NCBI GenBank assembly: GCA_028818695.1
Contig: JAPPNK010000004.1
Coordinates: 1-64,000, forward strand
Reading direction: 5' to 3'
From: Candidatus Poribacteria bacterium
Lineage (GTDB): Bacteria > Poribacteria > WGA-4E > GCA-2687025
DNA length: 64,000 bases
Shown: positions 1 to 64,000 of the stretch, piece by piece
Layout of the letters: every line of letters starts with the position of its first letter
Position numbering within the stretch: position 1 is the first letter of the stretch
The notes under the pieces: generated by a model
Told to the model about the DNA's origin: nothing
Databases searched by the model: none
What the model saw: the letters and a program-made list of their open reading frames with translations, nothing else
Position numbers and translations under genes: made by a program

Positions 1-16
1 ATCGTCCCACCTTCTA

Positions 17-1732
17 ATGGGCCGATTCGCTTGGCTAGTCAAGCATATAGTTCCCTTCGCAATGGGGATCGCTCAAACGGCGTTAGCGTCCGCGCTCTGT
101 CTGTTGCTGTGCGCTTCGCCGCCGGCGGAGGGGCAGGATCTGCTTCAACAGCTGGAAACGGCGCGGCGGTCGGCTCTAAGCGCGCCAAGCGATTCGTCCG
201 CGCGCGTTGAACTGGCGCAGCTGCTTCTTCTGATTGGCGACCCTTCAGGAGCGTTAGAGGAGTGCCGCGCCGCGCTTGCGATTCAGCCCGAATTTGCGCA
301 GGCGCATTATGCGAAGGGTTTAGCGCTCGCCGCTCTGGGTCAACCCGCCAAGGCGGCAGGCGCCTATGAAAACGCGCTTCGGCTTGGGCTGAACGCCCCG
401 AAGACGCATGCGGCGCTCGGCGGCGCCCGCATGGAGCTGCGCGATTACGGCGGGGCGGTTGAGGCGTACCAAGCCGCCGTTCAGATGGACGCCGGCGACG
501 CGCGCTTGTGGAGCCTTCTCGGCGGGGCGCAGCTGACGGCGGGCAAGCTGGAAGCGGCGCTCCGCAGTCAACGGGAGGCTCTGCGGCTGAATCCGCGCCT
601 GGCGGAGGCGGAGCGGGGGCTGGCGCGCGTGTTCGTTCGGATGGAGCGGTGGAGGGACGCGGCGGCGCATTTTGAGGCGGCGCTCAACATCGACCCGCTT
701 CTCATTGACGCGCGGTACGGGCTGGCGCGGGCGGCTCTCAAAAGCGGCGACATCGACTACGGGCGCGGCATGATGCGCCGTTTTCAACAGGAAAAAGCGC
801 TTGCGGACCGGCTTGCGCAGGTGAAGGCGGCTCTTCAAAAAACAGCCGACCGCGGGCGCCGTTCCGCTCTTTTGACGAACGCTGCCGCTCTTTATCTGAA
901 ACGCGGGGAGCTGGAGAAGGCGGAGTGGGAGTGCCGGCGCGCCTGCGCTCTCAACCCGCGTCAGACGGCGGCTTGGACAACGCTCGGCGCCGCGCTGACG
1001 GCGCAGAATCGGCTGACGGAGGCTCGGAAGGCGTATGCGCAGGCGGCGGGGCTGGAACCTGACCTGCCCGAAGCGCATGCGGGCTTGGGTCTCGTCTCGC
1101 TTGCGGAGGGGCGGCTGGAGACGGCTCTTCGGCATTATGAAACCGCGGCGCGTCTCGACCCGAAACGGCTGGAGCCGCGCATGAAGATCGGGGAGATACA
1201 TCTGCGGACGGGCGCCTATGCGGAGGCTCTGTCGGCGTATGAAAAGGCGGTTCAGCTCAAGCCCGACCATGCGCCTGCGCATCATAATCTTGGGATGGCG
1301 CTCGCGCGTTTAGATCGGGGCGGGGAGGCTCTGTCGGCGTATGAAAAGGCGGTTCAGCTCAGCTCCGAGCCGGCGGAGACGCTGTTTTTGATAGGCGAGC
1401 TGCATCGGCGGGCGGGGCGCGTTGCGTCGGCTGAAGAGGCGTATCTACGGGCGGCGTCGGCGTCCAAAAGGGCGGAGACCTCCGCAAAGACGCGCCGCCT
1501 GCTCGCGCAGCTTTACGCGCAGACGGGCCGCTTGGAGGCGGCGCTGGGGCATGCGCGTCAAGCTGTGGAGTTGGCGCCGAACGACGCGCGCTGCCAGAAC
1601 GCGTTGGCAATCGTCTGTTTTCGGCTTGGGTTGAAGGAGGAGGCGGAGACCGCAATCCGCGCCGCCCTGCGCCTTGATCCAGACAATCCGTCCTATGCGG
1701 AAGGTCTTCGCCGTATCATTGGGTCTGAATGA
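17..1732 (+). CDS. Secreted or periplasmic TPR-repeat protein
   Basis: 571 residues, almost entirely tetratricopeptide repeats: about a dozen 34-residue helix pairs with the usual small/aromatic pattern (A.LG..L...G....A...Y..A). The N-terminus carries a hydrophobic signal-like stretch (about residues 16-38) before a QDLL sequence, so export is likely. A second ATG at 62 would give a cleaner signal peptide, and either start is possible this close to the window edge. The repeats look recently amplified, since a tract of about 35 bases near 1225-1259 recurs almost exactly near 1328-1361. TPR proteins are scaffolds for protein-protein contacts; no catalytic domain is visible. Partner and function are unknown. 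Confidence 0.85.
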   Translation: MGRFAWLVKHIVPFAMGIAQTALASALCLLLCASPPAEGQDLLQQLETARRSALSAPSDSSARVELAQLLLLIGDPSGALEECRAALAIQPEFAQAHYAKGLALAALGQPAKAAGAYENALRLGLNAPKTHAALGGARMELRDYGGAVEAYQAAVQMDAGDARLWSLLGGAQLTAGKLEAALRSQREALRLNPRLAEAERGLARVFVRMERWRDAAAHFEAALNIDPLLIDARYGLARAALKSGDIDYGRGMMRRFQQEKALADRLAQVKAALQKTADRGRRSALLTNAAALYLKRGELEKAEWECRRACALNPRQTAAWTTLGAALTAQNRLTEARKAYAQAAGLEPDLPEAHAGLGLVSLAEGRLETALRHYETAARLDPKRLEPRMKIGEIHLRTGAYAEALSAYEKAVQLKPDHAPAHHNLGMALARLDRGGEALSAYEKAVQLSSEPAETLFLIGELHRRAGRVASAEEAYLRAASASKRAETSAKTRRLLAQLYAQTGRLEAALGHARQAVELAPNDARCQNALAIVCFRLGLKEEAETAIRAALRLDPDNPSYAEGLRRIIGSE

Positions 1733-1885
1733 GCGCCCGTCCCGCGCTTTTCATATGGTCATTCCCGCGCAGACGAGAGCTCATCGCGGCGCGCTTTGTC
1801 CGTTTTGAAGTCCAGCTCCTCAATCAGCTTGGTAGCCTCTACAGACGAGGATATACGAAAATCCTGTTCAAATCGGGCAGATTGT

Positions 1886-1910
1886 CATTCCCGCGAAAGC
1901 GGGAATCTAG
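1886..1910. repeat. Stand-alone CATTCCCGC/GCGGGAATC palindrome
   Basis: A short palindrome (CATTCCCGC, 3-base loop, GCGGGAATC) of the type that translates as FPRKRESR in one frame. It also forms the centre of the larger repeat family in this window (near 4338, 29347, 39288, 46283, 53789 and 60299). Here it stands alone in the 235-base gap after the TPR gene. A degenerate copy lies near 1757. The rest of 1733-1967 shows no gene. Confidence 0.8.
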
Positions 1911-1967
1911 AGTTCTCCCAGACAGCCTCCGCATTCTAAAACGGCTCTTTAAAATCAAAAACATCGC

Positions 1968-2108
1968 CTATAGAGACTGCCATTTTACTAACCCCTTGTT
2001 CGGGCGGAATAACTCTAGCAGCCATTCCCAAAAATCGGGAACCCGCGTCATTGGGTAATAATCGCGTTTGGCGTCTATCAGCACATTTGCGTCAAGAAGA
2101 TACTGCAC
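1968..2108 (-). pseudogene. Truncated DUF4411 PIN-domain toxin remnant
   Basis: Reading from a GTG at 2108, the first 46 codons encode a recognisable PIN-like start: YLLDANVLIDAKRDYYPMTR followed by VPDFWEWL. This matches the N-terminus of the DUF4411 family, including the first acidic residue of the nuclease site (D in LLDAN). A TAG at 1970-1968 then ends the frame, far short of the roughly 160 residues usual for the family. Another frame continues for about 20 plausible codons, so a frameshift plus decay is likely. The gene starts 8 bases after the stop of the ImmA/IrrE gene. DUF4411 genes usually sit next to HTH-ImmA genes as toxin-antitoxin-like pairs. This toxin half is broken. Confidence 0.65.
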
Positions 2109-2116
2109 AGAAAGCC

Positions 2117-3307
2117 TTAGCTGTCAAACAGAAGATGCGCTTTGAGCGGATGTACGCCTAAAACTTGCCCAGCTCTCACGGTAGAAAGCGCGCCAGACTG
2201 CGTCAGCTGACGCACCTGTTCGATAAGAGACGCGCCTAGCAGACTCTTCCGAACATTATTCTGGTTCACTTTGGGCTTTTTCTTTTTGGCTTCCTCCCGC
2301 CTTTCCTCGCGCTTCTTTTCCCATTCGTTTCGGTAATGCTTTCGCAGCCGAGAGAAATCGCCGCTTTCGATCCTTTTCAAAAGCAGCGCTTTATACGCGA
2401 CCATGGAAGGGCTGAGACAGCGTTCGTCGGCAAACGCTTCAATGCGCTTCGTAAGATCATGAAATCCCGCCTCTTTGCGTATCTTCAGCTCGTTCATTTC
2501 CTCGCTGGGCAGCAGATACTCCCCGGCGACGCTGTTGCAAAACTGCTCAACTTCTCCTCCGGAATAGACGGAGCTGACGCCGGAATTGCCCAAAAGAAGA
2601 TGCGTCATCTCATGCAGCAGCGTGAAGGAATGAGCCGTTTTGGCGTCAAGAGGATTGATCACAATAAACGGCGCGACCTCGTCCGCAAGACAAAAACCGC
2701 GAAAGACATCCAGATCCAATTGAGTGTGATGGCTCCCAAGATTGCCCGCCATCAGAACGAACGCGCCAGCCTCCTCCGCCTTCGACCGCAGCAACTGAAA
2801 CGCTTTGCCTCCTTTTTTGAGCTTTCGATATTCGGTTAACTCCATATCGAGAACAGACTTCAAAGCCTCAAGAACGCGGCTTTTTCCATCCTTCATGCGG
2901 CAAGAGCCGACAAAAGCGGCAGGCTCTAAATCCTCTTCTTCATCGTCCTCCATAGCGGCGCGTAAAATGCTTTGGCGAACGCGCATGTCTCTCACCAAGG
3001 CGTTCAGAAGAGCCTCTTTCCTTTTATCGACCGGCTGCGCCGGCAGGGCGCGAAAGTCGGGCAGCGGGCTGTCCTCCTTCGGCTTATACGGCAGATAAAA
3101 TAGAATCGCGGGGCGGCGGTACTGCTTCGCCATCTTGGAGAGCATCGACCGCGTCGGCTCTTCCTTCCCGCTTTCCATGCCGGCTAACCGATCTACGGGG
3201 GATCCTTTGGACGACGCTTGGATGCGCAGCTTTCCCGCCGCTTCTTCCACCGTCAAGCCTGCGGTTTCCCTCGCCCAGACCAATATTTCAGGGTTGACCT
3301 TCGGCAT
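2117..3307 (-). CDS. HTH plus ImmA/IrrE-family metalloendopeptidase
   Basis: 396 residues. The N-terminal 55 or so residues form a Cro/C1-type helix-turn-helix (starting PKVNPEILVWARETAG). The middle and C-terminal part is an ImmA/IrrE (DUF955) peptidase with the zinc motif HEMTH (about residues 232-236) and a downstream F.NSVAGEYLLP segment typical of the family. Such proteins cleave or bind repressors, and they act as the antitoxin-like partner of DUF4411 PIN proteins, whose broken gene follows 8 bases downstream. I chose the ATG at 3307 because it begins exactly at the HTH domain; an upstream GTG at 3370 would add 21 unlike residues. It lies 93 bases behind the PhyH gene on the same strand. 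Confidence 0.88.
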   Translation of the reverse strand: MPKVNPEILVWARETAGLTVEEAAGKLRIQASSKGSPVDRLAGMESGKEEPTRSMLSKMAKQYRRPAILFYLPYKPKEDSPLPDFRALPAQPVDKRKEALLNALVRDMRVRQSILRAAMEDDEEEDLEPAAFVGSCRMKDGKSRVLEALKSVLDMELTEYRKLKKGGKAFQLLRSKAEEAGAFVLMAGNLGSHHTQLDLDVFRGFCLADEVAPFIVINPLDAKTAHSFTLLHEMTHLLLGNSGVSSVYSGGEVEQFCNSVAGEYLLPSEEMNELKIRKEAGFHDLTKRIEAFADERCLSPSMVAYKALLLKRIESGDFSRLRKHYRNEWEKKREERREEAKKKKPKVNQNNVRKSLLGASLIEQVRQLTQSGALSTVRAGQVLGVHPLKAHLLFDS

Positions 3308-3400
3308 CGATTTCCGCGCCTCTTGTGCCTCAACAACGCTGCCGCTTCTGTTACGATACGCCGAATTCACAACCTCGTCAAGCGGCGCGGCGGCGAGCCT

Positions 3401-4207
3401 TCAACGCGCCAAAGAGGACAGCTTTTTCAACGCCTCCTGCTCCTCCAAGAGCCATGGGCGGCTGTCGGGTACGGCGCGCTTCTTCGGCGGCGCGCTGAAA
3501 ACATTGATATACGCCCGACGCGCCGCGTTCGTCCGATTTGGACCCGCGTAATGCAGCGCGCGGCAATGATGAAACGTCGCGCCGCCAGGACGAAGCGGGC
3601 ATGCCTCCGCCAACGACGCATCTACCTCGTCCGTTACCAGCCCATGCACCAGCGGGTCGTTGTCGATATGCCGGTGAACCAGCACCTCCTCCGTCAGATG
3701 CGACCGCGGTATGAACTGCATGCAGCCCGATTCCAGCGACGCCTCGTCCAGCGGCGTCCAGACGCTCAAGCCATGATGGAGCGCCGCAGGGTTCCAGTAC
3801 GCCTCGTCCTGATGCCATGGCGTTTCGCGTCCATATTTGGCGGGCTTCAAGATCATATGTCCGCCGCCGTTCACCTGTTCGAGCGGAAAGTCAAGCAGTT
3901 TTGCGGCGATTTTCCGCCCGTTCCGAAAGCAGTTCGTCTCGCGCAGCTGCGGATAGACGCGCTCCGGCCCTAACACCTGCGGCAGAACCTCGCGCCCCCG
4001 ATGCGCGCGCGGTCCGCCCAGATCAAAGTAGGCGCCCTGCGCCTCCCCAGCGCGGCTCTCAAACAGGTCGTCGTAGATCTCCCGCAGCCATTCCACCTCC
4101 TCGTCCGGCGAGATGCAGTCTATGCTCAGGTAGCCGTTCTCCTGAAAAAACCGTATCTGCTCCTCCGTTACGTCCACATTCAGTTCCGTCGTCGGCATCG
4201 GTTTCAT
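3401..4207 (-). CDS. Phytanoyl-CoA dioxygenase (PhyH) family protein
   Basis: 268 residues, the usual size for the PhyH branch of Fe(II)/2-oxoglutarate oxygenases. The iron ligands are visible: H132 and D134 in PWHQDEAYW, and a distal His in the GATFHHCRALHYAG segment (about 213-219), followed by R225 in a position to bind 2-oxoglutarate. The start at 4207 (MKPMPTTEL) is preceded by GGAG at a good distance; the longer frame back to 4264 has no support. A strong promoter lies just upstream (4236-4264), itself next to a member of the promoter-linked repeat family. The substrate cannot be read from the sequence. Multiplied PhyH genes are a known feature of Poribacteria. Confidence 0.9.
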   Translation of the reverse strand: MKPMPTTELNVDVTEEQIRFFQENGYLSIDCISPDEEVEWLREIYDDLFESRAGEAQGAYFDLGGPRAHRGREVLPQVLGPERVYPQLRETNCFRNGRKIAAKLLDFPLEQVNGGGHMILKPAKYGRETPWHQDEAYWNPAALHHGLSVWTPLDEASLESGCMQFIPRSHLTEEVLVHRHIDNDPLVHGLVTDEVDASLAEACPLRPGGATFHHCRALHYAGPNRTNAARRAYINVFSAPPKKRAVPDSRPWLLEEQEALKKLSSLAR

Positions 4208-4235
4208 TCGTCCACTCCGCATCGTAGGTCGGGTC

Positions 4236-4264
4236 AATATACGGCGCAGGGGGCGGAATGTCAA
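4236..4264 (-). promoter_or_regulatory. Sigma-70 promoter of the PhyH gene
   Basis: On the minus strand: TTGACA (4264-4259), 17-base spacer, TATATT (4241-4236), ending 29 bases before the PhyH start codon. The -35 box lies 10 bases beyond the end of the repeat at 4275. Confidence 0.75.
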
Positions 4265-4274
4265 GCGTTCCGCC

Positions 4275-4437
4275 TGACCCTAGCGCTTAGTTGGGACATT
4301 CGCCTGGGCGAACGCAGACGGTTTCTGCGGCGCCTCTGGATTCCCGCTTGCGCGGGAATGACGGCCTGGTTGGCGGCGCCTTTTTCCTATAAATAGAGCG
4401 ATCATTCGTTCAAATGTCCCAACTTTACGCATGAGGT
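4275..4437. repeat. Promoter-linked inverted-repeat element, copy A (long)
   Basis: About 163 bases. The left end reads TGACCCTAGCGCTTAGTTGG and runs into GACATT. The right end is the imperfect inverse, AATGTCCCAACTTTACGCAT then GAGG. The centre holds the GGATTCCCGC/GCGGGAATGA palindrome. The left end faces the PhyH promoter; the right end faces the 3' end of the isomerase-like gene. Sister copies are near 29284, 39211, 42701, 43109, 46221, 48521, 53707 and 60234. Confidence 0.8.
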
Positions 4438-4447
4438 TGGTTCCGCT

Positions 4448-5215
4448 TCACGCCGCCATCGCCTTAAACAGCGCGAGATACAGCGCCAAAACCTTCTCAG
4501 GATCGGGACCGCGGTAGGCGCACTCGTTGGAGATGTAGCCGTCAAACCCGGCGCCCTTCAACCATTGAAACATCTGGCGGTACAGGTCAAAGGTCTCCGG
4601 CGCTTCGGCGCGGTGGGTGTGAACCGCCGTGATATGCGGCGCGACGCGCGAGAAAAGCGGCTCAATCTCTCCGTCCCCGCAGCCGACAAACTGACTGTTG
4701 AAGACGAAGCCGACATTCGGCAGATCAACCGCCTCTATGACCTCCATCGCCGCGTCCGGATCGGTGAAGGAGCCGTGCATCTCTATGCTGACGGTCGTGT
4801 TCGACGGCGCGGCGAATTCGCCCAGCTCCCTCAGGGCGTCCGCGACCCAGCCGACAACATCCGCGCGGTTCTCGTCGTTGAACCGGTCGCCGAGAACGCG
4901 CACATGCGCGCATTCCATATAGTTCGCCATTTCGATGACGCGCTTGACCCGTTCGACGCTCTGGGCGCGGTCGGACGCTTCGGCGCTGTGAAAAACCTGG
5001 CAGCTGGTGAGGCTTGAGACGGCGATTCCGCTGCGCCGTATTGTCATGTTCAGCGGCTTCCACTGCTCGCGGGGCGTGTTCCACTCGACGCCGTGGGGCT
5101 GGTTGAAGTCCATGAGCAGCTCCACCGCTTCATAGCCCGTTTTTTGACACATATCAAGCGTTTCGCGCAGCGTCCAGTCCTGCGCGGTCTGATAGGTGTT
5201 CAGCGCAAATTTCAT
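4448..5215 (-). CDS. Sugar phosphate isomerase/epimerase (xylose isomerase-like TIM barrel)
   Basis: 255 residues of the AP_endonuc_2 / xylose-isomerase-like TIM-barrel superfamily. Recognisable strands carry likely metal ligands: E in VSIEMHGSF, H in AVHTHRAE, and E near the C-terminus in ISNECAYRG. The ATG at 5215 is preceded by AAAGGA. Members isomerise or epimerise sugars, inositols or related compounds; the substrate is not deducible. It is divergent from the LamG gene across 183 bases that contain a perfect 12-base palindrome. A second family member lies at 24875. Confidence 0.85.
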   Translation of the reverse strand: MKFALNTYQTAQDWTLRETLDMCQKTGYEAVELLMDFNQPHGVEWNTPREQWKPLNMTIRRSGIAVSSLTSCQVFHSAEASDRAQSVERVKRVIEMANYMECAHVRVLGDRFNDENRADVVGWVADALRELGEFAAPSNTTVSIEMHGSFTDPDAAMEVIEAVDLPNVGFVFNSQFVGCGDGEIEPLFSRVAPHITAVHTHRAEAPETFDLYRQMFQWLKGAGFDGYISNECAYRGPDPEKVLALYLALFKAMAA

Positions 5216-5258
5216 TCGCGTTCCTTTCGTTCTATTCCGCTTCTCAATTCTGGCGTTA

Positions 5259-5270
5259 TGCCAATTGGCA
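5259..5270. promoter_or_regulatory. Perfect 12-bp palindrome TGCCAATTGGCA (possible operator)
   Basis: A perfect palindrome in the divergent region between the isomerase-like gene (minus) and the LamG gene (plus). On the minus strand it directly follows a TATACAAT stretch that could be a -10 box, so a protein bound here would cover the start of the isomerase transcript. A triple GATAT run (5334-5350) lies on the LamG side. The operator role is inference. Confidence 0.4.
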
Positions 5271-5398
5271 TTGTATATGGACGCGCCGTCTGCGGCATGT
5301 GTTTGCGGCGCCGATGTCGGCGGAGGGGCGATCTGATATGATATGATATGATCAGTACAAGACGACGCGCAGCGTCAAATGAACGAAGGGAGAACTTG

Positions 5399-6175
5399 AT
5401 GCGATGGACGCGAATCTTTTGGACAGGTCTGGGGGCGCTCAGCTTTGCGCTGGCAGCCTCTTCAGCCGGCGCTCTGGATACGGACGCTCTCGTAGGCGCA
5501 TGGCTCATGGACGACAGCAGCGGAAAAACGGTCTCCGACTCAAGCGGAAACGGCCTTGACGGAGAGGCTGTAAGCGGGGACCCTCAATGGGTCGACGGAA
5601 AATACCGCGGCGCGCTCGAATTCGACGGCGACGACATGGTTACGGTGCCAGACGACTCGAAACTGGACCTGGAAACCTTCACGCTTGCCGCCTGGGTGAA
5701 CATACCTGCCATCTCCGGCGCATGGCAGATCATCGCCTCAAAAGAAAACAGGAATCCGACCGGGCGCAACTACGGCCTGTTTGCTCACATCAACTCAGGC
5801 TTCGTCCACTACTCCTTCACGACGAACAACGGCTGGAAGTCGTTCGACGCCAAAACCCCGATCACCGACGGCCAGTGGCATCATGTGGCGGGAACCTACG
5901 ACGGAACGACCTTCACGCTTTATCTGAACGGCGCGGAAGACGCCTCAACCAAGCCCGGAACGAAGCCCGACAGCCACGACAACGTTCTTTTCATCGGCGG
6001 CTGCGATATCGGCGGCTACTGGATGACCGGCGCGATCGACGAGCTGGCGCTGTTTAGCCGCGCATTGAGCGCAGAGGAGGTGAACGAACTGAAAGAGGGT
6101 CTCGAAGGCGTCCTGTCGGTCGATCCGCGCGGAAAAATGGCTGCCGCATGGGCAAGCCTCAAACGCGCAAACTGA
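5399..6175 (+). CDS. Secreted LamG/concanavalin-like domain protein
   Basis: 258 residues. Start at 5399 is preceded by GGGAG. A signal peptide covers about residues 1-25, ending in SSAGA before LDTDALVGAW. The rest is a single LamG (laminin G-like, jelly-roll) domain: an opening LVGAWLMDDSSG segment, a DGDDMVTVPD strand, FTLAAWVN and QWHHVAGTYDG with YLNG, then the closing IDELALFSRALSAEEV. All are hallmarks of LamG_3 proteins, which bind glycans or other ligands outside the cell. There is no catalytic domain. The DUF262 gene begins 34 bases downstream with its own strong Shine-Dalgarno, so co-transcription is possible. Confidence 0.88.
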   Translation: MRWTRIFWTGLGALSFALAASSAGALDTDALVGAWLMDDSSGKTVSDSSGNGLDGEAVSGDPQWVDGKYRGALEFDGDDMVTVPDDSKLDLETFTLAAWVNIPAISGAWQIIASKENRNPTGRNYGLFAHINSGFVHYSFTTNNGWKSFDAKTPITDGQWHHVAGTYDGTTFTLYLNGAEDASTKPGTKPDSHDNVLFIGGCDIGGYWMTGAIDELALFSRALSAEEVNELKEGLEGVLSVDPRGKMAAAWASLKRAN

Positions 6176-6209
6176 CCCGACGGCGCCCTGAAATGGTTTA
6201 GGAGAACGC

Positions 6210-7950
6210 TTGAAAGCGACAACAGTACGAGCATTGAAGTTCATCGAAGAGTCGGCGCAGCTGGAGATGCCGATCTACCAGCGCGCCTACTCGTGGGATA
6301 AGGAACTGTGCGAACGGTTGTTGGAGGACATCGCCGCCGTCGCCGCGAAGCAGACGGGCGCGCTTGAACCGACGCATTTCATCGGCTCGCTCATCTACAT
6401 TCAGAAACCGAACGGGCGCTCGCGGTTCGTTATTGACGGGCAGCAGCGGCTCGCGACGATCGCGCTCATCGTGGAGGCTCTGGCGCGAAGCGCGGAAGAG
6501 AACGCGGAGCAGGCGCCCGTTTCGGCGGAGGAGCTGCGCCGGCGGCATCTTTTCAGCTCAGGCGAGGACGGCGGCGCAGGACGCAAGCTGCTCTTGAGCG
6601 AAACGGACAAGGAAACGCTCATCGCGCTTGCAACGCAAGAGGAACCGCCTGAAAACTACTCGATACGCATCATGGACAACTTCTCCTTTTTTGAGAGGGC
6701 GTTTAAAAAAGCAGGCGCCAAAGAGATGGAGGCGGTCTGGAAAGGGCTGAACAGGCTGACGATGGTCGCCATCGCGCTGGACCCGCTGCAGGACAGACCC
6801 CAGCGCATCTTTGAAAGCATGAACGACCGAGGGATTGAGCTGAGCAATGCGGACCTGATCCGTAACTATGTTCTGATGAACCTCAAGGCGCAGGAGCAGA
6901 CGCAGCTTTACAACGCCAGCTGGCAGCCCATCGAAAACAGGTTCGGGCAGACAGAGGCGGGGTTCGATCAGGAGGCGTACTCAAAGCATTTTGACGAGTT
7001 CATCCGCTACTATCTCGGGATGAAAAACCGCGCGCTTCCGACCAAAGCGAAGATATACGACGAGTTCAAAATATACGCGAACAAACAGGAAGACGTCAAA
7101 AGCTTCGTGGAGAACATCCATGCGTTCGCGGGCTACTACGCCGCAATCAAGCTGGGTCAAGAGCCGGAAATGCCGTTGACGGCTGCGTTCAGCGACCTGC
7201 AGCTGTTGAAAACGAACACGCCGATGCCGTTTTTGCTGGAGCTGTATGAGCGTTATGTCAAACGCGGCATTTTCGCCGGCATGCTGTCGCCCTCAATTTC
7301 AAGCGGCGAACGCCGAGATGGGCTTTCTCACAATGAAGCAATTGGAAGAGGCAGTGCGAGTCATTGAAAGCTATCTTGTCCGCCGCATCGTGTGCGGGTT
7401 GTCCACATCGTTGGGCGCGCATTTTGCTTCCATTTGCCGGTCTATTGACAATGAGCGGTTTGTTGAAAACGTGCGCGGTCTGTTCAGGTCGCTTACAGGA
7501 ACAACCCGCAGATGCCCCGGCGACTCGGAATTTCAACATGAGCTGAAAACGCGCAACCTTTACAGCGCCGCCGTTTGCCCCTACATTCTGCGCCGAATGG
7601 AAAACCATGGGCGAAAAGAGCCGCTGGATCTGGACGAGCATGATGTGGAGCCGATTCTCCCGGCGGAGTCGCCCCTGCCGCCTGAATGGCAGGAGGAGCT
7701 GGGCGTCAACTGGAACCAAACGCATGAGGAGCTGGCAGGGACGCTCGGCAACCTGACGCTGACAAAGGGCGCGCGCCACTTCGCCGACAGCCCCTTCGGG
7801 CATAAGAGAGACCTGGAAACCGGCTACCGGCGCAGCCCCCTATGGCTCAACGACCTGCCGGGCAAAGCGCAGCGGTGGGACGCGCAAGCGATACGAGAAC
7901 GCGCCGAGGCGCTGGCGGAACGGGCGCTCGAAGTCTGGCAGATGCCGTAA
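6210..7950 (+). pseudogene. DUF262/DUF1524 (GmrSD-like) protein, copy 1, frameshifted
   Basis: About 580 codons if one base is removed. The TTG start at 6210 follows AGGAG. The N-terminal DUF262 (GmrS-like, ParB-type NTP-binding fold) has IPIYQRAYSW-like and IDGQQRLAT motifs and the family's ESMNDRGIELSNADLIRNY. The frame breaks near 7293 (one extra T in a CCCTC context): the first frame ends at 7367, and the second continues the homology from MKQLEEAVRVIESYLVRR to 7950. The C-terminal DUF1524 keeps LGNLTLT and the closing W..AIRERA..LAERALEVW but reads VEPILPA where active members have EHIxPQ. The GmrSD family are type IV restriction enzymes against modified phage DNA. A 26-base gap separates it from copy 2. 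Confidence 0.8.
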
Positions 7951-7976
7951 ATAAATGAGATGAGAAGGAGAACCTG

Positions 7977-9680
7977 ATGGACGCAAACGCGATCAATCTG
8001 CTTGACTTCATACAGGGCGGAGAGCCGTTTGAGATACCGATCTATCAGCGCGCCTACTCATGGGAGACGAAGCAATGCCAAAAGCTGTGGGAAGATATAC
8101 TGAGCGTCGGGCGGAGCGCGGACGAGAACCTGTCGCACTTTATTGGAGCTGTCATCTATACTCTGGACGAGGACGCTGAGGGGCGGCCAAAACGGTTTGT
8201 GATCGACGGGCAGCAGCGGTTCGCGACGGTCATGCTGCTCATAGAGGCGCTGGCGCGGTCGCTGAACGCGGGAGAAACGGTCGGCGGGCTGACGGCAACC
8301 GAACTCCGCCGGCAGTACCTCTACAAACCGGATGAAAGCGGCAAGCGCGCATACAAGCTGCTCCTCAACAAACAGGACAGAGAAGCGCTGAAAGCGGTTT
8401 TGGGCGGCGGCGAAAGTCAAGGCGGCGTCTCCCGGCGCATCCAAGAGAACTTTGAATATTACAGGTCCCTCATCGATGGCTTGGCGCCTTTGGACTCGGC
8501 GTTGAAAAGCGCCGTCTTCAACGGGCTGCGCAAGCTGAAGATCGCGGCGGTGGAGCTGAATCTCGAACATGAGAATCCGCAGCAGATCTTTGAAAACATG
8601 AACACCAAAAAGCGGGTTCTGAGCAAGTCAGACCTGATCCGCAACTATGTTCTGTTGGATATGGAGCCGGACGACCAGAACGAGCTGTACAGAGCGCATT
8701 GGCGGCCGATGGAGGAAGAGTTCCATCAAAGGACCTACGCGAAAGATTTTGACGACTTCATCCGTTACTACCTTGCCTTCAAAAACCGCAAAATGCCGGT
8801 CATCAAACGGCTTTACGACGAGTTTCAGGACTTCATGCCGGATCGAATCCGCGAATACAGCCCCAAGAAAAGGGCGGCGGCAATGAAAAAGGTTTTGGCG
8901 GATATTCAGAAATTCGCGGGTTACTACTGCGCCATGAAGCTGGGAAAAGAACGCGACCTGCGCCTCAACGCTGTTTTCAGCGATATTCAGGAACTGAAAG
9001 CGAACACGCTTTTTCCGCTCCTGCTGGGGATGTATGAAGATTACGCCTCAGGCGGAATTCTCACCGCGGCGCAGTTTGAAGAAGCCGCCCGAATCCTTGA
9101 GAGCTATGTCCTGCGGCGCGCCGTTTGCGGCATATCCGGCGGGTTGAACCTTTCGATGCCGCTGCTTCATTCGATGATTGAGCCGGCGCGTTATCTTGAC
9201 AGCGTCCGTCAGATATTTCGAACTCGATCAACATCCCGCAGGTTTCCAAGCGATGTAGAGTTTAAAAGAATGCTCTGGTATGGGGACATGCTCTCGCTGG
9301 CGCCATGTCGGTATCTGCTGCGTAAATTGGAAATCCATGGGGCGGCGGAGCCGCTTGATCTGGACAACTACGGCGTTGAATGCGTCATGCCGCAGAAGCC
9401 CAAAAACGGCGATCTGTCGGACGAATGGAAGCGGGAGATCGGCGCGCAATGGGAAGACGACCACGCAAATTTCGTCCACAACCTTGGGAACCTGACGCTC
9501 ATCAACGAGACGGGACCTTCCCCGCATGACCCGTTCCCCGTCAAGAGAGAGGCGTATCGGGAAAGCCCGCTCTGGCTGAACGCGATCCCCGGCAAGGCGG
9601 AGCGGTGGGGCGCAAAGGCGATTCGGGAACGCGCCCGCGTCTTGGCGGAACGGGCTATGGAAGTTTGGCCGATGGCGTGA
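7977..9680 (+). CDS. DUF262/DUF1524 (GmrSD-like) protein, copy 2, intact
   Basis: 567 residues, ATG preceded by AAGGAG. It is the only unbroken member of the tandem trio. DUF262 covers about residues 1-250 (PFEIPIYQRAYSW; FVIDGQQRFAT; IFENMNTKKRVLSKSDLIRN). A helical linker follows to about 440, then DUF1524 to the end (LGNLTL; F.VKRE; W..KAIRERAR.LAERAMEVWP). The DUF1524 His-Me nuclease motif normally reads EHIxPQ; here it is VECVMPQ, with Cys in place of the catalytic His. In the known GmrSD system the S part binds and hydrolyses nucleotide and the D part cuts glucosylated hydroxymethylcytosine DNA. Without the His this protein may bind or signal rather than cut. That is inference. Confidence 0.85.
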   Translation: MDANAINLLDFIQGGEPFEIPIYQRAYSWETKQCQKLWEDILSVGRSADENLSHFIGAVIYTLDEDAEGRPKRFVIDGQQRFATVMLLIEALARSLNAGETVGGLTATELRRQYLYKPDESGKRAYKLLLNKQDREALKAVLGGGESQGGVSRRIQENFEYYRSLIDGLAPLDSALKSAVFNGLRKLKIAAVELNLEHENPQQIFENMNTKKRVLSKSDLIRNYVLLDMEPDDQNELYRAHWRPMEEEFHQRTYAKDFDDFIRYYLAFKNRKMPVIKRLYDEFQDFMPDRIREYSPKKRAAAMKKVLADIQKFAGYYCAMKLGKERDLRLNAVFSDIQELKANTLFPLLLGMYEDYASGGILTAAQFEEAARILESYVLRRAVCGISGGLNLSMPLLHSMIEPARYLDSVRQIFRTRSTSRRFPSDVEFKRMLWYGDMLSLAPCRYLLRKLEIHGAAEPLDLDNYGVECVMPQKPKNGDLSDEWKREIGAQWEDDHANFVHNLGNLTLINETGPSPHDPFPVKREAYRESPLWLNAIPGKAERWGAKAIRERARVLAERAMEVWPMA

Positions 9681-9687
9681 CACAAAT

Positions 9688-9717
9688 TTGACAGCGCCAA
9701 AGCGTTTCGCATACAAT
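9688..9717 (+). promoter_or_regulatory. Sigma-70 promoter of DUF262 copy 3
   Basis: TTGACA (9688-9693), 18-base spacer, TACAAT (9712-9717), about 60 bases before the TTG start at 9777. The third copy can therefore be expressed separately from copies 1 and 2. Confidence 0.7.
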
Positions 9718-9776
9718 ATACCCAAGGTGGCATGAACGCGCGCCGCCAGAGATTGCATACGAGATTGGAGACGCAT

Positions 9777-11560
9777 TTGAGAGCAGAAGCTGAAAGACTT
9801 CTCCGTTTCATTCGTGCGACGCCGCAGTTTGAAATACCGACTTATCAACGGGGGTATTCATGGAACGAAAAGCAATGCGAGCAGCTATGGAAGGACATCG
9901 TGCGAGCTGGGGACGATTCTAACCCGGACCGCAATCATTTTTTTGGAAGCATCATCTATATCGAAAAGGGAAACAGCGGCTCGCATTATGTTATTGACGG
10001 GCAGCAGCGTCTGGCAACCATCGCTCTCATCATTGAAGCGATCGCCCGCGCCGTTGGACAAAGCGAACCTGAGGAAGGTTTCTCGGCAACCAAGCTTCGC
10101 AGCCGGTACCTGATAGACCCTGCCGGAATCGGCGAAGCGGCGCACAAGTTGCTCCTCAGCCAGACCGATAGAAAACGCTGATAGCTCTCATCGAAAATAA
10201 AGACACCCCCGACGACTTTTCTCTCCGCATCCGTGAGAATTTCAAATTTTTTCAGCAAAAAGTAAAGGGTGTACAAGCAAGAGGCCAGCATCGCATGGCT
10301 TCGCTTTGCAAGGGGCTGAACAAATTGGCGGTTGTTCAAATCTCCCTTGATCAAAAACATGACCGTCCGCAGCTCATCTACGAAAGCATGAACGACACAG
10401 GGCTTGATATGAGTACTGCAGATAAGATTCGCAATTTCGTTCTCTTAGACATGACCCCTGAGGATCAAGAGAAATTTTACAGAGATCATTGGCGGGCGAT
10501 GGAAGACGACTTCGGGCAAGCGGATAGCCTCGAATTTGTCAAATACTTTGGCGAATTTACTCGTTATTACCTTGCCCATAAAAATCGCCAATTGCCAGAT
10601 AAAGACAAGGTGTACGCCGAATTCAAAACGTATGCGCACGCGCAACAAAGCGAGGCGGGAACAACAGACGTTCTGCCCATTGTTGAGGACATCAAAAAAT
10701 TTGCGCGATACTACTGCGCAATGAAATTCGGTCTATCGTCATGGCCCGATCGTCCCTTTCAGGAGAAAAACCCTCTTCTCAAAATGGCGTTTGACGACCT
10801 GCAAGAGATCAACGCGAACACGCCATTTCCTCTTCTGCTGGAACTGTACGACGACTACATCACTTTTAGCAATATACTCAGTCGCGCTTCTAGCGCACAG
10901 CTTGACGATGTTCGACGCCACTTTCTTGACTACCTTCATTCTGCCGAGCAGTTTGAAGAGATCATCCGAATGATTGAGAGTTACATCGTCCGGCGATCTG
11001 TGTGTCGCTTGCCCCCGCCTCAATTGGCCGATGTCTTTGCATTGTTTGGTAAATATCTTGAAAAAGAACGATGCGTGGAGAGCATTCGCGACCACTTCCT
11101 TTCGCTAACGGGAATTCGCGCATTTCCCAGAGACTCAGAATTTCAAACGGAATTCATTGAGGGCGATCCGGCTGGTCGTCCTATCTGCAAATATATTTTT
11201 CGCCGTATGGAAAACCATGGGCGCAGAAGTCGCTTTCCGCTGGACGATTACAATGTTGAATACATCATGCCTCAAAAGCGACCGCTGTCAGACGATTGGA
11301 AGAGAGAGCTCGGCGAAGATTGGAGCAACATCCAAGAGCGCTGGGCCAAAACCCCCGGGAATCTGACGCTCATGGAAGACTTCAGAGACTCCGCCCCCCT
11401 TCCCTTCAGCCGTAAGAGAGACGTCAATAACGGCTATCGAAACAGTCCGCTCTTGCTCACTAAAGAGCTAGGCTCCGTCCAGCGGTGGGATGCTAATGCA
11501 ATCCGCAAACGCGCAGAGCGCCTAGCGCAGCGGGCGTTGGAAGTATGGCCGATGCCCTAA
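9777..11560 (+). pseudogene. DUF262/DUF1524 (GmrSD-like) protein, copy 3, frameshifted
   Basis: About 594 residues if one base is restored. I chose a TTG start at 9777, behind GGAG, because it aligns residue for residue with the start of copy 2 (12 residues to LLxFI). An ATG at 9732 would add 15 residues. The first frame ends at 10181. The homology (TLIALIENKD, then the R.NFKFF segment) continues in another frame from 10175, so one base is missing in the GAAAAC tract at 10171-10176. DUF262 motifs: IPTYQRGYSW, VIDGQQRLAT, ESMNDTGLDMSTADKIRN. In DUF1524 the EHIxPQ motif is VEYIMPQ (Tyr for His) and LGNLTL is PGNLTL. It is the most diverged of the three. Confidence 0.8.
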
Positions 11561-11563
11561 TCC

Positions 11564-14500
11564 ATGCCCCGCCCCCTTCTCATCATCATCGCGGCGCTGC
11601 TAACCGCGCTCACCGCACACGCAAACGAGGATTGCGGCTTGCGCGTCCTGCATGCTCCTATGCAGGGTCTGCCGACGCTCGTACAGACCGCCCCGCCGGC
11701 TAAGCTCGGCGACCGGCAGCGGTTCTACACGCACATACCCGACGGCGAAATCGAAGCGGAGCTGGAGCTCCTCAGCGACCATGCCGCCTTCTGGGTCGAA
11801 ACGCGCTACGCGAACATTCCGCCCCCCGCCCGCCTGCGCGCCCTCGCCAACGAATTCGACCGCGTCATCTATCCGCGCGTCCGCAGCTGGTTCGGCAGCG
11901 AGTGGCTGCCCGGCGTCGACGGCGATTCGCGCGTCCATATCCTGCTCCACGACATCGAAGGCAACGAATCTGCCGCCGGTTTCGGCGGATATGTCGCGCC
12001 CGTCAACTTCTACCCGCAGCTCCCGAACAGCAACGCCCGCGAAATGATCGCGCTGGACGTCTTCGCCCTGCGCGACTACGGCGCCGTCCGCCTGAACGCC
12101 CTCGTCGCCCATGAGTTCAACCACCTGACCAACTGGCGGCAGCGCGGCGGGCGCATTGACGAGCGCTGGCTCGAAGAGGGGCGCGCCACCTTCGCCGAAT
12201 GGGCGGTCTATAAGCGGTTTCACACAAACTACTTCGGCAATTATCTCGGCGATCCGACCCGCTCGCTCACCTCCGACAACTCGTTTGAGACGGTTTACGG
12301 CGCCAGTTTTCTGCTGCTGATGTACCTGCATGACAACTTCGGCGGGCGCGCCTTTGACGAGGCGCTGGCGCGGACGCCGGAGCGCGGGTTCGCCGCCATT
12401 GAACGCGCTCTTGAAGAGACGGGCGAAACGCGCCGATTTGAGGAGATCTTTCAGCTTTGGGCGTTCGCCAACCTTGTCAACGACTCGGACGCCCATCCGC
12501 TCGCCGCTTACAGCAACCTCGACCGCAGACGCCGCATTGAGCGGACCAAGATCGATCGGCGCGCCTCGCATCCGTCCGCCGGTTTTCTTCATAACGGCGA
12601 TACGCTGCGGGAGTGGTCGCCCGCGTATGTGGAGTTGGCGCAGCTGCCTGCGGGTCCGTTCACGGCGCGCGTTGTCGGCTCCGTCTCTCCGCGTTTTCAA
12701 GCCTCCTTTTGGCGCCCTTCGTCCGGCGAATACGGCGCCGTTCCTCGAAATGCGCAGGGCGAGGCGGTCTTCTCCATCCCAAACGCGGCGGCGGGCGAGA
12801 GCGTCTTTCTTATTTTAAGTACGTCGGTTGAGCAGCGGTTGAGCATATCGTCGCGGCTTGAAAACGCGGGCGAAGGTCTCGTTCCGCCGACATTCCCTCC
12901 GCGCGTTTCTCCTGACGAGAGCGCTCCGTTTGCGCGCGGCTGGTTGAGTTCCCCGTTTGCGCAGTCGCCGTCGCTCAGGGCGGTCGGGTCGCTGCCTCTT
13001 GGGGGGGAGGCGCGCGCGGCCGCTTTCAACCAAAACGATCTCTGGATCGGCTACAGATGGGGAATGGCGCGCCATCAACGCGACGGGTCAAACGCCCCGC
13101 CGCTGACCGCCGTTTATCCGACCGACGGGCATGTTAATGACATTCTTGCGGACGAGTCGCTCATTGTCGCGGCGGTCGGCTCGGCGGGCGTCGCCCTGTT
13201 TGACGCGGAAAGCGGAAAACGCCTCGGCAGGGCGCACAACGGCGGCTCCGCCGTACGCCTCGCCCGTTACGGCGACTGGCTCTGGGCGTTGAACGAAAAT
13301 GTTGGCGCGCGCGTCTACGACATCTCCGACCCTGCCGCGCCGCGCCGCGTCCGAAACCTGCTCACCGGCGCGGGGCTGGACTTGCATATCGAGAACGACA
13401 GGCTCTATCTCTGCGACCGAAAAGACGGCATGGTCATTTACAACATCGAAAACGCGCCGGAGATGGAGCGCATCGGAGCTGCTCCGCTGGCATTCCGCGG
13501 TACGGTCCCGATCGGCAGCCGCGTCTGGGGCGGGTCGGGAGCGTTTGTCAGCGTGAATACTAGAGACCCGAACAACATGGAGGTGGAGACGGCGCTGTTG
13601 ATGACAGGGGCTGTCTTGGACGCCGTCTTAGCGGGCGAAAACCTTATCGCGCTGGCGGAGCGGGAAGCGGGCGCGCGCCTCGTGGATGTGTCGAACCCGT
13701 TTCAGCCGCGGTCGCTGTCGCGCGTTCAGACGCGGGGCGAAGCGCTGCGCGCCGAAGTGGACGGACAACAGCTGCTCATCGCCGACGGAAACGGCGGCGT
13801 CAGCCTGATCAACATCTCGGACCCCGCCGCCCCAACCTTGACGGCGCAGATCGACTCGTCGGGCAGAGGCGAAGCGGCGCGCGCCCGCAACGGCTTCATC
13901 TACGCCGCCGCAGGCTCCCGCGGCGCGCTCATCTTTGACGCCAACGGCGCGGACGGACTGATCGGAGCCGTCCAGACGCGCGCCTCCGCCGCCGCCGCCG
14001 CCGCCGAGGCGCATGAGGGAACGCTTTACATCGCCACCGGCGCAGGGCTGGAATACGCGGACATCCGCGACCCGCGCCGCCCGCGCTACCTCGGCGTTCA
14101 GCGCATATCCGAGCCTGCCGCCGACCTGCTTGTTTCACCCGACGGAGCCGCCGTCTATGCCGCCGCGGACGATCTGTACGCATACGCCGCCTCTCCTGAC
14201 GGCTTGCATCCGACGCGCCGCGTTCCCATCGACGGGCGAGCCGCCGCGCTTGCGTTCAACAGGGGCTATCTCTACGCGGGCGCGCTGAACGGAGGGGTGT
14301 CCGTCATTGACGAATCGATGCGCGTCGTTCGGCGGCTTGCCGAGGCGTCGCCGGCGCAGGCGGTCGACGTCTCCCAAGAGAGGCTGTATGTCGGCGTCGG
14401 GGATGAGATCGCTGTGTACGACATCGCCGACCCGCCCAATCCGCGTCTGCTGAATCGTTGGACGGCTGGGTTCAGCGTTCGGGCGTTGGACGCGAGAGGC

Positions 14501-15031
14501 GGGTATGTTTTCGCAGGCGGAGAGCAGACCGCCGCCGGCTGGGACGCAACCGACGCGCTCAACCCGACGCAGACCGCGCTGGAACGCGGTTTTGAATGGG
14601 TCGGCGGCATCGCGCTGACGCAGGACAAGCTGGTTGTGTCCGATCAAGACAGGCTGTATGTTTATCTCCGCTCGGACGGGGGGGCGCTGTCTGTCCAAGA
14701 ACCTGAGACGCCTTACAACCCGCAGATCGAACCCGCTCTTGAAACCGCCGCGGGCGCAAATTTTCCGAACCCATTCAATCCTGAAACGTGGCTGCCGTTC
14801 ACATTGGCGGAGCCTGGGGACGTTCAAGTTGAAATTTACGACGCGAAAGGGCGTCTCGTTCGGAGGCTGTCCGCCGGCCCGCTGCCGGCAGGCAGATACG
14901 AGACGCGGGAACGCGCGATTCGCTGGGACGGCAAAAATGAGCGGGGGCAGCCCGTCGCAGGGGGGCTGTACTTTTACAAATTCTCCGCGCCGGGATACCA
15001 GATCATACGGCGGATGACCGCCCGTCCTTAA
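11564..15031 (+). CDS. Secreted zinc metalloprotease with LVIVD propeller and FlgD-like C-terminal domain
   Basis: 1155 residues beginning 3 bases after the DUF262 stop. Signal peptide at residues 1-20 (ends TAHA). The catalytic domain (about 40-340) contains HEFNH at 183-187 and a downstream EEGRATFAEW (about 204-213), the HExxH plus Glu arrangement of gluzincins such as the M30/M6-like secreted peptidases. A middle spacer follows. From about 490 to 1050 come repeated LVIVD-type propeller units with ISDPAAPR / VSNPFQPR / IADPPNPR turns. The last 90 residues (NFPNPFNPETWLPF onward, ending in GGLYFYKF) form a FlgD-Ig-like domain resembling C-terminal sorting domains of secreted proteins. Likely a large exported or surface-anchored protease. 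It is probably not functionally tied to the DUF262 genes despite the tight spacing. Confidence 0.85.
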   Translation: MPRPLLIIIAALLTALTAHANEDCGLRVLHAPMQGLPTLVQTAPPAKLGDRQRFYTHIPDGEIEAELELLSDHAAFWVETRYANIPPPARLRALANEFDRVIYPRVRSWFGSEWLPGVDGDSRVHILLHDIEGNESAAGFGGYVAPVNFYPQLPNSNAREMIALDVFALRDYGAVRLNALVAHEFNHLTNWRQRGGRIDERWLEEGRATFAEWAVYKRFHTNYFGNYLGDPTRSLTSDNSFETVYGASFLLLMYLHDNFGGRAFDEALARTPERGFAAIERALEETGETRRFEEIFQLWAFANLVNDSDAHPLAAYSNLDRRRRIERTKIDRRASHPSAGFLHNGDTLREWSPAYVELAQLPAGPFTARVVGSVSPRFQASFWRPSSGEYGAVPRNAQGEAVFSIPNAAAGESVFLILSTSVEQRLSISSRLENAGEGLVPPTFPPRVSPDESAPFARGWLSSPFAQSPSLRAVGSLPLGGEARAAAFNQNDLWIGYRWGMARHQRDGSNAPPLTAVYPTDGHVNDILADESLIVAAVGSAGVALFDAESGKRLGRAHNGGSAVRLARYGDWLWALNENVGARVYDISDPAAPRRVRNLLTGAGLDLHIENDRLYLCDRKDGMVIYNIENAPEMERIGAAPLAFRGTVPIGSRVWGGSGAFVSVNTRDPNNMEVETALLMTGAVLDAVLAGENLIALAEREAGARLVDVSNPFQPRSLSRVQTRGEALRAEVDGQQLLIADGNGGVSLINISDPAAPTLTAQIDSSGRGEAARARNGFIYAAAGSRGALIFDANGADGLIGAVQTRASAAAAAAEAHEGTLYIATGAGLEYADIRDPRRPRYLGVQRISEPAADLLVSPDGAAVYAAADDLYAYAASPDGLHPTRRVPIDGRAAALAFNRGYLYAGALNGGVSVIDESMRVVRRLAEASPAQAVDVSQERLYVGVGDEIAVYDIADPPNPRLLNRWTAGFSVRALDARGGYVFAGGEQTAAGWDATDALNPTQTALERGFEWVGGIALTQDKLVVSDQDRLYVYLRSDGGALSVQEPETPYNPQIEPALETAAGANFPNPFNPETWLPFTLAEPGDVQVEIYDAKGRLVRRLSAGPLPAGRYETRERAIRWDGKNERGQPVAGGLYFYKFSAPGYQIIRRMTARP

Positions 15032-15060
15032 CTTAGGAGCCTATATGGTTGGCTAGCCAT

Positions 15061-16347
15061 TTATGCGGTAACGCTGCCGCCATTGATCATCTCATGCCGC
15101 CGTTTGAGCCAGCCCTTATCGGTCAAGCGGCGCAGCAACTCCTCCTGCGATTCATTGCCCTTCGTTCGGTTGCATGAGGAGCAAAGCAGTTGGAGATTGC
15201 TAATATGATCCGAGCCGCCTTTGGTCTTGGCGATAACATGATCCACCTCCAGATGGCGAGGCTCAAAATGCTCTCGGCAGCCCCAACAGAAACCGCCCTG
15301 TTCCCCATAGAGCGCCTTCTTATTCTCGAGGCAGTTGTAGCGAGGCACTACGCCTAAATCGGTGCGCTTCGGTATATCAGAGCGATGCGCGCCCTGATAT
15401 AGCATCCCTAGTTCCTCTTTCATCCGAGACTGAACCAGCTCCGCCGCTTTCGCCGATATATCAATACCGACCCATTCGCGCCCTAGTTGCTCGGCTGCAA
15501 CGCAGGTCGTAGCGCAGCCGCAGAAAGGGTCAAGCACCAGATCGCCCTTGTTGGAGGACGCCGCGACGATGCGACGTAAAAGCGGCAGAGGCTTTTGCGT
15601 CTTGAAACCTGTCTTTTCGATTTTAGGCATATACCATGAGGCATTTATATCGCTCCACCAATCCTCGACAGGCTTTCCGCGCTCCTCCCGGCGTTTCATT
15701 TCCTCAAAATCCGTTGCGCCCCATATGTTCGCTTCGGTCTTCCGCGATTTTTTGGCAAAATCCGTGGCATAAGGAATGTATTGCGTATTCCATACCCATG
15801 TATCGCCTCGCGTATATCGGAGGATGATGTCATGCTTGCGAGGGAAATTCTTCATGTTCGGCGATCCTGGACCCGTATACGCCCAGACGATTTCATTCCG
15901 AAAATTCGCCTTGCCGAAGACAGCGTCCATCAGCAATTTCAGGTAATGGCTCGCCGTCGGATCGCAATGCAGATAAATGGAGCCTGTCGGTTTCAGGAGA
16001 CGGCGCATCTCCATGACCCGTATCGCCATATAGATCAGATAGCTCATCATGGAGTCGCCGTGTATCTCGCGCGTCGTCGTTAGAAGGGCGTAGAGACCAG
16101 GATAGGATCGCTTGATCTCGCCGTGCCAGATCAGCTTGACATCGTCTAAGCCCCATGTGTCCTTGAACGCCGCGCCCGCCGCTTTGCTACCAATCGGCGC
16201 GGCGTAGTTCGCCCCAGAATTAAAGGGTGGATCAAGATAGATCAGATCAAAGCACTCGGAATTCATGCCGCGCATGATGTCCAAGTTATCGCCCGTCCAT
16301 ATGGTCTGCGAGGCGAAGTTCGCCGCGGTTTCGTTTGCCATCTTCAC
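15061..16347 (-). CDS. DNA methyltransferase (N4/N6, beta order) fused to HNH nuclease domain
   Basis: 428 residues. Methyltransferase part: motif IV DLIYLDPPFNSG (34-45) precedes the SAM-binding motif I VLDPFCGCATT (271-281) and GIDIS, the order of beta-class N6-adenine/N4-cytosine enzymes. From about 337 a complete HNH domain follows: C354/C357, the DH pair D369-H370, N384, C389/C392 and N393. All residues of both active sites appear present. The GTG start at 16347 overlaps the stop of the upstream 32-residue peptide (GTGA), showing translational coupling; an internal ATG at 16341 is an alternative. A methyltransferase with its own nuclease could be a single-chain restriction-modification enzyme or a phage-type modification protein. 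Confidence 0.88.
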   Translation of the reverse strand: MKMANETAANFASQTIWTGDNLDIMRGMNSECFDLIYLDPPFNSGANYAAPIGSKAAGAAFKDTWGLDDVKLIWHGEIKRSYPGLYALLTTTREIHGDSMMSYLIYMAIRVMEMRRLLKPTGSIYLHCDPTASHYLKLLMDAVFGKANFRNEIVWAYTGPGSPNMKNFPRKHDIILRYTRGDTWVWNTQYIPYATDFAKKSRKTEANIWGATDFEEMKRREERGKPVEDWWSDINASWYMPKIEKTGFKTQKPLPLLRRIVAASSNKGDLVLDPFCGCATTCVAAEQLGREWVGIDISAKAAELVQSRMKEELGMLYQGAHRSDIPKRTDLGVVPRYNCLENKKALYGEQGGFCWGCREHFEPRHLEVDHVIAKTKGGSDHISNLQLLCSSCNRTKGNESQEELLRRLTDKGWLKRRHEMINGGSVTA

Positions 16348-16442
16348 AGATCACCTTTCTTCACGGCGCGGCCGATCAAAAACCATGATATGATAAGTGA
16401 AAGCACAATCCCAAGAAGGCACACGCAGGTTAATGGATGCAT
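16344..16442 (-). CDS. 32-residue single-pass membrane peptide
   Basis: ATG at 16442. Residues 5-24 form one hydrophobic helix (TCVCLLGIVLSLIISWFLIG), followed by a basic tail RAVKKGDL, so the tail would be cytoplasmic. Its stop codon overlaps the GTG start of the methyltransferase-HNH gene, and its start overlaps the end of the reading frame before it (GCATCCATTAA context). The coupling on both sides argues for real translation. It could anchor, or be the toxin- or holin-like part of, the operon. Its role is unknown. Confidence 0.5.
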   Translation of the reverse strand: MHPLTCVCLLGIVLSLIISWFLIGRAVKKGDL

Positions 16443-16663
16443 AGACCTATCCTGTTCAAGGCTGTTTCTTTCTGCTGTATCGTCAGCGGGCGATCAGGCG
16501 ACACCGTTTCTTCGCCGCCTTCTTCAGGCTCCGTCGCTCGCTGCGCGTCAACGGGCACGCCTGCTTTCTCGGAGACAATATCGCTTGGATCATCTCATCG
16601 AATTTGCCGTAGAGTGGATTCTCGATAGGCTCGTCTGCGCCGGCACCGTCTTTGCGCGTTCAT
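16430..16663 (-). pseudogene. Possible broken small acidic protein gene
   Basis: An ATG at 16663 overlaps the stop of the coiled-coil gene (ATGA). In its frame there are 22 codons, then TGA. Later in the same frame a clearly protein-like acidic stretch (DPSDIVSEKAGVPVD, EPEEGGEETVSPDRPLTIQQ) runs to a TAA at 16432. A different frame bridges the gap with ENPLYGKFDEM. Two compensating frameshifts would give about 77 residues. Alternatively a 36-residue basic peptide starts at the internal ATG (MIQAILSPRKQ). I cannot tell decay from sequencing error. Confidence 0.35.
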
Positions 16664-17064
16664 TGGGGCTTCTCCTTCGCTGTCTCCAGAGCGTCAATGA
16701 CCTCATCGTAAAGCCCAAAATGCTTCACCAACGCGAAAAGCATGATTCGGTTCTCTCTCACCTGTGAATCCAAAGCATCAATTCGCGTGGTAAAGAGCGT
16801 ATCAAGCGCGTCCACCCGCTCAGATAACGCGCTCATCCGCCTTGACGACACCTTCACCGTCTCTGACAGCACGCTAATCAACGCGGTTAATCGCTCATCC
16901 AGCGTATCGATCTGCGCCTTCAACGCATCGATTTTCGCGTTCAATCGTGCCTCCACCTCCTCGATTTTATCGCGGAGTTTTTTGAGTCCCCGCGTGTGAC
17001 TTTGAAACCGCTGCTCGGTTTCTGACTGCTGCGAGGGCTTTTTCAGATCGGGTTGTGCGGTCAT
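16660..17064 (-). CDS. Small coiled-coil protein
   Basis: 134 residues from the ATG at 17064, which follows AGAAAGGAATTAACC. From about residue 15 to 110 it is a continuous heptad-rich coiled coil (LRDKIEEVEARLNAKIDALK, then similar units with TLDERLTAL and ALSERVDALD), ending in a predicted globular tail VKHFGLYDEVIDALE. No signal peptide or membrane segment. It is the first gene of a four-frame operon with the membrane peptide and the methyltransferase-HNH gene. The architecture resembles phage-type or XhlA-like coiled-coil accessory proteins, but I do not recognise the family. Confidence 0.7.
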   Translation of the reverse strand: MTAQPDLKKPSQQSETEQRFQSHTRGLKKLRDKIEEVEARLNAKIDALKAQIDTLDERLTALISVLSETVKVSSRRMSALSERVDALDTLFTTRIDALDSQVRENRIMLFALVKHFGLYDEVIDALETAKEKPQ

Positions 17065-17094
17065 GGTTAATTCCTTTCTCAAAATCCTATCACT

Positions 17095-17123
17095 AGCATA
17101 CAATAATGACCTCTCTAAGGCAA
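17095..17123 (-). promoter_or_regulatory. Sigma-70 promoter of the coiled-coil/methyltransferase operon
   Basis: Minus strand: TTGCCT (17123-17118), 17-base spacer, TATGCT (17100-17095), 30 bases before the start codon at 17064. The rest of 17124-17366 shows no gene. Confidence 0.65.
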
Positions 17124-17292
17124 GTGAAACGGCACTTTTTTATACGATTAATTTCGCGTATGTAAGCTGTTTGCCGACCATGCGCGGAACCAGTTTGCCG
17201 GATGACAGCGCCGCGCTTAGCAAACGACGGAGCAGGAACGGCGTTTGGCGCGCCAAGTCGAATTCCGCTAAAGTGGCGCGGGCGGGTTATGC

Positions 17293-17321
17293 TTTATGTA
17301 CAGGGCGCATTCTGGTATGGT
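17293..17321 (+). promoter_or_regulatory. Possible promoter of hemL
   Basis: TTTATG (17293-17298), 17-base spacer, TATGGT (17316-17321), about 45 bases before the hemL start. Matches to consensus are modest, so this is tentative. Confidence 0.35.
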
Positions 17322-17366
17322 ATGCATGTCAATTGAGCGCAGTAGATTGAACAGGAGCGTTTGAAT

Positions 17367-18683
17367 ATGCCGAATCGGGAGCGGAGTCGGTCGGCGGAGT
17401 TGTGGGCGGAGGCGCAGCAGACAATGCCGGGGGGCGTCAACAGCCCCGTCCGCGCTTTTCAAGCCGTCCAAGGCGACCCCGTCTTTATGGAGCGCGGCGA
17501 AGGGCCGCATCTTGTGGACGCCGACGGAAACCGCTACATCGACTATGTCGCCTCATGGGGACCTCTCATTTTAGGACACGCGCATCCGTCCATTGAGGCG
17601 GCGGTCAGCGAGGCGTTGAAGCGCGGAACCAGCTTTGGAACCTGCAGCGAATACGAAACGCGGCTGGCGAAGATGATCCTCGAAGCGTACCCGTCGATGG
17701 ACCGCGTCCGCCTCGTCAATTCAGGAACCGAAGCGACGATGAGCGCGATACGCGCGGCGCGCGGCTTCACGGGGCGCGACAAGATCGTCAAGGCGGCAGG
17801 ATGCTACCATGGACATGCCGACTATCTGCTGGTGAAAGCAGGCTCCGGCGCGACCACCTTTGGAACGCCGACCAGCGCGGGCGTCCCCGCCGACTTTGCC
17901 AAACATACGCTCATCGTTCCGTTCAACGACGCCGAAGCGGCGGAACGCGCCTTGTCGGAACATCCGGGCGGCGTCGCGTGCGTCATCTTGGAGCCTGCCG
18001 CCGGAAATATGGGCTTGGTTCCGCCGGCGGAAGGGTACCTGGAAGCGCTGCGCAAGCTGACCGCGGCGGACGGCGCGCTGCTCATCTTTGACGAGGTGAT
18101 GACCGGCTTTCGCGTCGCTTACGGCGGCGCGCAGGAGCGTTACGGCGTCTCCCCCGACATGACCTGTCTCGGCAAGATTGTCGGCGGCGGCTTGCCTGTC
18201 GGCGCATACGGCGGGCGCGCCGATGTGATGGCGGCGGTCGCTCCGACAGGTCCGGTGTATCAGGCGGGGACGCTGTCGGGAAATCCTCTCGCGGCGGCGG
18301 CGGGCGTCGCAGCGTTGACGGAACTGCGGCAGCCGGGCGTCTATGAACGGCTTGAGACGCTGGGCGCGCGACTGGAGGCGGCAATCTGCAGGGCGTTTTC
18401 AGAGGCGGAGGGACCGTTCTTCGTCGCGCGCGTCGGCTCCATGCTGTGCGCCTTTTTTGGAGAAGGGCCGGTGACCGATTACGACGGGGCGCTCGCGTGC
18501 GACACCGAAAAGTTTGGAAGGTTCCACCGCGCGATGTTGAATCGGGGCGTGTATCTGCCTCCCGCGCAGTTTGAGGCGTTTTTTGTTTCAACGGCGCATT
18601 CCGAGGCTGAAATCGCGGCGACCGAGCGCGCGTTCCGAGAAGCGGTTGAAGAGGTTGAGGCGGGCGGTCCGCATGTCGATTGA
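17367..18683 (+). CDS. hemL: Glutamate-1-semialdehyde 2,1-aminomutase
   Basis: 438 residues, full family length. This PLP enzyme converts glutamate-1-semialdehyde to 5-aminolevulinate, the second step of the C5 route to haem. Visible signatures are PGGVNSPVRAF near the N-terminus, NSGTEATMSA, the metal-independent aminotransferase motif LIFDEVMTGFR, and the PLP lysine in CLGKIVGGGLPVGA (about K270). ATG at 17367 has AGGAG at a good distance; a TTG two codons earlier is also possible. The 3' end overlaps the polyprenyl synthase gene by 11 bases. Its presence shows haem synthesis by the C5 pathway. Confidence 0.95.
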   Translation: MPNRERSRSAELWAEAQQTMPGGVNSPVRAFQAVQGDPVFMERGEGPHLVDADGNRYIDYVASWGPLILGHAHPSIEAAVSEALKRGTSFGTCSEYETRLAKMILEAYPSMDRVRLVNSGTEATMSAIRAARGFTGRDKIVKAAGCYHGHADYLLVKAGSGATTFGTPTSAGVPADFAKHTLIVPFNDAEAAERALSEHPGGVACVILEPAAGNMGLVPPAEGYLEALRKLTAADGALLIFDEVMTGFRVAYGGAQERYGVSPDMTCLGKIVGGGLPVGAYGGRADVMAAVAPTGPVYQAGTLSGNPLAAAAGVAALTELRQPGVYERLETLGARLEAAICRAFSEAEGPFFVARVGSMLCAFFGEGPVTDYDGALACDTEKFGRFHRAMLNRGVYLPPAQFEAFFVSTAHSEAEIAATERAFREAVEEVEAGGPHVD

Positions 18684-19650
18684 GAAGGTGAACCAATTCG
18701 TACAGAGCGACCTTGAGATTGTGGAGCGGCGTCTGCTTGAGCGGGCGGCGAACCTCTATGAGTTTGTCGACCAAGCGGCGCAGCATGTCATCAAGGGCGG
18801 CGGAAAACGGCTGCGCCCGATACTGACGCTCCTCTCCGCGCGCGCCGCCGGATGTTCAGGCGGAGCCATGTACGACCTCGCCGCCGCTATGGAGCTGATC
18901 CATATCGCCTCGCTTGTCCATGACGATGTGATCGACGAGTCGCCCCTGCGCCGCGGACAGGAGACGCTGAACGCCAAATTCGGCAACAAGGTGGCGGTGC
19001 TGGTCGGCGACTATATGCATGCGCGCGTTTTAGCCGTTCTTGTCGCATGCAAGGCGGGAGAAGAGGTGTTCGAGGCGGTCGCCGAAGCGACGCAGTCCAT
19101 GTGCGAGGGGGAGGTGATCCACGCCTACCAAGCGCGCGAATTCGAACTGAAACTGGACGAGTACCTTCAGGTGATAGAGCTGAAGACGGCTCGGTTGATG
19201 TCCTGCTCATGCCGCATCGGCGCGTTGCTCGGAACGGCGGGGGCGAAGGCGGTGGAGGCGCTGGCGGCGTACGGGCATGCGGTCGGCATGGCGTTTCAAA
19301 TTGTGGACGACGTCCTGGACATGATCGGCGAGGAGAGCGCCTTCGGAAAGCCGACGCGCAACGACCTGCGCGAGGGCAAAATGACGCTCCCGGCGATGTA
19401 TTTTCGGGACAACTGCAGCCCCGAAGAGCGCGCCCGGCTGCGCGAGTTGATGCTGGCGGATGAACGTTCGCCCGAAGAGGCGGAGTGGATCGTCCAGCGC
19501 GCCGAGGCAAAGGGGGCATCGAAATACGCTTTGAAGGTCGCTGCCGATTATACGGAGCAGGCGAACGAATGTTTGAAGGCGCTGCCCGAAAGCGGCGCAA
19601 AGGAAGCGCTGATCCATTTGGCGCGCGGGCTGGCTGTGCGCGACCGATAA
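18673..19650 (+). CDS. Polyprenyl diphosphate synthase (trans, long chain)
   Basis: 325 residues. This class I isoprenoid synthase extends allylic diphosphates with isopentenyl diphosphate, making the tail of a quinone or similar lipid. Both aspartate-rich motifs are present: the first in LVHDDVIDESPLRRG, the second in QIVDDVLDMIGE. KGGGKRLRP and the KTARL segment are typical of octaprenyl/heptaprenyl synthases (IspB type). Chain length cannot be read safely. The ATG at 18673 lies inside the end of hemL, so the two are translationally coupled. Confidence 0.92.
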   Translation: MSIEKVNQFVQSDLEIVERRLLERAANLYEFVDQAAQHVIKGGGKRLRPILTLLSARAAGCSGGAMYDLAAAMELIHIASLVHDDVIDESPLRRGQETLNAKFGNKVAVLVGDYMHARVLAVLVACKAGEEVFEAVAEATQSMCEGEVIHAYQAREFELKLDEYLQVIELKTARLMSCSCRIGALLGTAGAKAVEALAAYGHAVGMAFQIVDDVLDMIGEESAFGKPTRNDLREGKMTLPAMYFRDNCSPEERARLRELMLADERSPEEAEWIVQRAEAKGASKYALKVAADYTEQANECLKALPESGAKEALIHLARGLAVRDR

Positions 19651-19679
19651 AGCGCAACTCTTCATGAAAGGAGCGTTGA

Positions 19680-20501
19680 ATGGGCGTCTTGACGCAGGAG
19701 GACCGAGACTTTTTTGACGAAAACGGGTATGTGATTGTGCGCGAAGCGGCGCCGAAGAAACATTGCGAAGCGGTCGTGGACGCTGTCTTCAGCTTCTTAG
19801 GCTTCGACCCGGACGATCCGAACGACTGGTACCGCGCGCCGCACCGCCCCGGCGCGGGAATGGTGGAGATGTATCAGCACCCTGCCATGTGGCAGACGCG
19901 GCAGAGTCCGCGCATTCATCAGGCGTATTCGGAGCTCTGGGGAACGGAGAAGCTGTGGACGTCGCTTGACCGCGTCAACTTCAAACCGCCGCGCCATCCA
20001 GACCATCCGGAGTGGGACCATAAGGGGATGTTTCACTGGGACGCGGATGTGACGAAGCTGCCGCTGCGCTTCGGGACGCAGGGCGTTCTGTTTCTGCGCG
20101 ACACCGCCTCAAATCAAGGCTCGTTCGTGTGCATCCCTGGGGCGCATAAAACATTGATACGCGAGAAAGACCCGTACGCGCCGAAGTTGGAGCCTGAGCT
20201 GTTTCGCCAGATACCTGCAAATCAGGGCGACCTGCTGATCTGGCACCGGGCGCTGCCGCACGGCAACGGGCGCAACGCCTCGGACAAGCCGCGCATCGCG
20301 CAGTATATCAACCAAAGCCCTGCTCCGCTGTCTCCGAGCGAGAGCGCGCGGGAAGGGCGCGTCGCGTTGTGGCGCGAGCGGCGCGCCTCTGGGTACGGCT
20401 CCTTCCGCGGCGACGCGCGCGGATGGGAAGCGGAGAATTACGGACCGGCTCCGCTCTCGCCGCTCGGACGGAAACTGCTGGGATTGGACCTCTGGGAGTA
20501 A
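19680..20501 (+). CDS. Phytanoyl-CoA dioxygenase (PhyH) family protein
   Basis: 273 residues with the Fe(II)/2-oxoglutarate site: HWDADV supplies the His and Asp ligands, and HGNGRNASDKPRIAQYI supplies the distal His and the Arg. N-terminal EDRDFFDENGYVIVREA is typical of the family. ATG preceded by AAAGGAG. It follows the polyprenyl synthase by 29 bases and probably shares its transcript. The substrate is unknown. It is only distantly similar to the first PhyH protein at 3401-4207. Confidence 0.9.
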   Translation: MGVLTQEDRDFFDENGYVIVREAAPKKHCEAVVDAVFSFLGFDPDDPNDWYRAPHRPGAGMVEMYQHPAMWQTRQSPRIHQAYSELWGTEKLWTSLDRVNFKPPRHPDHPEWDHKGMFHWDADVTKLPLRFGTQGVLFLRDTASNQGSFVCIPGAHKTLIREKDPYAPKLEPELFRQIPANQGDLLIWHRALPHGNGRNASDKPRIAQYINQSPAPLSPSESAREGRVALWRERRASGYGSFRGDARGWEAENYGPAPLSPLGRKLLGLDLWE

Positions 20502-20516
20502 ACGAAGGAGACGCCC

Positions 20517-21758
20517 ATCAACGCGACGCATGAGGTCGACTGGGATTTCCGCGCGGCGAACACGAAAGAGTACACGCACTGCTTCCACACATACCCCGCC
20601 AGGATGATCCCGCAGATCGCGCGGGAGCTCTTGAAACGGTACGGGACTGAGGGCGAATGGCTGCTGGATCCGTACTGCGGGACGGGAACGTCGCTGGTAG
20701 AGGCGTCGCTGTTCGGGATGCATAGCGTCGGATGCGACATCAACCCGCTGGCGCGGCTCATTGCGCGCGTCAAGACGACGCCGATTCCGCCCGCCCTTCT
20801 GGATTCGCGTCTAGACCGCTTGAACGGAACGCTGCTGAAGGTCGGCTTTTCGGGAGATGTTCCAGAAAGCCCCGTCCCTGACATACTCAATCTTGAGTAC
20901 TGGTTTTCGGGCGATGCGATCAGGCGCCTCGCGTTTCTTCGGGCTGAAATATGCGCCGTGGAGGACGAATCGATCCGCGATTTTTTCTGGGTCGCCTTTT
21001 CCGAAACGGTCCGAGAATGCTCCTATACGCGGACGGGCGAATTTAAACTGCATCGCATCCCTGCGCCAAAGATGGAAACCTTCAACCCAGACGTTTTTGG
21101 CGTTTTCCGCAAAAAGCTGTACCGAAACAGGCAGGGAATGTCCGCGTATCTCCAGAAGCGGAAGCGGGTTGAGACGCATGTTTCAAGCGCGAACACGGCG
21201 CATGGCGATCTGCCGGCGCCGCATCCGCCGAACGGGTATGCGCTCGCGCTGACGTCGCCGCCGTACGGCGATTCGCAGACGACCGTCGCGTACGGGCAAT
21301 TTTCGCGGCTTGCGTCGGAGTGGATCGGGTACGCCGAGGCGCGGAGCGTCGACAAAATGAGTATGGGCGGGCGCGTCGGAGAAGCGGCGCATGACCCCGA
21401 TTCGCCTGTCGCCTCGGCGGTCGAGAGGATTCGCGCGCAGGACGAGAAACGGGGGAGAGAGGCGTCCGCGTTTTACGCCGACCTGGAACGCAGCGCTGCC
21501 GCGGTCGCCAAGGCGCTGTCGCCCGTGTCGACGGCGTGTTATGTTGTCGGAAACCGCCGGGTGAAAGGCGAGCTGCTGCCGACAGACGAATTCGTCGTCT
21601 CCGCGTTTGAACGCCATGGATTCGCCCACCGAGAGACGATCGTCCGCAATATCCCGAACAAGCGCATGCCGAAAAAGAACAGCCCCGCGAACATCGCCGG
21701 GAAAACAGCAGCCACCATGCATGAAGAGAACATCGTCGTCTGTCAGAGAACGGGCTGA
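20517..21758 (+). CDS. DNA methyltransferase with no standard start codon
   Basis: About 413 residues. SAM-binding motif I is LLDPYCGTGTSLVEA and the catalytic motif IV is LTSPPYGDSQT, an N4-cytosine or N6-adenine type. Homology clearly begins before the first ATG (20604): the in-frame sequence DWDFRAANTKEYTHCFHTYP contains the HxYP element that opens this family. Between that and the in-frame TAA that ends the PhyH gene (20499-20501) there is no ATG, GTG or TTG. A strong AAGGAG sits six bases before ATC at 20517, so I infer an ATC start, or a mutated ATG. Starting at 20604 would remove the conserved element. No restriction nuclease gene is adjacent. Confidence 0.8.
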   Translation: MNATHEVDWDFRAANTKEYTHCFHTYPARMIPQIARELLKRYGTEGEWLLDPYCGTGTSLVEASLFGMHSVGCDINPLARLIARVKTTPIPPALLDSRLDRLNGTLLKVGFSGDVPESPVPDILNLEYWFSGDAIRRLAFLRAEICAVEDESIRDFFWVAFSETVRECSYTRTGEFKLHRIPAPKMETFNPDVFGVFRKKLYRNRQGMSAYLQKRKRVETHVSSANTAHGDLPAPHPPNGYALALTSPPYGDSQTTVAYGQFSRLASEWIGYAEARSVDKMSMGGRVGEAAHDPDSPVASAVERIRAQDEKRGREASAFYADLERSAAAVAKALSPVSTACYVVGNRRVKGELLPTDEFVVSAFERHGFAHRETIVRNIPNKRMPKKNSPANIAGKTAATMHEENIVVCQRTG

Positions 21759-21795
21759 CGCGGCGAATCGAGGCGCAGCGGACCCGCTTTGTCTG

Positions 21796-22914
21796 TCATT
21801 TTTCTTCGGAGGAGCTCTCCTGCGGCGGTGGGCTGTTTTCATTGCCGCCCGCCGCTTTTATCTTCCCCCATTGCGCTTTTTTTTTATCCGCAGGATCGAC
21901 GGAGAGGAAACGGCTCTTGCCCGCCAAAACCCATGTCGGCGAGTCCACGCCGCGCTTGATGAACGTCGCCTTTCCCGTAGCGACATGCATGCGGTAAATG
22001 CCTTCCGGCGCTGGATCGTTCGGGTCCCTTGAAAAGCCAAAGTAAACAATCCACTTAGAATCGGGAGACCAATCGACGCCGATTTCAAAGTGTGTATTGT
22101 ACGAGAGTCGCTCCACATTTGAGCCGTCCGGGTTCATCAAGTAAAGCTCCCACGCTTTCGGGGAAGGAAATTTTCGGTAGGACAGAAATACGATCTTTCG
22201 CCCGTCCGGCGACCATACGGGATAGGAATCTCCTTTTGGATGGTTGCTGATGTTGACCATATTCGATCCGTCGGCGTCCATGACATAGACCTCGTTGTTT
22301 CGCACTGCCTCCTCCACTAAATGAGGCTCTTCCAAGGCTCCGAACGCGATCTTCTTGCCGTCCGGCGACCATGACGGAATTCCGTATGCAGGATTTCGCC
22401 GGGGGAAATCGGTCAGCTGAACAGATGCGCCGCTGTGGATATTGACCTTGAAGATGTTCGCCGCAAGGATGAGATTGGTGATGCGCCATGTGTCGACAAT
22501 CGCCACCCAGTTTCCGTCCGGCGACCAAGAGGGGTAAACATAATCGCCTACCCCCTCCGGGAGCCATTCCAGCAGGTTTTGGGTGTCGCCGGTTTCCAGA
22601 TTCAACACATAAGGCGTGTAGCTTCTGTCGGCTCCATCGTACACGACGACTGCGGCGCGCTTGCCGTCCGGCGACCAGTACGCGCTGCCGGAGAACCGCG
22701 CCTTTCCGTCGCCCATCCAGATACGGTCGTTCTTGCCGTCCCAGTCGATGAGACCTAACTCATATCCGTCTTCTGTAATATAGCAGACGGTCGGTTTGGT
22801 CAGCTTCGTCACATCTTCTCGAGGCTTTGGCAGCGGCAGGACAGCAAACGCCGGTTGAGAATTGATCAGCAGAGCGACCACAGCGAAACAGGCGAACATT
22901 CGAATCTGTCGCAT
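21796..22914 (-). CDS. Secreted WD40-like (PD40/TolB-type) beta-propeller protein
   Basis: 372 residues. ATG at 22914 follows GGAAGG; a signal peptide (residues 6-24, ending PAFA) is clear. The body consists of repeated PD40 units with WSPDGK motifs (at least five, such as YWSPDGKRAAVVVYDG and SWSPDGKKIAFGA), forming a six-blade TolB-like propeller. The C-terminal tail is Ser/Glu-rich. No peptidase domain follows, so it is not a full prolyl oligopeptidase. Likely periplasmic or surface binding; the partner is unknown. It lies downstream of the Ig-like gene, from which a strong hairpin separates it. Confidence 0.85.
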   Translation of the reverse strand: MRQIRMFACFAVVALLINSQPAFAVLPLPKPREDVTKLTKPTVCYITEDGYELGLIDWDGKNDRIWMGDGKARFSGSAYWSPDGKRAAVVVYDGADRSYTPYVLNLETGDTQNLLEWLPEGVGDYVYPSWSPDGNWVAIVDTWRITNLILAANIFKVNIHSGASVQLTDFPRRNPAYGIPSWSPDGKKIAFGALEEPHLVEEAVRNNEVYVMDADGSNMVNISNHPKGDSYPVWSPDGRKIVFLSYRKFPSPKAWELYLMNPDGSNVERLSYNTHFEIGVDWSPDSKWIVYFGFSRDPNDPAPEGIYRMHVATGKATFIKRGVDSPTWVLAGKSRFLSVDPADKKKAQWGKIKAAGGNENSPPPQESSSEEK

Positions 22915-22973
22915 TGAAACGTACCTTCCAAAATGTAAAACCGCACAAAATTGAATCCGCAGTTCTAAAGATA

Positions 22974-23013
22974 GAGGCGCAGGGGCGGGTTGAACGCCGC
23001 GCCCCTGCGCCTC
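22974..23013 (-). terminator. Strong hairpin after the Ig-like gene
   Basis: Perfect 14-base stem GAGGCGCAGGGGCG / CGCCCCTGCGCCTC with a 12-base loop, directly after the stop of the Ig-like gene. On the minus strand it is followed by a moderately T-rich TATCTTT. Likely a terminator or transcript-end stabiliser. Confidence 0.6.
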
Positions 23014-23020
23014 AGCAGCT

Positions 23021-24563
23021 TCAATCTGCAAGCAGTTTGGCTTTCCGCCTATCGTTCGTGACCGTTCTGCTCTTTGCCGGAGGCAAACCGGTTTCCGCGC
23101 CTCGATATCTAGTATCCGAGAACGAATTGACCTCTGCCTCTTCTCGAAACAAATCGTCCATGTTTCCGAATCGCGTGAACGCATGCCCGCCGTGGTACTT
23201 ATCCCAAGACATTTGACGCTTGTTTGTCAGGGACGCGCTGAAAGTTGCGGAATACGCAAGCTCCAGGCTGATCAGATCCTCGATGCGGTGTCCCCTGGCC
23301 AACAGCATATTGGCTGCTCCCGGTTCATTCCCTACCCACCAGCCAGATTGTCTGAGGAAATCGACCTGAGGAAGGTCCGCGTCGTCATTGTAGTAAACAA
23401 CAGAGTGCGAGGTGGTCAGTATGTGATCGTGTTGCGTGTCGGTGACGTGTGTGACGCTGTCAACGGATGCTTTGATCGACTTCCAGATGAAGTCGTTGTT
23501 ATTATACACGGTCGCCTCCACGATGAAAGGATCGCTTTTGACCTCTTCGCCGTTGATCGTGGCGTATGCTGTCACAACGATGTCGCGCTCATGAGCTTCT
23601 ATAAATGTAGGGTCATCGTCGTCGTGTCTGAGGTTGTTGAAGGTGTGAGAGAATTGACTTTCCGTGTCGTTCGCTCCATCGCTGGGGTCTGGATATGTGT
23701 CCCCATGCTCGACGCTGTATTCGACGCGGCTGAAGGGAATGTTGGTGTAGGCATACACGAAAAGCTCTTCGCCCTCCACGACCTTAGCCGAAAACGGAGA
23801 CGGCGAACAATAATCGATCGAGATCATCTTCCAGGCGACGATCTCAATCGACGCGGCTTCGCCGTCTGCGTTGACGCCGTATGGAGTCGCCGTGAACGTG
23901 ACGGTATTGCCGTGCGGGACGGTTGAAAAGTCGTATGCGATCTGACTTGTCAGCCCAGGTCCGCTGGTCGTGATCGCAGTCGCGCTGCCGCCAGACCCGT
24001 CATCGACAGACCAATCGACGCGGTGGAAGCCCACATCCGTTTGGACAGAGACATCGTCCGTTGTGACTCCAACGTAGGTATTGTCGCTGGTTTTTGAAAC
24101 GATATTGACCGTTTCTGATTTCGTCCAGATGTTGATGGTTGTCTCGGCGGCGTCGGAGTCGCCTAAGGCGTCAAAGGCAACGGCTTTCACAACAACTGCG
24201 GAGCCGGTCGTTGAGCCTAGGCCGTCATATGTGAAAGTGAAATCGCTTGAAGCGCCTGGATTATTGTTTGTCCATTCATGTTCTGGGTCATCGTCGCCGT
24301 CAGCCTCAACAGTCCAATCAACCCTGACAGGTCTGTTGTCCAGGTTGTCCAAGATTCGCCCAGGTTTAACGACCAAGGACGCCGTTGCGGTGTGCGACTC
24401 GCCTTCAAATATGTCGGTTGCCGAGACCGTCATCTGAGTGATCTCAATCGTTTTGATTTCGACAACCGCGTTGCCGGGCGCGCAGACGAAGACAGCGGCC
24501 GTTGCCGCAGCAAGCAAGGTCAGCGCCGCTTTACGCAGCCGACTCTCGCGGGGGGGGGGTCAT
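23021..24563 (-). CDS. Secreted Ig-like repeat protein with C10 tract at its 5' end (possible phase variation)
   Basis: The main open frame runs from 24517 to 23021 (498 codons). It holds several Ig/PKD-like beta-sandwich segments (VRVDWTVEADGD, HRVDWSVDDGSG, SRVEYSVEHGD) followed by a unique C-terminal region of about 170 residues. That frame has only a TTG start and half a signal peptide. An ATG at 24563 followed by A and ten C would complete a proper signal peptide (TPPRESRLRKAALTLLAAAT, ending PGNA) if the tract held nine or twelve C. With ten C it ends early. A slipping tract could switch the protein on and off; the alternative is a base-count error in assembly. The function of the C-terminal part is unknown. 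Confidence 0.7.
24550..24559 (-). repeat. Homopolymer C10 (G10 on the plus strand) at the start of a secreted protein gene
   Basis: Ten identical bases four bases after the ATG at 24563. Nine or twelve would place the ATG in frame with the signal peptide and the 498-codon frame; ten puts it out of frame. Such tracts are classic slipped-strand switches. Confidence 0.7.
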
Positions 24564-24660
24564 GAGAGTTCGCACGATTTCATTCAAATGACGCACGTTT
24601 GCGTTTTCCTTTCTGGCGGTTTCCCGCCGTGTAACTGAACGATTCTTGACAACATTCGGA

Positions 24661-24689
24661 ACTATAGCATAGGCTTTGCCGCGCAGCAA
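24661..24689 (-). promoter_or_regulatory. Sigma-70 promoter of the Ig-like gene
   Basis: Minus strand: TTGCTG (24689-24684), 17-base spacer, TATAGT (24666-24661), giving a leader of about 90 bases to the ATG at 24563. No gene is seen in 24564-24874, which is the divergent promoter region. Confidence 0.6.
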
Positions 24690-24820
24690 CTTTTTTTGCG
24701 CAAACAAACCTCCACCGCATCATGACGATAACCTATGCAGGCTTTTGAAACAAGATCTTTTTCTAAACGCGATTCTTGGGTTGACGCATGCCCCGCAGCG
24801 CGGCAAAGGATGCGCTGCGC

Positions 24821-24849
24821 TTGACCTGCGCGGCGGCTGGACTTACATT
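24821..24849 (+). promoter_or_regulatory. Sigma-70 promoter of the second isomerase-like gene
   Basis: TTGACC (24821-24826), 17-base spacer, TACATT (24844-24849), ending 25 bases before the ATG at 24875, with AAGGAG between. Confidence 0.65.
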
Positions 24850-24874
24850 TAACCCAAGAAAAAAAGGAGCCGCC

Positions 24875-25684
24875 ATGACAACAACCCACAAAATCGGCAT
24901 CACACAGATCATACTCGGCAACGCCAGCCTGGACGAAACGCTCAACCTATGCGAAGAAGCGGGGTACGAAGCGGTGGAGCTCACCTTCCGCGACGGCAAA
25001 GACCTGCATCCCAACATGACCGACAGCGAACTGGCGGACGCCGCGCGGCGGTGCGGCGACGCCGGCGTTGAGATCGCCAGCGTCATCTCCGCCTCGCCGA
25101 AAGGGGGCGGCGGAAACCTGCTTTCAACCGACCCCGACCAGCGCGAACACGGCGTCCTGCGCGTCCGAAGGTCATGCGAAATCGCAGAAGCCCTCGGCGC
25201 CGGCGCGACGCTGCTCCATCCCGGCGCCCTTCCCCAAGAAGGAACCTACGACGACGCTTGGAACGCGCTCTGCGGCAGCCTCAAGGAGCTCGCGCCCGTT
25301 GCGGAGGAGAGCCAGTGCGCCGTCGGCGTTGAAAACGTGTGGAACAAGTTTCTGCTCAGCCCGCGCGAAATGCGCCAGCTCATCGACGAGGTCGGCAGCG
25401 AATGGATCGGCGCGTATCTGGACACCGCCAACATGATGGCATACGGCTACACGGAGCAGTGGATACGCGCTCTTGGGACGCGCATCAAGCGGGTTCATTT
25501 CAAGGACTTCAAGCGCGGACCGCACGCCTGGACGCGCCTCATGGACGGGGACACCGACTGGGCGGGCGTCATGGCGGAGCTGCGCGCCGCCGGGTATTCC
25601 GCGCCTGTCATTCATGAGGTGGGCGGCTCGCGGGACGACCATATCGAGACGGCGCGGCGCATGCGCCGGATTGTCGCGCTGTGA
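24875..25684 (+). CDS. Sugar phosphate isomerase/epimerase (xylose isomerase-like TIM barrel)
   Basis: 269 residues from the ATG at 24875, preceded by AAAAGGAG; the longer frame from 24788 is not supported. Xylose-isomerase-like TIM barrel with likely metal ligands: E in CAVGVENVWN, D in GAYLDTANM, H in RVHFKDFK, and E near the end in VIHEVGGSRDD. The KDFK and DTANMMAYG segments recall hexulose-6-phosphate- or tagaturonate-epimerase-like members. The substrate is unknown. The stop overlaps the start of the class V aminotransferase gene (GTGA), so the two are coupled and may act in one pathway. Confidence 0.88.
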   Translation: MTTTHKIGITQIILGNASLDETLNLCEEAGYEAVELTFRDGKDLHPNMTDSELADAARRCGDAGVEIASVISASPKGGGGNLLSTDPDQREHGVLRVRRSCEIAEALGAGATLLHPGALPQEGTYDDAWNALCGSLKELAPVAEESQCAVGVENVWNKFLLSPREMRQLIDEVGSEWIGAYLDTANMMAYGYTEQWIRALGTRIKRVHFKDFKRGPHAWTRLMDGDTDWAGVMAELRAAGYSAPVIHEVGGSRDDHIETARRMRRIVAL

Positions 25685-26817
25685 TTCGGGGCGAGTTTCC
25701 GCTTCTAGAGCGGTGCGCATATCTAAACGTAGGCGCGGCGGGGCTGTGTCCGCTTTCGGTCGCCGAGAAGGTGGAGGCGGGCGTCCGCGCGTTTGAACTT
25801 GGCGGGGAGACGGAGTGGACCTCCTCTCTTGAGCAGCTTGAAAAGGGGCGGGCGCGTCTGGCGGCGTTTTTGGGCGTCTCCGCGGACGAGGTCGCCTTCA
25901 CGCGCAACGCGACCGAAGGGATCAACGCCGCCGCCCATGGGCTTGACTGGAGCGGCGGCGGAGAGATACTCATCTCGGACGAGGAACACGCGGCGCTGCT
26001 GTTTCCGTGGGCGTTTTTGGCGCAGCGTTCCGCGGGGAAAAACGCCGTGTCGGTGCGCCGTTTTCGTTTTGGGAACTCGCCTGAGGAGACGCTGGACGCT
26101 CTTGAAGCCGCCTTTAGCCCCAAAACGCGCCTCATGGCGGTCAGCCATGTCAGCTGCGTCACGGGCAAGCGCGCGCCCGCCGCTGAGATGGCGCGCCTCT
26201 GCCGAGAGCGCGGCGTCCTGTCGCTCATCGACGGGGCGCAGGCGGCGGGGCAGATGCCGATACAGGAGGCGGCGGAGGAAGCCGATCTCTACGCGGGCAA
26301 CGGGCATAAGTGGCTGCTCGGACCGAAAGGCACAGGCTATCTGCGCATACGCCCCGCGCTGTTGGACGCGCTGACGCCGACGCAGGTGGGAATGGGTTCC
26401 GGCAGTTACGACGAGGCGACCGGCAAGCTTGCGCTTGACCGCTCCGCGCGGCGGTTTGAATGCGGAACGCGCGGCTGCGGGCGTTATGCAGGCTTTGAGC
26501 CGCTGTTTGAGTGGTGGGATCAGGTCGGTTTTGAGAACGCATGGCGGCATATGCGGGCGTTGACAGATATGCTGAAAGAGGCGCTGAAAAAGGCGCCGAA
26601 TGTCCGCCTCCACACGCCGGACGCATGGGAGCATTCGTGCGCGATGACCTCCTTTTCGGTCGAGGGCGTTTCAGGGGGGCGGCTTGCGGCGGAGCTGTAC
26701 GAACGGCGCCGCATCCGCGTGCGGCATGTGGAAGAGATCGACGGCGTTCGCGTCTCTGCGGCGCTCTTCAACAACGAAGAGGAAATCAATCGGCTGATAG
26801 ACGTCGTACGGAAATGA
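25681..26817 (+). CDS. Class V aminotransferase (cysteine desulfurase/epimerase-like)
   Basis: 378 residues, GTG start overlapping the previous stop by four bases. PLP fold type I: TRNATEGINAAAHGLDW near residue 75, D in LIDGAQAAGQMP, and the PLP lysine in GNGHKWLLGPKGTGYL. Class V includes cysteine desulfurases, isopenicillin-N-epimerase-like and serine-glyoxylate enzymes. The short N-terminus (RGEFPLLERCAYLNVGAAGL) and the GHKW.LGP.G context fit the epimerase/EgtE-like branch better than NifS, since no obvious active-site Cys loop is seen. Coupled with the isomerase-like gene before it. Confidence 0.88.
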   Translation: MIRGEFPLLERCAYLNVGAAGLCPLSVAEKVEAGVRAFELGGETEWTSSLEQLEKGRARLAAFLGVSADEVAFTRNATEGINAAAHGLDWSGGGEILISDEEHAALLFPWAFLAQRSAGKNAVSVRRFRFGNSPEETLDALEAAFSPKTRLMAVSHVSCVTGKRAPAAEMARLCRERGVLSLIDGAQAAGQMPIQEAAEEADLYAGNGHKWLLGPKGTGYLRIRPALLDALTPTQVGMGSGSYDEATGKLALDRSARRFECGTRGCGRYAGFEPLFEWWDQVGFENAWRHMRALTDMLKEALKKAPNVRLHTPDAWEHSCAMTSFSVEGVSGGRLAAELYERRRIRVRHVEEIDGVRVSAALFNNEEEINRLIDVVRK

Positions 26818-26839
26818 CGGACAGCGCCGCCAAACCGCG

Positions 26840-27973
26840 CTATCCGCTGTCCGCTTCTTCAATATACCCGTCGATGCGTATGTCCGGCGGGATCGGTTGC
26901 GCCGTCCATTCGCGTATGCGCAGGGCGTCGGAGAGGCGGGCGCATAGGGCGTCCCCGACCGCCGGCAGCCCTTCTCCGCCGATGATGATCGGCGCGATGT
27001 AAGCGGCGACCCTGTCCGCCAGCCGAGAGCGCACAAGGCTGCCATGCATGCGCGACCCGCCCTCCGCCAGAACGCTCAACGCGCCCGCCCCGCCCAAGCG
27101 CCGAAGCAGCGATTCAAGGCAGACGCGCCCTTCCAAAAGCGGCAGGCGCCACGCCTCCGCTCCCGCCGACTCCAGCGCGCGGACGCGGCTGACGGGGGTG
27201 GTCTCTCCGACCGCGACAATCGTTTTGGCGCTGCGGTTTTGAAACATGCGCGCTGTCGGAGGGACGCGCGCATGCGTGTCCGCGACAACGCGGAGCGGGT
27301 CTTGATCGGCGCCGCTGTCGGGGAGGCGGGCGGTCAGCCGCGGATCGTCGGCAAGCGCGGAGCCGACGCCAATCAGAATCGCGTCATGCGAAACGCGCAG
27401 ACGCCTGCCGTCCAGGCGCGCCGCTTCCGAGGTGATCCATTTCGATTCGCCAGCCCCGGTCGCCGTTTTGCCGTCTAGACTCATCGCCATTTTGAGCGTG
27501 ACGAACGGGACGCCCCGCCGTTTCCATTTCAGATACGGGGCGTTGAGGCGGCGCGCTTCTTCCGCCATCAGCCCGATCTCAACCTGTATGCCCGCCGCCC
27601 GCAGGCGCGCATGTCCGCGCCCCGACACGCGCTCGTCAGGGTCTTCGATGGCGGAGACGACGCGCGCGACGCCGCGTTTGACAAGCAGATCGGCGCATGG
27701 CGGCGTTCGCCCTTCATGGGCGCACGGTTCTAGGTTCACATAAAGCGCGGCTCCGTCGGCTCTGCCCTGCGCCTGCTTCAGCGCTTCCGCTTCGGCGTGC
27801 GGGTGTCCGGGACCTTGGTGGCATCCCTCGCCGACAGCGCGCCCGTTCTGGACGACGACGGCTCCGACCATTGGGTTGGGGGAGGTGCGCCGTTTCGCGC
27901 TTTGGGCGAGCTCCAGCGCGCGCGCCATCCACTGCTCATCCTGCCGTTTGCGTTCGCTGCGCGCCTCTGACAT
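26840..27973 (-). CDS. ribD: Riboflavin biosynthesis deaminase/reductase
   Basis: 377 residues. The N-terminal cytidine-deaminase-like domain has HPHAEAEAL with the catalytic Glu and PCAHEGRTPPC with the zinc cysteines. The C-terminal pyrimidine reductase domain has VTLKMAMSLDGKTATGAGES and the LAEGGSRMHGSLV strand. It deaminates then reduces the ring-opened GTP product in riboflavin synthesis. The ATG at 27973 was chosen because homology starts directly after it; the frame back to 28084 crosses a hairpin. No other rib gene is adjacent and no FMN riboswitch is seen upstream. Convergent with the aminotransferase gene. Confidence 0.93.
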   Translation of the reverse strand: MSEARSERKRQDEQWMARALELAQSAKRRTSPNPMVGAVVVQNGRAVGEGCHQGPGHPHAEAEALKQAQGRADGAALYVNLEPCAHEGRTPPCADLLVKRGVARVVSAIEDPDERVSGRGHARLRAAGIQVEIGLMAEEARRLNAPYLKWKRRGVPFVTLKMAMSLDGKTATGAGESKWITSEAARLDGRRLRVSHDAILIGVGSALADDPRLTARLPDSGADQDPLRVVADTHARVPPTARMFQNRSAKTIVAVGETTPVSRVRALESAGAEAWRLPLLEGRVCLESLLRRLGGAGALSVLAEGGSRMHGSLVRSRLADRVAAYIAPIIIGGEGLPAVGDALCARLSDALRIREWTAQPIPPDIRIDGYIEEADSG

Positions 27974-28063
27974 AGGCGCATTGTCTCTGTTTCGGGGAGA
28001 GGGCGCAAGTCGTTTGAGGCGGCGCGGCGATGGACTTAACCCGAAAAGAGCGGAAATACAGAA

Positions 28064-28102
28064 GCGGGCTTGAGCTGTCCGCATACCCAGCTCAAGCCCC
28101 GC
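28064..28102 (-). terminator. Hairpin between the unknown membrane protein gene and ribD
   Basis: Stem GCGGGCTTGAGCTG / CAGCTCAAGCCCCGC (one extra C) with a 10-base loop, followed on the minus strand by TTCTGTATTTCC. Likely ends transcription of the 28126-29025 gene before ribD. Confidence 0.55.
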
Positions 28103-28125
28103 GCCTCTCCAGAACAGGCTTGCGC

Positions 28126-29025
28126 CTATTTAGAATCGCCGCTCTCCTGCGCCGACTTCCCGATATCGCCCAGATCCAGAAACGTGAACTTGTATTTGGG
28201 ATGCGCCGGGTCAACGCCCTTCATTAAGACCGCCTCATACGTCGTCACGCCGGCGGCAGACCTCACCTTTTCGATGGACTCCAGAATGTCGGCAAGCTTC
28301 TTTTTAGTCTGCTGATCGCCAGGCGTCTGTTTCAGACGGCGCTCCAGTTCGCCGCGCGCCGTTTCCAGACGCGCCAACGCCTGCTTCTGCTTGGGAGATA
28401 TGTGCGACTTCTGCCAAGTGATGTACAGCTCCTCCTTCTTGTCGACATAGTAGGTCTCGCCGTTCGGAAGCGTCATCTTGCCTTGAAGCGCGGTACGAGG
28501 AAGCCGCCCCGACCGCACGAGCAACTCCTCAGCTCCGCGTTCTTCATCTGGAATCCGCTCTTTTCCCGTGCGTTTCTCCATCGGCACGTCAGGAGCGTAA
28601 GGAATGTAGGGCCGCAGCGCATTGTAAAGAGCAAGGTCCTCCTTGTCCTCAAAGACGCGCTTCCGAAAGTTCTGATATGCCATCCCCGCAAGCGACATAT
28701 GCGGCTGCGGCTTTACGCCCGCTTCGACAAGACGGTCATATTCTTTTCCGACCTCCTCAGCCATGAGGTCCAACGCTTCCTGCCAGTTTTTTACGTTGTA
28801 GGGTCCGGCGTCCGCTTCATCGTCCATTTTTGGAGTCTCTTTCGGCGGCTTTTTCGGTTGAACGCGCGGGGCGGGGGGCGTCTGTTTCTCCGCCTCGCCG
28901 CCTTCAATCTCCGCCATGGGAGCCTCGCTGTCTCCGCCTTTCATGCTCAAAATCCAGAGCAACAGAAATGCGCCGAGAAGGACGGCGGCCAAGACGGCCG
29001 CCGTCAGATATGTTTTGCGGGACAT
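28126..29025 (-). CDS. Unknown membrane-anchored protein
   Basis: 299 residues from the ATG at 29025, preceded by GGAG. One N-terminal membrane helix (about residues 6-28, TAAVLAAVLLGAFLLLWILS) is followed by a Pro/Lys/Glu-rich linker (PPAPRVQPKKPPKETPK) and a soluble domain, probably periplasmic. The C-terminal 120 residues are helix-rich (QALARLETARGELERRLKQT) and end in FLDLGDIGKSAQESGDSK. No family recognised. A truncated copy of the last 60 codons lies just upstream at 29052-29235, so the gene was once duplicated in tandem. Confidence 0.7.
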   Translation of the reverse strand: MSRKTYLTAAVLAAVLLGAFLLLWILSMKGGDSEAPMAEIEGGEAEKQTPPAPRVQPKKPPKETPKMDDEADAGPYNVKNWQEALDLMAEEVGKEYDRLVEAGVKPQPHMSLAGMAYQNFRKRVFEDKEDLALYNALRPYIPYAPDVPMEKRTGKERIPDEERGAEELLVRSGRLPRTALQGKMTLPNGETYYVDKKEELYITWQKSHISPKQKQALARLETARGELERRLKQTPGDQQTKKKLADILESIEKVRSAAGVTTYEAVLMKGVDPAHPKYKFTFLDLGDIGKSAQESGDSK

Positions 29026-29051
29026 GATCAATCTCCACCGCAGGCTTGCGC

Positions 29052-29235
29052 CTATTTGGAATCGCCGCTCTCCTGCGCCGACTTCCCGATATCGCCCAGA
29101 TCCAGAAACGTGAACTTGTATTTGGGATGCGCCGGGTCAACGCCCTTCATTAAGACCGCCTCATACGTTGTCACGCTGGCGGCAGACCTCACCTTTTCAA
29201 TCGACTCTAGTAAATGTCGGCGAGCTTCTTTTGCG
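29052..29235 (-). pseudogene. Truncated duplicate of the C-terminus of the 28126-29025 gene
   Basis: Nearly base-for-base identical to 28124-28305, covering the final ~60 codons and the stop (GDSK*). The duplicate shows a few substitutions and a break near 29205, where GACTCTAGTAAATG replaces GACTCCAGAATG. It has no 5' part; the promoter-linked repeat begins 48 bases further on. The copy is the remnant of a tandem duplication. Confidence 0.75.
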
Positions 29236-29246
29236 CCTTTAATATC

Positions 29247-29275
29247 TTTATAGCAGAGATTCGTTAGAAAATCAA
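29247..29275 (-). promoter_or_regulatory. Sigma-70 promoter upstream of the duplicate and the membrane protein gene
   Basis: Minus strand: TTGATT (29275-29270), 17-base spacer, TATAAA (29252-29247). It reads through the truncated copy towards 29025. The -35 box lies 8 bases from the end of the repeat at 29284. Confidence 0.65.
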
Positions 29276-29283
29276 CCGCTTTC

Positions 29284-29505
29284 TGACCTTAAGGCTTTAG
29301 TTGGGACACGTCGACATGCGAATGCGGACGTCGTCTGTTGGATTCTGGATTCCCGCTTTCGCGAGAATGACGCTCCGGTTGGCGAAGCCTTTTCCCGTAA
29401 ATAGAACGATAATTCGTTATGCGAATGCGGAGGACGTCTGTTGGACTCTGGATTCCCGCGCGTTTTACCGCAAGGGCGGGAATGAAGGCCGGCGGCGCGG
29501 ACGCT
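29284..29505. repeat. Promoter-linked inverted-repeat element, copy B (partial, rearranged)
   Basis: Starts with the intact end TGACCTTAAGGCTTTAGTTG followed by GGACAC. A central palindrome follows at about 29347. Then ATGCGAATGCGGA plus the GTCTGTTGGA.TCTGGATTCC segment (from 29318) is repeated about 100 bases later (from 29419) with a second palindrome, and no matching right end is found. The region up to the CotH gene at 29639 holds nothing else, apart from a possible TTGACA at 29558. Confidence 0.65.
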
Positions 29506-29638
29506 TTAGGGTTAAAATGAGAACCTCCATATAAGCGTACTACCCCGCTTGCGCCGGTTGACAAATCGAAAGAGAATCGGCAAACTGCGCATAGCGGCAT
29601 GGCAATCGTTTGAAGCGCGGAACCAGAAGGAGAGTCGT

Positions 29639-31384
29639 ATGAAGCAATGGGCTTTGCCCCTCGCTCTGTTGGTCTTTGGAATTTCGCTCAGCGGCGTCGC
29701 AAAGGAGATGACCTTGGACGATCTTTTTCCGACCGACCGCGTTCTGGACATACAGATATTCGTTGAACAGAGAGACTGGGACCTAATTCGACATCAGTCA
29801 AGGGATTTCAGGTCGGCGCTGGACGAATCGCGCAAATACGGACACATCAAAGGACCCTACACCTATGTCCCGGCGCGCGTCGTCATTGACGACGTTCTTT
29901 TCTCGGCGGTCGGCTTGCGCAAAAAAGGCTTCATCGGCTCGCAAAGCCATACGCGCCCGTCGCTCAAAATCAAGCTGGACTATATCGACAAGGAGGCGTC
30001 CGTCGAGGGGCTGAATCTCCTGACGCTCAACAACAACAAGCAGGACCTAAGCCAGATGGATCAGTATCTCGGCTATGCGCTCTTCAACAAGGCGGGCGCC
30101 CCCGCCCCAAGATGCGCCTTTGCGAGGGTGAGCGTCAACGGGGAGCAGCTCGGCGTCTATTCGCATGTGGAAAGCATACGCGCGCCGTTTCTAGCGCGCC
30201 AGTTCGGCGACGACAGCGGCGTCCTGTATGAAGGAACCGTCGTCGACTTTTTTGAAGGCTGGGAAAACGCTTTTGAGTATAAACGCGGCGACGACGAGCT
30301 CGGCAGGGAGCGCATCAAGCAGTTGATAGCCGCTCTGAGCGATCCCGGCACGACGGCGGAATCGATTGGCGAACTCGTGGATCTGGACTCCTTTTATCGA
30401 TTCTGGGCTTTGGAAGGTTTGGTCGGCTTCGGCGACGGATACACTGGAAACATCAACAATTTTTATGTGTATCTGAATCCAAAGACGGATAAATTCCACT
30501 TCATCATATGGGGCGCCGACGCGCTGTTCCGCAAGTATAGCCATGTGGAGCGCGGAAGAGACCGGCGCGCGCCCATCTCGGTGAAGATGAAGGGGCGGAC
30601 GGCGCTCTCGCTTTACCGGCTGGAAGAGGGGCGCGGGGGGTTCCGCCGCGCGATGATGGAGCTGCTGGAAAACCACTGGGACGAAGAAAAGCTGCTGGCG
30701 GAGATCGACCGCGTCGCGGAGATGATTGAGCCGCATCTAGCGCGCGAGCAGCGCCAATCAAGAAACGAAATCGGACGGCAAGCCTCGTTTGAGCGCGAAG
30801 TGGAGGATGTGCGGCGGTTTATCCGTTTGCGGCGAGACGACATCATGGAGGAGATACGCGACGGCATGCCGATTTGGAACGCAAGGCTGGAAGAGCCGTT
30901 TGTGATGCGGTCCGATGAACGGCGCTTTCCAGAGCTGCCCAAAGAGGGGGTGTGGCATGAGGCGCGCATGGGCAAGCTGGCGGCGGTTGAGAAGCGTCTA
31001 GCGGACGGCGCGGATGTGAACGAGCGGGACAAGATGTTCTATCTGGCGCCGTTGGGATGGGCGGCTCTCTACGGGCAGACCGAAGTCGCCCGCGCCCTGC
31101 TTGACAACGGAGCCGACGTAAATATCCTTGACAGGTCGGGAAATACGCCGCTCCACACCGCCGCGTTTCTAGGCGATGTGGAAACGGCGAAGCTGCTGAT
31201 CGAGAACGGGGCGAATATCCGCGCGAAGAATCATGAAGGCGGCATGCCGATAGAATCGACCAAAGCGCCGTTTGAGGTCACCTCCTTTATCGGCTCCATC
31301 TTTCAGATCAAGATCGACCATAGACGGTTTGCCGCCATCGAAAAAGGCAGGGCGGAAATTGTAAAGCTGCTGAATAGCCCCTAG
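29639..31384 (+). CDS. Secreted CotH-kinase-family protein with C-terminal ankyrin repeats, copy 1
   Basis: 581 residues. ATG at 29639 follows AAGGAG; signal peptide about residues 1-20. CotH-like domain at about 25-430: MTLDDLFPTDRVLDIQI opening, FTYVPARVVIDD-like strand, KKGFIGS, LNLLTLNNNKQD, YSHVESI, GDGYTGNINNFYVYLN and FHFIIWGADALF. CotH kinases of spore coats phosphorylate proteins; the Poribacteria-like secreted versions are untested. At about 435-580 there are ankyrin repeats (LGWAALYGQTEVARALLDNG, GNTPLHTAAFLGDVETAKLL). A CotH-ankyrin fusion is unusual. Copy 2 begins 115 bases downstream, and the ankyrin DNA is almost identical in both. Confidence 0.85.
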   Translation: MKQWALPLALLVFGISLSGVAKEMTLDDLFPTDRVLDIQIFVEQRDWDLIRHQSRDFRSALDESRKYGHIKGPYTYVPARVVIDDVLFSAVGLRKKGFIGSQSHTRPSLKIKLDYIDKEASVEGLNLLTLNNNKQDLSQMDQYLGYALFNKAGAPAPRCAFARVSVNGEQLGVYSHVESIRAPFLARQFGDDSGVLYEGTVVDFFEGWENAFEYKRGDDELGRERIKQLIAALSDPGTTAESIGELVDLDSFYRFWALEGLVGFGDGYTGNINNFYVYLNPKTDKFHFIIWGADALFRKYSHVERGRDRRAPISVKMKGRTALSLYRLEEGRGGFRRAMMELLENHWDEEKLLAEIDRVAEMIEPHLAREQRQSRNEIGRQASFEREVEDVRRFIRLRRDDIMEEIRDGMPIWNARLEEPFVMRSDERRFPELPKEGVWHEARMGKLAAVEKRLADGADVNERDKMFYLAPLGWAALYGQTEVARALLDNGADVNILDRSGNTPLHTAAFLGDVETAKLLIENGANIRAKNHEGGMPIESTKAPFEVTSFIGSIFQIKIDHRRFAAIEKGRAEIVKLLNSP

Positions 31385-31498
31385 CGGCGTCCGGGATTTG
31401 GCGTCCATAAAACGCTCATGAGATTCCCGTTTGCGCAGGCTGCGTTGTATGATGACGTTAGGCGGCGCGGCGCGTTCATCAGAAGAAAGGAGAGTCTC

Positions 31499-33352
31499 AT
31501 GAAGTTTGACCGCAGGGCGTTCAACCGAGGCGGCGCATGGGGCGCATGCATACTGCTATGCTTGGCGGCGCTCGCCTGCGGGACGGCCGACGGGAAAGAC
31601 GACGGGGCGGCCGACGGGAAAGACGACGGGGCGGTTGACGGGAAGGACGGCGGGGCAAAGAAACTGACGCTGGACGATCTCTTCCCGACCGACCGCGTCA
31701 TGGACATACAGATTGAGGTCTCGCCGCAGGACTGGAACACGCTGCGGCATCAGACGCGCCATGGACACAGGGGGCAGCGCGGCTCCAGCAAGCCGTTCAC
31801 CTATGTGCCGGCGCGCGTGACGATAGACGGCGTCCAGTTTCCCAATGTCGCCATCCGTAAAAAAGGCTTCATCGGCTCCATCAGCAGCTCCCGCCCGTCG
31901 CTCAAGGTCAAGTTGAACTACACGGACAAAGAGGCGAACATCGGGGGGCTGAATCTGCTGACGCTCAACAACAACAAGCAGGACCCAAGCCAGATTGACC
32001 AGTATCTAGGGTATCGGCTGTTCAACGAGGCAGGCTCTCCCGCGCCGCGGTGCGCCTTTGCGGAGGTGAGCGTCAACGGACGCTCTCTCGGCGTCTATTC
32101 GCATGTGGAAGGCGTGCGCTCCCATTTTCTGAAGCAACATTTCGGCGACAACGGCGGCGTCCTGTATGAAGGCACAACCATCGATTTTCATCCCGGAAGC
32201 GAACACGGGTTTGAGCATGAGCGCGGCGACGACGCCCTCGGCAAGGACCGCATCCGGCAGCTGTCAGCCGTTCTCACCGGTTCAAATCCGTCCGCAATCG
32301 AAATCGGCAATCATATCGACCTGGACTCGTTTTACAAGTTCTGGGCGTTGGAGGGGCTGATTGGTTTCGGCGACGGGTATACTGGAAACATGAACAACTA
32401 CTTTTTCTATCTGAATCCTGCAACGGACAAGTTTCACTTCATACCATGGGGCGCGGACGCCTCGTTTCGCAAGTATAGCCATGTGGAAAGAAGAGACCCT
32501 TCGGCGCCCATTTCGGTGAAGATGCGGGGCGCCATCGCGAGCGCGCTCTATCAAACGCAGGAGGGGCGCGAGGGGTACCGCAAAGCGATGCTGGAGCTGC
32601 TTAACAAGCGGTGGAATGAAGAGGCGATGGCGGCGGAGATCGATCGGGTGGGGAAGATGATTGAGCCGTATCTAACTCGTGAGCAGCGCAACGCGCACAA
32701 CGAGGTCGGGGGGCGAAGAGGGTTTAGAGGGGAACTGGAGGATGTGCGCAGCTTTATTCTCACGCGCCGAGGCGACATCATGGGGGAGATTGCCGGCGGA
32801 ATGCCGATCTGGTCGCACAGGTCTTCTAGGGGGTTCCACGCGCATGCCGCCCATCGGGCGGTCCAAATACAAGTACAGCCGCAGCCGCCGCAACCGCCGC
32901 AGCTGCCTGACACAGGCATCTGGCGCGACGCGCGCATGGGAGACGTCAAGGCGGCGGAACGGCGCATTGCGCATGGGGCGGATGTGAACGAGCGGGACAG
33001 GATGTACCATCTGGCGCCGTTGGGATGGGCGGCTCTCTACGGGCAGACCGAAGTCGCCCGCGCCCTGCTTGACAACGGAGCCGACGTAAATATCCTTGAC
33101 AGGTCGGGAAATACGCCGCTCCACACCGCCGCGTTTCTAGGCGATGTGGAAACGGCGAAGCTGCTGATCGAGAACGGGGCGAATATCCGCGCGAGGAATC
33201 ATGAAGGCAACATGCCGGCAGCCTCGACCAATGCGCCGTTTGAAATCACCTCCTTTATCGGCGCCGTCTTTCAGATCAAGATCGACCGCAGAAGGTTTGC
33301 CGCCATCGAAAAGGGCAGAAAGGAGATTGTCCAGCTGCTGAATAGCCAGTAA
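31499..33352 (+). CDS. CotH-kinase-family protein with ankyrin repeats, copy 2 (putative lipoprotein)
   Basis: 617 residues, ATG at 31499 after AAAGGAG. The N-terminus has a signal sequence ending in LAALACGT, a likely lipobox with Cys near residue 25, so it is probably lipidated, unlike copy 1. Next comes a linker of three near-identical 8-residue units (ADGKDDGA), encoded by a 24-base tandem repeat at about 31584-31653. The CotH-like domain (LTLDDLFPTDRVMDIQ to GGMPIWSHR) follows, then a Gln/Pro-rich linker (QVQPQPPQPPQLPDTG) and the same ankyrin module as copy 1. Copies 1 and 2 are clearly paralogous through the CotH part but diverged there, while the ankyrin DNA is nearly identical. Confidence 0.85.
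   Translation: MKFDRRAFNRGGAWGACILLCLAALACGTADGKDDGAADGKDDGAVDGKDGGAKKLTLDDLFPTDRVMDIQIEVSPQDWNTLRHQTRHGHRGQRGSSKPFTYVPARVTIDGVQFPNVAIRKKGFIGSISSSRPSLKVKLNYTDKEANIGGLNLLTLNNNKQDPSQIDQYLGYRLFNEAGSPAPRCAFAEVSVNGRSLGVYSHVEGVRSHFLKQHFGDNGGVLYEGTTIDFHPGSEHGFEHERGDDALGKDRIRQLSAVLTGSNPSAIEIGNHIDLDSFYKFWALEGLIGFGDGYTGNMNNYFFYLNPATDKFHFIPWGADASFRKYSHVERRDPSAPISVKMRGAIASALYQTQEGREGYRKAMLELLNKRWNEEAMAAEIDRVGKMIEPYLTREQRNAHNEVGGRRGFRGELEDVRSFILTRRGDIMGEIAGGMPIWSHRSSRGFHAHAAHRAVQIQVQPQPPQPPQLPDTGIWRDARMGDVKAAERRIAHGADVNERDRMYHLAPLGWAALYGQTEVARALLDNGADVNILDRSGNTPLHTAAFLGDVETAKLLIENGANIRARNHEGNMPAASTNAPFEITSFIGAVFQIKIDRRRFAAIEKGRKEIVQLLNSQ
33011..33208 (+). repeat. 198-bp near-identical ankyrin-coding tract shared with 31043-31240
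   Basis: The DNA from CTGGCGCCGTTGGGATGGG to the GAATCATGAAGGC segment matches the same part of copy 1 with about one mismatch, while flanking CotH coding DNA differs at many positions. Confidence 0.8.
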
Positions 33353-33387
33353 GCGGGCTTTTTACCGCCCTTTCGCTCCGCGGTTGC

Positions 33388-34263
33388 CTAAACGCCTTCC
33401 AGATCGAAACGCACCGGGACGCTCAAACGCATGCTCGCCGCCTGAATGCTTTCAGGAAACGCCGTCAAGCGGCCGATGCGCTGAACGCTCTTGACCGCCG
33501 CCGAGTCCAGAATATCGGAGCCGGACGAGGTCTCAATCGACACCTCCGCCACCGTTCCGTCCCGCTTCAACAGGATATTCAGCGCCAGCTTGCCTTCGAT
33601 CTCCTGCGCGCGCGCAAAGTGCGGATACTCCTGCGCCCGCTGAATTGCCTCGCGCACGGCGGACTTGAACTGCTCAAACTCCTCCGCGCTTTTATTGCCG
33701 CCGCGCGGCGCGCCCACCATCGACATGAGGCCGGGCGACGCGGTCGTCAGCGACGTATTGATCGGAGCCGTCCCGACCGTCCAAGTATCCATTTTGATCT
33801 GCCCGCTAAAGGAGACCGTTGCCGGGCGCGCCTGCGTGGAAACCGCCAGCTGCGGAGCCGCCGCCGCCTTGAGCGCCTGCGACACCTGATCGCTCTGCGC
33901 GTCGCCCGCCGGGATGTAAAATCCATCCGTCGAGGCGCCCGAAAACTTCGCCGCGGTCTGAATCTGTATCGGCTTGTCAAATGCTTGGCGCTTCACCTCG
34001 TTCCGCTTTAAACGCGGCGGACGCTCCCGGCGCGGAGTAACCGCCTGCGCCGTCTTGGACACATCCACAATGTCGCCGTCCGCGTCCTGCTTCGCCTCCT
34101 CATGCGTCCAGATGACGACCGCGCCCAGTATCAATGCCGCCGCTCCATGCGCAATCACCGATAAAATGAAAGCCCGCCGGTTCTTTGACCGGTAGCGCCC
34201 GACCGCCCCCGAAAGGCTCACGCCCGTTCGAGGCGGCTCCTGTTTTTCATGTTCAGAATGCAT
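33388..34263 (-). CDS. TonB-family energy transducer
   Basis: 291 residues. An N-terminal cytoplasmic stretch and single membrane helix (about 31-52, AFILSVIAHGAAALILGAVV) precede a long periplasmic linker. The last 90 residues form a TonB C-terminal domain (IEGKLALNILLKRDGTVAEV, ILDSAAVKSVQRIG, FPESIQAASMRLSVPVRFDL). It would couple the ExbBD proton motive force to outer membrane receptors; no exbB/exbD is in the window. Last gene of the minus-strand receptor operon. ATG preceded by AAAGGAA. The linker is not the usual Pro-Lys/Glu array. Confidence 0.88.
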   Translation of the reverse strand: MHSEHEKQEPPRTGVSLSGAVGRYRSKNRRAFILSVIAHGAAALILGAVVIWTHEEAKQDADGDIVDVSKTAQAVTPRRERPPRLKRNEVKRQAFDKPIQIQTAAKFSGASTDGFYIPAGDAQSDQVSQALKAAAAPQLAVSTQARPATVSFSGQIKMDTWTVGTAPINTSLTTASPGLMSMVGAPRGGNKSAEEFEQFKSAVREAIQRAQEYPHFARAQEIEGKLALNILLKRDGTVAEVSIETSSGSDILDSAAVKSVQRIGRLTAFPESIQAASMRLSVPVRFDLEGV

Positions 34264-34281
34264 TCTGTTTCCTTTCCGCTG

Positions 34282-34812
34282 TCATTCTTTGTAACTTAAA
34301 AGTTTGTATTTGCCGTTTTTTGCCACGATGGAGCCGAGTATGCGCAGGTCGTACCGCTTGCCGTTTTCATCCTCTAAGACAAGCGCCGTTCCGCGCAGCA
34401 GTTTGAACCGCTTGTATCGGTCGGTCGGCTCCTCAAAACGCATCTCGACGAATTTCCATTGTTTGCCTTGATACCGTTCCGCCCAGCGCCGCTCTCCGAG
34501 GGAGCTGTTTTTGTTTAAATTGCTCCACGCGAAGTCGGCGGGAAAATTCTGGGGCGGTTTGCTCGCTGGAAATTCGCGCCATATCCAGTCAAGGTACTCT
34601 TTTTTGTTGACGCGCAGCCCGCGCAGCGCCTCGGCGTCTCCGTCCGACAGCGCCTGCGCCGCCGCCTCGCCCAGCGCCTCAATCGATGAAAAGGATCCGT
34701 CCCATGGCTCGCTTTCTCCGCATCCGCCCGTTAGGAGCATCAGCGCGGCGGTCAAAGCCGCCGTTTGGACGCCCCTGCCGATCCAGGGCGGGAGGTTCTG
34801 ACGGTCGCGCAT
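34282..34812 (-). CDS. Small lipoprotein of unknown function
   Basis: 176 residues from the ATG at 34812, preceded by GGAG. A signal sequence ends in a clear lipobox LLTGGC (Cys about residue 31). The mature part has an N-terminal helix (SSIEALGEAAAQALSDGDAE) and beta-rich C-terminus (RYKRFKLLRGTALVLEDENG). It resembles NTF2-like accessory lipoproteins in size, but I cannot assign it. It starts right after a strong terminator hairpin and ends 18 bases before tonB, so it belongs to the receptor operon but may be attenuated. Confidence 0.7.
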   Translation of the reverse strand: MRDRQNLPPWIGRGVQTAALTAALMLLTGGCGESEPWDGSFSSIEALGEAAAQALSDGDAEALRGLRVNKKEYLDWIWREFPASKPPQNFPADFAWSNLNKNSSLGERRWAERYQGKQWKFVEMRFEEPTDRYKRFKLLRGTALVLEDENGKRYDLRILGSIVAKNGKYKLLSYKE

Positions 34813-34827
34813 GTTTCGCTCCGATTG

Positions 34828-34857
34828 AAAAAACGGCGGGCGCGCGCGGCGCCCGCC
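34828..34857 (-). terminator. Intrinsic terminator inside the receptor operon
   Basis: Minus strand: GGCGGGCGCCGCGCGCGCCC then GCC, followed by GTTTTTT. A textbook GC-rich stem with a T tract, 30-60 bases after the beta-helix lipoprotein gene and 16 bases before the next start codon. It should lower expression of the lipoprotein and tonB relative to the receptor. Confidence 0.8.
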
Positions 34858-34887
34858 TACTGAACGAGGATCCAGACGCGGGAACAA

Positions 34888-36192
34888 CTAGTTCTGGTCA
34901 GAGGTTGTCCATCCAGTTGTCCAGTTGTTCGCCGGGTCGACTCCGCCGATGTAATTCACCGGGGAGAAGAATCCGTCCGAAGGCGGCGATGCGACCTTCA
35001 CGGAGCCGTCGGTTGCGGCGCCGCCCGGACGAAAATCGGGGTCTGTTTTGTTGAAGGCGTCCGCCAGCTTCGGGTCCGCCTCCGAGTTGTTGTTGGAAGC
35101 CTCTTTCGCCCAAGCGGCGACGTCGAAGCCTCCTGTTGTCGCGCCGGCAAAGTTGCCGCCGCTGTTGTCATAAAAAATGGAGTTCTGAACTGTCAAGCCG
35201 CCGTCTTTTGCAAGCCTGATTGTGGAGCCGTTTGCAATCTCAAGACCCGCATCGCCGAAGCCTGTGACGATGAAGTTGCGGTAGACGCCGCCGGCGCCCT
35301 CGCGGATGAGAAGGCCGACGCCGCTTTCAGGACCCTGCGGATCGCCCGCCAGCGTCACGTTGTACACGGTCGGCGCCGAGCGGGGTTCGGCGTCGTTGTT
35401 CTTGGAGCTGTTGTCGTTTTCAAAGCCGTTGTCCGCGTCGTCGCCGTACTGCTGCGCGACCCAGAACTGACCCTTACCCGTCCAGCCGTCCGTCCAGTCG
35501 AAGGAGTCGTCGCGCGCGCCGGTGACGAGCAGACGCTTCGCGTTCACTGTTCCGCCGAAGAACTCAATGCCGTCGTCCTGGTTCATGTGTACCTGAATGT
35601 AGTCGACTTTTGTGCCTGAGCCGACGCCCTGGAAGGCGATGCCGTTCAGCTCGTTGTCGGGGCTGAACTCAATGCCGGCGTATTCGACGCGCACATATTC
35701 GAGAACGCCGCTGTTGTCGGCTGGGTTTTCGCCGCCGAAGTCGCCTGTGTCGCCTTCGCCCGCCTGAATGCCCTGGTTCGTCGGGGCGTAGCCGTTGATG
35801 ATGAGACCGCCCCACTGCCCGCGGCTGCGCTTGCCGACCTCTTGGTCGCTGGACATGACGATCGGATTCGAAGCGGAGCCGCGCGCCATGATTTTTCCGC
35901 CCTGATGGATGACGAGCGTTCCTGCCGAGGCGCCTTCGCCGTAGATTTTCGTTCCCGCCTCAATCGTCAGCGTCGCGCCGCTTTCAACCGAAACGACGCC
36001 GCGCAGCAGATGCTCGCGGTCGGCGGACAGGGTCATGCTCTCTGTGATCTTCCCTGTAAGGATGTTGACCTCTCCGGCGCCGTTGATGGGGTCTGGTTCG
36101 ACGACATCGTCTTCGCCGCAGCCCAGGAAGAGCGCGACTTCGAGCGATAGGGCGAACGCCATGATCGGATTCCATTTTCGTACGTTAATCAT
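34888..36192 (-). CDS. Beta-helix-like surface lipoprotein paired with the TonB-dependent receptor
   Basis: 434 residues from the ATG at 36192, preceded by AAAGGGAG. A lipoprotein signal ends in LFLGCGEDD (lipobox Cys about residue 26). The mature part has right-handed parallel beta-helix-like repeats (GVVSVESGATLTIEAGTKI, GGLIINGYAP, YVRVEYAGIEF, IQVHMNQDDGIEFFGGTVNA). Proteins of this type with VESGATLTIEAGT openings are common in Bacteroidetes and Poribacteria beside TonB-dependent receptors. It lies 16 bases downstream of the receptor gene and is probably its partner for capturing a surface ligand, as with SusD-like pairs, though it is not SusD. The ligand is unknown. Confidence 0.8.
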   Translation of the reverse strand: MINVRKWNPIMAFALSLEVALFLGCGEDDVVEPDPINGAGEVNILTGKITESMTLSADREHLLRGVVSVESGATLTIEAGTKIYGEGASAGTLVIHQGGKIMARGSASNPIVMSSDQEVGKRSRGQWGGLIINGYAPTNQGIQAGEGDTGDFGGENPADNSGVLEYVRVEYAGIEFSPDNELNGIAFQGVGSGTKVDYIQVHMNQDDGIEFFGGTVNAKRLLVTGARDDSFDWTDGWTGKGQFWVAQQYGDDADNGFENDNSSKNNDAEPRSAPTVYNVTLAGDPQGPESGVGLLIREGAGGVYRNFIVTGFGDAGLEIANGSTIRLAKDGGLTVQNSIFYDNSGGNFAGATTGGFDVAAWAKEASNNNSEADPKLADAFNKTDPDFRPGGAATDGSVKVASPPSDGFFSPVNYIGGVDPANNWTTGWTTSDQN

Positions 36193-36208
36193 CTCGACTC
36201 CCTTTGAG

Positions 36209-39025
36209 TTAGAGGTTGTATTTGACGCCCGCCGAAAAGGAGCGCCCCGCGCGGTACCGCACATATGTTTTCTCCCCCTGCGTCAGGAGGGTTTCCGGAT
36301 TCAACAGGTTTTTCCCGCTCAGACTGATCTGCACAGACGGCGTCAATTGCTTGTCAATGGAGACGCTCAACTCGGTTCGTCCGTCTTCATACACATCGGG
36401 CAGGCCGTGGTTTCCGACGCTCGCGATGCGCCGTCCGAACGAGTGGATGTTCATCGTTCCGCTCAAATTCGCGTCGGGGTTGTCATAGACAAGCGCGATG
36501 TTCAGCAGATAGGGCGACTGCCCCTGCAGCGCGCGGTCGCTGGAGGTCTGAATGCCGATGTCGGGCAGTTCGACCTGCGACTTCAGCAGCGTCAGGTTCG
36601 CGTTCAGCAGGAACGGCGAGAGCGCTTTTGCCGCCTTGTCCAGCCGCTGCCGCCACTCGATCTCGATGCCGAAGTGGCTCGCCCCGAGCGCATTTGCGTA
36701 GGTTGTGATCACCTCCGCGGAGGGCTGAATGATCTCCTCAATCGGATCGTTGAACTGCTTGTAAAAGCCGTTCAGCGCCATGATTTCGCCTTCGCGCGGA
36801 TAGTATTCAAACCCGACGTCATAGTTTTGGATGAGCGTACGCCCCAGCTCAGGGTTGCCGAGCTCCTTTGAGCCGCCCACAAAGTCGGTGTATTCAAACG
36901 GCGCCATCTCGCGCAGGTCGGGGCGCGTCAAGGTGCGCGAGGCGGCGGCGCGCATTTTAAGCCGCTCCGTGAAGCTGTAGCGCAGGTTCAAACTCGGCAG
37001 CAGGTCGACCGCCTTCAGGTCTGCCACAATCGGCGCCGCTTCGGTCGAGAACGGGTCGAAGGTTGTCACGACCTGATCGGACGACTCCAGCCGCGCGCCG
37101 ATGATCGTTTGAAGCGCGCCGCCTGTCGTCAACTCCGCCTGAATATACCCCGCCATGGAGCGCTGCGTCGCCTCGTAGTTGTCGGTCGCGCGGGTCGACT
37201 CGCGCAGCTCAAACAGCCCTGGGGCGATATTCTCCTCGGCAAACAGCTCCTCCGGCGGCGCCGAGAGGTTGACCGCGTCTTCAATGTTGCTGAACGGCTC
37301 AAAGCGGAACCGGCGCGCGTCAAAGGCGCGGCGCCGATCGCGCACAAACGCGCCGAATTTCACCTTCGAGCCGACGGCGGGCGATATGGGCGTCGTCCAG
37401 TCGACCCGCCCGCTCGCCTCATTGTCGGTCAGGTCGAAGAAGAAACGGCTGCCGCTCTGCGTGATGTCCCTAAAGTAGAAGTCGTCGCCGCGGAATTCAT
37501 ACAGCGTTTCGCGCGAGTCCGGCTCGTCCCGCGCCGCCTGCGACAACGCCGCGCGCCACACAAACTCGGAGTCGCGCAGCCCGGCAAAGCGGTGTTCGCC
37601 CGACAACTGCGACGAAATCAACTGCCGCTCAATAAACAGAATGCGCCCGCTGCGCAGGTCGGTTGAGCGGTCGGCGTTGTAGCCCTGCCATGAGCGCGCT
37701 TCCTTGTCGGTGGAGCGGGTGTACAGCGTCTTAATGCTGAGCCTGGCGCTGTTGGACAGGCGCAGGCTCGCGTTCAACGCCGCCGAAAGCGCCGCGTTGT
37801 TGGTCGATTGCGCCGTGTCGTAGTCGGTCGTGGGCGTCAACTCCGTCTCGCCCTCGTCGTTCGTCGTCAGGCGGAAAGTGTTGCGCTCCGTCTCGCGCGT
37901 ATTCCAGTCGTTGCCGTAGGTCAAGACGCCGATGTAGCCGAACGGCTTCCCGAACATCTGCGTCGAGTTGCCGAGCGTCATCTTGTAGCTCTGGTTGACC
38001 GGGGCGCGGACGGTTTGAGGCGACCATACATTGTTAAAGGAGCGCCCGAACGCCTGGATTTCGTCGTCCTCAAAGCCGAGGGGGGTGAATCTGCCGCGCT
38101 TGCGGATTGCGTTGCCGCTCGCTTCGGAGAGGATCAGGTCGGGTACCTCGCGCGTACCGTCGTCAAAGCCGAGAAAGTCCAGCCCGCCGCCGTCGTAGGT
38201 CAAGGCGTCTTTGCCCGTCGTCGCCGTATTGGAGGAGAGCGACGCCGAGATGGAGAAAACAAAATCGTCCGGGAAATCTTTTGTGACCACCAGCACCGAG
38301 CCGCCGGAGAAATCGCCCGGCTGATCGGCGGTGAAGGTCTTCACAACGTCAATGTTTTCCAGAAGCGACGCGGGAAACAGGTCCATCGGAATGACGCGCC
38401 GGTTCGGCTCAGGGCTGGGCATCTGAATGCCGTTCACCAGCGTGGAGCTGTAACGCTCGCCCAAGCCGCGCACATACACATATTTGCCGCCGACGAGGCT
38501 GGTTCCGGCGACCGCTTTGAGCGCGGAGCCGGCGTCCGAGGCGCCCAGGACGCCCATCCATTCGGAGCTGATGCCGTCCGTGAAGCCCGCCGCCTGCTGC
38601 CGCTGGGCGATGCGCCCCGTCTCGCTGCTCATTTTCGGGAGCGGACGGGAGCGGACAGAGATTTCGCCGATCCCATAGACGCGCGGATTCAGCCCGATGA
38701 CCGCGGGAGAAGCGGGCGCGCCGCCTGCCGCGTCGATGGAGAATCTGCCGCTCGTTTCATATCCTTCGGCGAAGGCGCTGAGTTCGTATTCGCCGGGCGG
38801 GACGTTGAACGCGAACCGCCCCTGCTCGTCAACGCGAATCGATTGTTTGAGCGGGTGGATTGTGACGACCGCGTGCGGGAGAGGATCGCCGACAGCGGCG
38901 TCGCGCACATAGCCTACGATCTCAATGGTCTGGGCGGAAGCGGCTGCCGCGCCCATGAACGCGAGCGCGCACAAGAGAACGTATCGGAAGGCGAGCCTGC
39001 CCGTGAACGCGAAAGGCGTTTGCAT
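36209..39025 (-). CDS. TonB-dependent outer membrane receptor
   Basis: 938 residues. Signal peptide about 1-32 (ends ASAQT). A carboxypeptidase-regulatory-like domain (about 33-110, IEIVGYVRDAAVGDPLPHAV) precedes the plug (about 140-260, with GGKYVYVRGLGERYSSTLVN and GGSVLVVTKDFPD). The rest is a 22-strand barrel ending in the terminal strand SFSAGVKYNL with no periplasmic tail. ATG at 39025. It imports a large substrate across the outer membrane; the plug resembles the carboxypeptidase-like/TonB receptor group with VRGLGERYS signatures. A 35-base hairpin immediately before the start codon may hide its ribosome binding site. A strong promoter with a long promoter-linked repeat lies upstream. 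Confidence 0.92.
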   Translation of the reverse strand: MQTPFAFTGRLAFRYVLLCALAFMGAAAASAQTIEIVGYVRDAAVGDPLPHAVVTIHPLKQSIRVDEQGRFAFNVPPGEYELSAFAEGYETSGRFSIDAAGGAPASPAVIGLNPRVYGIGEISVRSRPLPKMSSETGRIAQRQQAAGFTDGISSEWMGVLGASDAGSALKAVAGTSLVGGKYVYVRGLGERYSSTLVNGIQMPSPEPNRRVIPMDLFPASLLENIDVVKTFTADQPGDFSGGSVLVVTKDFPDDFVFSISASLSSNTATTGKDALTYDGGGLDFLGFDDGTREVPDLILSEASGNAIRKRGRFTPLGFEDDEIQAFGRSFNNVWSPQTVRAPVNQSYKMTLGNSTQMFGKPFGYIGVLTYGNDWNTRETERNTFRLTTNDEGETELTPTTDYDTAQSTNNAALSAALNASLRLSNSARLSIKTLYTRSTDKEARSWQGYNADRSTDLRSGRILFIERQLISSQLSGEHRFAGLRDSEFVWRAALSQAARDEPDSRETLYEFRGDDFYFRDITQSGSRFFFDLTDNEASGRVDWTTPISPAVGSKVKFGAFVRDRRRAFDARRFRFEPFSNIEDAVNLSAPPEELFAEENIAPGLFELRESTRATDNYEATQRSMAGYIQAELTTGGALQTIIGARLESSDQVVTTFDPFSTEAAPIVADLKAVDLLPSLNLRYSFTERLKMRAAASRTLTRPDLREMAPFEYTDFVGGSKELGNPELGRTLIQNYDVGFEYYPREGEIMALNGFYKQFNDPIEEIIQPSAEVITTYANALGASHFGIEIEWRQRLDKAAKALSPFLLNANLTLLKSQVELPDIGIQTSSDRALQGQSPYLLNIALVYDNPDANLSGTMNIHSFGRRIASVGNHGLPDVYEDGRTELSVSIDKQLTPSVQISLSGKNLLNPETLLTQGEKTYVRYRAGRSFSAGVKYNL

Positions 39026-39060
39026 AGTACCCCATCACCCGTTCGGTTTCAGGGGGTACT
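39026..39060 (-). promoter_or_regulatory. Leader hairpin covering the receptor ribosome binding site
   Basis: Minus strand: AGTACCCC, 19-base loop, GGGGTACT, then the ATG. The eight-base stem is perfect, and its 3' arm contains the GGGG that would pair with 16S rRNA. Folding would block initiation, as in an RNA thermometer or a ligand- or protein-controlled leader. Confidence 0.5.
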
Positions 39061-39170
39061 AGGCCGCTTTGCCGTTCGCGCCGCTGTCAAACGAAATCGC
39101 TTTTGGACGTTCGCTTACTGAACCTGCTTGTCGTTCGGCTTGCGTCCGCGCCGTTTTCTATTCATTATTT

Positions 39171-39199
39171 ATCGTAACCGGAGCCGACGGAGGAGTCAA
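39171..39199 (-). promoter_or_regulatory. Sigma-70 promoter of the receptor operon
   Basis: Minus strand: TTGACT (39199-39194), 17-base spacer, TACGAT (39176-39171). Leader of about 140 bases. The -35 box lies 11 bases from the repeat end at 39211. Confidence 0.7.
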
Positions 39200-39210
39200 G
39201 CTTTTTTTCT

Positions 39211-39403
39211 AGCCTCATGCGTAAAGTTGGGACATTTGAACGATTGATCGCTCTATTTATGGGGAAAGGCTCCGCCCGCGAAAGCGTCATTCCCGCGAAG
39301 CATGTCCTCGTGAAAACGGGGAACGGGGAGCGGGAATCTAGAGGCGCCGCAGACGCCATCTGCGTTCGCATGTCGACATGTCCCAACTAAAGACACAAGG
39401 TCA
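39211..39403. repeat. Promoter-linked inverted-repeat element, copy C (long)
   Basis: About 193 bases. Left end AGCCTCATGCGTAAAGTTGG then GACATTTG; right end CGACATGTCCCAACTAAAG then ACACAAGGTCA. The central palindrome is expanded by a nested GAAGCATGTCCTCGTGAAA segment followed by ACGGGGAACGGGGA. The left end faces the receptor promoter, the right end the 3' end of the next minus-strand gene. Confidence 0.8.
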
Positions 39404-39414
39404 GTTTTTCAGCG

Positions 39415-40397
39415 TCATGTCCTGCGGATGCGAATCTTAGAAGCAGGCGGGGGAGGCGCGCCTCGCCGAAATCCGCGCGACCGCATGACGCGCTCAACCC
39501 ATTCAGGAGTTGACAGGATCAATCGGCGCAGCCCCTCTTCAGCGCCGTACTGCCCGATGGACGCGCGGACGGACGCCTCCAACGCCGCCGTATGTTCTCC
39601 AGGCGGAGCGGACGCTTCATCAGGCGAAGAGGGAGCGAACGATTCAGAAAAGTATTCTGTGAAAACCTTGGAATCGTCCGGCAAGCGTGAAAGGGCGTCA
39701 AAAAATGCGGCGTAGAGAAGATTCGACCGGTCGTCAATAGACGGGTAATTTTCATAGTTGAGCATCTCGCTTTTTGCGATGGGAAACCGACGCTCCAATC
39801 GAAGCTCATCCGCAATTCGATGATATGCGGCGATAAAGCCGTCCCTTTCAGAAAGCGCCGCCTTTTCATCCAGTCTAAGAATCGTACGACCGGCTCTAAC
39901 AGATATTTTACGGCGTCCGTATCGTCGCCGTTGTATATGTCTTGGAGTCGGTAATGCATGAGATCGGGCGCTTCGTCTGGCTCCAAGCCTAACAGCTTGT
40001 TTTTCAGCTCCAGCTGTTTCACATACGGCTCAAGGCCGCGGTCATGCGCCATGGCCAATTCATTTGACGATTCAAGATAAAGGTATTCCGTCCATTCCGC
40101 TTCGCCGCTTCCATGCTCCTCGGCGAGAGCGCGCAGCGTTTCCAGCGCGGCGGAATGGTCAACGCTCTTGTCCCAGGTCAGCTGATAACCTTTCAGGGCT
40201 TCCGCCGCCGCCGCCCAGAACTCTCGATAGATTTTGGGATCGCTTTCATCGGGGACAATCATCTTTGGACGGTAAACGGCATAGACCGTTCCGTCAGGCC
40301 TTGTCGCGTAATGATCAATTCTAGGGTCCGCGCCGGCGTTGACGCTGTCTTCTTCTCTAAGCGTCCCATGGGAGCCTTTATCTTGGCGGGTTGACAT
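39415..40397 (-). pseudogene. Unknown soluble protein gene with one frameshift
   Basis: ATG at 40397, preceded by AAAGGAG. The first frame is convincing to about residue 165 (YREFWAAAAEALKGYQLTWD, LELKNKLLGLEPDEAPDLMH, QDIYNGDDTDAVK). It then turns into Arg/Ser/Thr-rich nonsense. The neighbouring frame takes over with ISVRAGRTILRLDEKAALSE, DGFIAAYHRIADEL and AKSEMLNYENYPSIDDRSNL and runs to a stop at 39415. One missing A in the AAAA tract at 39906-39909 explains it and gives about 327 residues. No family recognised. It may be a real mutation or a sequencing error. Confidence 0.65.
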
Positions 40398-40435
40398 GCC
40401 GCTCTCCTTTCCTGCGGGCATGGCGGGCGGCGCGG

Positions 40436-41533
40436 CTAACCTTCTTTCCCGAACCATTTCTGCCGCAGCTTGTCGTAAACGCCGTTTTGCCGTATGCCGA
40501 GCAGGGCGCGGTTTATCTGCTCGCGCAGCGGCGATCCCTGCGGAACCGCGATGCCATAATGCTGCTTCTCAAACATCTCCCCGACCAGCTCCAGGTCTGC
40601 GTTCTGGCGGGCGGCTTGCAACTTCAACAGCGGAGGCGCGTCAAACACAACCGCCTCCGCCTCTCCCGCCTCTAAGCTGTCGACCGCATCGTCCACCGTG
40701 TCTTTTTCAATGACCTTGCTGCGCGAATCTTTCAGAAAATCAACGCTGGTGGAGCCTTTCACGGTCGCAATCTTGCGGTCGGCGAGATCGTCCTGCGACT
40801 GAATCAAAACCGTGCCGGTCTGCGCCGTCAACCCGACGGTCAACTGCGCAATCGCAATCCCAAAAAACGCGATCCCGGTGATCATAACGCAAAACGCCAT
40901 GAAACGCCCCGGCCAGGTGCGCGGCGCGATGTCGCCAAACCCGACGGTCGTCATCGTCGCAACGACGCACCAGAACGCCTCCAGTATGCCTCGAAAATAA
41001 TGGTTGCTGATCGCCTCGTCGTCGCCGCGCTCGGAGAACCAGAGAATATGTCCGCAGATGATAATGAAAATGAACAGATAGACCGCCCAGATCATGCGGT
41101 CGCGGGCGAAGAGCGTCTTAACGGCGGAAAATATGGACGCCTTCGGCGCCTTCCGCGTCAACACGCGCAAGCCCGATTCCAGGTACTGATGCGAAAAGTC
41201 GACCCGCTTCTCCCGCTCCTTGTTGATCGTGATGCCGGCGATCGCCGCGTCCGCTTCGCCGTTCACCAGCCTGTCAAACACCGTATGGAACTTGACCATC
41301 TTGTATTCAAACAGGGGCTTCTCCCCCGTTTCAATTCCGATCTCCTCAACAAGCGCTTCCCACAGGTCGATGTCGAACCCGCTGTACTGCCCGTCTTCCG
41401 CCTCTTGAACAAGCGGCGGAAACTCGCAGATCAGAACGCGCAGCGGCATGCCCTCCTCGGCGGACGCCAGGCCGGCGCGCATGACAACAAGCGCCGCTAT
41501 AGCCCATACCGTTTTCCAAGACATGCGCCGCAA
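40436..41533 (-). CDS. GluR0-like ligand-gated potassium channel (periplasmic-binding domain split by a K+ pore)
   Basis: 365 residues. Signal peptide about 1-25. Lobe 1 of a solute-binding domain (31-130: LRVLICEFPPLVQ, GFDIDLWEALVEEIG, DAAIAGITINKEREKRVDFS) leads to TM1 (about 146-165), a P-loop (183-200) and TM2 (208-232). Lobe 2 follows (250-365: DLADRKIATVKGSTSVDFL, AEAVVFDAPPLL, KLRQKWFG). The pore filter reads TTVGFGD (195-201), the potassium-channel signature. This is the architecture of prokaryotic glutamate receptors such as GluR0: ligand binding opens a K+ channel. The ligand is unknown. A TTG start at 41533 has AAAGGGA in front; an ATG three codons later is the alternative. It follows the M42 peptidase gene by 12 bases. 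Confidence 0.88.
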   Translation of the reverse strand: MRRMSWKTVWAIAALVVMRAGLASAEEGMPLRVLICEFPPLVQEAEDGQYSGFDIDLWEALVEEIGIETGEKPLFEYKMVKFHTVFDRLVNGEADAAIAGITINKEREKRVDFSHQYLESGLRVLTRKAPKASIFSAVKTLFARDRMIWAVYLFIFIIICGHILWFSERGDDEAISNHYFRGILEAFWCVVATMTTVGFGDIAPRTWPGRFMAFCVMITGIAFFGIAIAQLTVGLTAQTGTVLIQSQDDLADRKIATVKGSTSVDFLKDSRSKVIEKDTVDDAVDSLEAGEAEAVVFDAPPLLKLQAARQNADLELVGEMFEKQHYGIAVPQGSPLREQINRALLGIRQNGVYDKLRQKWFGKEG

Positions 41534-41545
41534 TGCGGTCCCTTT

Positions 41546-42613
41546 CTAATACTGCAAGCCCGCTGTCGTCTTGCTGTCTAGACGCATGATGAGCGCGGCA
41601 AGCAGGCTCACGAGCTGGTCAAAATCGTCCCGGTGAATCATGCTGGTGTGGCTGTGAATATGGCGGGACGGAACGCAGATGGTGACGGTCGGCACGCCGC
41701 GCTGGTGAAGGTGGATCGCGCCGCCGTCCGTTCCGCCCATGACGAAGTCGGACTGGAGCGGTATCTCCTCCTCTTTTGCGGTGTCGACCACAAAGTCGCG
41801 CAGGTTCAGATGCGGGATGATGGAGTTGTCGTAGTAGAGCAGCGCGGGACCTTTGCCCATCTTCATGGAGGCTTCGTACGAGTTGATGCCTGGGACATCG
41901 CCGGCGATGCCGACATCGAGCGAGAAGGCGATGTCCGGCTGGGCGACCCAGGAGCTGGTGCGGGCGCCGCGCAGCCCGACCTCTTCTTGGACGGTGCCGA
42001 CGCCGAAGACCGCGTTCGGATGCTCCTTGCCTTCCAAGGCGCGCAGCGTTTCGATGACGGCGGCGACGGCGACGCGGTTGTCGAACGCTTTGGCGACATA
42101 AAATTTGCCGTCGCCGACGATCTCAAACTCACTTTTGGGGACGATCATGTCGCCGATCTGGACGCCCATCTCTTCGGTCACATATTTGCCGTCCGAAACG
42201 CCCATGTCGATGTACATGTCTTCGATTTTGACGACGCTGTTGCGTTTGTCGCCGAGAAGATGGGGCGGCTTGCTGCCGGTAACGCCTGTGTAGGAGCCGT
42301 TTCGGGTGTAGACGGTCACGCGCTGAGCGAGCATGACCTGGCTCCACCATCCGCCGAGGGGGCGGAACTTGATGTAGCCGTCGTCGGAGACGCTGCGGAC
42401 GATCCAGCCCACCTCGTCCATATGCCCGGCAAGCATGATGCGCGGCGAGTCGGCGGTTCCTGTTTTTTTGCAGGAGACGGAGCCGAGTCGGTCCAGCTCT
42501 ATGTCGCCCAGTCCGTCCGTTTCGTCCAGGAAGATGTCTCGGACGGGTCCTTCGTAGCCGGGCAGTCCTGGGGCTTCGGTCAGTCGTTTCAGCAGTCGCT
42601 CTCTTGAGTCCAA
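41546..42613 (-). CDS. M42-family metallopeptidase (TET-like aminopeptidase)
   Basis: 355 residues from a TTG at 42613 with GGAAGGAA in front; the frame back to 42724 runs through the repeat copy at 42701 and is not credible. Metal and catalytic residues: H in LAGHMDEVGW, D in KAFDNRVAV, the EE pair in VGTVQEEVGLRGA, D in FSLDVGIA, and H in SRHIHSH. Family M42 enzymes are di-zinc/cobalt aminopeptidases assembling into large tetrahedra, trimming peptides in the cytoplasm. It is followed after 12 bases by the GluR0-like channel, which suggests, without proof, that a peptide product or amino acid is the channel's ligand. Confidence 0.9.
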   Translation of the reverse strand: MDSRERLLKRLTEAPGLPGYEGPVRDIFLDETDGLGDIELDRLGSVSCKKTGTADSPRIMLAGHMDEVGWIVRSVSDDGYIKFRPLGGWWSQVMLAQRVTVYTRNGSYTGVTGSKPPHLLGDKRNSVVKIEDMYIDMGVSDGKYVTEEMGVQIGDMIVPKSEFEIVGDGKFYVAKAFDNRVAVAAVIETLRALEGKEHPNAVFGVGTVQEEVGLRGARTSSWVAQPDIAFSLDVGIAGDVPGINSYEASMKMGKGPALLYYDNSIIPHLNLRDFVVDTAKEEEIPLQSDFVMGGTDGGAIHLHQRGVPTVTICVPSRHIHSHTSMIHRDDFDQLVSLLAALIMRLDSKTTAGLQY

Positions 42614-42700
42614 GGCGGTTCCTTCCGATGTTCGGCTCTGTTTGATTCGGTTTAAATATAACATGTCCGCTCCTTTTACACATGTCGGAGAGCTGACCTC

Positions 42701-42730
42701 GTCATGATGTCCAACTTTAGGCATGAGATC
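42701..42730. repeat. Promoter-linked element, copy D1 (single end)
   Basis: GTCATGATGTCCAACTTTAG then GCATGAGATC. Only one terminal motif is present, preceded by CGTCATG as in copy E. It ends 12 bases before a -35 box. Confidence 0.7.
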
Positions 42731-42742
42731 CTACTAGAAAAG

Positions 42743-42770
42743 TTGACGCATCCCTGGCGTTTGGTATACA
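42743..42770 (+). promoter_or_regulatory. Sigma-70 promoter of the 96-residue coiled-coil gene
   Basis: TTGACG (42743-42748), 16-base spacer, TATACA (42765-42770), about 48 bases before the ATG at 42818. Confidence 0.65.
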
Positions 42771-42817
42771 CTATACGGACAAAGTAAAAACGGATTCATG
42801 GATGCGGAGAGAAGGAC

Positions 42818-43108
42818 ATGGCAAGACCTCAACGGAAAGCCAAGGCGGAAACGCCTGAACGCATTGATTTGCTTACTGTTAGGGCTGAACTCAAAAGCGA
42901 CATCGCCGCTGTTGGGGAAGCCGTAAACAAGGTAGCCAAGCAACAGACCAAAATTGTTGAGCAAATTGACGCGGTCAGATCAGAGCTCAAAGGCGACATG
43001 TCAGAAATCAAGAGCGACATATCAGAAATCAAGGGCGACATTGTAAGACTTGACGCCAAGCTTGACGAAGTGATCGCGCTGCTCTCCAATCAAGAGGGAA
43101 CCGAATAG
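42818..43108 (+). CDS. Small coiled-coil protein
   Basis: 96 residues, ATG preceded by GAGAGAAGGAC. After a basic N-terminus (ARPQRKAKAETPER) it is almost entirely heptads, with internal repeats (ELKGDMSEIKSDISEIKGDI) and a short acidic end. No signal peptide, membrane helix or catalytic domain. It has its own promoter and is flanked by two single-ended copies of the promoter-linked repeat (42701 and 43109). It resembles other short coiled-coil proteins at 16660 and 45723 only in architecture. Function unknown. Confidence 0.7.
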   Translation: MARPQRKAKAETPERIDLLTVRAELKSDIAAVGEAVNKVAKQQTKIVEQIDAVRSELKGDMSEIKSDISEIKGDIVRLDAKLDEVIALLSNQEGTE

Positions 43109-43162
43109 CCGCGCAGAAACCGTCTCGCCGCCCGGCATGTCCCAACTCAAGCGTCAAGATCA
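43109..43162. repeat. Promoter-linked element, copy D2 (single end)
   Basis: CGCAGAAACCGTCTCGCCG then CCCGGCATGTCCCAACTC and AAGCGTCAAGATCA, matching the right third of copy G. It lies between convergent genes, with no promoter found beside it, so it is the exception in the family. Confidence 0.65.
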
Positions 43163-43183
43163 GGAGAAAACCGCTGCTTCCCT

Positions 43184-44476
43184 TCAATCCATATGGTCGA
43201 TGATCGACTGCCCGAACTCGGAGGTTTTGAGCTTTGTCGCCCCCTCCATGAGACGCTCAAAATCGTATGTGACCCGCTTCTGTTGAACGCTCGCCTCCAT
43301 CCCCTTCACGATCAGACCGCCCGCTTCGCGCCAACCGAGATACTCCAGCATGAGAACCCCCGACAGAATGACGCTGCTTGGGTTCACCTGGTCGAGATTG
43401 GCGTATTTCGGCGCGGTGCCATGCGTCGCCTCAAAAATGGCATGCCCCGTGTCGTAGTTGATGTTTCCGCCGGGCGCGATGCCGATGCCGCCCACCTGCG
43501 CGGCGAGCGCGTCGGACAGATAATCGCCGTTCAGGTTCAACGTCGCGATGACGTCAAACTCCGTTGGGCGCGTCAGCGCCTGTTGAAGCGCGATGTCCGC
43601 GATCGCGTCTTTCACGAGGATCTTACCGGCGTCCAGCGCCGCCTGCTGCTCGGCGTTGGCGGCGTCTTCGCCTTCCGCTTCCGCCGTTCGGCTCCATTGC
43701 CCCCATGTGTAGGTCTTGCCGCCAAACTCGCGCTCCGCCAGCGCATAGCCCCAGTCGCGGAAGGCTCCCTCGGTGAACTTCATGATGTTGCCTTTATGCA
43801 CGATCGTCACGCTCTTGCGCCCATACTCGATGGCGTAGTTGAGCGCGGCGCGCACCAGCCGCTCCGTTCCGACGCGGCTCACAGGCTTGACGCCGACGCC
43901 GACCGTCTCGCCATGTTCAGCGCCGAAGCGCACCCTGTCAAAATCGTCGGGGAAGTCGTTTTTAAGAAACTCAAGGAAGCGCGCCGCTTCGGGCGTTCCA
44001 GCGGCGTATTCGATCCCTGCGTAGATGTCCTCCGTGTTTTCTCTAAAGACGACCATGTCGACCAGCTCAGGCTTCTTCACCGGCGACGGAACGCCCGCAA
44101 AATGGCGCACAGGGCGCAGGCATACATACAAATCCAGCAGCTGGCGCAGCGCCACATTCAAGGAGCGAATCCCCCCGCCGACGGGCGTTGTGAGCGGACC
44201 TTTGATGCCGACCAGACACTCCTGAAACGCGGCGACCGTCTCGTCGGGCAGCCATGTTCCGAGCCGGTCGAACGCCGCCTGTCCGGCATACGTCTCGCGC
44301 CATGCGATTTTTCGCCTGCCGCCGTACGCCTTCTCCACAGCGGCGTCAAAGACCGCCTCGGCGGCGCGCCAGATGTCCGGACCGGTTCCGTCGCCGCGTA
44401 TAAAGGGTATGATCGGGTTGTCTGGGACGCTCAAGCCGCCCCCGTTTTTCGCGATCCGCTCGCCTGCGTTCGCCAT
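43184..44476 (-). CDS. icd: Isocitrate dehydrogenase (NADP-type)
   Basis: 430 residues from the ATG at 44476, preceded by AAGGAG. Signatures: [14 protein letters not shown] at the start, [20 protein letters not shown] with the substrate Ser/Arg residues, [14 protein letters not shown], the [13 protein letters not shown] segment, and [20 protein letters not shown] near the C-terminus. It oxidises isocitrate to 2-oxoglutarate in the TCA cycle, the co-substrate of the PhyH enzymes nearby. It ends 21 bases after repeat copy D2. The epimerase gene precedes it on the same strand with a 65-base gap. Confidence 0.93.
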
Positions 44477-44541
44477 GCGCCGCTCCTTATAAACATTGGA
44501 CTTGGATGCTGGGCGTATTCTAATGCGGATGCGCTCCGCTT

Positions 44542-45345
44542 TCAACGGCGTTTCGGCGGCTCCTCCGTCCACGCCTTCAGCATCTCGTCTCGGTCCAACT
44601 TGCGCCAACGCAGCGCTTCATACTTCTCCCGCTCCTCCGCGCTGAAATCCTGAACCCAATCCTCGGCGCTGTCCTGCGGCTCATAGCCGATCCATTGGCG
44701 TCCCGCCTCCAGGTCTTGATACGCTTTCGGATGGTTGGAGACGCCGTTCACAATCGCAAACAGCTTGTCGGTTTGAATCGCCTTGTCGACCAGCTGCCCC
44801 ATGTCGCGGTGCGTGCATAACATATAGAGGCTGCGGACGCCGCCCGGTTTGTTTTTGGGGCTGAATCCGCCGATGCGCAGACAGACCGAGGCGATCCCAT
44901 GCTTGTCGGCGAAGAATCGGGCGGTCGCTTCCCCCGCCGCCTTGCTGACGGCGTAGAGCGAGTCGGGGCGGACAGGCATATCGGGCGTCGCATAAACTCC
45001 CGCCTTCTCCCACATGCCGGAGACATGGTTGGTGCTGGCGAAGACGACCTTTGGGACGTCCGCCCGCCGCGCCGCTTCATAGACGCAGTAGGTTCCGCGT
45101 ATGTTCGTGTCGATGAGCAGGTTGATGTCGGCGTCGCCGGGTATCGCGGCGAGATGAACGACGGCGGACACATCGGCGCAGGCGTCCGCAAGGGCTTCCG
45201 CGTCGGTGATGTTGCCGATAAAGTTTTCGTCCGCCTCTTCTTGGGGGCGCAGGTCGTAGGAGCGCGTGATATAACGCCCCTTCAGCTCTCGGCATAGGAC
45301 CGTCCCGATGCGGCCCAAGCCGCCGGTGATGAGTATGCGTTTCAA
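44542..45345 (-). CDS. NAD-dependent epimerase/dehydratase (uronate dehydrogenase-like)
   Basis: 267 residues, an extended short-chain dehydrogenase. Nucleotide-binding [14 protein letters not shown] opens the protein, and the catalytic YxxxK is in [11 protein letters not shown]. The short length, the [11 protein letters not shown] segment and [10 protein letters not shown] fit the uronate dehydrogenase-like branch, which oxidises hexuronic acids to lactones, rather than typical UDP-sugar epimerases of about 310 residues. The assignment within the superfamily is moderate. With the isomerase-like proteins and the GlcDE pair it suggests sugar-acid catabolism. Confidence 0.85.
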
Positions 45346-45390
45346 GTTTGGCGTTCCTCTCGTTTCTCCGCTAGCTTTATAATGGCGTTT

Positions 45391-45720
45391 TCATTCTGCG
45401 TTCTCCTTGAAAGCCTCCAGCATCATCTCCAAAGCGGCTTCATACTGCGCCCACTCTTCTTCCGCGGCTTGAATCAGCGCATCTTTTGCTTCTTGCGCTT
45501 TGCTCTCCGCCCATTGCCATCCGAGAAAATGCTGGGCAAACTTGTCGTTTGCCTCTTCAAAGCTGTTCACAACCGTTGCTGTCGCCCGATGCGTCATTCC
45601 ACTGTAAAACAGCTGTGAAAATGTCATGGTCGCTTTGTACGTTTTCCACTCATCGGGCGCCGCCTTTTTCAATGCGCTCAGAGCTATCCTGTAATTCTCA
45701 GCGAGTTCTTTCCAGCTCAT
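45391..45720 (-). CDS. Unknown small helical protein
   Basis: 109 residues from the ATG at 45720; a GTG two codons earlier is closer to GGAG. It overlaps the end of the preceding coiled-coil membrane protein frame region (stop at 45723), so the two are co-translated. The sequence is Ala/Glu/Trp-rich and helical (MSWKELAENYRIALSALKKA, EEEWAQYEAALEMMLEAFKE), without signal or membrane helix. No family recognised. Its tight coupling to a coiled-coil membrane protein suggests a cytoplasmic partner. Confidence 0.65.
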   Translation of the reverse strand: MSWKELAENYRIALSALKKAAPDEWKTYKATMTFSQLFYSGMTHRATATVVNSFEEANDKFAQHFLGWQWAESKAQEAKDALIQAAEEEWAQYEAALEMMLEAFKENAE

Positions 45721-45722
45721 GA

Positions 45723-46148
45723 TCACAGCACTCCTTCCATATATTCGGACTGCGGATTTTGATACGGATTCTTGTTCTTGCCGCCGGCAGTGCCGTCTTC
45801 GCCTTTCCGTTTTCGAAGCGCGAAATAAACGGACGCAAAAAGACCGCCCAAGGCAATCAGCGCCGTAAAAATCCACATTGCCATGCTCAGTTGACCCGAA
45901 ACATGGTCGACTTTGCTCTCCACTTCGTTTAAACGAGTTTCGATAGAACCCAAGCGTTTATCAACGGCATCGAATCGCTGGTTGATGGCGTCAAACCGCT
46001 GATCAATACGCTTTTCGGCGTCATCGAATCGCTGGTTGATGGCGTCTAGTACCCGACCAAGATGCGCGTCAACGGAGGGTTCCTGTCCGTTGACGGTTAA
46101 GGCGGAGCTTAGAATCGCGCACAGCGCAAGAGCCGCTGCCTGTTTCAT
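45723..46148 (-). CDS. Exported coiled-coil protein with C-terminal membrane helix
   Basis: 141 residues. Signal peptide 1-22 (ends VNGQE). A coiled coil at about 30-85 is built of near-repeats (AINQRFDDAEKRIDQRFDAI), encoded by DNA in which GCTGGTTGATGGCGTC recurs. A single membrane helix (about 90-112) and a basic Gly/Asn/Gln-rich tail follow. With signal and helix, the coiled coil would face the periplasm and the tail the cytoplasm. It has a near-consensus promoter beside repeat copy F, and the 109-residue gene follows without gap. Function unknown. Confidence 0.7.
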   Translation of the reverse strand: MKQAAALALCAILSSALTVNGQEPSVDAHLGRVLDAINQRFDDAEKRIDQRFDAINQRFDAVDKRLGSIETRLNEVESKVDHVSGQLSMAMWIFTALIALGGLFASVYFALRKRKGEDGTAGGKNKNPYQNPQSEYMEGVL

Positions 46149-46190
46149 GCTTGTTTCTCCCGTAGCCCTGTTGCGGGCAGTTCATCGCAT

Positions 46191-46219
46191 AGAATAACGC
46201 ATGCCCGCCATGATGTCAA
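46191..46219 (-). promoter_or_regulatory. Sigma-70 promoter of the coiled-coil membrane gene pair
   Basis: Minus strand: TTGACA (46219-46214), 17-base spacer, TATTCT (46196-46191), 43 bases before the ATG at 46148. The end of repeat copy F lies about 6 bases beyond the -35 box. Confidence 0.75.
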
Positions 46220-46220
46220 T

Positions 46221-46307
46221 CATACAGGCTCTGTAGTTGGACATGTCGACATGCGAACGCGGACAGCGTCTACGGCGGTTCTGGATTCCCGCTTGCGCGG
46301 GAATGAC
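46221..46307. repeat. Promoter-linked element, copy F (left half)
   Basis: AGGCTCTGTAGTTGGACATG then TCGACATGCGAACGCGGA, followed by the central palindrome GGATTCCCGCTTGCGCGGGA. The terminal motif is shortened and no right end is found before the glycosyltransferase gene. Confidence 0.7.
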
Positions 46308-46394
46308 AACATGGGAGGCGGACAGCGTATGCGCGCGGGAAGGACCGACTCGCCCCCCGTTAAGCGCTACTATAGAAAGCGGGAGGGTTTGTCC

Positions 46395-48158
46395 ATGAAC
46401 ATCGCGCACATCACGCATGAAGCGACGCAGAAGATGGGCGGCATCGGTACCGTCTTAGAGGGGCTGCTCACCGCAGACGCCTACCAGAACGCCGTCGACC
46501 GCACCGTCCTTGTCGGAACTTGGAGCCTCGGCTCCGACCCTGCCGAACGGCTCGGCGCCAACTCCAAAACGCTCTACTCGGTCTGCGACGGCATCGACGA
46601 CGGCGCCTGGCGCGCCCTCTTCAAACCGATCGAAGAAAAATACCGCGTCTGGATCTCCTACGGAAAAAGACGGCTCGAAAACAAACCGGACGGCAAAAGC
46701 GCCGAGGTCGAAACGCTCCTCTTCGAAACCTCGCAACTGAATGAGCAGCAGTACGACTACTTCAAAGCGACGCTCTATCAGCGGTTCGGCATCGCGTCGG
46801 GAGATTATGAACAGGCGCATGACTACGACGAATGGATGCGCATCGCCGAGCCTGCATACGAAGCATGCCGCGCGCTTCTAGACAACGGAGAAACCGCCTT
46901 TATCGCGCACGAGTATATGGGCATGCCGACGGCGCTCAAAGCGGCGATGGAGAACGAACGCGGCGTCCGCGCGGCGTTTTACGCCCATGAGGTCTCCACC
47001 GCCCGCGCCCACGTCGAACATCACCCGGGACACGATACCCGCTTCTACAACCTGATGCGTCAAAGCCAAGCGCAGGGCAAAACCATCGAACAGACGCTCG
47101 GCAACCAGTGGGGTTCGCATCGGCACGCGCTTATTGAACGGGCGCAGTTTTGCGGGGGCGTCTTCGCCGTCGGAGACCTTGTCAAAGAGGAGTATCGGTT
47201 CTTGAGCCAGGAATGCGCGCAGGCGAACATCCGCCTCGTCTACAACGGCGCGCCGGCGAAGCGGATCGACTTAGACGAAAAGAAAACGTCCAAAGAGCGG
47301 CTCGTTCAATACGCGAGCCGTCTGCTCGGTTTTCAGCCCGATTACATCTTCACGCATGTGACGCGGCTCGTCCCAAGCAAGGGGCTGTGGCGGGACCTGC
47401 GCGTCTTGGAAACGCTGGACGAACGGCTGCGCCAAGCGGGGCTGACCGCCGCGATGTTTATCCTCTCCACCGAAATCGGGCCGGGGCGCCCCGGCGAAGA
47501 GATGCGCCGCCTCGAAAAAGAGTACGGATGGCCCGTCTATCATCGAGAGGGGTACCCCGACCTTGTGGGCGGCGAGATACAGCTCTCCCGCTCCGTCAAT
47601 GCGTTCAACGAACGCTCCAGCGCGGCGAAGGTTGTTTTTGTGAACCAGTTCGGATGGTCGCAAGAGCGGTGCGGGGACCGCATGCCCGCAGAGATGAGCT
47701 TTCTAGACATCCGTCAAGGAACGGACGCCGAATTCGGGCAGTCGATCTATGAGCCTTTCGGCATCGCGCAGATTGAGCCGATCAGTTTTGGCGCCGTCTG
47801 CGTTGTGACGAACGTCTGCGGCTGCGTCGGATTTGTCCAAAAAGCGGCGGGAGAGCCGAATCCGCCGAATCTGATTGCGGTCGACTACACGCAGGTGGAA
47901 GGCGGGGACATATCCCCCGAAGCGGCTGACCAGATCGGATGGGCGGAACGGGACGCGATAGAGCGCCGGCGCGCCGCCGCCGCCGCGGAGGAGCTGTTTG
48001 AGCGTCTGCCGAAAAACGACGCCGAGGCGCAGGCGCTGCTAGACCGCGGCTACGAGATCGCGCGCAAGATGAGCTGGGAGACGGTCGCGGAGGAGTATTT
48101 TCTTCCGGCGCTGCGCTCCTGCCGCCCGTTCGGCGGAGGCGGAAGCTCCCTTTCATAA
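46395..48158 (+). CDS. Glycogen/starch synthase-like GT-B glycosyltransferase
   Basis: 587 residues from the ATG at 46395, preceded by GGGAGG; the frame back to 46251 runs through repeat copy F. N-terminal MNIAHITHEATQKMGGIGTV is the nucleotide-sugar-binding loop of GT5/GT4 synthases, where KxGG-like loops bind the donor. HEYMGMPTALKA, AAFYAHEVSTARAHVEHHPG and LGFQPDYIFTHVTRLVPSKG follow, and the GT-B E-x7-E motif is in YEPFGIAQIEPISFG. It is longer than typical GgbA-type glycogen synthases and has no carbohydrate-binding module. The acceptor is unknown; no glgB/glgC is nearby. Confidence 0.85.
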   Translation: MNIAHITHEATQKMGGIGTVLEGLLTADAYQNAVDRTVLVGTWSLGSDPAERLGANSKTLYSVCDGIDDGAWRALFKPIEEKYRVWISYGKRRLENKPDGKSAEVETLLFETSQLNEQQYDYFKATLYQRFGIASGDYEQAHDYDEWMRIAEPAYEACRALLDNGETAFIAHEYMGMPTALKAAMENERGVRAAFYAHEVSTARAHVEHHPGHDTRFYNLMRQSQAQGKTIEQTLGNQWGSHRHALIERAQFCGGVFAVGDLVKEEYRFLSQECAQANIRLVYNGAPAKRIDLDEKKTSKERLVQYASRLLGFQPDYIFTHVTRLVPSKGLWRDLRVLETLDERLRQAGLTAAMFILSTEIGPGRPGEEMRRLEKEYGWPVYHREGYPDLVGGEIQLSRSVNAFNERSSAAKVVFVNQFGWSQERCGDRMPAEMSFLDIRQGTDAEFGQSIYEPFGIAQIEPISFGAVCVVTNVCGCVGFVQKAAGEPNPPNLIAVDYTQVEGGDISPEAADQIGWAERDAIERRRAAAAAEELFERLPKNDAEAQALLDRGYEIARKMSWETVAEEYFLPALRSCRPFGGGGSSLS

Positions 48159-48181
48159 AGGGCTGTACGCTTATTCTGCCG

Positions 48182-48250
48182 TCATTCCTGTGAAGCATGT
48201 CCCCGTGAAGCATGTCCTCGTGAAAACGGGGAACGGGGAGCGGGAATCTT
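48182..48250. repeat. Expanded CATTCC...GGGAATC palindrome
   Basis: CATTCCTGTGAAGCATGTCC, a second GAAGCATGTCC unit, GTGAAAACGGGGAACGGGGA, then GCGGGAATCTTAG. It is the same nested expansion as inside copies C and G, without the terminal motifs. A further fragment (GATTCCCGCTCCCCGTTTTC then GCGGGGACATAC) lies at about 48430-48462. Confidence 0.7.
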
Positions 48251-48260
48251 AGCCGTTGTC

Positions 48261-48380
48261 TGAACTAGGATTGTAGGATTGAAAAGATTGGCAGGATGAT
48301 TGCTGAAAACCGGCGCTCCGCCCCGATATGCCGCGCCTCCCAAATCCTATAATCCTATAAGTCCTGAAAATCCTAGTTCA
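48261..48380. repeat. Second miniature inverted-repeat element (TGAACTAGGATT ends)
   Basis: About 120 bases bounded by perfect 12-base inverted ends TGAACTAGGATT / AATCCTAGTTCA. Inside are further TAGGATT/AATCCTA units. It differs from the ATGTCCCAAC family. Non-coding, with no transposase. Confidence 0.75.
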
Positions 48381-48520
48381 AAACCCAAACGCAACGCGCC
48401 CAAACCCCCCATCCCCCCTTGTCAAGGGGGGATTCCCGCTCCCCGTTTTCGCGGGGACATACTTCGCAGAAATGGGGACGGGCGGGGCGGCGGCTTTTCC
48501 GCTGATGATCGCGGCTCTTC

Positions 48521-48551
48521 GTCATGATGTCCCAACTTTATGCATGAAATC
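48521..48551. repeat. Promoter-linked element, copy E (single end)
   Basis: GTCATGATGTCCCAACTTTA then TGCATGAAATC. A single terminal motif 10 bases before a -35 box, with the same CGTCATG prefix as copy D1. Confidence 0.75.
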
Positions 48552-48561
48552 GATTCCGCGC

Positions 48562-48590
48562 TTGACAAGCCGGCATTTTTCTGCCATCAT
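48562..48590 (+). promoter_or_regulatory. Sigma-70 promoter of the Fe-S carrier operon
   Basis: TTGACA (48562-48567), 17-base spacer, CATCAT (48585-48590), 34 bases before the ATG at 48625, with AAGGAAGG between. Confidence 0.65.
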
Positions 48591-48624
48591 AATAACAGGC
48601 GCAACCAACAAAGGAAGGCGACAC

Positions 48625-48945
48625 ATGATCAACGTCACTGAACAGGCCGCTCTGAAAGTGCAAGAACTGATTTCAAGCGAAGGCTACGACGGCTACGGGC
48701 TGCGCGTCCAGGTCGTCGGCGGCGGATGCTCCGGCATGCAGTACCGGCTCGGATTCGACGAAGCGCGCGACGGCGACAAGGTGATCGAAAAAGACGGGCT
48801 GAAGGTCTTTGTCGACCTGAAAAGCGCGCTCTACCTTGCCGGCAGCAGCGTCGACTATGTTGAAGGGCTGATGGGCGCCGGCTTCAAAATCGAAAATCCG
48901 AACGTCCGTTCCCAGTGCGGATGCGGCAGCTCCTTCCAGGTCTAA
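48625..48945 (+). CDS. A-type iron-sulfur carrier protein (IscA/SufA/ErpA family)
   Basis: 106 residues from the ATG at 48625, preceded by AAGGAAGG. The three invariant cysteines are present: GGGCSGMQY and the C-terminal QCGCGSSF. This family takes Fe-S clusters from scaffolds to target enzymes. Full family length. The next gene is the Fe-S cluster ATPase Mrp, 45 bases downstream, so this is a small Fe-S delivery operon. Which of IscA, SufA or ErpA it is cannot be told from sequence alone. Confidence 0.92.
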   Translation: MINVTEQAALKVQELISSEGYDGYGLRVQVVGGGCSGMQYRLGFDEARDGDKVIEKDGLKVFVDLKSALYLAGSSVDYVEGLMGAGFKIENPNVRSQCGCGSSFQV

Positions 48946-48990
48946 AAGCGGACAAACGACCCAGGGCAAGCGAGCGAAAGCGGGTGAACT

Positions 48991-50115
48991 ATGGCGATCT
49001 TTCAACGCAAAAACAAACCGCAGCCCTCTGAAAGCGGACCGACCGAGTCGGCTATTCTGAAAGCGCTCAGTGCCGTCGAAGACCCCGACCTGCGGCGCGA
49101 CCTTGTCAGCCTCGGCATGATCAAGGAGCTCCGCATCGAAGGCGGTAAGGTGATGTTCAACGTCGAACTCACCACCCCCGCCTGCCCTGTCAAAGACGAG
49201 CTTCAGGCGCAGTGCGAAGAGGCGGCGCTCTCCGTCGAGGGCGTCGAATCGGTCGATGTAACGATGACGGCAGACACGGCGCGCGACCGCAACCTCGGAC
49301 AGCAGGAGCTGCTTCCCGACGTCCGCAACACGATCGCCGTCGCCAGCGGAAAAGGGGGCGTCGGAAAATCGACCGTCGCCGTCAACCTCGCCGTCGCGCT
49401 GTCCGAGCTGGGAGCCGAGGTCGGTCTGCTGGACGCGGACATCTACGGTCCCTCCATACCGACCATGCTCGGCGCCAACGAACAGCCCGAAATGTCCGAA
49501 AACCGCAAGATACTCCCGCTCCACCGACACGGCGTCAAGCTCATGTCGATCGGGTTTCTGCTGCCGGACAAGAACACGGCGATGGTCTGGCGCGGACCGA
49601 TGGTTCACAGCGCGCTCCGCAACTTTCTCCAAGACGTCGACTGGGGCGAGCTGGACTATCTCATCGTCGATATGCCGCCGGGGACGGGGGACGCGCATTT
49701 GACGATGACGCAGAGCATTCCGCTCACGGGTGCGGTGGTGGTGACGACGCCGCAGATTGTCGCGCTGGACGACGCGCGCAAAGGCGTCGCCCTTTTCCAA
49801 AAAACAAACACCCCCATTCTCGGCATCATCGAGAACATGAGCTACTTCATCGCGCCCGACACGGGCAAGCGGTACGACATCTTCCGGGCAGGCGGCGGGC
49901 GCGCCACCGCCGAAGAACTTGGAACGCCCTTTTTAGGCGAAATACCGATCGACATGAGCATCTGCGAAGGCGGCGACGCCGGGGCGCCGGCGGCGTCCCA
50001 CGAAAGCGATTCTCCCCAGAAAGACGCCTTCATGACGCTCGCCCAGGAGATTGCCAAAGCCGTCTCGATACGCAACCTGTCGGAAGCTCCCGAAACGGAG
50101 CTGGAAATCACTTAG
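48991..50115 (+). CDS. mrp: Mrp/ApbC-type iron-sulfur cluster carrier ATPase
   Basis: 374 residues. An N-terminal MIP18/DUF59 domain (about 20-100: ILKALSAVEDPDLRRDLVSL, FNVELTTPACPVKDE) is joined to a P-loop ParA/MinD-like ATPase with VASGKGGVGKSTVAVNLA (deviant Walker A with the signature Lys) and LLDADIYGPSIPTMLG. YLIVDMPPGTGDAHLTMTQ is the Walker B region. No CxxC motif is evident in the C-terminal part (ENMSYFIAPDTGKRYDIF), where many Mrp proteins have two cysteines, so the way clusters are bound here is uncertain. ATG at 48991. Confidence 0.92.
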   Translation: MAIFQRKNKPQPSESGPTESAILKALSAVEDPDLRRDLVSLGMIKELRIEGGKVMFNVELTTPACPVKDELQAQCEEAALSVEGVESVDVTMTADTARDRNLGQQELLPDVRNTIAVASGKGGVGKSTVAVNLAVALSELGAEVGLLDADIYGPSIPTMLGANEQPEMSENRKILPLHRHGVKLMSIGFLLPDKNTAMVWRGPMVHSALRNFLQDVDWGELDYLIVDMPPGTGDAHLTMTQSIPLTGAVVVTTPQIVALDDARKGVALFQKTNTPILGIIENMSYFIAPDTGKRYDIFRAGGGRATAEELGTPFLGEIPIDMSICEGGDAGAPAASHESDSPQKDAFMTLAQEIAKAVSIRNLSEAPETELEIT

Positions 50116-50119
50116 ACGC

Positions 50120-51529
50120 ATGGACGCTGAACGCATCGCAAACGAGATGGCGGCGATACTTGGCAGCGAGAATGTGCTGCGCGATCCCGTGTCGCTCATG
50201 ACCTACGAATCGGACGGGGTTACGCTATACAAGGCGATGCCGCATGCGGTCGTGTTTCCGTCGACAACGGACGAGGTCTCCGCGGTGGCGCGGCTCGCCA
50301 ACAACGCGGGCGTTCCGTTCACAGCGCGCGGAGCCGGCACCGGCCTGAGCGGCGGAGCCATTGCCGCAGAGGGCGGCGTCATCATCGCCCTGAATAAAAT
50401 GAACCGCATCCTGGAGCTGGACATCGACAACCGATGCGCCGTCGTGGAGCCGGGGGTCGTCAACCTGTGGATCTCGGACGCGGCGGAACCGCACGGATAC
50501 CATTACGCGCCCGATCCGTCCAGCCAGAAGGCATGCACCATAGGCGGAAATGTCGCCGAGAACAGCGGCGGACCGCACACCTTAAAAAGAGGCGTCACCG
50601 TCAACCACGTCACAGGGCTTGAATGGGTCATGCCGGACGGCGAAATCGTCCAGTTCGGCGGCAAAAGCGACGGCTGCGTCGGATACGACCTGCGCGGGCT
50701 GGCGATCGGCTCTGAGGGGACGCTCGGCATCGCGACGAAGATTGTCGTCAAGCTCACTCCGAACCCGCAGACCCATAAGACGCTGCTCGCCGTTTTTGAC
50801 AGCATGCAGAACGCCTCGCAGACCGTCTCCGAAACGATCGCCAGCGGCATGATACCAGCGTCTTTAGAGATGATGGACAGGCTGATCATCGGCGCCGTTG
50901 AGGAGGCGTTTCAGTTCGGTTTTCCAGAGGACGCCGAAGCCGCGCTGCTCATTGAGCTGGACGGGCTTGAAGCGGGCATGGAGGCGCAGGCGGAACAGAT
51001 CGCAGAAATCTGCCGCAAAAACAAGGCGCAGAGCGTTCAGGTCGCCCGCTCCGAGGAGGAGCGGCAGCTGCTGTGGAAGTCGCGCAAGCAGGCGTTCGGG
51101 GCTTTGGGGCGCATCGCCAAGGATTACTTGACGCAGGACGGCGTCGTGCCGCGAACGCGCCTGCCGGAGACGGTTACAGAGGTGTACCGCGTCAGCGAAA
51201 AATATGGAATCCCGATCGCAAATGTTTTCCACGCCGGCGACGGCAACATCCATCCTGTGCTGCTCTTTGACCAGAGCGATCCAGAGCAGGTGGAAAAAGT
51301 TCTGGAGGCGAGCGGGGAGATCATGCGCGCCTGCGTGGAGGTCGGCGGCGTCATCACCGGCGAACACGGCATCGGCGTTGAAAAAATAGAGTTCATGCGC
51401 CTGCTTTTTTCTGAAAACGACCTGGACCTTATGACAAGCCTGCGCGATGTGTTCAACCCAAACGGGCTATGCAACCCCGGCAAGATCATCCCCGACGACG
51501 AGCCGAGCCAATGGGGAATGACCCTGTGA
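50120..51529 (+). CDS. glcD: Glycolate oxidase subunit GlcD-like FAD oxidoreductase
   Basis: 469 residues, starting four bases after mrp. FAD-binding type 4 (PCMH) domain: AVVFPSTTDEVSAVARLANN, TARGAGTGLSGGAIA, and the KACTIGGNVAENSGGPHTLK stretch. The C-terminal FAD-oxidase domain has FHAGDGNIHPVLL and GEHGIGVEK with the metal/FAD-binding His residues. It oxidises 2-hydroxy acids such as glycolate or D-lactate. GlcE follows with a 4-base overlap. The Fe-S subunit GlcF, normally part of the complex, is not found in this window. Confidence 0.92.
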   Translation: MDAERIANEMAAILGSENVLRDPVSLMTYESDGVTLYKAMPHAVVFPSTTDEVSAVARLANNAGVPFTARGAGTGLSGGAIAAEGGVIIALNKMNRILELDIDNRCAVVEPGVVNLWISDAAEPHGYHYAPDPSSQKACTIGGNVAENSGGPHTLKRGVTVNHVTGLEWVMPDGEIVQFGGKSDGCVGYDLRGLAIGSEGTLGIATKIVVKLTPNPQTHKTLLAVFDSMQNASQTVSETIASGMIPASLEMMDRLIIGAVEEAFQFGFPEDAEAALLIELDGLEAGMEAQAEQIAEICRKNKAQSVQVARSEEERQLLWKSRKQAFGALGRIAKDYLTQDGVVPRTRLPETVTEVYRVSEKYGIPIANVFHAGDGNIHPVLLFDQSDPEQVEKVLEASGEIMRACVEVGGVITGEHGIGVEKIEFMRLLFSENDLDLMTSLRDVFNPNGLCNPGKIIPDDEPSQWGMTL

Positions 51530-52803
51530 ACGAGTCGGCAGAGTCGCTCAAAAAACGCTTCGCCGGCGTCCTAGACAGCGATCAGATCGAAACGCGCCCC
51601 GACGGATTCCCGCAGCTAGACCACCATGAGCCGGCGCTCGTTCTGCTGCCGAAAACCGACGAGCAGCTGTCGGAAACGCTGCGCTGCGCAAACGCCTCCA
51701 AGACGCCGATCATACCGACGGGGCTTGGGACGGCGCTGCGCCTCGGCAACCTGCCGACCGCGCCCGGCGCGTTTCTGTCGACGCGGCTCATGAACAAGAT
51801 CGTCGACTATGAACCGCGCGATCTGACCGTCATCGCGCAGGCGGGGCTGCCGATTGAGACGCTGCAAAAAACAGCCGATGAAGAAAACCAACGCCTCGCG
51901 CTCGACCCGCCCAACGCAGGCTCCCTCGGCGGGCTGGTCGCCATGGACGCCGGCGGACCGCTTCGAGACGCCTACGGCTCAACGCGCGACCTGTGCCTCG
52001 GCGTCCGCGCCGCTCTCGCGGATGGAACGCTTGTGAAAGGCGGCGGACGGGTTGTCAAAAACGCGGCGGGTTACGACATCACACGGCTTCTGGTCGGCTC
52101 GTTCGGGACGCTCGGCATCGTGTACGAAGCGGCGTTTCGGCTTCATCCGCAGCCTGAAAAAACGGCGGAGGTTTCGGCGGAGTTCGAGTCATGGAGCGGC
52201 GCGTTTGAAGCGGCGGCGAACCTCGCGCGTTCCGAGCTGGAGCCTGAGTGGCTCGCCGTTCTGCGTCTGGACGAAGAATCCGCGCCGACCGCGGCGGTCG
52301 GCTTCGGCGGACATTCTGAAACGGTCGAGTACCAAACAAAACGCGCCCAGGAGATCATGTCCAAAGGAGAGCCGATCGCCCTTGAAACGAAGGCGAACAG
52401 CGAACAGGCGCGCCTTCAAATGCGGGACCGCCTGAACGGCGCGCTGAACGACGCAAACCGCATGACCTGCCGCGTCTTCGCGCCGATGTCCGCGTTTGCC
52501 GACATCGTTCAGGCGTCCGAGCGGCTGCGTCCGTCGGCGTGGCAGATTCGCTGCCTAAGCGGAGTCGGTTACGCTGTCTTCAACAACCCGTCCGCCGAGA
52601 CGGTCCATGCGCTGCGCGAAGAAACCGCGGCGCGGGAAGGGTCCGTTGTGGTCGAGTCGGCGCCGGTTGCGGTCAAACGGGAAGCGGATGTCTGGGGTCC
52701 GCCGACAGGTCCGCTCTCCGTGATGCGCCGCGTCAAACTCAAGCTAGACCCAAGTCGCTTGCTGAATCGCGGACGCTTTCTCAAGGGTCTAGACGACGAG
52801 TAA
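51526..52803 (+). CDS. glcE: Glycolate oxidase subunit GlcE-like FAD-binding protein
   Basis: 425 residues. The GTG start at 51526 overlaps the glcD stop (GTGA), with no better start. PCMH-type FAD-binding domain: IIPTGLGTALRLGNLPTAPG, RLALDPPNAGSLGGLVAMDA, GGRVVKNAAGYDITRLLVGS and FGTLGIVYEAAFRLHP, as in GlcE. The C-terminal half is shorter and less conserved than in GlcD. It probably forms the second flavin subunit of a 2-hydroxyacid dehydrogenase with GlcD; GlcF is missing nearby. A remnant of the GTTCCCGCGCGGGAATCC palindrome lies just behind it (about 52819). Confidence 0.88.
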   Translation: MNESAESLKKRFAGVLDSDQIETRPDGFPQLDHHEPALVLLPKTDEQLSETLRCANASKTPIIPTGLGTALRLGNLPTAPGAFLSTRLMNKIVDYEPRDLTVIAQAGLPIETLQKTADEENQRLALDPPNAGSLGGLVAMDAGGPLRDAYGSTRDLCLGVRAALADGTLVKGGGRVVKNAAGYDITRLLVGSFGTLGIVYEAAFRLHPQPEKTAEVSAEFESWSGAFEAAANLARSELEPEWLAVLRLDEESAPTAAVGFGGHSETVEYQTKRAQEIMSKGEPIALETKANSEQARLQMRDRLNGALNDANRMTCRVFAPMSAFADIVQASERLRPSAWQIRCLSGVGYAVFNNPSAETVHALREETAAREGSVVVESAPVAVKREADVWGPPTGPLSVMRRVKLKLDPSRLLNRGRFLKGLDDE

Positions 52804-52877
52804 GCCTCCTCAAACCGCCGTTCCCGCGCGGGAATCCGCAAGACCTGTAGAAGCCGGGCGTTCAGAAACCCCCTGTC

Positions 52878-53633
52878 TCAATACCGTACCGTCGCCGGCT
52901 GCGCCGCATGTATTTCGCGCGAAAAATCATACGGGAAGACGAACTCAACCCGTTTGAACCGTCCGATTTCCGAATCGGGCGGCGTTTCCACTGAGAGGCT
53001 GACCCATAGCTTGTTCAGGTTGAACTTGATGCCCTGAAACGGAAGCCATCCCTCCACCGTCTCGCCCGGTCCAATCTGATTGTTAACGACGCGGTTTTCC
53101 AGCAGTTCACGGCTAATCGCTTCCACCCCGTTGCGAACGTCGATCGTAATTCCGATCTTGCTCTCCAGGCGTTTCCGGTTGTCTTCTTCCGGCAGCGCAT
53201 AGTAAATGTTTGGATCATGGTCTTTTGTGAGCCGCAGATCGTCGTAGATGAACATATACGCGGGGTTGATGTCCGAGATCGGCTTGATGCGGATCGGCTT
53301 GTCCAGTCCGTTGTGAATGCTCACATGAAAAACGGTCACGCGCACGCCCTGCTTCCAGCTAGCCTCTGTGGAGAAGGGCGACCGCATGCTGCCGCGGTTG
53401 AATTTTCGGTCCAGATCCGCTTTTCGCCAGTACTGGACTCGCACGGTCACGCCTTCTTTGGTGAGCTGAAGGGCGGGCTGCGGCGCCGCTTCTTCATCAA
53501 TGATGATGTCGGAGTAGTCGCCCTCGTAACTTTCGAGCGGCTGCACCGGGGCCATCTTTTTGAGCGGCGAGCCGGCTCCGCATCCCGACAATATCGCTGC
53601 GGCGGACAGCGCGAGTAAGATGGATGAACGCAT
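52878..53633 (-). CDS. Lipoprotein of unknown function
   Basis: 251 residues. A short signal peptide ends in a canonical lipobox ILSGCG (Cys about 18). The mature part is beta-rich (VTVRVQYWRKADLDRKFNRG, VRVTVFHVSIHNGLDKPIRI) and resembles DUF-type immunoglobulin-like lipoproteins that handle bulk cell-envelope stress, but I cannot name the family. Its promoter (53667-53695) lies beside the left end of repeat copy G, divergent from argF. Confidence 0.75.
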   Translation of the reverse strand: MRSSILLALSAAAILSGCGAGSPLKKMAPVQPLESYEGDYSDIIIDEEAAPQPALQLTKEGVTVRVQYWRKADLDRKFNRGSMRSPFSTEASWKQGVRVTVFHVSIHNGLDKPIRIKPISDINPAYMFIYDDLRLTKDHDPNIYYALPEEDNRKRLESKIGITIDVRNGVEAISRELLENRVVNNQIGPGETVEGWLPFQGIKFNLNKLWVSLSVETPPDSEIGRFKRVEFVFPYDFSREIHAAQPATVRY

Positions 53634-53666
53634 CGAATTCTCCCTGCTTTGTTAAAATCCGCCCAT

Positions 53667-53695
53667 AGAGTAGCGCCTTTCTCAATCGAAGGCAA
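53667..53695 (-). promoter_or_regulatory. Probable promoter of the lipoprotein gene
   Basis: Minus strand: TTGCCT (53695-53690), 17-base spacer, TACTCT (53672-53667). Weaker -10 match. The -35 box lies 11 bases from the repeat end at 53707. Confidence 0.45.
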
Positions 53696-53706
53696 GTATG
53701 GGGTAC

Positions 53707-53920
53707 TGACCTCATGCGTAAGGTTGGGGCATTTGAACGGATGATCGCTCTATTTATGGGGAAAAGGCGCCGCCAACCGGGCCGTCGCCCGCGAAGCATG
53801 TCCCTGTGAAGCATGTCCCCGTGAAAACGGGGAACGGGGAGCGGGAGCGGGAATCCAGAGGCGCCGCAGAAACCGTCCGCGTTCGCCCAGGCGAATGTCC
53901 CAACTAAAGCGCTAAGATCA
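53707..53920. repeat. Promoter-linked inverted-repeat element, copy G (long, between divergent promoters)
   Basis: About 214 bases. Left end TGACCTCATGCGTAAGGTTG then GGGCATT; right end CGAATGTCCCAACTAAAGCG then CTAAGATCA. The centre is the expanded nested palindrome (GAAGCATGTCCCTGTGAAG units and an ACGGGGAACGGGGAGCGGGA tract). Each end faces a promoter: the lipoprotein on the left, argF on the right. Confidence 0.82.
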
Positions 53921-53924
53921 GCGT

Positions 53925-53953
53925 TTGACTCTTCCCAACTCCCCTGCTAGAAT
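53925..53953 (+). promoter_or_regulatory. Sigma-70 promoter of argF and the ABC exporter
   Basis: TTGACT (53925-53930), 17-base spacer, TAGAAT (53948-53953), 24 bases before the argF start. The repeat's right end stops 4 bases before the -35 box. Confidence 0.75.
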
Positions 53954-53977
53954 GTATCTTTTCTAAGGGAAGAGAAA

Positions 53978-54892
53978 ATGAAGCGCTTTCTGGCTCTCAA
54001 CGATTTCACCATCCACGAGCTGCGGCAGTATATCGACCGCGCCCTTGAGCTGAAACAAAACCCAGGCGCGGAAAGCGGCGCTCTGCGCGGCAAAACGCTC
54101 GCCCTGCTCTTCCTCAAAAGCTCCACGCGCACGCGCGTCTCCTTTGAAGCCGCCATGAACCAGCTCGGCGGAGGCTCCATCTACCTGAACCCCGACACGA
54201 CGCAGATCAGCCGAGGCGAAACGATCGCCGACACCGTCCAAACGCTCTCCAGATATGTGGACGCCCTCGTCGCCCGCCTCTACGAACATGACATGCTGCT
54301 TGAAATGGCGGACAACGCCTCCATCCCTGTCATCAACGGGCTGACAAACTTCAACCATCCCTGTCAAATACTGTCCGACCTGATGACGATCCATGAACAT
54401 ACGGGGCGGCTTGAAGGCGTACGCGCCGTCTTCCTCGGTCCCGCCAACAACAACCTCGTTCACTCCATGCTCCACGCTTTTCCGCAGTTCGGCGCGCATC
54501 TGACCGTCTGCTCTCCAAAAGGGGAGTCGCCCGATCCGAGCGCGCTCCAGTTCGCCCAGCAGACCGCGCGAAAGACGGGCGCTCAAATTCTGCTGACGCG
54601 CAGCCCGACCGACGCCGTCCAAAACGCGGACATTGTTTACACAGATGTCTGGTTCTCCATGCACGAAAAACCGACGCCGGAGCGCCAGAACGCTTATCTG
54701 CCGTATCAGGTGAACGCCGACCTCATGCGCAAGGCTCCCAGCGGCGCGCTCTTCATGCACTGCCTGCCGGCGCACCGAGGGCATGAGGTCACGGACGAAG
54801 TGGCAGATTCCGACCAGTCCATCATCTTTGACCAAGCCGAAAACAGACTCCATCTGCAAAAGGCGATTCTTCTCGATCTATTGGATACATAA
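53978..54892 (+). CDS. argF: Ornithine carbamoyltransferase family protein
   Basis: 304 residues. Carbamoyl phosphate-binding STRTRVSFE (49-57) and HPCQ (126-129) are present, as is HCLPAHRG (260-267), the catalytic Cys loop. It makes citrulline from ornithine in arginine synthesis. One oddity is that the ornithine-binding loop, SMG in typical enzymes, reads SMH (226-228, in TDVWFSMHEK). This could modify amino-acid specificity (compare acetyl- or succinyl-ornithine enzymes) or be neutral. ATG at 53978 follows GGGAAGAG. The ABC permease gene starts at the next base after the stop. Confidence is high for the family, lower for the exact substrate. Confidence 0.85.
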   Translation: MKRFLALNDFTIHELRQYIDRALELKQNPGAESGALRGKTLALLFLKSSTRTRVSFEAAMNQLGGGSIYLNPDTTQISRGETIADTVQTLSRYVDALVARLYEHDMLLEMADNASIPVINGLTNFNHPCQILSDLMTIHEHTGRLEGVRAVFLGPANNNLVHSMLHAFPQFGAHLTVCSPKGESPDPSALQFAQQTARKTGAQILLTRSPTDAVQNADIVYTDVWFSMHEKPTPERQNAYLPYQVNADLMRKAPSGALFMHCLPAHRGHEVTDEVADSDQSIIFDQAENRLHLQKAILLDLLDT

Positions 54893-56065
54893 GTGCGTTT
54901 TTTATGGAAAGACCTGCGTTATAGACGCTGGCGCGCCGTCCTGACCGTCGCGGGCGTCGCGTCGCTCAGCATGATGATCCTGCTCTTCGGCGGCATCATG
55001 CGCGGGCTGCGCTGGCAGGCGCATCATTTTGTCGATTCGACCGACGCGGACGTATGGATCTCGCGCGAACGCAGCGGCGGCGTCTTCGTCGGGTTCACGC
55101 TGCTGAACTCCGAAACGGTCGTCCCCGCCGTCTCCGGCGTCGGCGGGCCGCGCATACTGAACATAGATGAAAAAGACGGCCACCGCGGCGTTTACCCTTT
55201 CATCTTCGCCCCCTCCCGTCCGACGATTCGGAAAAAAAATATGGAGCAGGAGGTGAAAGCGGTTGTTGTCGGCTACCGCGCCGGAAAACTGGGCGGACCG
55301 AAACGCTCCGAAATCGCGCGCGGAAGGATGTTCCAATCCAGCAAAGAGTACGCCCCTGGACGAGACATCCCGATGGAGTGCGTTGTGGACGACTCGCTCG
55401 GCTTGGAGATTGGCGAATTGGTTGAGGTCGGCGGATATGAGCTGAGAGTGGTCGGCATCGTTGAAGGCATGATGTTTGTCTTCGACACGCCGCTCATCTT
55501 TACGGACATCAACGTCGCAAGGCGCGTCGCGCTAGAAGATGTGATCTATGTGAACACCTTTCTTGTGAAGGCGGATGAGGAGGACGGCGCCGCCGATCTC
55601 GCCGGCGTCCTGTCCGAGGGCCTCCTCGGCGTCGATGTCCACACCACCGAAGAGACGATCGGCAACATTCTCAAAAACTATGTGGATGAGCCGATGCGCG
55701 GCGTGCAGTTTTTGCGCATACTGTTATGGATCGCGTCGGCGCTCATCGTCGGGATGATCTCGTATGTGACGACCTTCGAAAAGACGCGCGAAATCGGCGT
55801 CATGAAGGCGGTCGGAGCCGACAACGGCTATGTGATGCGGCTCATCTTGAACCAGATCGGATTGATGTCCGTTCTGGGCGTCCTGCTGGCGGTCGCGCTG
55901 GCGTATGCCGCCGTGCCGTTCTTTCCGATCTTTGTGCTGATCAATCCGACGGAGGCGTGCGTCGTTTCGGGGGTCAGTTTGGCGGTCTGCCTTTTGGGAG
56001 GATGGTTCGCCGCGAGACGCGCCGCGCGGGTCGACCCGATGATCGCCTTCCGCGGCGAAGTGTGA
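54893..56065 (+). CDS. ABC transporter permease (MacB/FtsX-like)
   Basis: 390 residues; the GTG start directly abuts the argF stop. N-terminal membrane helix about 16-38, a periplasmic MacB-type core domain (about 40-270, with ADVWISRERSGG and VVGYRAGKLGGPKR), then three C-terminal helices (about 275-297, 323-345, 358-380), the FtsX/LolC-like topology. These permeases work with a LolD/MacB-type ATPase, which follows 30 bases downstream, in lipoprotein sorting or efflux. No periplasmic adaptor gene is seen. The last segment VSLAVCLLGGWFAARRAARV is typical. Confidence 0.88.
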   Translation: MRFLWKDLRYRRWRAVLTVAGVASLSMMILLFGGIMRGLRWQAHHFVDSTDADVWISRERSGGVFVGFTLLNSETVVPAVSGVGGPRILNIDEKDGHRGVYPFIFAPSRPTIRKKNMEQEVKAVVVGYRAGKLGGPKRSEIARGRMFQSSKEYAPGRDIPMECVVDDSLGLEIGELVEVGGYELRVVGIVEGMMFVFDTPLIFTDINVARRVALEDVIYVNTFLVKADEEDGAADLAGVLSEGLLGVDVHTTEETIGNILKNYVDEPMRGVQFLRILLWIASALIVGMISYVTTFEKTREIGVMKAVGADNGYVMRLILNQIGLMSVLGVLLAVALAYAAVPFFPIFVLINPTEACVVSGVSLAVCLLGGWFAARRAARVDPMIAFRGEV

Positions 56066-56095
56066 CGAGGAAAAGGCGCGTGAAAGGAGCATGAG

Positions 56096-56770
56096 ATGAG
56101 CGCCGTGATCGAAGGCGTCGGGCTTGTGAAGCGGTTCGGACAGGGAGACGCCCAGGTGACCGCCGTCAACGGCGTCGACATCGCCGTCCAGAGCGGCGAG
56201 CTGGCGATGCTCAAAGGCGACAGCGGATGCGGCAAGACGACGCTCATGAGCATACTCGGATGCATCTTGAAACCGAGCGAAGGGAAGACGCTGCTGGAGG
56301 GCGCCGAGGTCGACTACAGCGACGAGCGCGTTCTGCCCCGCCTGCGCCGGGAGAAGATCGGCTTTGTGTTTCAGATGTTCAACCTGGCGCCGTATCTGTC
56401 GGCGCTTGAAAATGTGCTGCTCGCGCTGGATGTTGCCGGCAAAAAAGGCGCCGAGGCGGAAGGCAGAGCTGAAGAGCTGCTGCGCCAGGTCGGCTTGGAG
56501 CATCGGCTGACTCACCGCCCTGGGCAGCTTTCTGGGGGGGAAAAGCAGCGCGTCTCTTTCGCCCGCGCGTTGGCGAACAATCCGAAGGTGATCTTCGCGG
56601 ATGAGCCGACCGCCAATCTCGACAGCCGGCAATCCGCCAACCTGCTGGCGCTGATTGCGGAGCTGCGCGAGCAGTTTGGAGCCGCTGTCGTCATCGCGAC
56701 GCACCAGACGGCGCTCGAACAATCGGCAGACCGCGTCATTGAGATGCGCGACGGACGCATTGTCGGGTAA
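56096..56770 (+). CDS. ABC transporter ATPase (LolD/MacB type)
   Basis: 224 residues. Walker A GDSGCGKTT, Q-loop VFQMFNLAPYLSA, signature LSGGEKQRVSFARAL, Walker B VIFADEPTANLD and the H-loop IATHQTAL are all present. The LSGGEKQRV and DEPTANLD forms place it with LolD/FtsE/MacB exporters. It pairs with the permease before it. ATG preceded by AAAGGAG. The Cys in GDSGCGKTT is unusual but not rare. Confidence 0.92.
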   Translation: MSAVIEGVGLVKRFGQGDAQVTAVNGVDIAVQSGELAMLKGDSGCGKTTLMSILGCILKPSEGKTLLEGAEVDYSDERVLPRLRREKIGFVFQMFNLAPYLSALENVLLALDVAGKKGAEAEGRAEELLRQVGLEHRLTHRPGQLSGGEKQRVSFARALANNPKVIFADEPTANLDSRQSANLLALIAELREQFGAAVVIATHQTALEQSADRVIEMRDGRIVG

Positions 56771-56857
56771 GAGCGCGCTTGTAGAGCCAAAAGAAGCGTA
56801 ACGCCGCGCCGCGCGCCTGCGTATGTTAAGCGCATGCATGTCATCAAAGGGAGATGT

Positions 56858-57790
56858 ATGGGGAACTTAGAGCAGCTTCCTGAAGCGTTGGACGCTTTCC
56901 TCCGTTACCTGAAAGAGGCGCGCAACTACTCCGACCATTCCATACGAGCTTATCGAACCGACCTGAACGACTTCGCAAAATGCGCGATGGAGAACGGCAA
57001 AACGCGCATTGAGCAGGTGAACAAGCTGCTCATACGGCGGTATATCGTCAACCTGCAGCGCGAAGGCAAAGCCGCCTCCACCGTTCAACGGCGCGTCTCG
57101 GCGATACGCTCGCTGTACGCCTGGCTCGTGCGAAACGACGCCGCGGCGTCCAACCCCGCCGAGCATGTGCGCGCTCCCGCCGCGCGCGCCAAGCTGCCCG
57201 AATTCTTAGACGCGGACGAAACGATCGCCCTCTTGAACGCCCCAGACAGCGAAACCCCCGCCGGCCTGCGCGACCGCGCCATACTGGAAACGCTTTACTC
57301 AACAGGCATGCGCGTCGGAGAGCTGTGCGCGCTCAACTTGGACAGCCTCAAACCGAATATGACCGTCGCAGCGCGCGGAAAACGGAAAAAAGAACGCATC
57401 GCCCCGCTTGGAAAACCTGCCGTGAAAGCGCTCCAAGCGTATCTCCGCCGGCGAAAGGATATCTGTAAAACGATCAAGGAGCCGGAGGCGCTCTTCATCA
57501 GCCGAGTCGGGCGGCGCATGACCGACCGCGCCGTTCGATACCGCATCAACGGCTGCCTCAAAAAAGCCGGCATTCATAAAAAGGTCGGACCGCACACGCT
57601 GCGCCACAGCGTCGCAACGCATATGTTGAACGCCGGGGCGGACCTGCGCGTTGTTCAGGAGCTGCTGGGGCATTCCTCCCTCTCGACGACGCAGATATAC
57701 ACGCAGGTGTCTACCGAGAGGCTGCGCGGAGCCTACCTTGACGCCCATCCGCGAAGCCGCGCCCCGCAAAACGAAAACGGCGCCGGTTGA
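56858..57790 (+). CDS. Tyrosine recombinase, XerC/XerD type
   Basis: 310 residues from the ATG at 56858, preceded by AAGGGAG. An N-terminal core-binding (SAM-like) domain (ALDAFLRYLKEARNYSDHSI) leads into the catalytic domain with R in LYSTGMRVGELCAL, the HxxR box HTLRHSVATHML, H/W-box position LLGHSSLSTTQIYT, and the nucleophile Tyr in the same segment (IYTQVS). Length and gene setting fit a chromosomal dimer-resolution XerC or XerD rather than a phage integrase, since no element boundary is evident. The next gene starts four bases after its stop. Confidence 0.9.
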   Translation: MGNLEQLPEALDAFLRYLKEARNYSDHSIRAYRTDLNDFAKCAMENGKTRIEQVNKLLIRRYIVNLQREGKAASTVQRRVSAIRSLYAWLVRNDAAASNPAEHVRAPAARAKLPEFLDADETIALLNAPDSETPAGLRDRAILETLYSTGMRVGELCALNLDSLKPNMTVAARGKRKKERIAPLGKPAVKALQAYLRRRKDICKTIKEPEALFISRVGRRMTDRAVRYRINGCLKKAGIHKKVGPHTLRHSVATHMLNAGADLRVVQELLGHSSLSTTQIYTQVSTERLRGAYLDAHPRSRAPQNENGAG

Positions 57791-57793
57791 CCC

Positions 57794-59446
57794 ATGAAAA
57801 ACAGGCTCATGGGATGGTTTCGGCAGCCTGAAAATGCGCTCTTTGCGGCGTTGATCCTGCTGCATCTCATACCGATTTGGGCGTTCCCGTATTTTCCGTC
57901 CCAGGACGGTCCTGCCCATCTCAACAACGCAAATGTTCTGCGCGAATACAATCACCCCGACCGCTCCGTCTTCCGCGAGTATTATGTTCTCAACTCGAAC
58001 CCGGAGCCGAACTGGACGGGGCATCTGGCGCTGGCGGGGCTGATGTTCCTTGTTCCGCTGTTGACGGCGGAGAAGCTGCTGTTGAGCGGCTATGTCGTTC
58101 TGCTGCCGTTGTCGGCGCGGTATGCCGTCCGCGCGGTGAACCCTCAAAACGCGGGGCTGGCGTTTCTCTCCTTCCCGTTCATCTTCAACTACCTGCTCCA
58201 TATGGGCTTTTACAATTTCTCGTACAGCCTGCCGTTCTTCTTTTTTGTTGTGGGTTACTGGGCGAAGAAGCAGGAACGGTTCGGATGGCGCGAGGCGTTG
58301 ATCATGGCGCTGTTGTGGCTCGCGCTCTACTTTACGCATATCTTTTCGGTCGTTACAGCTTGCGCCGCAATCGGTCTGGCGGCGCTCATGTTCACGGCGT
58401 TTGATCTTGTGAATCGGCTGCGCGGCGTTCCGCCGGACGGGGAGACTCCAAAAACGTCGTTTTGGAGGTTGTTCGCCTCGCGCGCGCTCGTTCCGTTCAT
58501 AGCGCTCCTTCCGACGGCTCTTCTTGTGTTGAATTTTCTCAACCAAAAAGGCGTTAGGCGCGGGGAGCCGCTCCCCGTTGGGTTTCAGTGGCGCCGCCTG
58601 CGCACTTTAGAGTCGCTCGTTTCGTTCCATGATTACGAGGTATGGCTTGCGATTTCGGTCGCCGCGTTGTTTGCGGCGTTGACCGCCTTTTTGCTTTTGG
58701 TTAAAGTTCTCCGTTGGGAGTGGAACCGCTGGGACGCGCTGCTGATCGTTTCGGCGGCGTATGTGTACATCTATTTCATCGCGCCGGACTGGATGTCGGG
58801 CGGCGGATTCATCAGCCACCGCATGATTCTATTCCCTTACATCGCTCTGCTGCTGTGGGCGGCGGGGCAGCGCTGGCCGGTATGGTCAAAGCGGACTGCG
58901 CAGGCGGCGGCTGCGGCGCTCGCCGTCGCTTTTCTTGCATTGAATATGCGCAGCTACGCGCAGCTGAACGAGTATCTGGAGGAGTACATTTCGGCGGGCG
59001 ACCATGTGGAGCCGAACACAACGCTGCTGCCGCTCTGCTTTAGCCATCAAGGGCGCGACGAGAACGATCGGATCATGGCGCGGCGCATCGGGCCGTTTCT
59101 GCATGCGTCCGGCATCATCGCGGCAAAAAAGCGCATCGTCGAGATGGACAACTACGAAGGAAACACAACCTATTTTCCCGTTCTTTTTAGACCCGAAAAA
59201 AATCCGTTCACTCATATCGGCGCCATTGAAGCGCAGCCGCCGCAGGTCGACTTTCTCTCCTTCAATGAAAAAACGGGCGGAACGGTCGACTATGTCCTGC
59301 TGTGGCAGCTTCGAGACCTCTATCATGAGAACGCGCAGAAAATCTTGGAGCAGCTGGACAAGGGCGGGTACGAGCGCATCTTCGTCTCTGAGCCGAGAGG
59401 CGCCGCGCAGCTGTACCGCCGACCCGGCTTGAAAACAGGCGAATGA
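57794..59446 (+). CDS. Polytopic membrane protein, possibly a glycosyltransferase-like C superfamily member
   Basis: 550 residues with about ten membrane helices (for example 15-35, 65-90, 110-135, 150-165, 180-205, 225-250, 275-300, 310-330). A short SQDGPAHLNNANV loop with an Asp lies between the first helices. The form, with an early D in a periplasmic loop and many helices, resembles PMT/ArnT-type GT-C glycosyltransferases, but a typical catalytic motif is not complete. The C-terminal 120 residues are soluble. Start ATG, 4 bases after the xer stop. The SUMF1 gene overlaps its end by four bases. Confidence 0.7.
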   Translation: MKNRLMGWFRQPENALFAALILLHLIPIWAFPYFPSQDGPAHLNNANVLREYNHPDRSVFREYYVLNSNPEPNWTGHLALAGLMFLVPLLTAEKLLLSGYVVLLPLSARYAVRAVNPQNAGLAFLSFPFIFNYLLHMGFYNFSYSLPFFFFVVGYWAKKQERFGWREALIMALLWLALYFTHIFSVVTACAAIGLAALMFTAFDLVNRLRGVPPDGETPKTSFWRLFASRALVPFIALLPTALLVLNFLNQKGVRRGEPLPVGFQWRRLRTLESLVSFHDYEVWLAISVAALFAALTAFLLLVKVLRWEWNRWDALLIVSAAYVYIYFIAPDWMSGGGFISHRMILFPYIALLLWAAGQRWPVWSKRTAQAAAAALAVAFLALNMRSYAQLNEYLEEYISAGDHVEPNTTLLPLCFSHQGRDENDRIMARRIGPFLHASGIIAAKKRIVEMDNYEGNTTYFPVLFRPEKNPFTHIGAIEAQPPQVDFLSFNEKTGGTVDYVLLWQLRDLYHENAQKILEQLDKGGYERIFVSEPRGAAQLYRRPGLKTGE

Positions 59447-60120
59447 ACAAGCCGGCGACCGTTCCCATACCTGCCGGCTGGTTCTGGATGGGTTCCAACG
59501 ACGGACCAGAGAACGAACGCCTGATGCGCCGCGTGTGGGTGGATGCGTTTGAGATGGGCGTCTTCGCCGTCTCGAACCGAGAATACGCGGTCTTCTTGGA
59601 GGCGTCGGGGCATGAACCTCCCCCTTTTTACGATGATCCGAAGTTGAACGCGCCGAATCAGCCTGTCGTCGGACCGAGCTGGCATGACGCAAACGCCTAT
59701 ATCGAATGGCTGTCCGAGGCGGTCGGGACAGCGTACCGCCTGCCGACCGAGGCGGAGCGGGAGAAAGCGGCGCGCGGCGGCTTGGATCGGCGCGCGTATC
59801 CATGGGGGGACGCGCTGCCGGCGAACGCTGAAGGCGGGCGCCATACGCCGCTCGAACCGGTGGACGCCTATGCGCCGAACGGGTACGGTCTCTACGGCAT
59901 GGCGAGCGGCGTTCATGAATGGTGCAGCGACTGGTTCGATCCGAACAGCTACGCCTCAGCGCCGGAGCGCAACCCGCGCGGTCCGTCGGCGGGGGAACGG
60001 AAAGCGGCGCGCGGCGGATCATGGCGGCACAGCGTCCGTTTCACGCGCTGCGCGGCGAGAAGCGCCCTCGCGCCGGATAAACAGTTCAGCGACTTCGGGT
60101 TTCGGCTCGCGCTCGATTAG
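59443..60120 (+). CDS. Formylglycine-generating enzyme-like (SUMF1) domain protein
   Basis: 225 residues, ATG overlapping the previous stop (ATGA). SUMF1/FGE fold: PAGWFWMGSNDGPENERLM opening, VWVDAFEMGVFAVSNREYAV, TAYRLPTEAEREKAARGG with the PTEAEWE-like motif, YPWGDALP, ASGVHEWCSDWF and the final FSDFGFRLAL. The two copper-binding active-site Cys of true FGE (in a C..G.SWH context) are not both recognised, so it may be a non-catalytic or otherwise specialised SUMF1 protein. Coupled to the membrane protein gene. Confidence 0.85.
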   Translation: MNKPATVPIPAGWFWMGSNDGPENERLMRRVWVDAFEMGVFAVSNREYAVFLEASGHEPPPFYDDPKLNAPNQPVVGPSWHDANAYIEWLSEAVGTAYRLPTEAEREKAARGGLDRRAYPWGDALPANAEGGRHTPLEPVDAYAPNGYGLYGMASGVHEWCSDWFDPNSYASAPERNPRGPSAGERKAARGGSWRHSVRFTRCAARSALAPDKQFSDFGFRLALD

Positions 60121-60233
60121 AGCTGGCGAGAGAACCCGACACGGGAGAACCCTAACCCCTCGATAAAGAGAAATTAAGGACGCTTAACGGCGCTTCTGGA
60201 TTCCTGCTTGCGCGGTCGGCGGGTTGTTGCTCC

Positions 60234-60398
60234 TGACCTTACGTCTTTAGTTGGGACATGTCGGCATGCGAACGCGGACGTCTTCTGCGGCGCCTCTAGA
60301 TTCCCGCTTGCGCGGGAATGACGGCCTGGTTGGCGACGCCTTTTTCCCATCAATAGAGAGATCATTCGTTCAGCTGTCTCAACTTTATGCATGAGGTC
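60234..60398. repeat. Promoter-linked inverted-repeat element, copy H (long)
   Basis: About 165 bases. Left end TGACCTTACGTCTTTAGTTG then GGACATG; right end CTGTCTCAACTTTATGCATG then AGGTC; central palindrome GATTCCCGCTTGCGCGGGAA. The right end faces the lpxL promoter. A degenerate second palindrome lies at about 60198. Nothing else is seen in 60121-60455. Confidence 0.82.
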
Positions 60399-60409
60399 GG
60401 CTGCTTGCG

Positions 60410-60437
60410 TTGCTGGATGCGGCGGGCATGGTATAAT
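60410..60437 (+). promoter_or_regulatory. Sigma-70 promoter of the lpxL-lpt operon
   Basis: TTGCTG (60410-60415), 16-base spacer, TATAAT (60432-60437), 18 bases before the ATG at 60456. The repeat's end lies 11 bases upstream of the -35 box. Confidence 0.75.
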
Positions 60438-60455
60438 GTCTATGAAGTGGGGCGA

Positions 60456-61388
60456 ATGAAACCAAACGCATGGCGCCGACTGCGGCGGCGGACTAAAGAC
60501 ATTCTTTATATGTCGGGGGCGGGAGCGTTGCGATGGGGCGTTCGCAGGATGTCGAACGAAGGCGTCCAGCGGCGCGCCGACCAGCTGGGCGCGCTCGCCC
60601 ACCGCGTCTTTAAGCGGGAGGCGGAGATTGCGCGGAGGCAGCTCATAGACGCCTTTCCAACAACGACCGAGGAGGAGGCGCGCGAGACAGCGAGGCGCTG
60701 CTTTCAAAAACTGGCGGCGTCAGCCCTTGAGCTGTTTAAACACCGTCAGCTGAATTCGCAAACGATCGGATCGGTCGTCGAAGCGGGCGAGGCGGAGCGG
60801 ATCCGCGAGGCGCTGTCGGCGGGTCAGGGATGCGTTCTCGTCATGGCGCACTTCGGCAACTGGGAGCTCGGCGGCGCGGCGGTCGCGCTGAACGGCGTTC
60901 CGTTTTGGCCTCTGGGGCGCGAGCTGCGCTCGCCTGCGCTCAACCGGCTGGCGGTGGAGCAGCGGACGCGGTACGGAATGCGCCCGATATCGAGAGAGCG
61001 CGGGCTGCGGGGCGTCGTGGAGTGCCTGCGTTCCAACGGCGCGCTCGGAATACTGCCCGATGTGGACACCTCCGTCGAAGGCGTCTATGTTCCTTTTTTT
61101 GGAAAGCTGGCGTATACGCCGGTCGGGCCGTATCTCTTGAGCCGAAAATACGACGCCCCCGCCCTGCCGGTCTTCATTGAGCGGACGGAACCGGGGAGGC
61201 ATCGGCTGCGCGTCGGAGAGCCGATACAATGGAAGCGGACAGACGCCGAAAAGCAGAGCAGAATCGCAAATGCGGCAATTTATACGAACATCATTGAGCG
61301 GCAGATTCGACGGGAGCCGGAGCAGTGGATATGGATGCACGAACGATGGAAACGGCAGCCCGAAACGGAACAGGGCGGGGCGGATTGA
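60456..61388 (+). CDS. Lysophospholipid/lipid A acyltransferase (LpxL/HtrB type)
   Basis: 310 residues from the ATG at 60456; a GGGGCG lies before it. Member of the LpxL-LpxM-LpxP family: the catalytic H-x4-E motif is in MAHFGNWELGG, with RELRSPALNRL and GILPDVDTSVEGVYVPFFGK downstream. These enzymes add the secondary acyl chains of lipid A. The start is cytoplasmic with an amphipathic first segment rather than a clear signal. It is the first gene of an operon with lptC, lptA, lptB and rpoN; its stop overlaps the lptC start. Confidence 0.88.
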   Translation: MKPNAWRRLRRRTKDILYMSGAGALRWGVRRMSNEGVQRRADQLGALAHRVFKREAEIARRQLIDAFPTTTEEEARETARRCFQKLAASALELFKHRQLNSQTIGSVVEAGEAERIREALSAGQGCVLVMAHFGNWELGGAAVALNGVPFWPLGRELRSPALNRLAVEQRTRYGMRPISRERGLRGVVECLRSNGALGILPDVDTSVEGVYVPFFGKLAYTPVGPYLLSRKYDAPALPVFIERTEPGRHRLRVGEPIQWKRTDAEKQSRIANAAIYTNIIERQIRREPEQWIWMHERWKRQPETEQGGAD

Positions 61389-61927
61389 AAGCTTTCGCGG
61401 CGTTTCTCTGCGCGGCGCTGACGGCGTTCGGCTGCGGAGCGGAGCGTCAAGAAACGACGGACGATCCGATCGATGCGCTCATCGAATCGTTTTCGATGGA
61501 CAGGTTTCGGGGGGAAGAGAAACGATGGAATCTAAAGGGAAAGCAGGCTGAAATACGAGGGAAGAACCGCGTCGTCGTTCATCAACCGCAGCTGACATTG
61601 TATGAGGAGGGAAAGACCGTGTGCGTCGTCACGGGCGACACGGGCAACTTAGATAAAAATTCGCACGACATGAAGATCCATGGAAATGTGCGCGCCGTCT
61701 CGAACGACGGCGAAATGTTTTCCGACCAGTTGCTGTGGAACGAAGAAGATGGTACACTTATATCGCCGGGAGATGTAGAGCTGCGGCGGGGAGATTCGAC
61801 CGTATGGGCAAAAAGCATGGTGAGCGAGCCGAACCTAAGCAAGGTGGAGCTTTTGAACGCCACCTTCCAACTGCGCGCAAAGGATGAAAAGATTGAGCCG
61901 TATCTGCTGGAACCGACCGATCCATAA
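61385..61927 (+). CDS. lptC: LPS export protein LptC (putative lipoprotein)
   Basis: 180 residues if started at the TTG at 61385, which overlaps the lpxL stop (TTGA) and gives a lipoprotein-type signal KAFAAFLCAALTAFGCG (lipobox Cys about residue 17). Starts at 61325/61331 are possible but would put 20 charged residues before the signal. The body has OstA/LptC-like beta-jellyroll repeats: WNLKGKQAEIRGKNRVVVHQ, DTGNLDKNSHDMKIHGNVRA, LLWNEEDGTLISPGDVELRR. It bridges the LptB2FG transporter and LptA across the periplasm. Classical LptC has an inner membrane helix, so lipid anchoring would be a variant. Confidence 0.82.
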   Translation: MKAFAAFLCAALTAFGCGAERQETTDDPIDALIESFSMDRFRGEEKRWNLKGKQAEIRGKNRVVVHQPQLTLYEEGKTVCVVTGDTGNLDKNSHDMKIHGNVRAVSNDGEMFSDQLLWNEEDGTLISPGDVELRRGDSTVWAKSMVSEPNLSKVELLNATFQLRAKDEKIEPYLLEPTDP

Positions 61928-62789
61928 ATTAGCCGTTGCCTTCATCGCCGCCGTTCTGCTGGCGCTGCCGCTTCAAAGTCAGGACGGGGCGGACGAGGAA
62001 AAAAGCGACGAGGTAAACGGCAGTGCCGACGTCATCAGGGACGACCTTGAAAAAGGCGTCCGGATATTTGAAGGCAACGCGCGCCTAGACCGCGTCGACA
62101 GGACAGGGCATCTCTACGCCGACCGCATCACGATGTTTTACGATCCTGACGACGAATCGGCGCGACCCAACCGAATGCTGGCTGAAGGAAACGTTCAGCT
62201 GCGCGAAGGCGACATGAACGCCGAATGCGACGCTGCGGACTTCACCGACGGAATGAACGTCATTGAGCTGACGAACAAGGAAGGCAAGGTGACCGTCCTG
62301 CAGGAGAAGGATGAAATGAAGGCGGACAGGTTTCGTTACGACCGGAGGGACGAGTCGCGGCAGGGCTGGAATGTGGATATGCGCCGTCTGGACGATTCGG
62401 GGACGTTGAACGCGCGGACGGTGACGATGCGCATAGAAACGGACGAAAACGGCGTCTCGACGGATCGGATGACCGCGGAGGGCGATGTGCGTTTGCGCCA
62501 AGAGGACATTCAAGCGACCTGCGACCGCGCCGATTTTCTTGACGAGGGGCAGATCATGGAGCTGACCGGGCGCGTCGTCGTTCTCCAAGAAGGGACGCGG
62601 CTCGAAGCGGAGCTGTTTCAATACGACAACCGAGAAGGGCAGAAGAAGCAGATCGCAAAAGGCTCTCCCGCCAAGTTTCGTTTTCGGCTTCCCCCTCCTG
62701 AGGAATCTGCGGAGAACGCGGAAGAGCAGACCGAAGAGAACGCTGAGGAACAGACCGAGGAGAACGCGGATGGCGGTTCTTCAGACTGA
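61884..62789 (+). CDS. lptA: LPS transport periplasmic protein LptA (OstA domain)
   Basis: 301 residues, ATG at 61884 overlapping the end of lptC by 44 bases. Signal peptide about 14-32 (VAFIAAVLLALPLQSQDG). OstA/LptA beta-jellyroll in at least two passes: LEKGVRIFEGNARLDRVDRT then MLAEGNVQLREGDMNAECD, and DRMTAEGDVRLRQEDIQATC. It is longer than the roughly 185 residues of E. coli LptA because of the duplicated domain and an acidic repetitive C-tail (EQTEENAEEQTEENADGG). It forms the periplasmic LPS bridge. lptB starts 20 bases before its end. Confidence 0.85.
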   Translation: MKRLSRICWNRPIHKLAVAFIAAVLLALPLQSQDGADEEKSDEVNGSADVIRDDLEKGVRIFEGNARLDRVDRTGHLYADRITMFYDPDDESARPNRMLAEGNVQLREGDMNAECDAADFTDGMNVIELTNKEGKVTVLQEKDEMKADRFRYDRRDESRQGWNVDMRRLDDSGTLNARTVTMRIETDENGVSTDRMTAEGDVRLRQEDIQATCDRADFLDEGQIMELTGRVVVLQEGTRLEAELFQYDNREGQKKQIAKGSPAKFRFRLPPPEESAENAEEQTEENAEEQTEENADGGSSD

Positions 62790-63495
62790 CGAACTTGTCA
62801 AGTCGTACGGCAAGCGCGTCGTTGTCGACAATGTGAGCCTTAAGGTGAACACGGGCGAGATTGTGGGCCTTCTCGGCCCGAACGGCGCGGGCAAGACGCA
62901 GACGTTCCGTATGATTGTGGGCTTGACGCGCCCCCGCAGCGGCGAGATCTATCTGGACGGGGAGCCGCTTGTCGGGCTGCCGATGTATCAACGGGCGCGA
63001 AAGGGAATCGCATACCTGCCGCAGGAGCCGTCTATCTTCCGCAAGATGACGGTCGGCGAGAACCTGTTGGCTGTATTGGAAGCGCAGAAAATGTCCAAGA
63101 ACGAGCAGATCAAACGAAAAGACGAGCTGCTGCGCGAGTTTGGGCTGTCGCATCTTGAACATAACAAGGCGTTCACGTTGTCCGGCGGGGAGCAGCGCAG
63201 GGCGGAGATCGCGCGGACGCTCACCATTTCGCCCAAATTTATGCTGCTGGACGAACCGTTTGCGGGCATCGACCCAAAGACGATACAGGACATACAGCAG
63301 GTGGCGGCGCAGCTGCGCGAGCGCGGCATCGGCATTGTGGTGACGGATCATAACGCGGCGGAGACGCTGGAGATCGCCAACCGAGCTTATCTGATTGTGG
63401 ACGGCAAGATCATGCTGGAAGGCGCGCCGAGCGAGCTGTTGAAAAGCGAAGAGGCGCGCCGTTACTACTTCGGCAACGGCAGAGAATTGAGCTGA
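62770..63495 (+). CDS. lptB: LPS export ABC transporter ATPase LptB
   Basis: 241 residues. Walker A GPNGAGKTQ, PRSGEIYLDGEPLVGLPMYQ, the LptB-typical ARKGIAYLPQEPSIFRKMTV, signature LSGGEQRRAEIARTL, Walker B LLDEPFAGIDP and VVTDHNAAETL are all present. The AYLPQEPSIFRKMTV segment is diagnostic of LptB. It powers LPS extraction from the inner membrane with LptFG, which are not in this window. ATG at 62770 inside the end of lptA; rpoN follows 2 bases after its stop. Confidence 0.95.
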   Translation: MAVLQTDELVKSYGKRVVVDNVSLKVNTGEIVGLLGPNGAGKTQTFRMIVGLTRPRSGEIYLDGEPLVGLPMYQRARKGIAYLPQEPSIFRKMTVGENLLAVLEAQKMSKNEQIKRKDELLREFGLSHLEHNKAFTLSGGEQRRAEIARTLTISPKFMLLDEPFAGIDPKTIQDIQQVAAQLRERGIGIVVTDHNAAETLEIANRAYLIVDGKIMLEGAPSELLKSEEARRYYFGNGRELS

Positions 63496-63497
63496 GC

Positions 63498-64000
63498 ATG
63501 CGCACCTCCCTCGGAATACGCCAGTCGCAGCGTCAAGCCATCGTCATAACGCCGAAGATGCACCAGTCGATACGCATCATGCAGATGGACAGGCTGGCGC
63601 TGCTGGAGCGCATCGCCGAGGAGATGGAAGAGAACATCCTTCTGGAAGAGGGCGTCGACGCCGACCTTGAAAACGAGTTTGAACGGGAGGCGGAGCCGCT
63701 TGACAGCGAGGATTTGGAGGCGGAGGAGGCGGAAGAGAACTATCCTGAAATCCGCGTTGAGGACTTTATGGACGACAGCCTTCCGCCGATGCGCTCATCG
63801 ATGGAGTATGAGGAGTTTGACGAAGATCGGCGCCCCGATTTTGCTGTCGAAACCACCTTTTTAGACGAGTTGCGGGAGCAGCTGGCGATGAAGCGGCTCC
63901 CCGAAGCCGACCGCAAGGTGTGCGAATGGATACTCGGCAACCTGGACGACGACGGCTTTCTTGCCATTGAGCTGTCCGAGCTGGCTGACCGCGTGGGCAG
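63498..64000 (+). CDS. rpoN: RNA polymerase sigma-54 factor RpoN (N-terminal part, cut by window end)
   Basis: The visible 167 codons begin RTSLGIRQSQRQAIVITPKM and continue with HQSIRIMQMDRLALLERIAE, the Gln-rich region I of RpoN that contacts activators. An acidic region II (LDSEDLEAEEAEENYPEIRV) follows, then the start of the core-binding domain (LREQLAMKRLPEADRKVCEW, LDDDGFLA). The lptA-lptB-rpoN order is conserved in many Gram-negative bacteria. The gene continues past 64000. Confidence 0.93.
   Translation, partial: MRTSLGIRQSQRQAIVITPKMHQSIRIMQMDRLALLERIAEEMEENILLEEGVDADLENEFEREAEPLDSEDLEAEEAEENYPEIRVEDFMDDSLPPMRSSMEYEEFDEDRRPDFAVETTFLDELREQLAMKRLPEADRKVCEWILGNLDDDGFLAIELSELADRVG

Follow-up and report, generated by a model that had tools for sequence, protein, structure and literature searches.

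Copies of the repeat in the 64-kb window

The window analyzed here is a 64-kb stretch of the genome of a Candidatus Poribacteria bacterium (3.57 Mb, 35 contigs, 91% complete). The M42 peptidase encoded in it shares 69-72% identity with Candidatus Poribacteria assemblies, which places the organism among relatives of the Poribacteria. The window carries nine copies of a short repeat with two types of end, R and L, and all nine were found at the positions given in an earlier note on this DNA. For each end we measured the offset, defined as the distance from the A of its ATGTCC motif to the first base of the -35 box. Throughout this work, promoters and their transcription starts are predictions made with the E. 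coli sigma70 matrix, which comes from another organism than the host.

The first full-length element occupies 4274-4439/4440 on the minus strand and is bounded by a 7-bp target duplication, GTTCCGC, at 4267-4273 and 4440-4446 (4267-4446 in all). Its R-type end (offset 35 from 4299) faces a minus-strand sigma70-like promoter predicted at 4236-4264 (score 14.6; -35 TTGACA at 4264-4259, -10 TATATT at 4241-4236). The copy itself begins at 4274; position 4236, with which the range in the earlier note opens, marks the outer limit of its promoter. The next copy (29283-29418, minus strand) has lost its distal end and retains a promoter-near R end at 29283-29309 (promoter score 8.1, offset 34 from 29309). 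A full-length 196-bp element at 39209-39404 (minus strand; flanks TTTTTC) has a second palindrome nested in its hairpin, and its L end (offset 36 from 39235) points toward the predicted promoter of a TonB-dependent receptor gene.

Several copies are reduced to a lone end or are degenerate. A lone L-type end with one base deleted (42707-42772 with its promoter, plus strand) has an offset of 36 to a predicted -35 box at 42743 (spacer 18). The lone R-type end at 43137-43163 (plus strand) is the single copy without a promoter (best score 2.1), as had been noted before. In the degenerate copy at 46218-46332 (46191-46332 with its promoter, minus strand), the predicted promoter lies 25 bp from the ATGTCC motif at 46244. 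Another lone L-type end, which belongs to a second subfamily (48527-48590 with its promoter, plus strand; offset 35), is followed by TTGACA at 48562, with a spacer of 17 and an Fe-S carrier gene downstream.

The two remaining copies are full-length. The 216-bp element at 53706-53921, also with a nested palindrome, has predicted promoters on both sides (53667-53953 in all; offset 37 from 53732 on the minus strand and 30 from 53895 on the plus strand), and the plus-side promoter serves an argF-like ornithine carbamoyltransferase (OTCase) gene. The element at 60233-60400 (60233-60437 with its promoter, plus strand) directs its L end, at an offset of 36 from 60374, toward the predicted promoter of an lpxL-type gene (-35 at 60410-60415, -10 TATAAT at 60432-60437, spacer 16). 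Thus, the list of promoter distances in the earlier note was essentially reproduced with the sigma70 matrix, with offsets of 25-37 bp.

Structure and copy number of the element

The repeat has a consensus of ~167-168 bp, contains no genes and carries imperfect 27-bp inverted repeats at both ends. These ends have the form CTGACC...AGTTGGGACAT; read outward, the R end is ATGTCCCAACTAAAGCGCTAAGGTCAG and the L end is ATGTCCCAACTTTACGCATGAGGTCGG, the two being alike in the core and unlike outside it. The middle of the element is a REP-like hairpin with the central palindrome ATTCCCGCnnnnGCGGGAAT.

Using a 27-bp matrix, we identified 217 ends in the window and 119 further genome stretches, which resolve into 67 elements with paired ends and a further 83 solo ends, or at least about 150 copies in the 3.57-Mb genome; the same threshold gave no matches in reversed sequence. 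These end and copy numbers are lower bounds, since the stretches were chosen by a near-exact end motif and several contigs end inside copies. Many contigs start or stop within an element (e.g., C2, C3, C4, C13, C18, C20, C29, C31, C33 and C35), so the copy number is underestimated. A pattern scan of the contigs for paired ends gave no match. This genome contains 110 exact occurrences of the motif ATGTCCCAACTWWA, compared with 0-2 in any one of 57 relatives, where the end motif gave single background matches only.

Association with predicted promoters

Among near-exact ends (n=190, at most one mismatch), a predicted promoter is found at offset 36 in 31 cases and at offset 37 in 42, against a chance expectation of ~0.44 promoters per offset. 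The association holds across the genome. With the 27-bp matrix, an outward promoter is predicted in the 9-bp window of offsets 33-41 at 110 of 216 scorable ends, compared with ~3% in control windows further out (binomial p ~1e-98 against 3.5%). R ends have such a promoter more often (70/110) than L ends (40/106). Among paired elements, 56 of 67 (84%) possess a promoter at one or both ends, versus 6% for control windows; no promoter is recognizable at the other 11 paired elements or, counting every end singly, at about half of the ends. Stand-alone hairpins, with 4/26 matches at offset 21, numbered only 13 and were too few to serve as a control.

The spacing is narrow. For 85 of 102 promoter-proximal ends, 9-11 bp separate the outer end of the repeat from the -35 box. 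An open reading frame starts within 400 bp beyond 92 of the 110 promoter-near ends. Genes behind these predicted promoters encode or include a TonB receptor, an Fe-S carrier, argF, lpxL, recA, murD, homoserine dehydrogenase, a radical SAM protein, a DNA methylase, TPR proteins and others, and they form no evident regulon.

This last observation bears on one of the two readings put forward in the earlier note, in which the end motif is a transcription-factor binding site (about -71 to -45) that was spread by a mobile element and kept as a regulon. The fixed phase to the promoter and a position fitting for an activator or UP-like element speak for such a site, as do the lone end motifs adjoining promoters (44 of 83 solo ends). 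However, solo ends are promoter-near about as often as paired ends and show no overall enrichment, and two differing ends, R and L, take the same position. Moreover, in the 45 elements that have a promoter at one end only, the promoter-near and the promoter-far end are equally conserved (p=0.46). Neither a selected promoter-proximal site nor a coherent gene set, as expected of a transcription-factor regulon, was found. The equal conservation of near and far ends and the unrelated functions of the served genes, recA and murD included, favor directed insertion over a retained regulatory site, which we regard as unlikely; a small effect of the element on expression is possible.

A transposase might also recognize a -35-like sequence (TTGAC) rather than promoters as such. 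TTG is indeed the strongest conserved feature of the target, and TTG[AC] is present in the offset window at 109 of 217 ends (~15 expected). However, 62% of these TTG[AC] sites have a good -10 box 16-18 bp further on, compared with 2% of the remaining TTG[AC] sites in that DNA, and the spacer equals 17 in 78 of 102 promoter-proximal ends, which is not expected of a target defined by the -35 box alone. The signal includes the -10 box, and we consider recognition of TTGAC by itself very unlikely.

Evidence for insertion at promoters

Exact target duplications of at least 6 bp flank 41 of 63 elements, versus ~5.5% of permuted flank pairs; they are mostly 6-9 bp long, with a mode of 7. Together with its short length, lack of coding capacity, terminal inverted repeats (67 copies with both ends recognizable) and the empty-site paralog described below, these duplications identify the repeat, on sequence grounds, as a non-autonomous transposon (MITE).

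Paralogous loci make it possible to compare occupied and empty sites. At locus L119, the sequence around the inserted copy is AAACCCGTC-[element]-CCCGTCCGCTTGATT...TTATCT. A paralog within the same locus, 96% identical, reads AAACCCGTCCGTTTGACT...TTATCT, with an intact promoter and a single copy of the target. The presence of the promoter in the paralog that lacks the element suggests, most simply, that the promoter predates the insertion. In a second pair, the region downstream of the element end at L105 has a ~90% identical paralog in the window (24464-24759, minus strand) with no element at the matching place. At L112, two paralogous promoters each have their own element end at the same distance, in different orientations.

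Some copies are stacked. At seven junctions the facing ends of neighboring copies are 5-8 bp apart, i.e. one duplication length, and at five or more of the seven, the later copy has a promoter on its far side. This arrangement is as predicted by repeated insertion at one position relative to one promoter, judging from the junction sequences. At the stacked locus L108, the 7-bp duplication expected is imperfect, with agreement of the flanks at only 5 bases.

Copies that spare the promoter and lie close to open reading frame starts could also be left by random intergenic insertion followed by purifying selection. This scenario predicts a broad upstream spread, whereas the promoter matches in the first five 10-bp gap bins number 63, 85, 6, 6 and 9, and such a single narrow peak argues for targeting rather than selection. 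In addition, repeated insertion at one promoter position and independent insertions at paralogous promoters would both need targeting. We therefore view random insertion with selection as highly improbable. That the repeat itself supplies the promoter, like Correia elements or MITEAba12, is hardly conceivable: promoters do abut the repeat, yet they lie outside it, as the earlier note had remarked, their sequence differs from copy to copy apart from the boxes, judging from column frequencies, and at the paralogous empty sites the promoter is present although the element is not.

Directed insertion of the element at promoters is thus well supported by the sequence comparisons. Of the two readings in the earlier note, an element that targets promoter-upstream DNA agrees with the target duplications, the empty-site paralog, the stacking and the 9-11 bp spacing, and the regulatory site spread by a mobile element does not agree with the conservation of ends, the distribution of solo ends or the gene content.

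Comparison with known elements and search for a transposase

Promoter-directed transposition in bacteria is known from a few Mutator-type families. Two groups of Mutator-type (p-MULT) elements insert upstream of sigmaA promoters: TnGBS/ISLre2 (p-MULT 3) inserts 15-17 bp upstream of the -35 box, and ISKra4 (p-MULT 4) has promoters on either side; the inverted repeats of such elements measure 18-39 bp and their duplications 8-9 bp (PMC3942029). The MITE shares with p-MULT elements, the closest known to it in behavior, the fixed insertion upstream of sigma70/sigmaA promoters. In p-MULT elements, however, the -35 box lies 13-17 bp from the end of the inverted repeat, whereas the MITE mostly keeps 9-11 bp. 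The duplications of the MITE are variable, mostly 6-9 bp with a mode of 7, beside the 8-9 bp of p-MULT elements. The p-MULT elements also have their own or an in-genome p-MULT transposase, and none was found in the genome of the MITE. With TnGBS/ISLre2 the MITE has in common the fixed promoter distance, the inverted repeats, the target duplication and an orientation set by unequal inverted repeats; unlike the MITE, TnGBS/ISLre2 are autonomous ICE or IS elements that encode a transposase.

ISKra4 resembles the MITE in promoter targeting and in having promoters on either side, and it is present in the same class, its transposases being found in 25 of 82 genomes, including one of the same family. 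The Poribacterial ISKra4 copies (L178-L197) lie mostly 15-16 bp upstream of a predicted -35 box, with exact 9-bp duplications in at least 5 of 13 copies checked, which shows at the level of predicted promoters that the published specificity of ISKra4 holds in the Poribacteria lineage too. The spacing differs from that of the MITE (9-11 bp) and so, less clearly, does the duplication length (mostly 6-9 bp). In a comparison of inverted repeats, the ISKra4 ends of relatives also differ from those of the element (GGGTGTGTAAAGTTTTTGGCA versus CTGACCTCATGCGTAAAGTTGGGACAT). The sequence AACTTTAC is common to the L end of the MITE and the Poribacterial ISKra4 ends, and the -35 box lies ~21-22 bp beyond it in both. 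It may be a sign of kinship, a weak hint since the R end lacks AACTTTAC.

The element's own genome (91% complete) gave no match to PF00872, NF033572, NF033529, PF01609 or PF10551, the models for Transposase_mut, ISKra4, ISLre2, DDE_Tnp_1 and MULE transposases. Since no transposase match was obtained there, the nature of the mobilizing enzyme is deduced indirectly; its gene may have been lost or may be missing from the assembly. An autonomous partner with the element's ends was found neither in this assembly nor in the relatives searched. MITE ends are often, though not always, shared with an autonomous element. In a class-wide BLAST search with the 168-bp element, the central palindrome alone matched, in one genome of the same family and without the inverted ends. 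Viral contigs gave no match to the element, and plasmids matched the central palindrome only. A sub-threshold match of the element to the Rfam family SNORA48 was taken as chance.

Like Correia elements and MITEAba12, the repeat is short, gene-less and multicopy, with inverted ends and target duplications. In the accessible portions of the papers on these two elements, promoters are carried inside the element, and promoter-directed MITE insertion is not described (PMC10969869, PMC6382973).

Proposed mechanism and its implications

Taken together, the repeat is very probably a MITE of ~167 bp that was joined to DNA at a set distance ahead of sigma70 promoters. The transposase, supplied from elsewhere, would move the MITE so that its outer end comes to lie 9-10 bp before the -35 box, at about position -45, with duplication of 6-9 bp of target. 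We infer, by analogy with what has been proposed for TnGBS, ISLre2 and ISKra4, that recognition is linked to RNA polymerase, i.e. that the transposase or the target complex would recognize promoter DNA together with the polymerase. Among elements with a single promoter-near end, this is the R end in 35 and the L end in 10 (p=0.0002), a preference that may stem from unequal recognition of the two ends. As the promoter stays intact, insertion would be tolerated and copies would accumulate.

The mobilizing enzyme may well be a Mutator-type (p-MULT) transposase. A more doubtful option is a transposase family, so far undescribed, that would locate promoters without the known p-MULT signature and insert ~6 bp closer to the -35 box. 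Such insertions would fall within the usual docking region of the C-terminal domain of the RNA polymerase alpha subunit. If real, such a family would give bacterial transposons a second route to polymerase-bound promoters, independent of the first.

Neither promoter targeting by a MITE nor targeting at a 9-11 bp spacing is described in the available parts of the literature examined. The at least 150 copies tag ~110 predicted promoters of an uncultivated bacterium, providing a ready promoter set (TTGAC-N17-TATAAT-like) and a basis for studying statistically how RNA polymerase is located by a transposase. They also indicate that the genome absorbs many insertions beside housekeeping genes such as recA and murD, with the promoters kept.

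Palindromes, subfamilies and other repeats

REP/dRS3-like palindromes (ATTCCCGCnnnnGCGGGAAT) match the central hairpin of the element. They stand alone in a related genome, whereas here the palindrome is only the central part of an element that is longer and has inverted ends of its own; in the plasmid search it was also found in Azospirillum, Neisseria and other records. Longer copies contain, inside their central hairpin, a second palindromic repeat of the CATGTCCCCGTGAAAACGGGGA type (39277-39335, 48187-48245 and 53788-53846 in the window), and 12 of its 13 strict matches in the stretches examined are no more than 160 bp away from an element end.

The second subfamily of L ends has an inner sequence like CCGCTGATCATCGCGGTTCTTTCGTCATG and is represented at L041, L051, L054, L117, L122, L137 and position 48527 of the window. 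Its members are mostly solo, several of them at predicted promoters, and they were perhaps left by an earlier round of spread of this kind of element.

The window contains other duplicated genes as well. Three tandem, mutually paralogous GmrSD-like genes (GmrSD_N / GmrSD_C, of the type IV restriction type) lie at 6210-11560, and duplicate genes in tandem encoding a CotH kinase with ankyrin repeats occupy 29549-33352.
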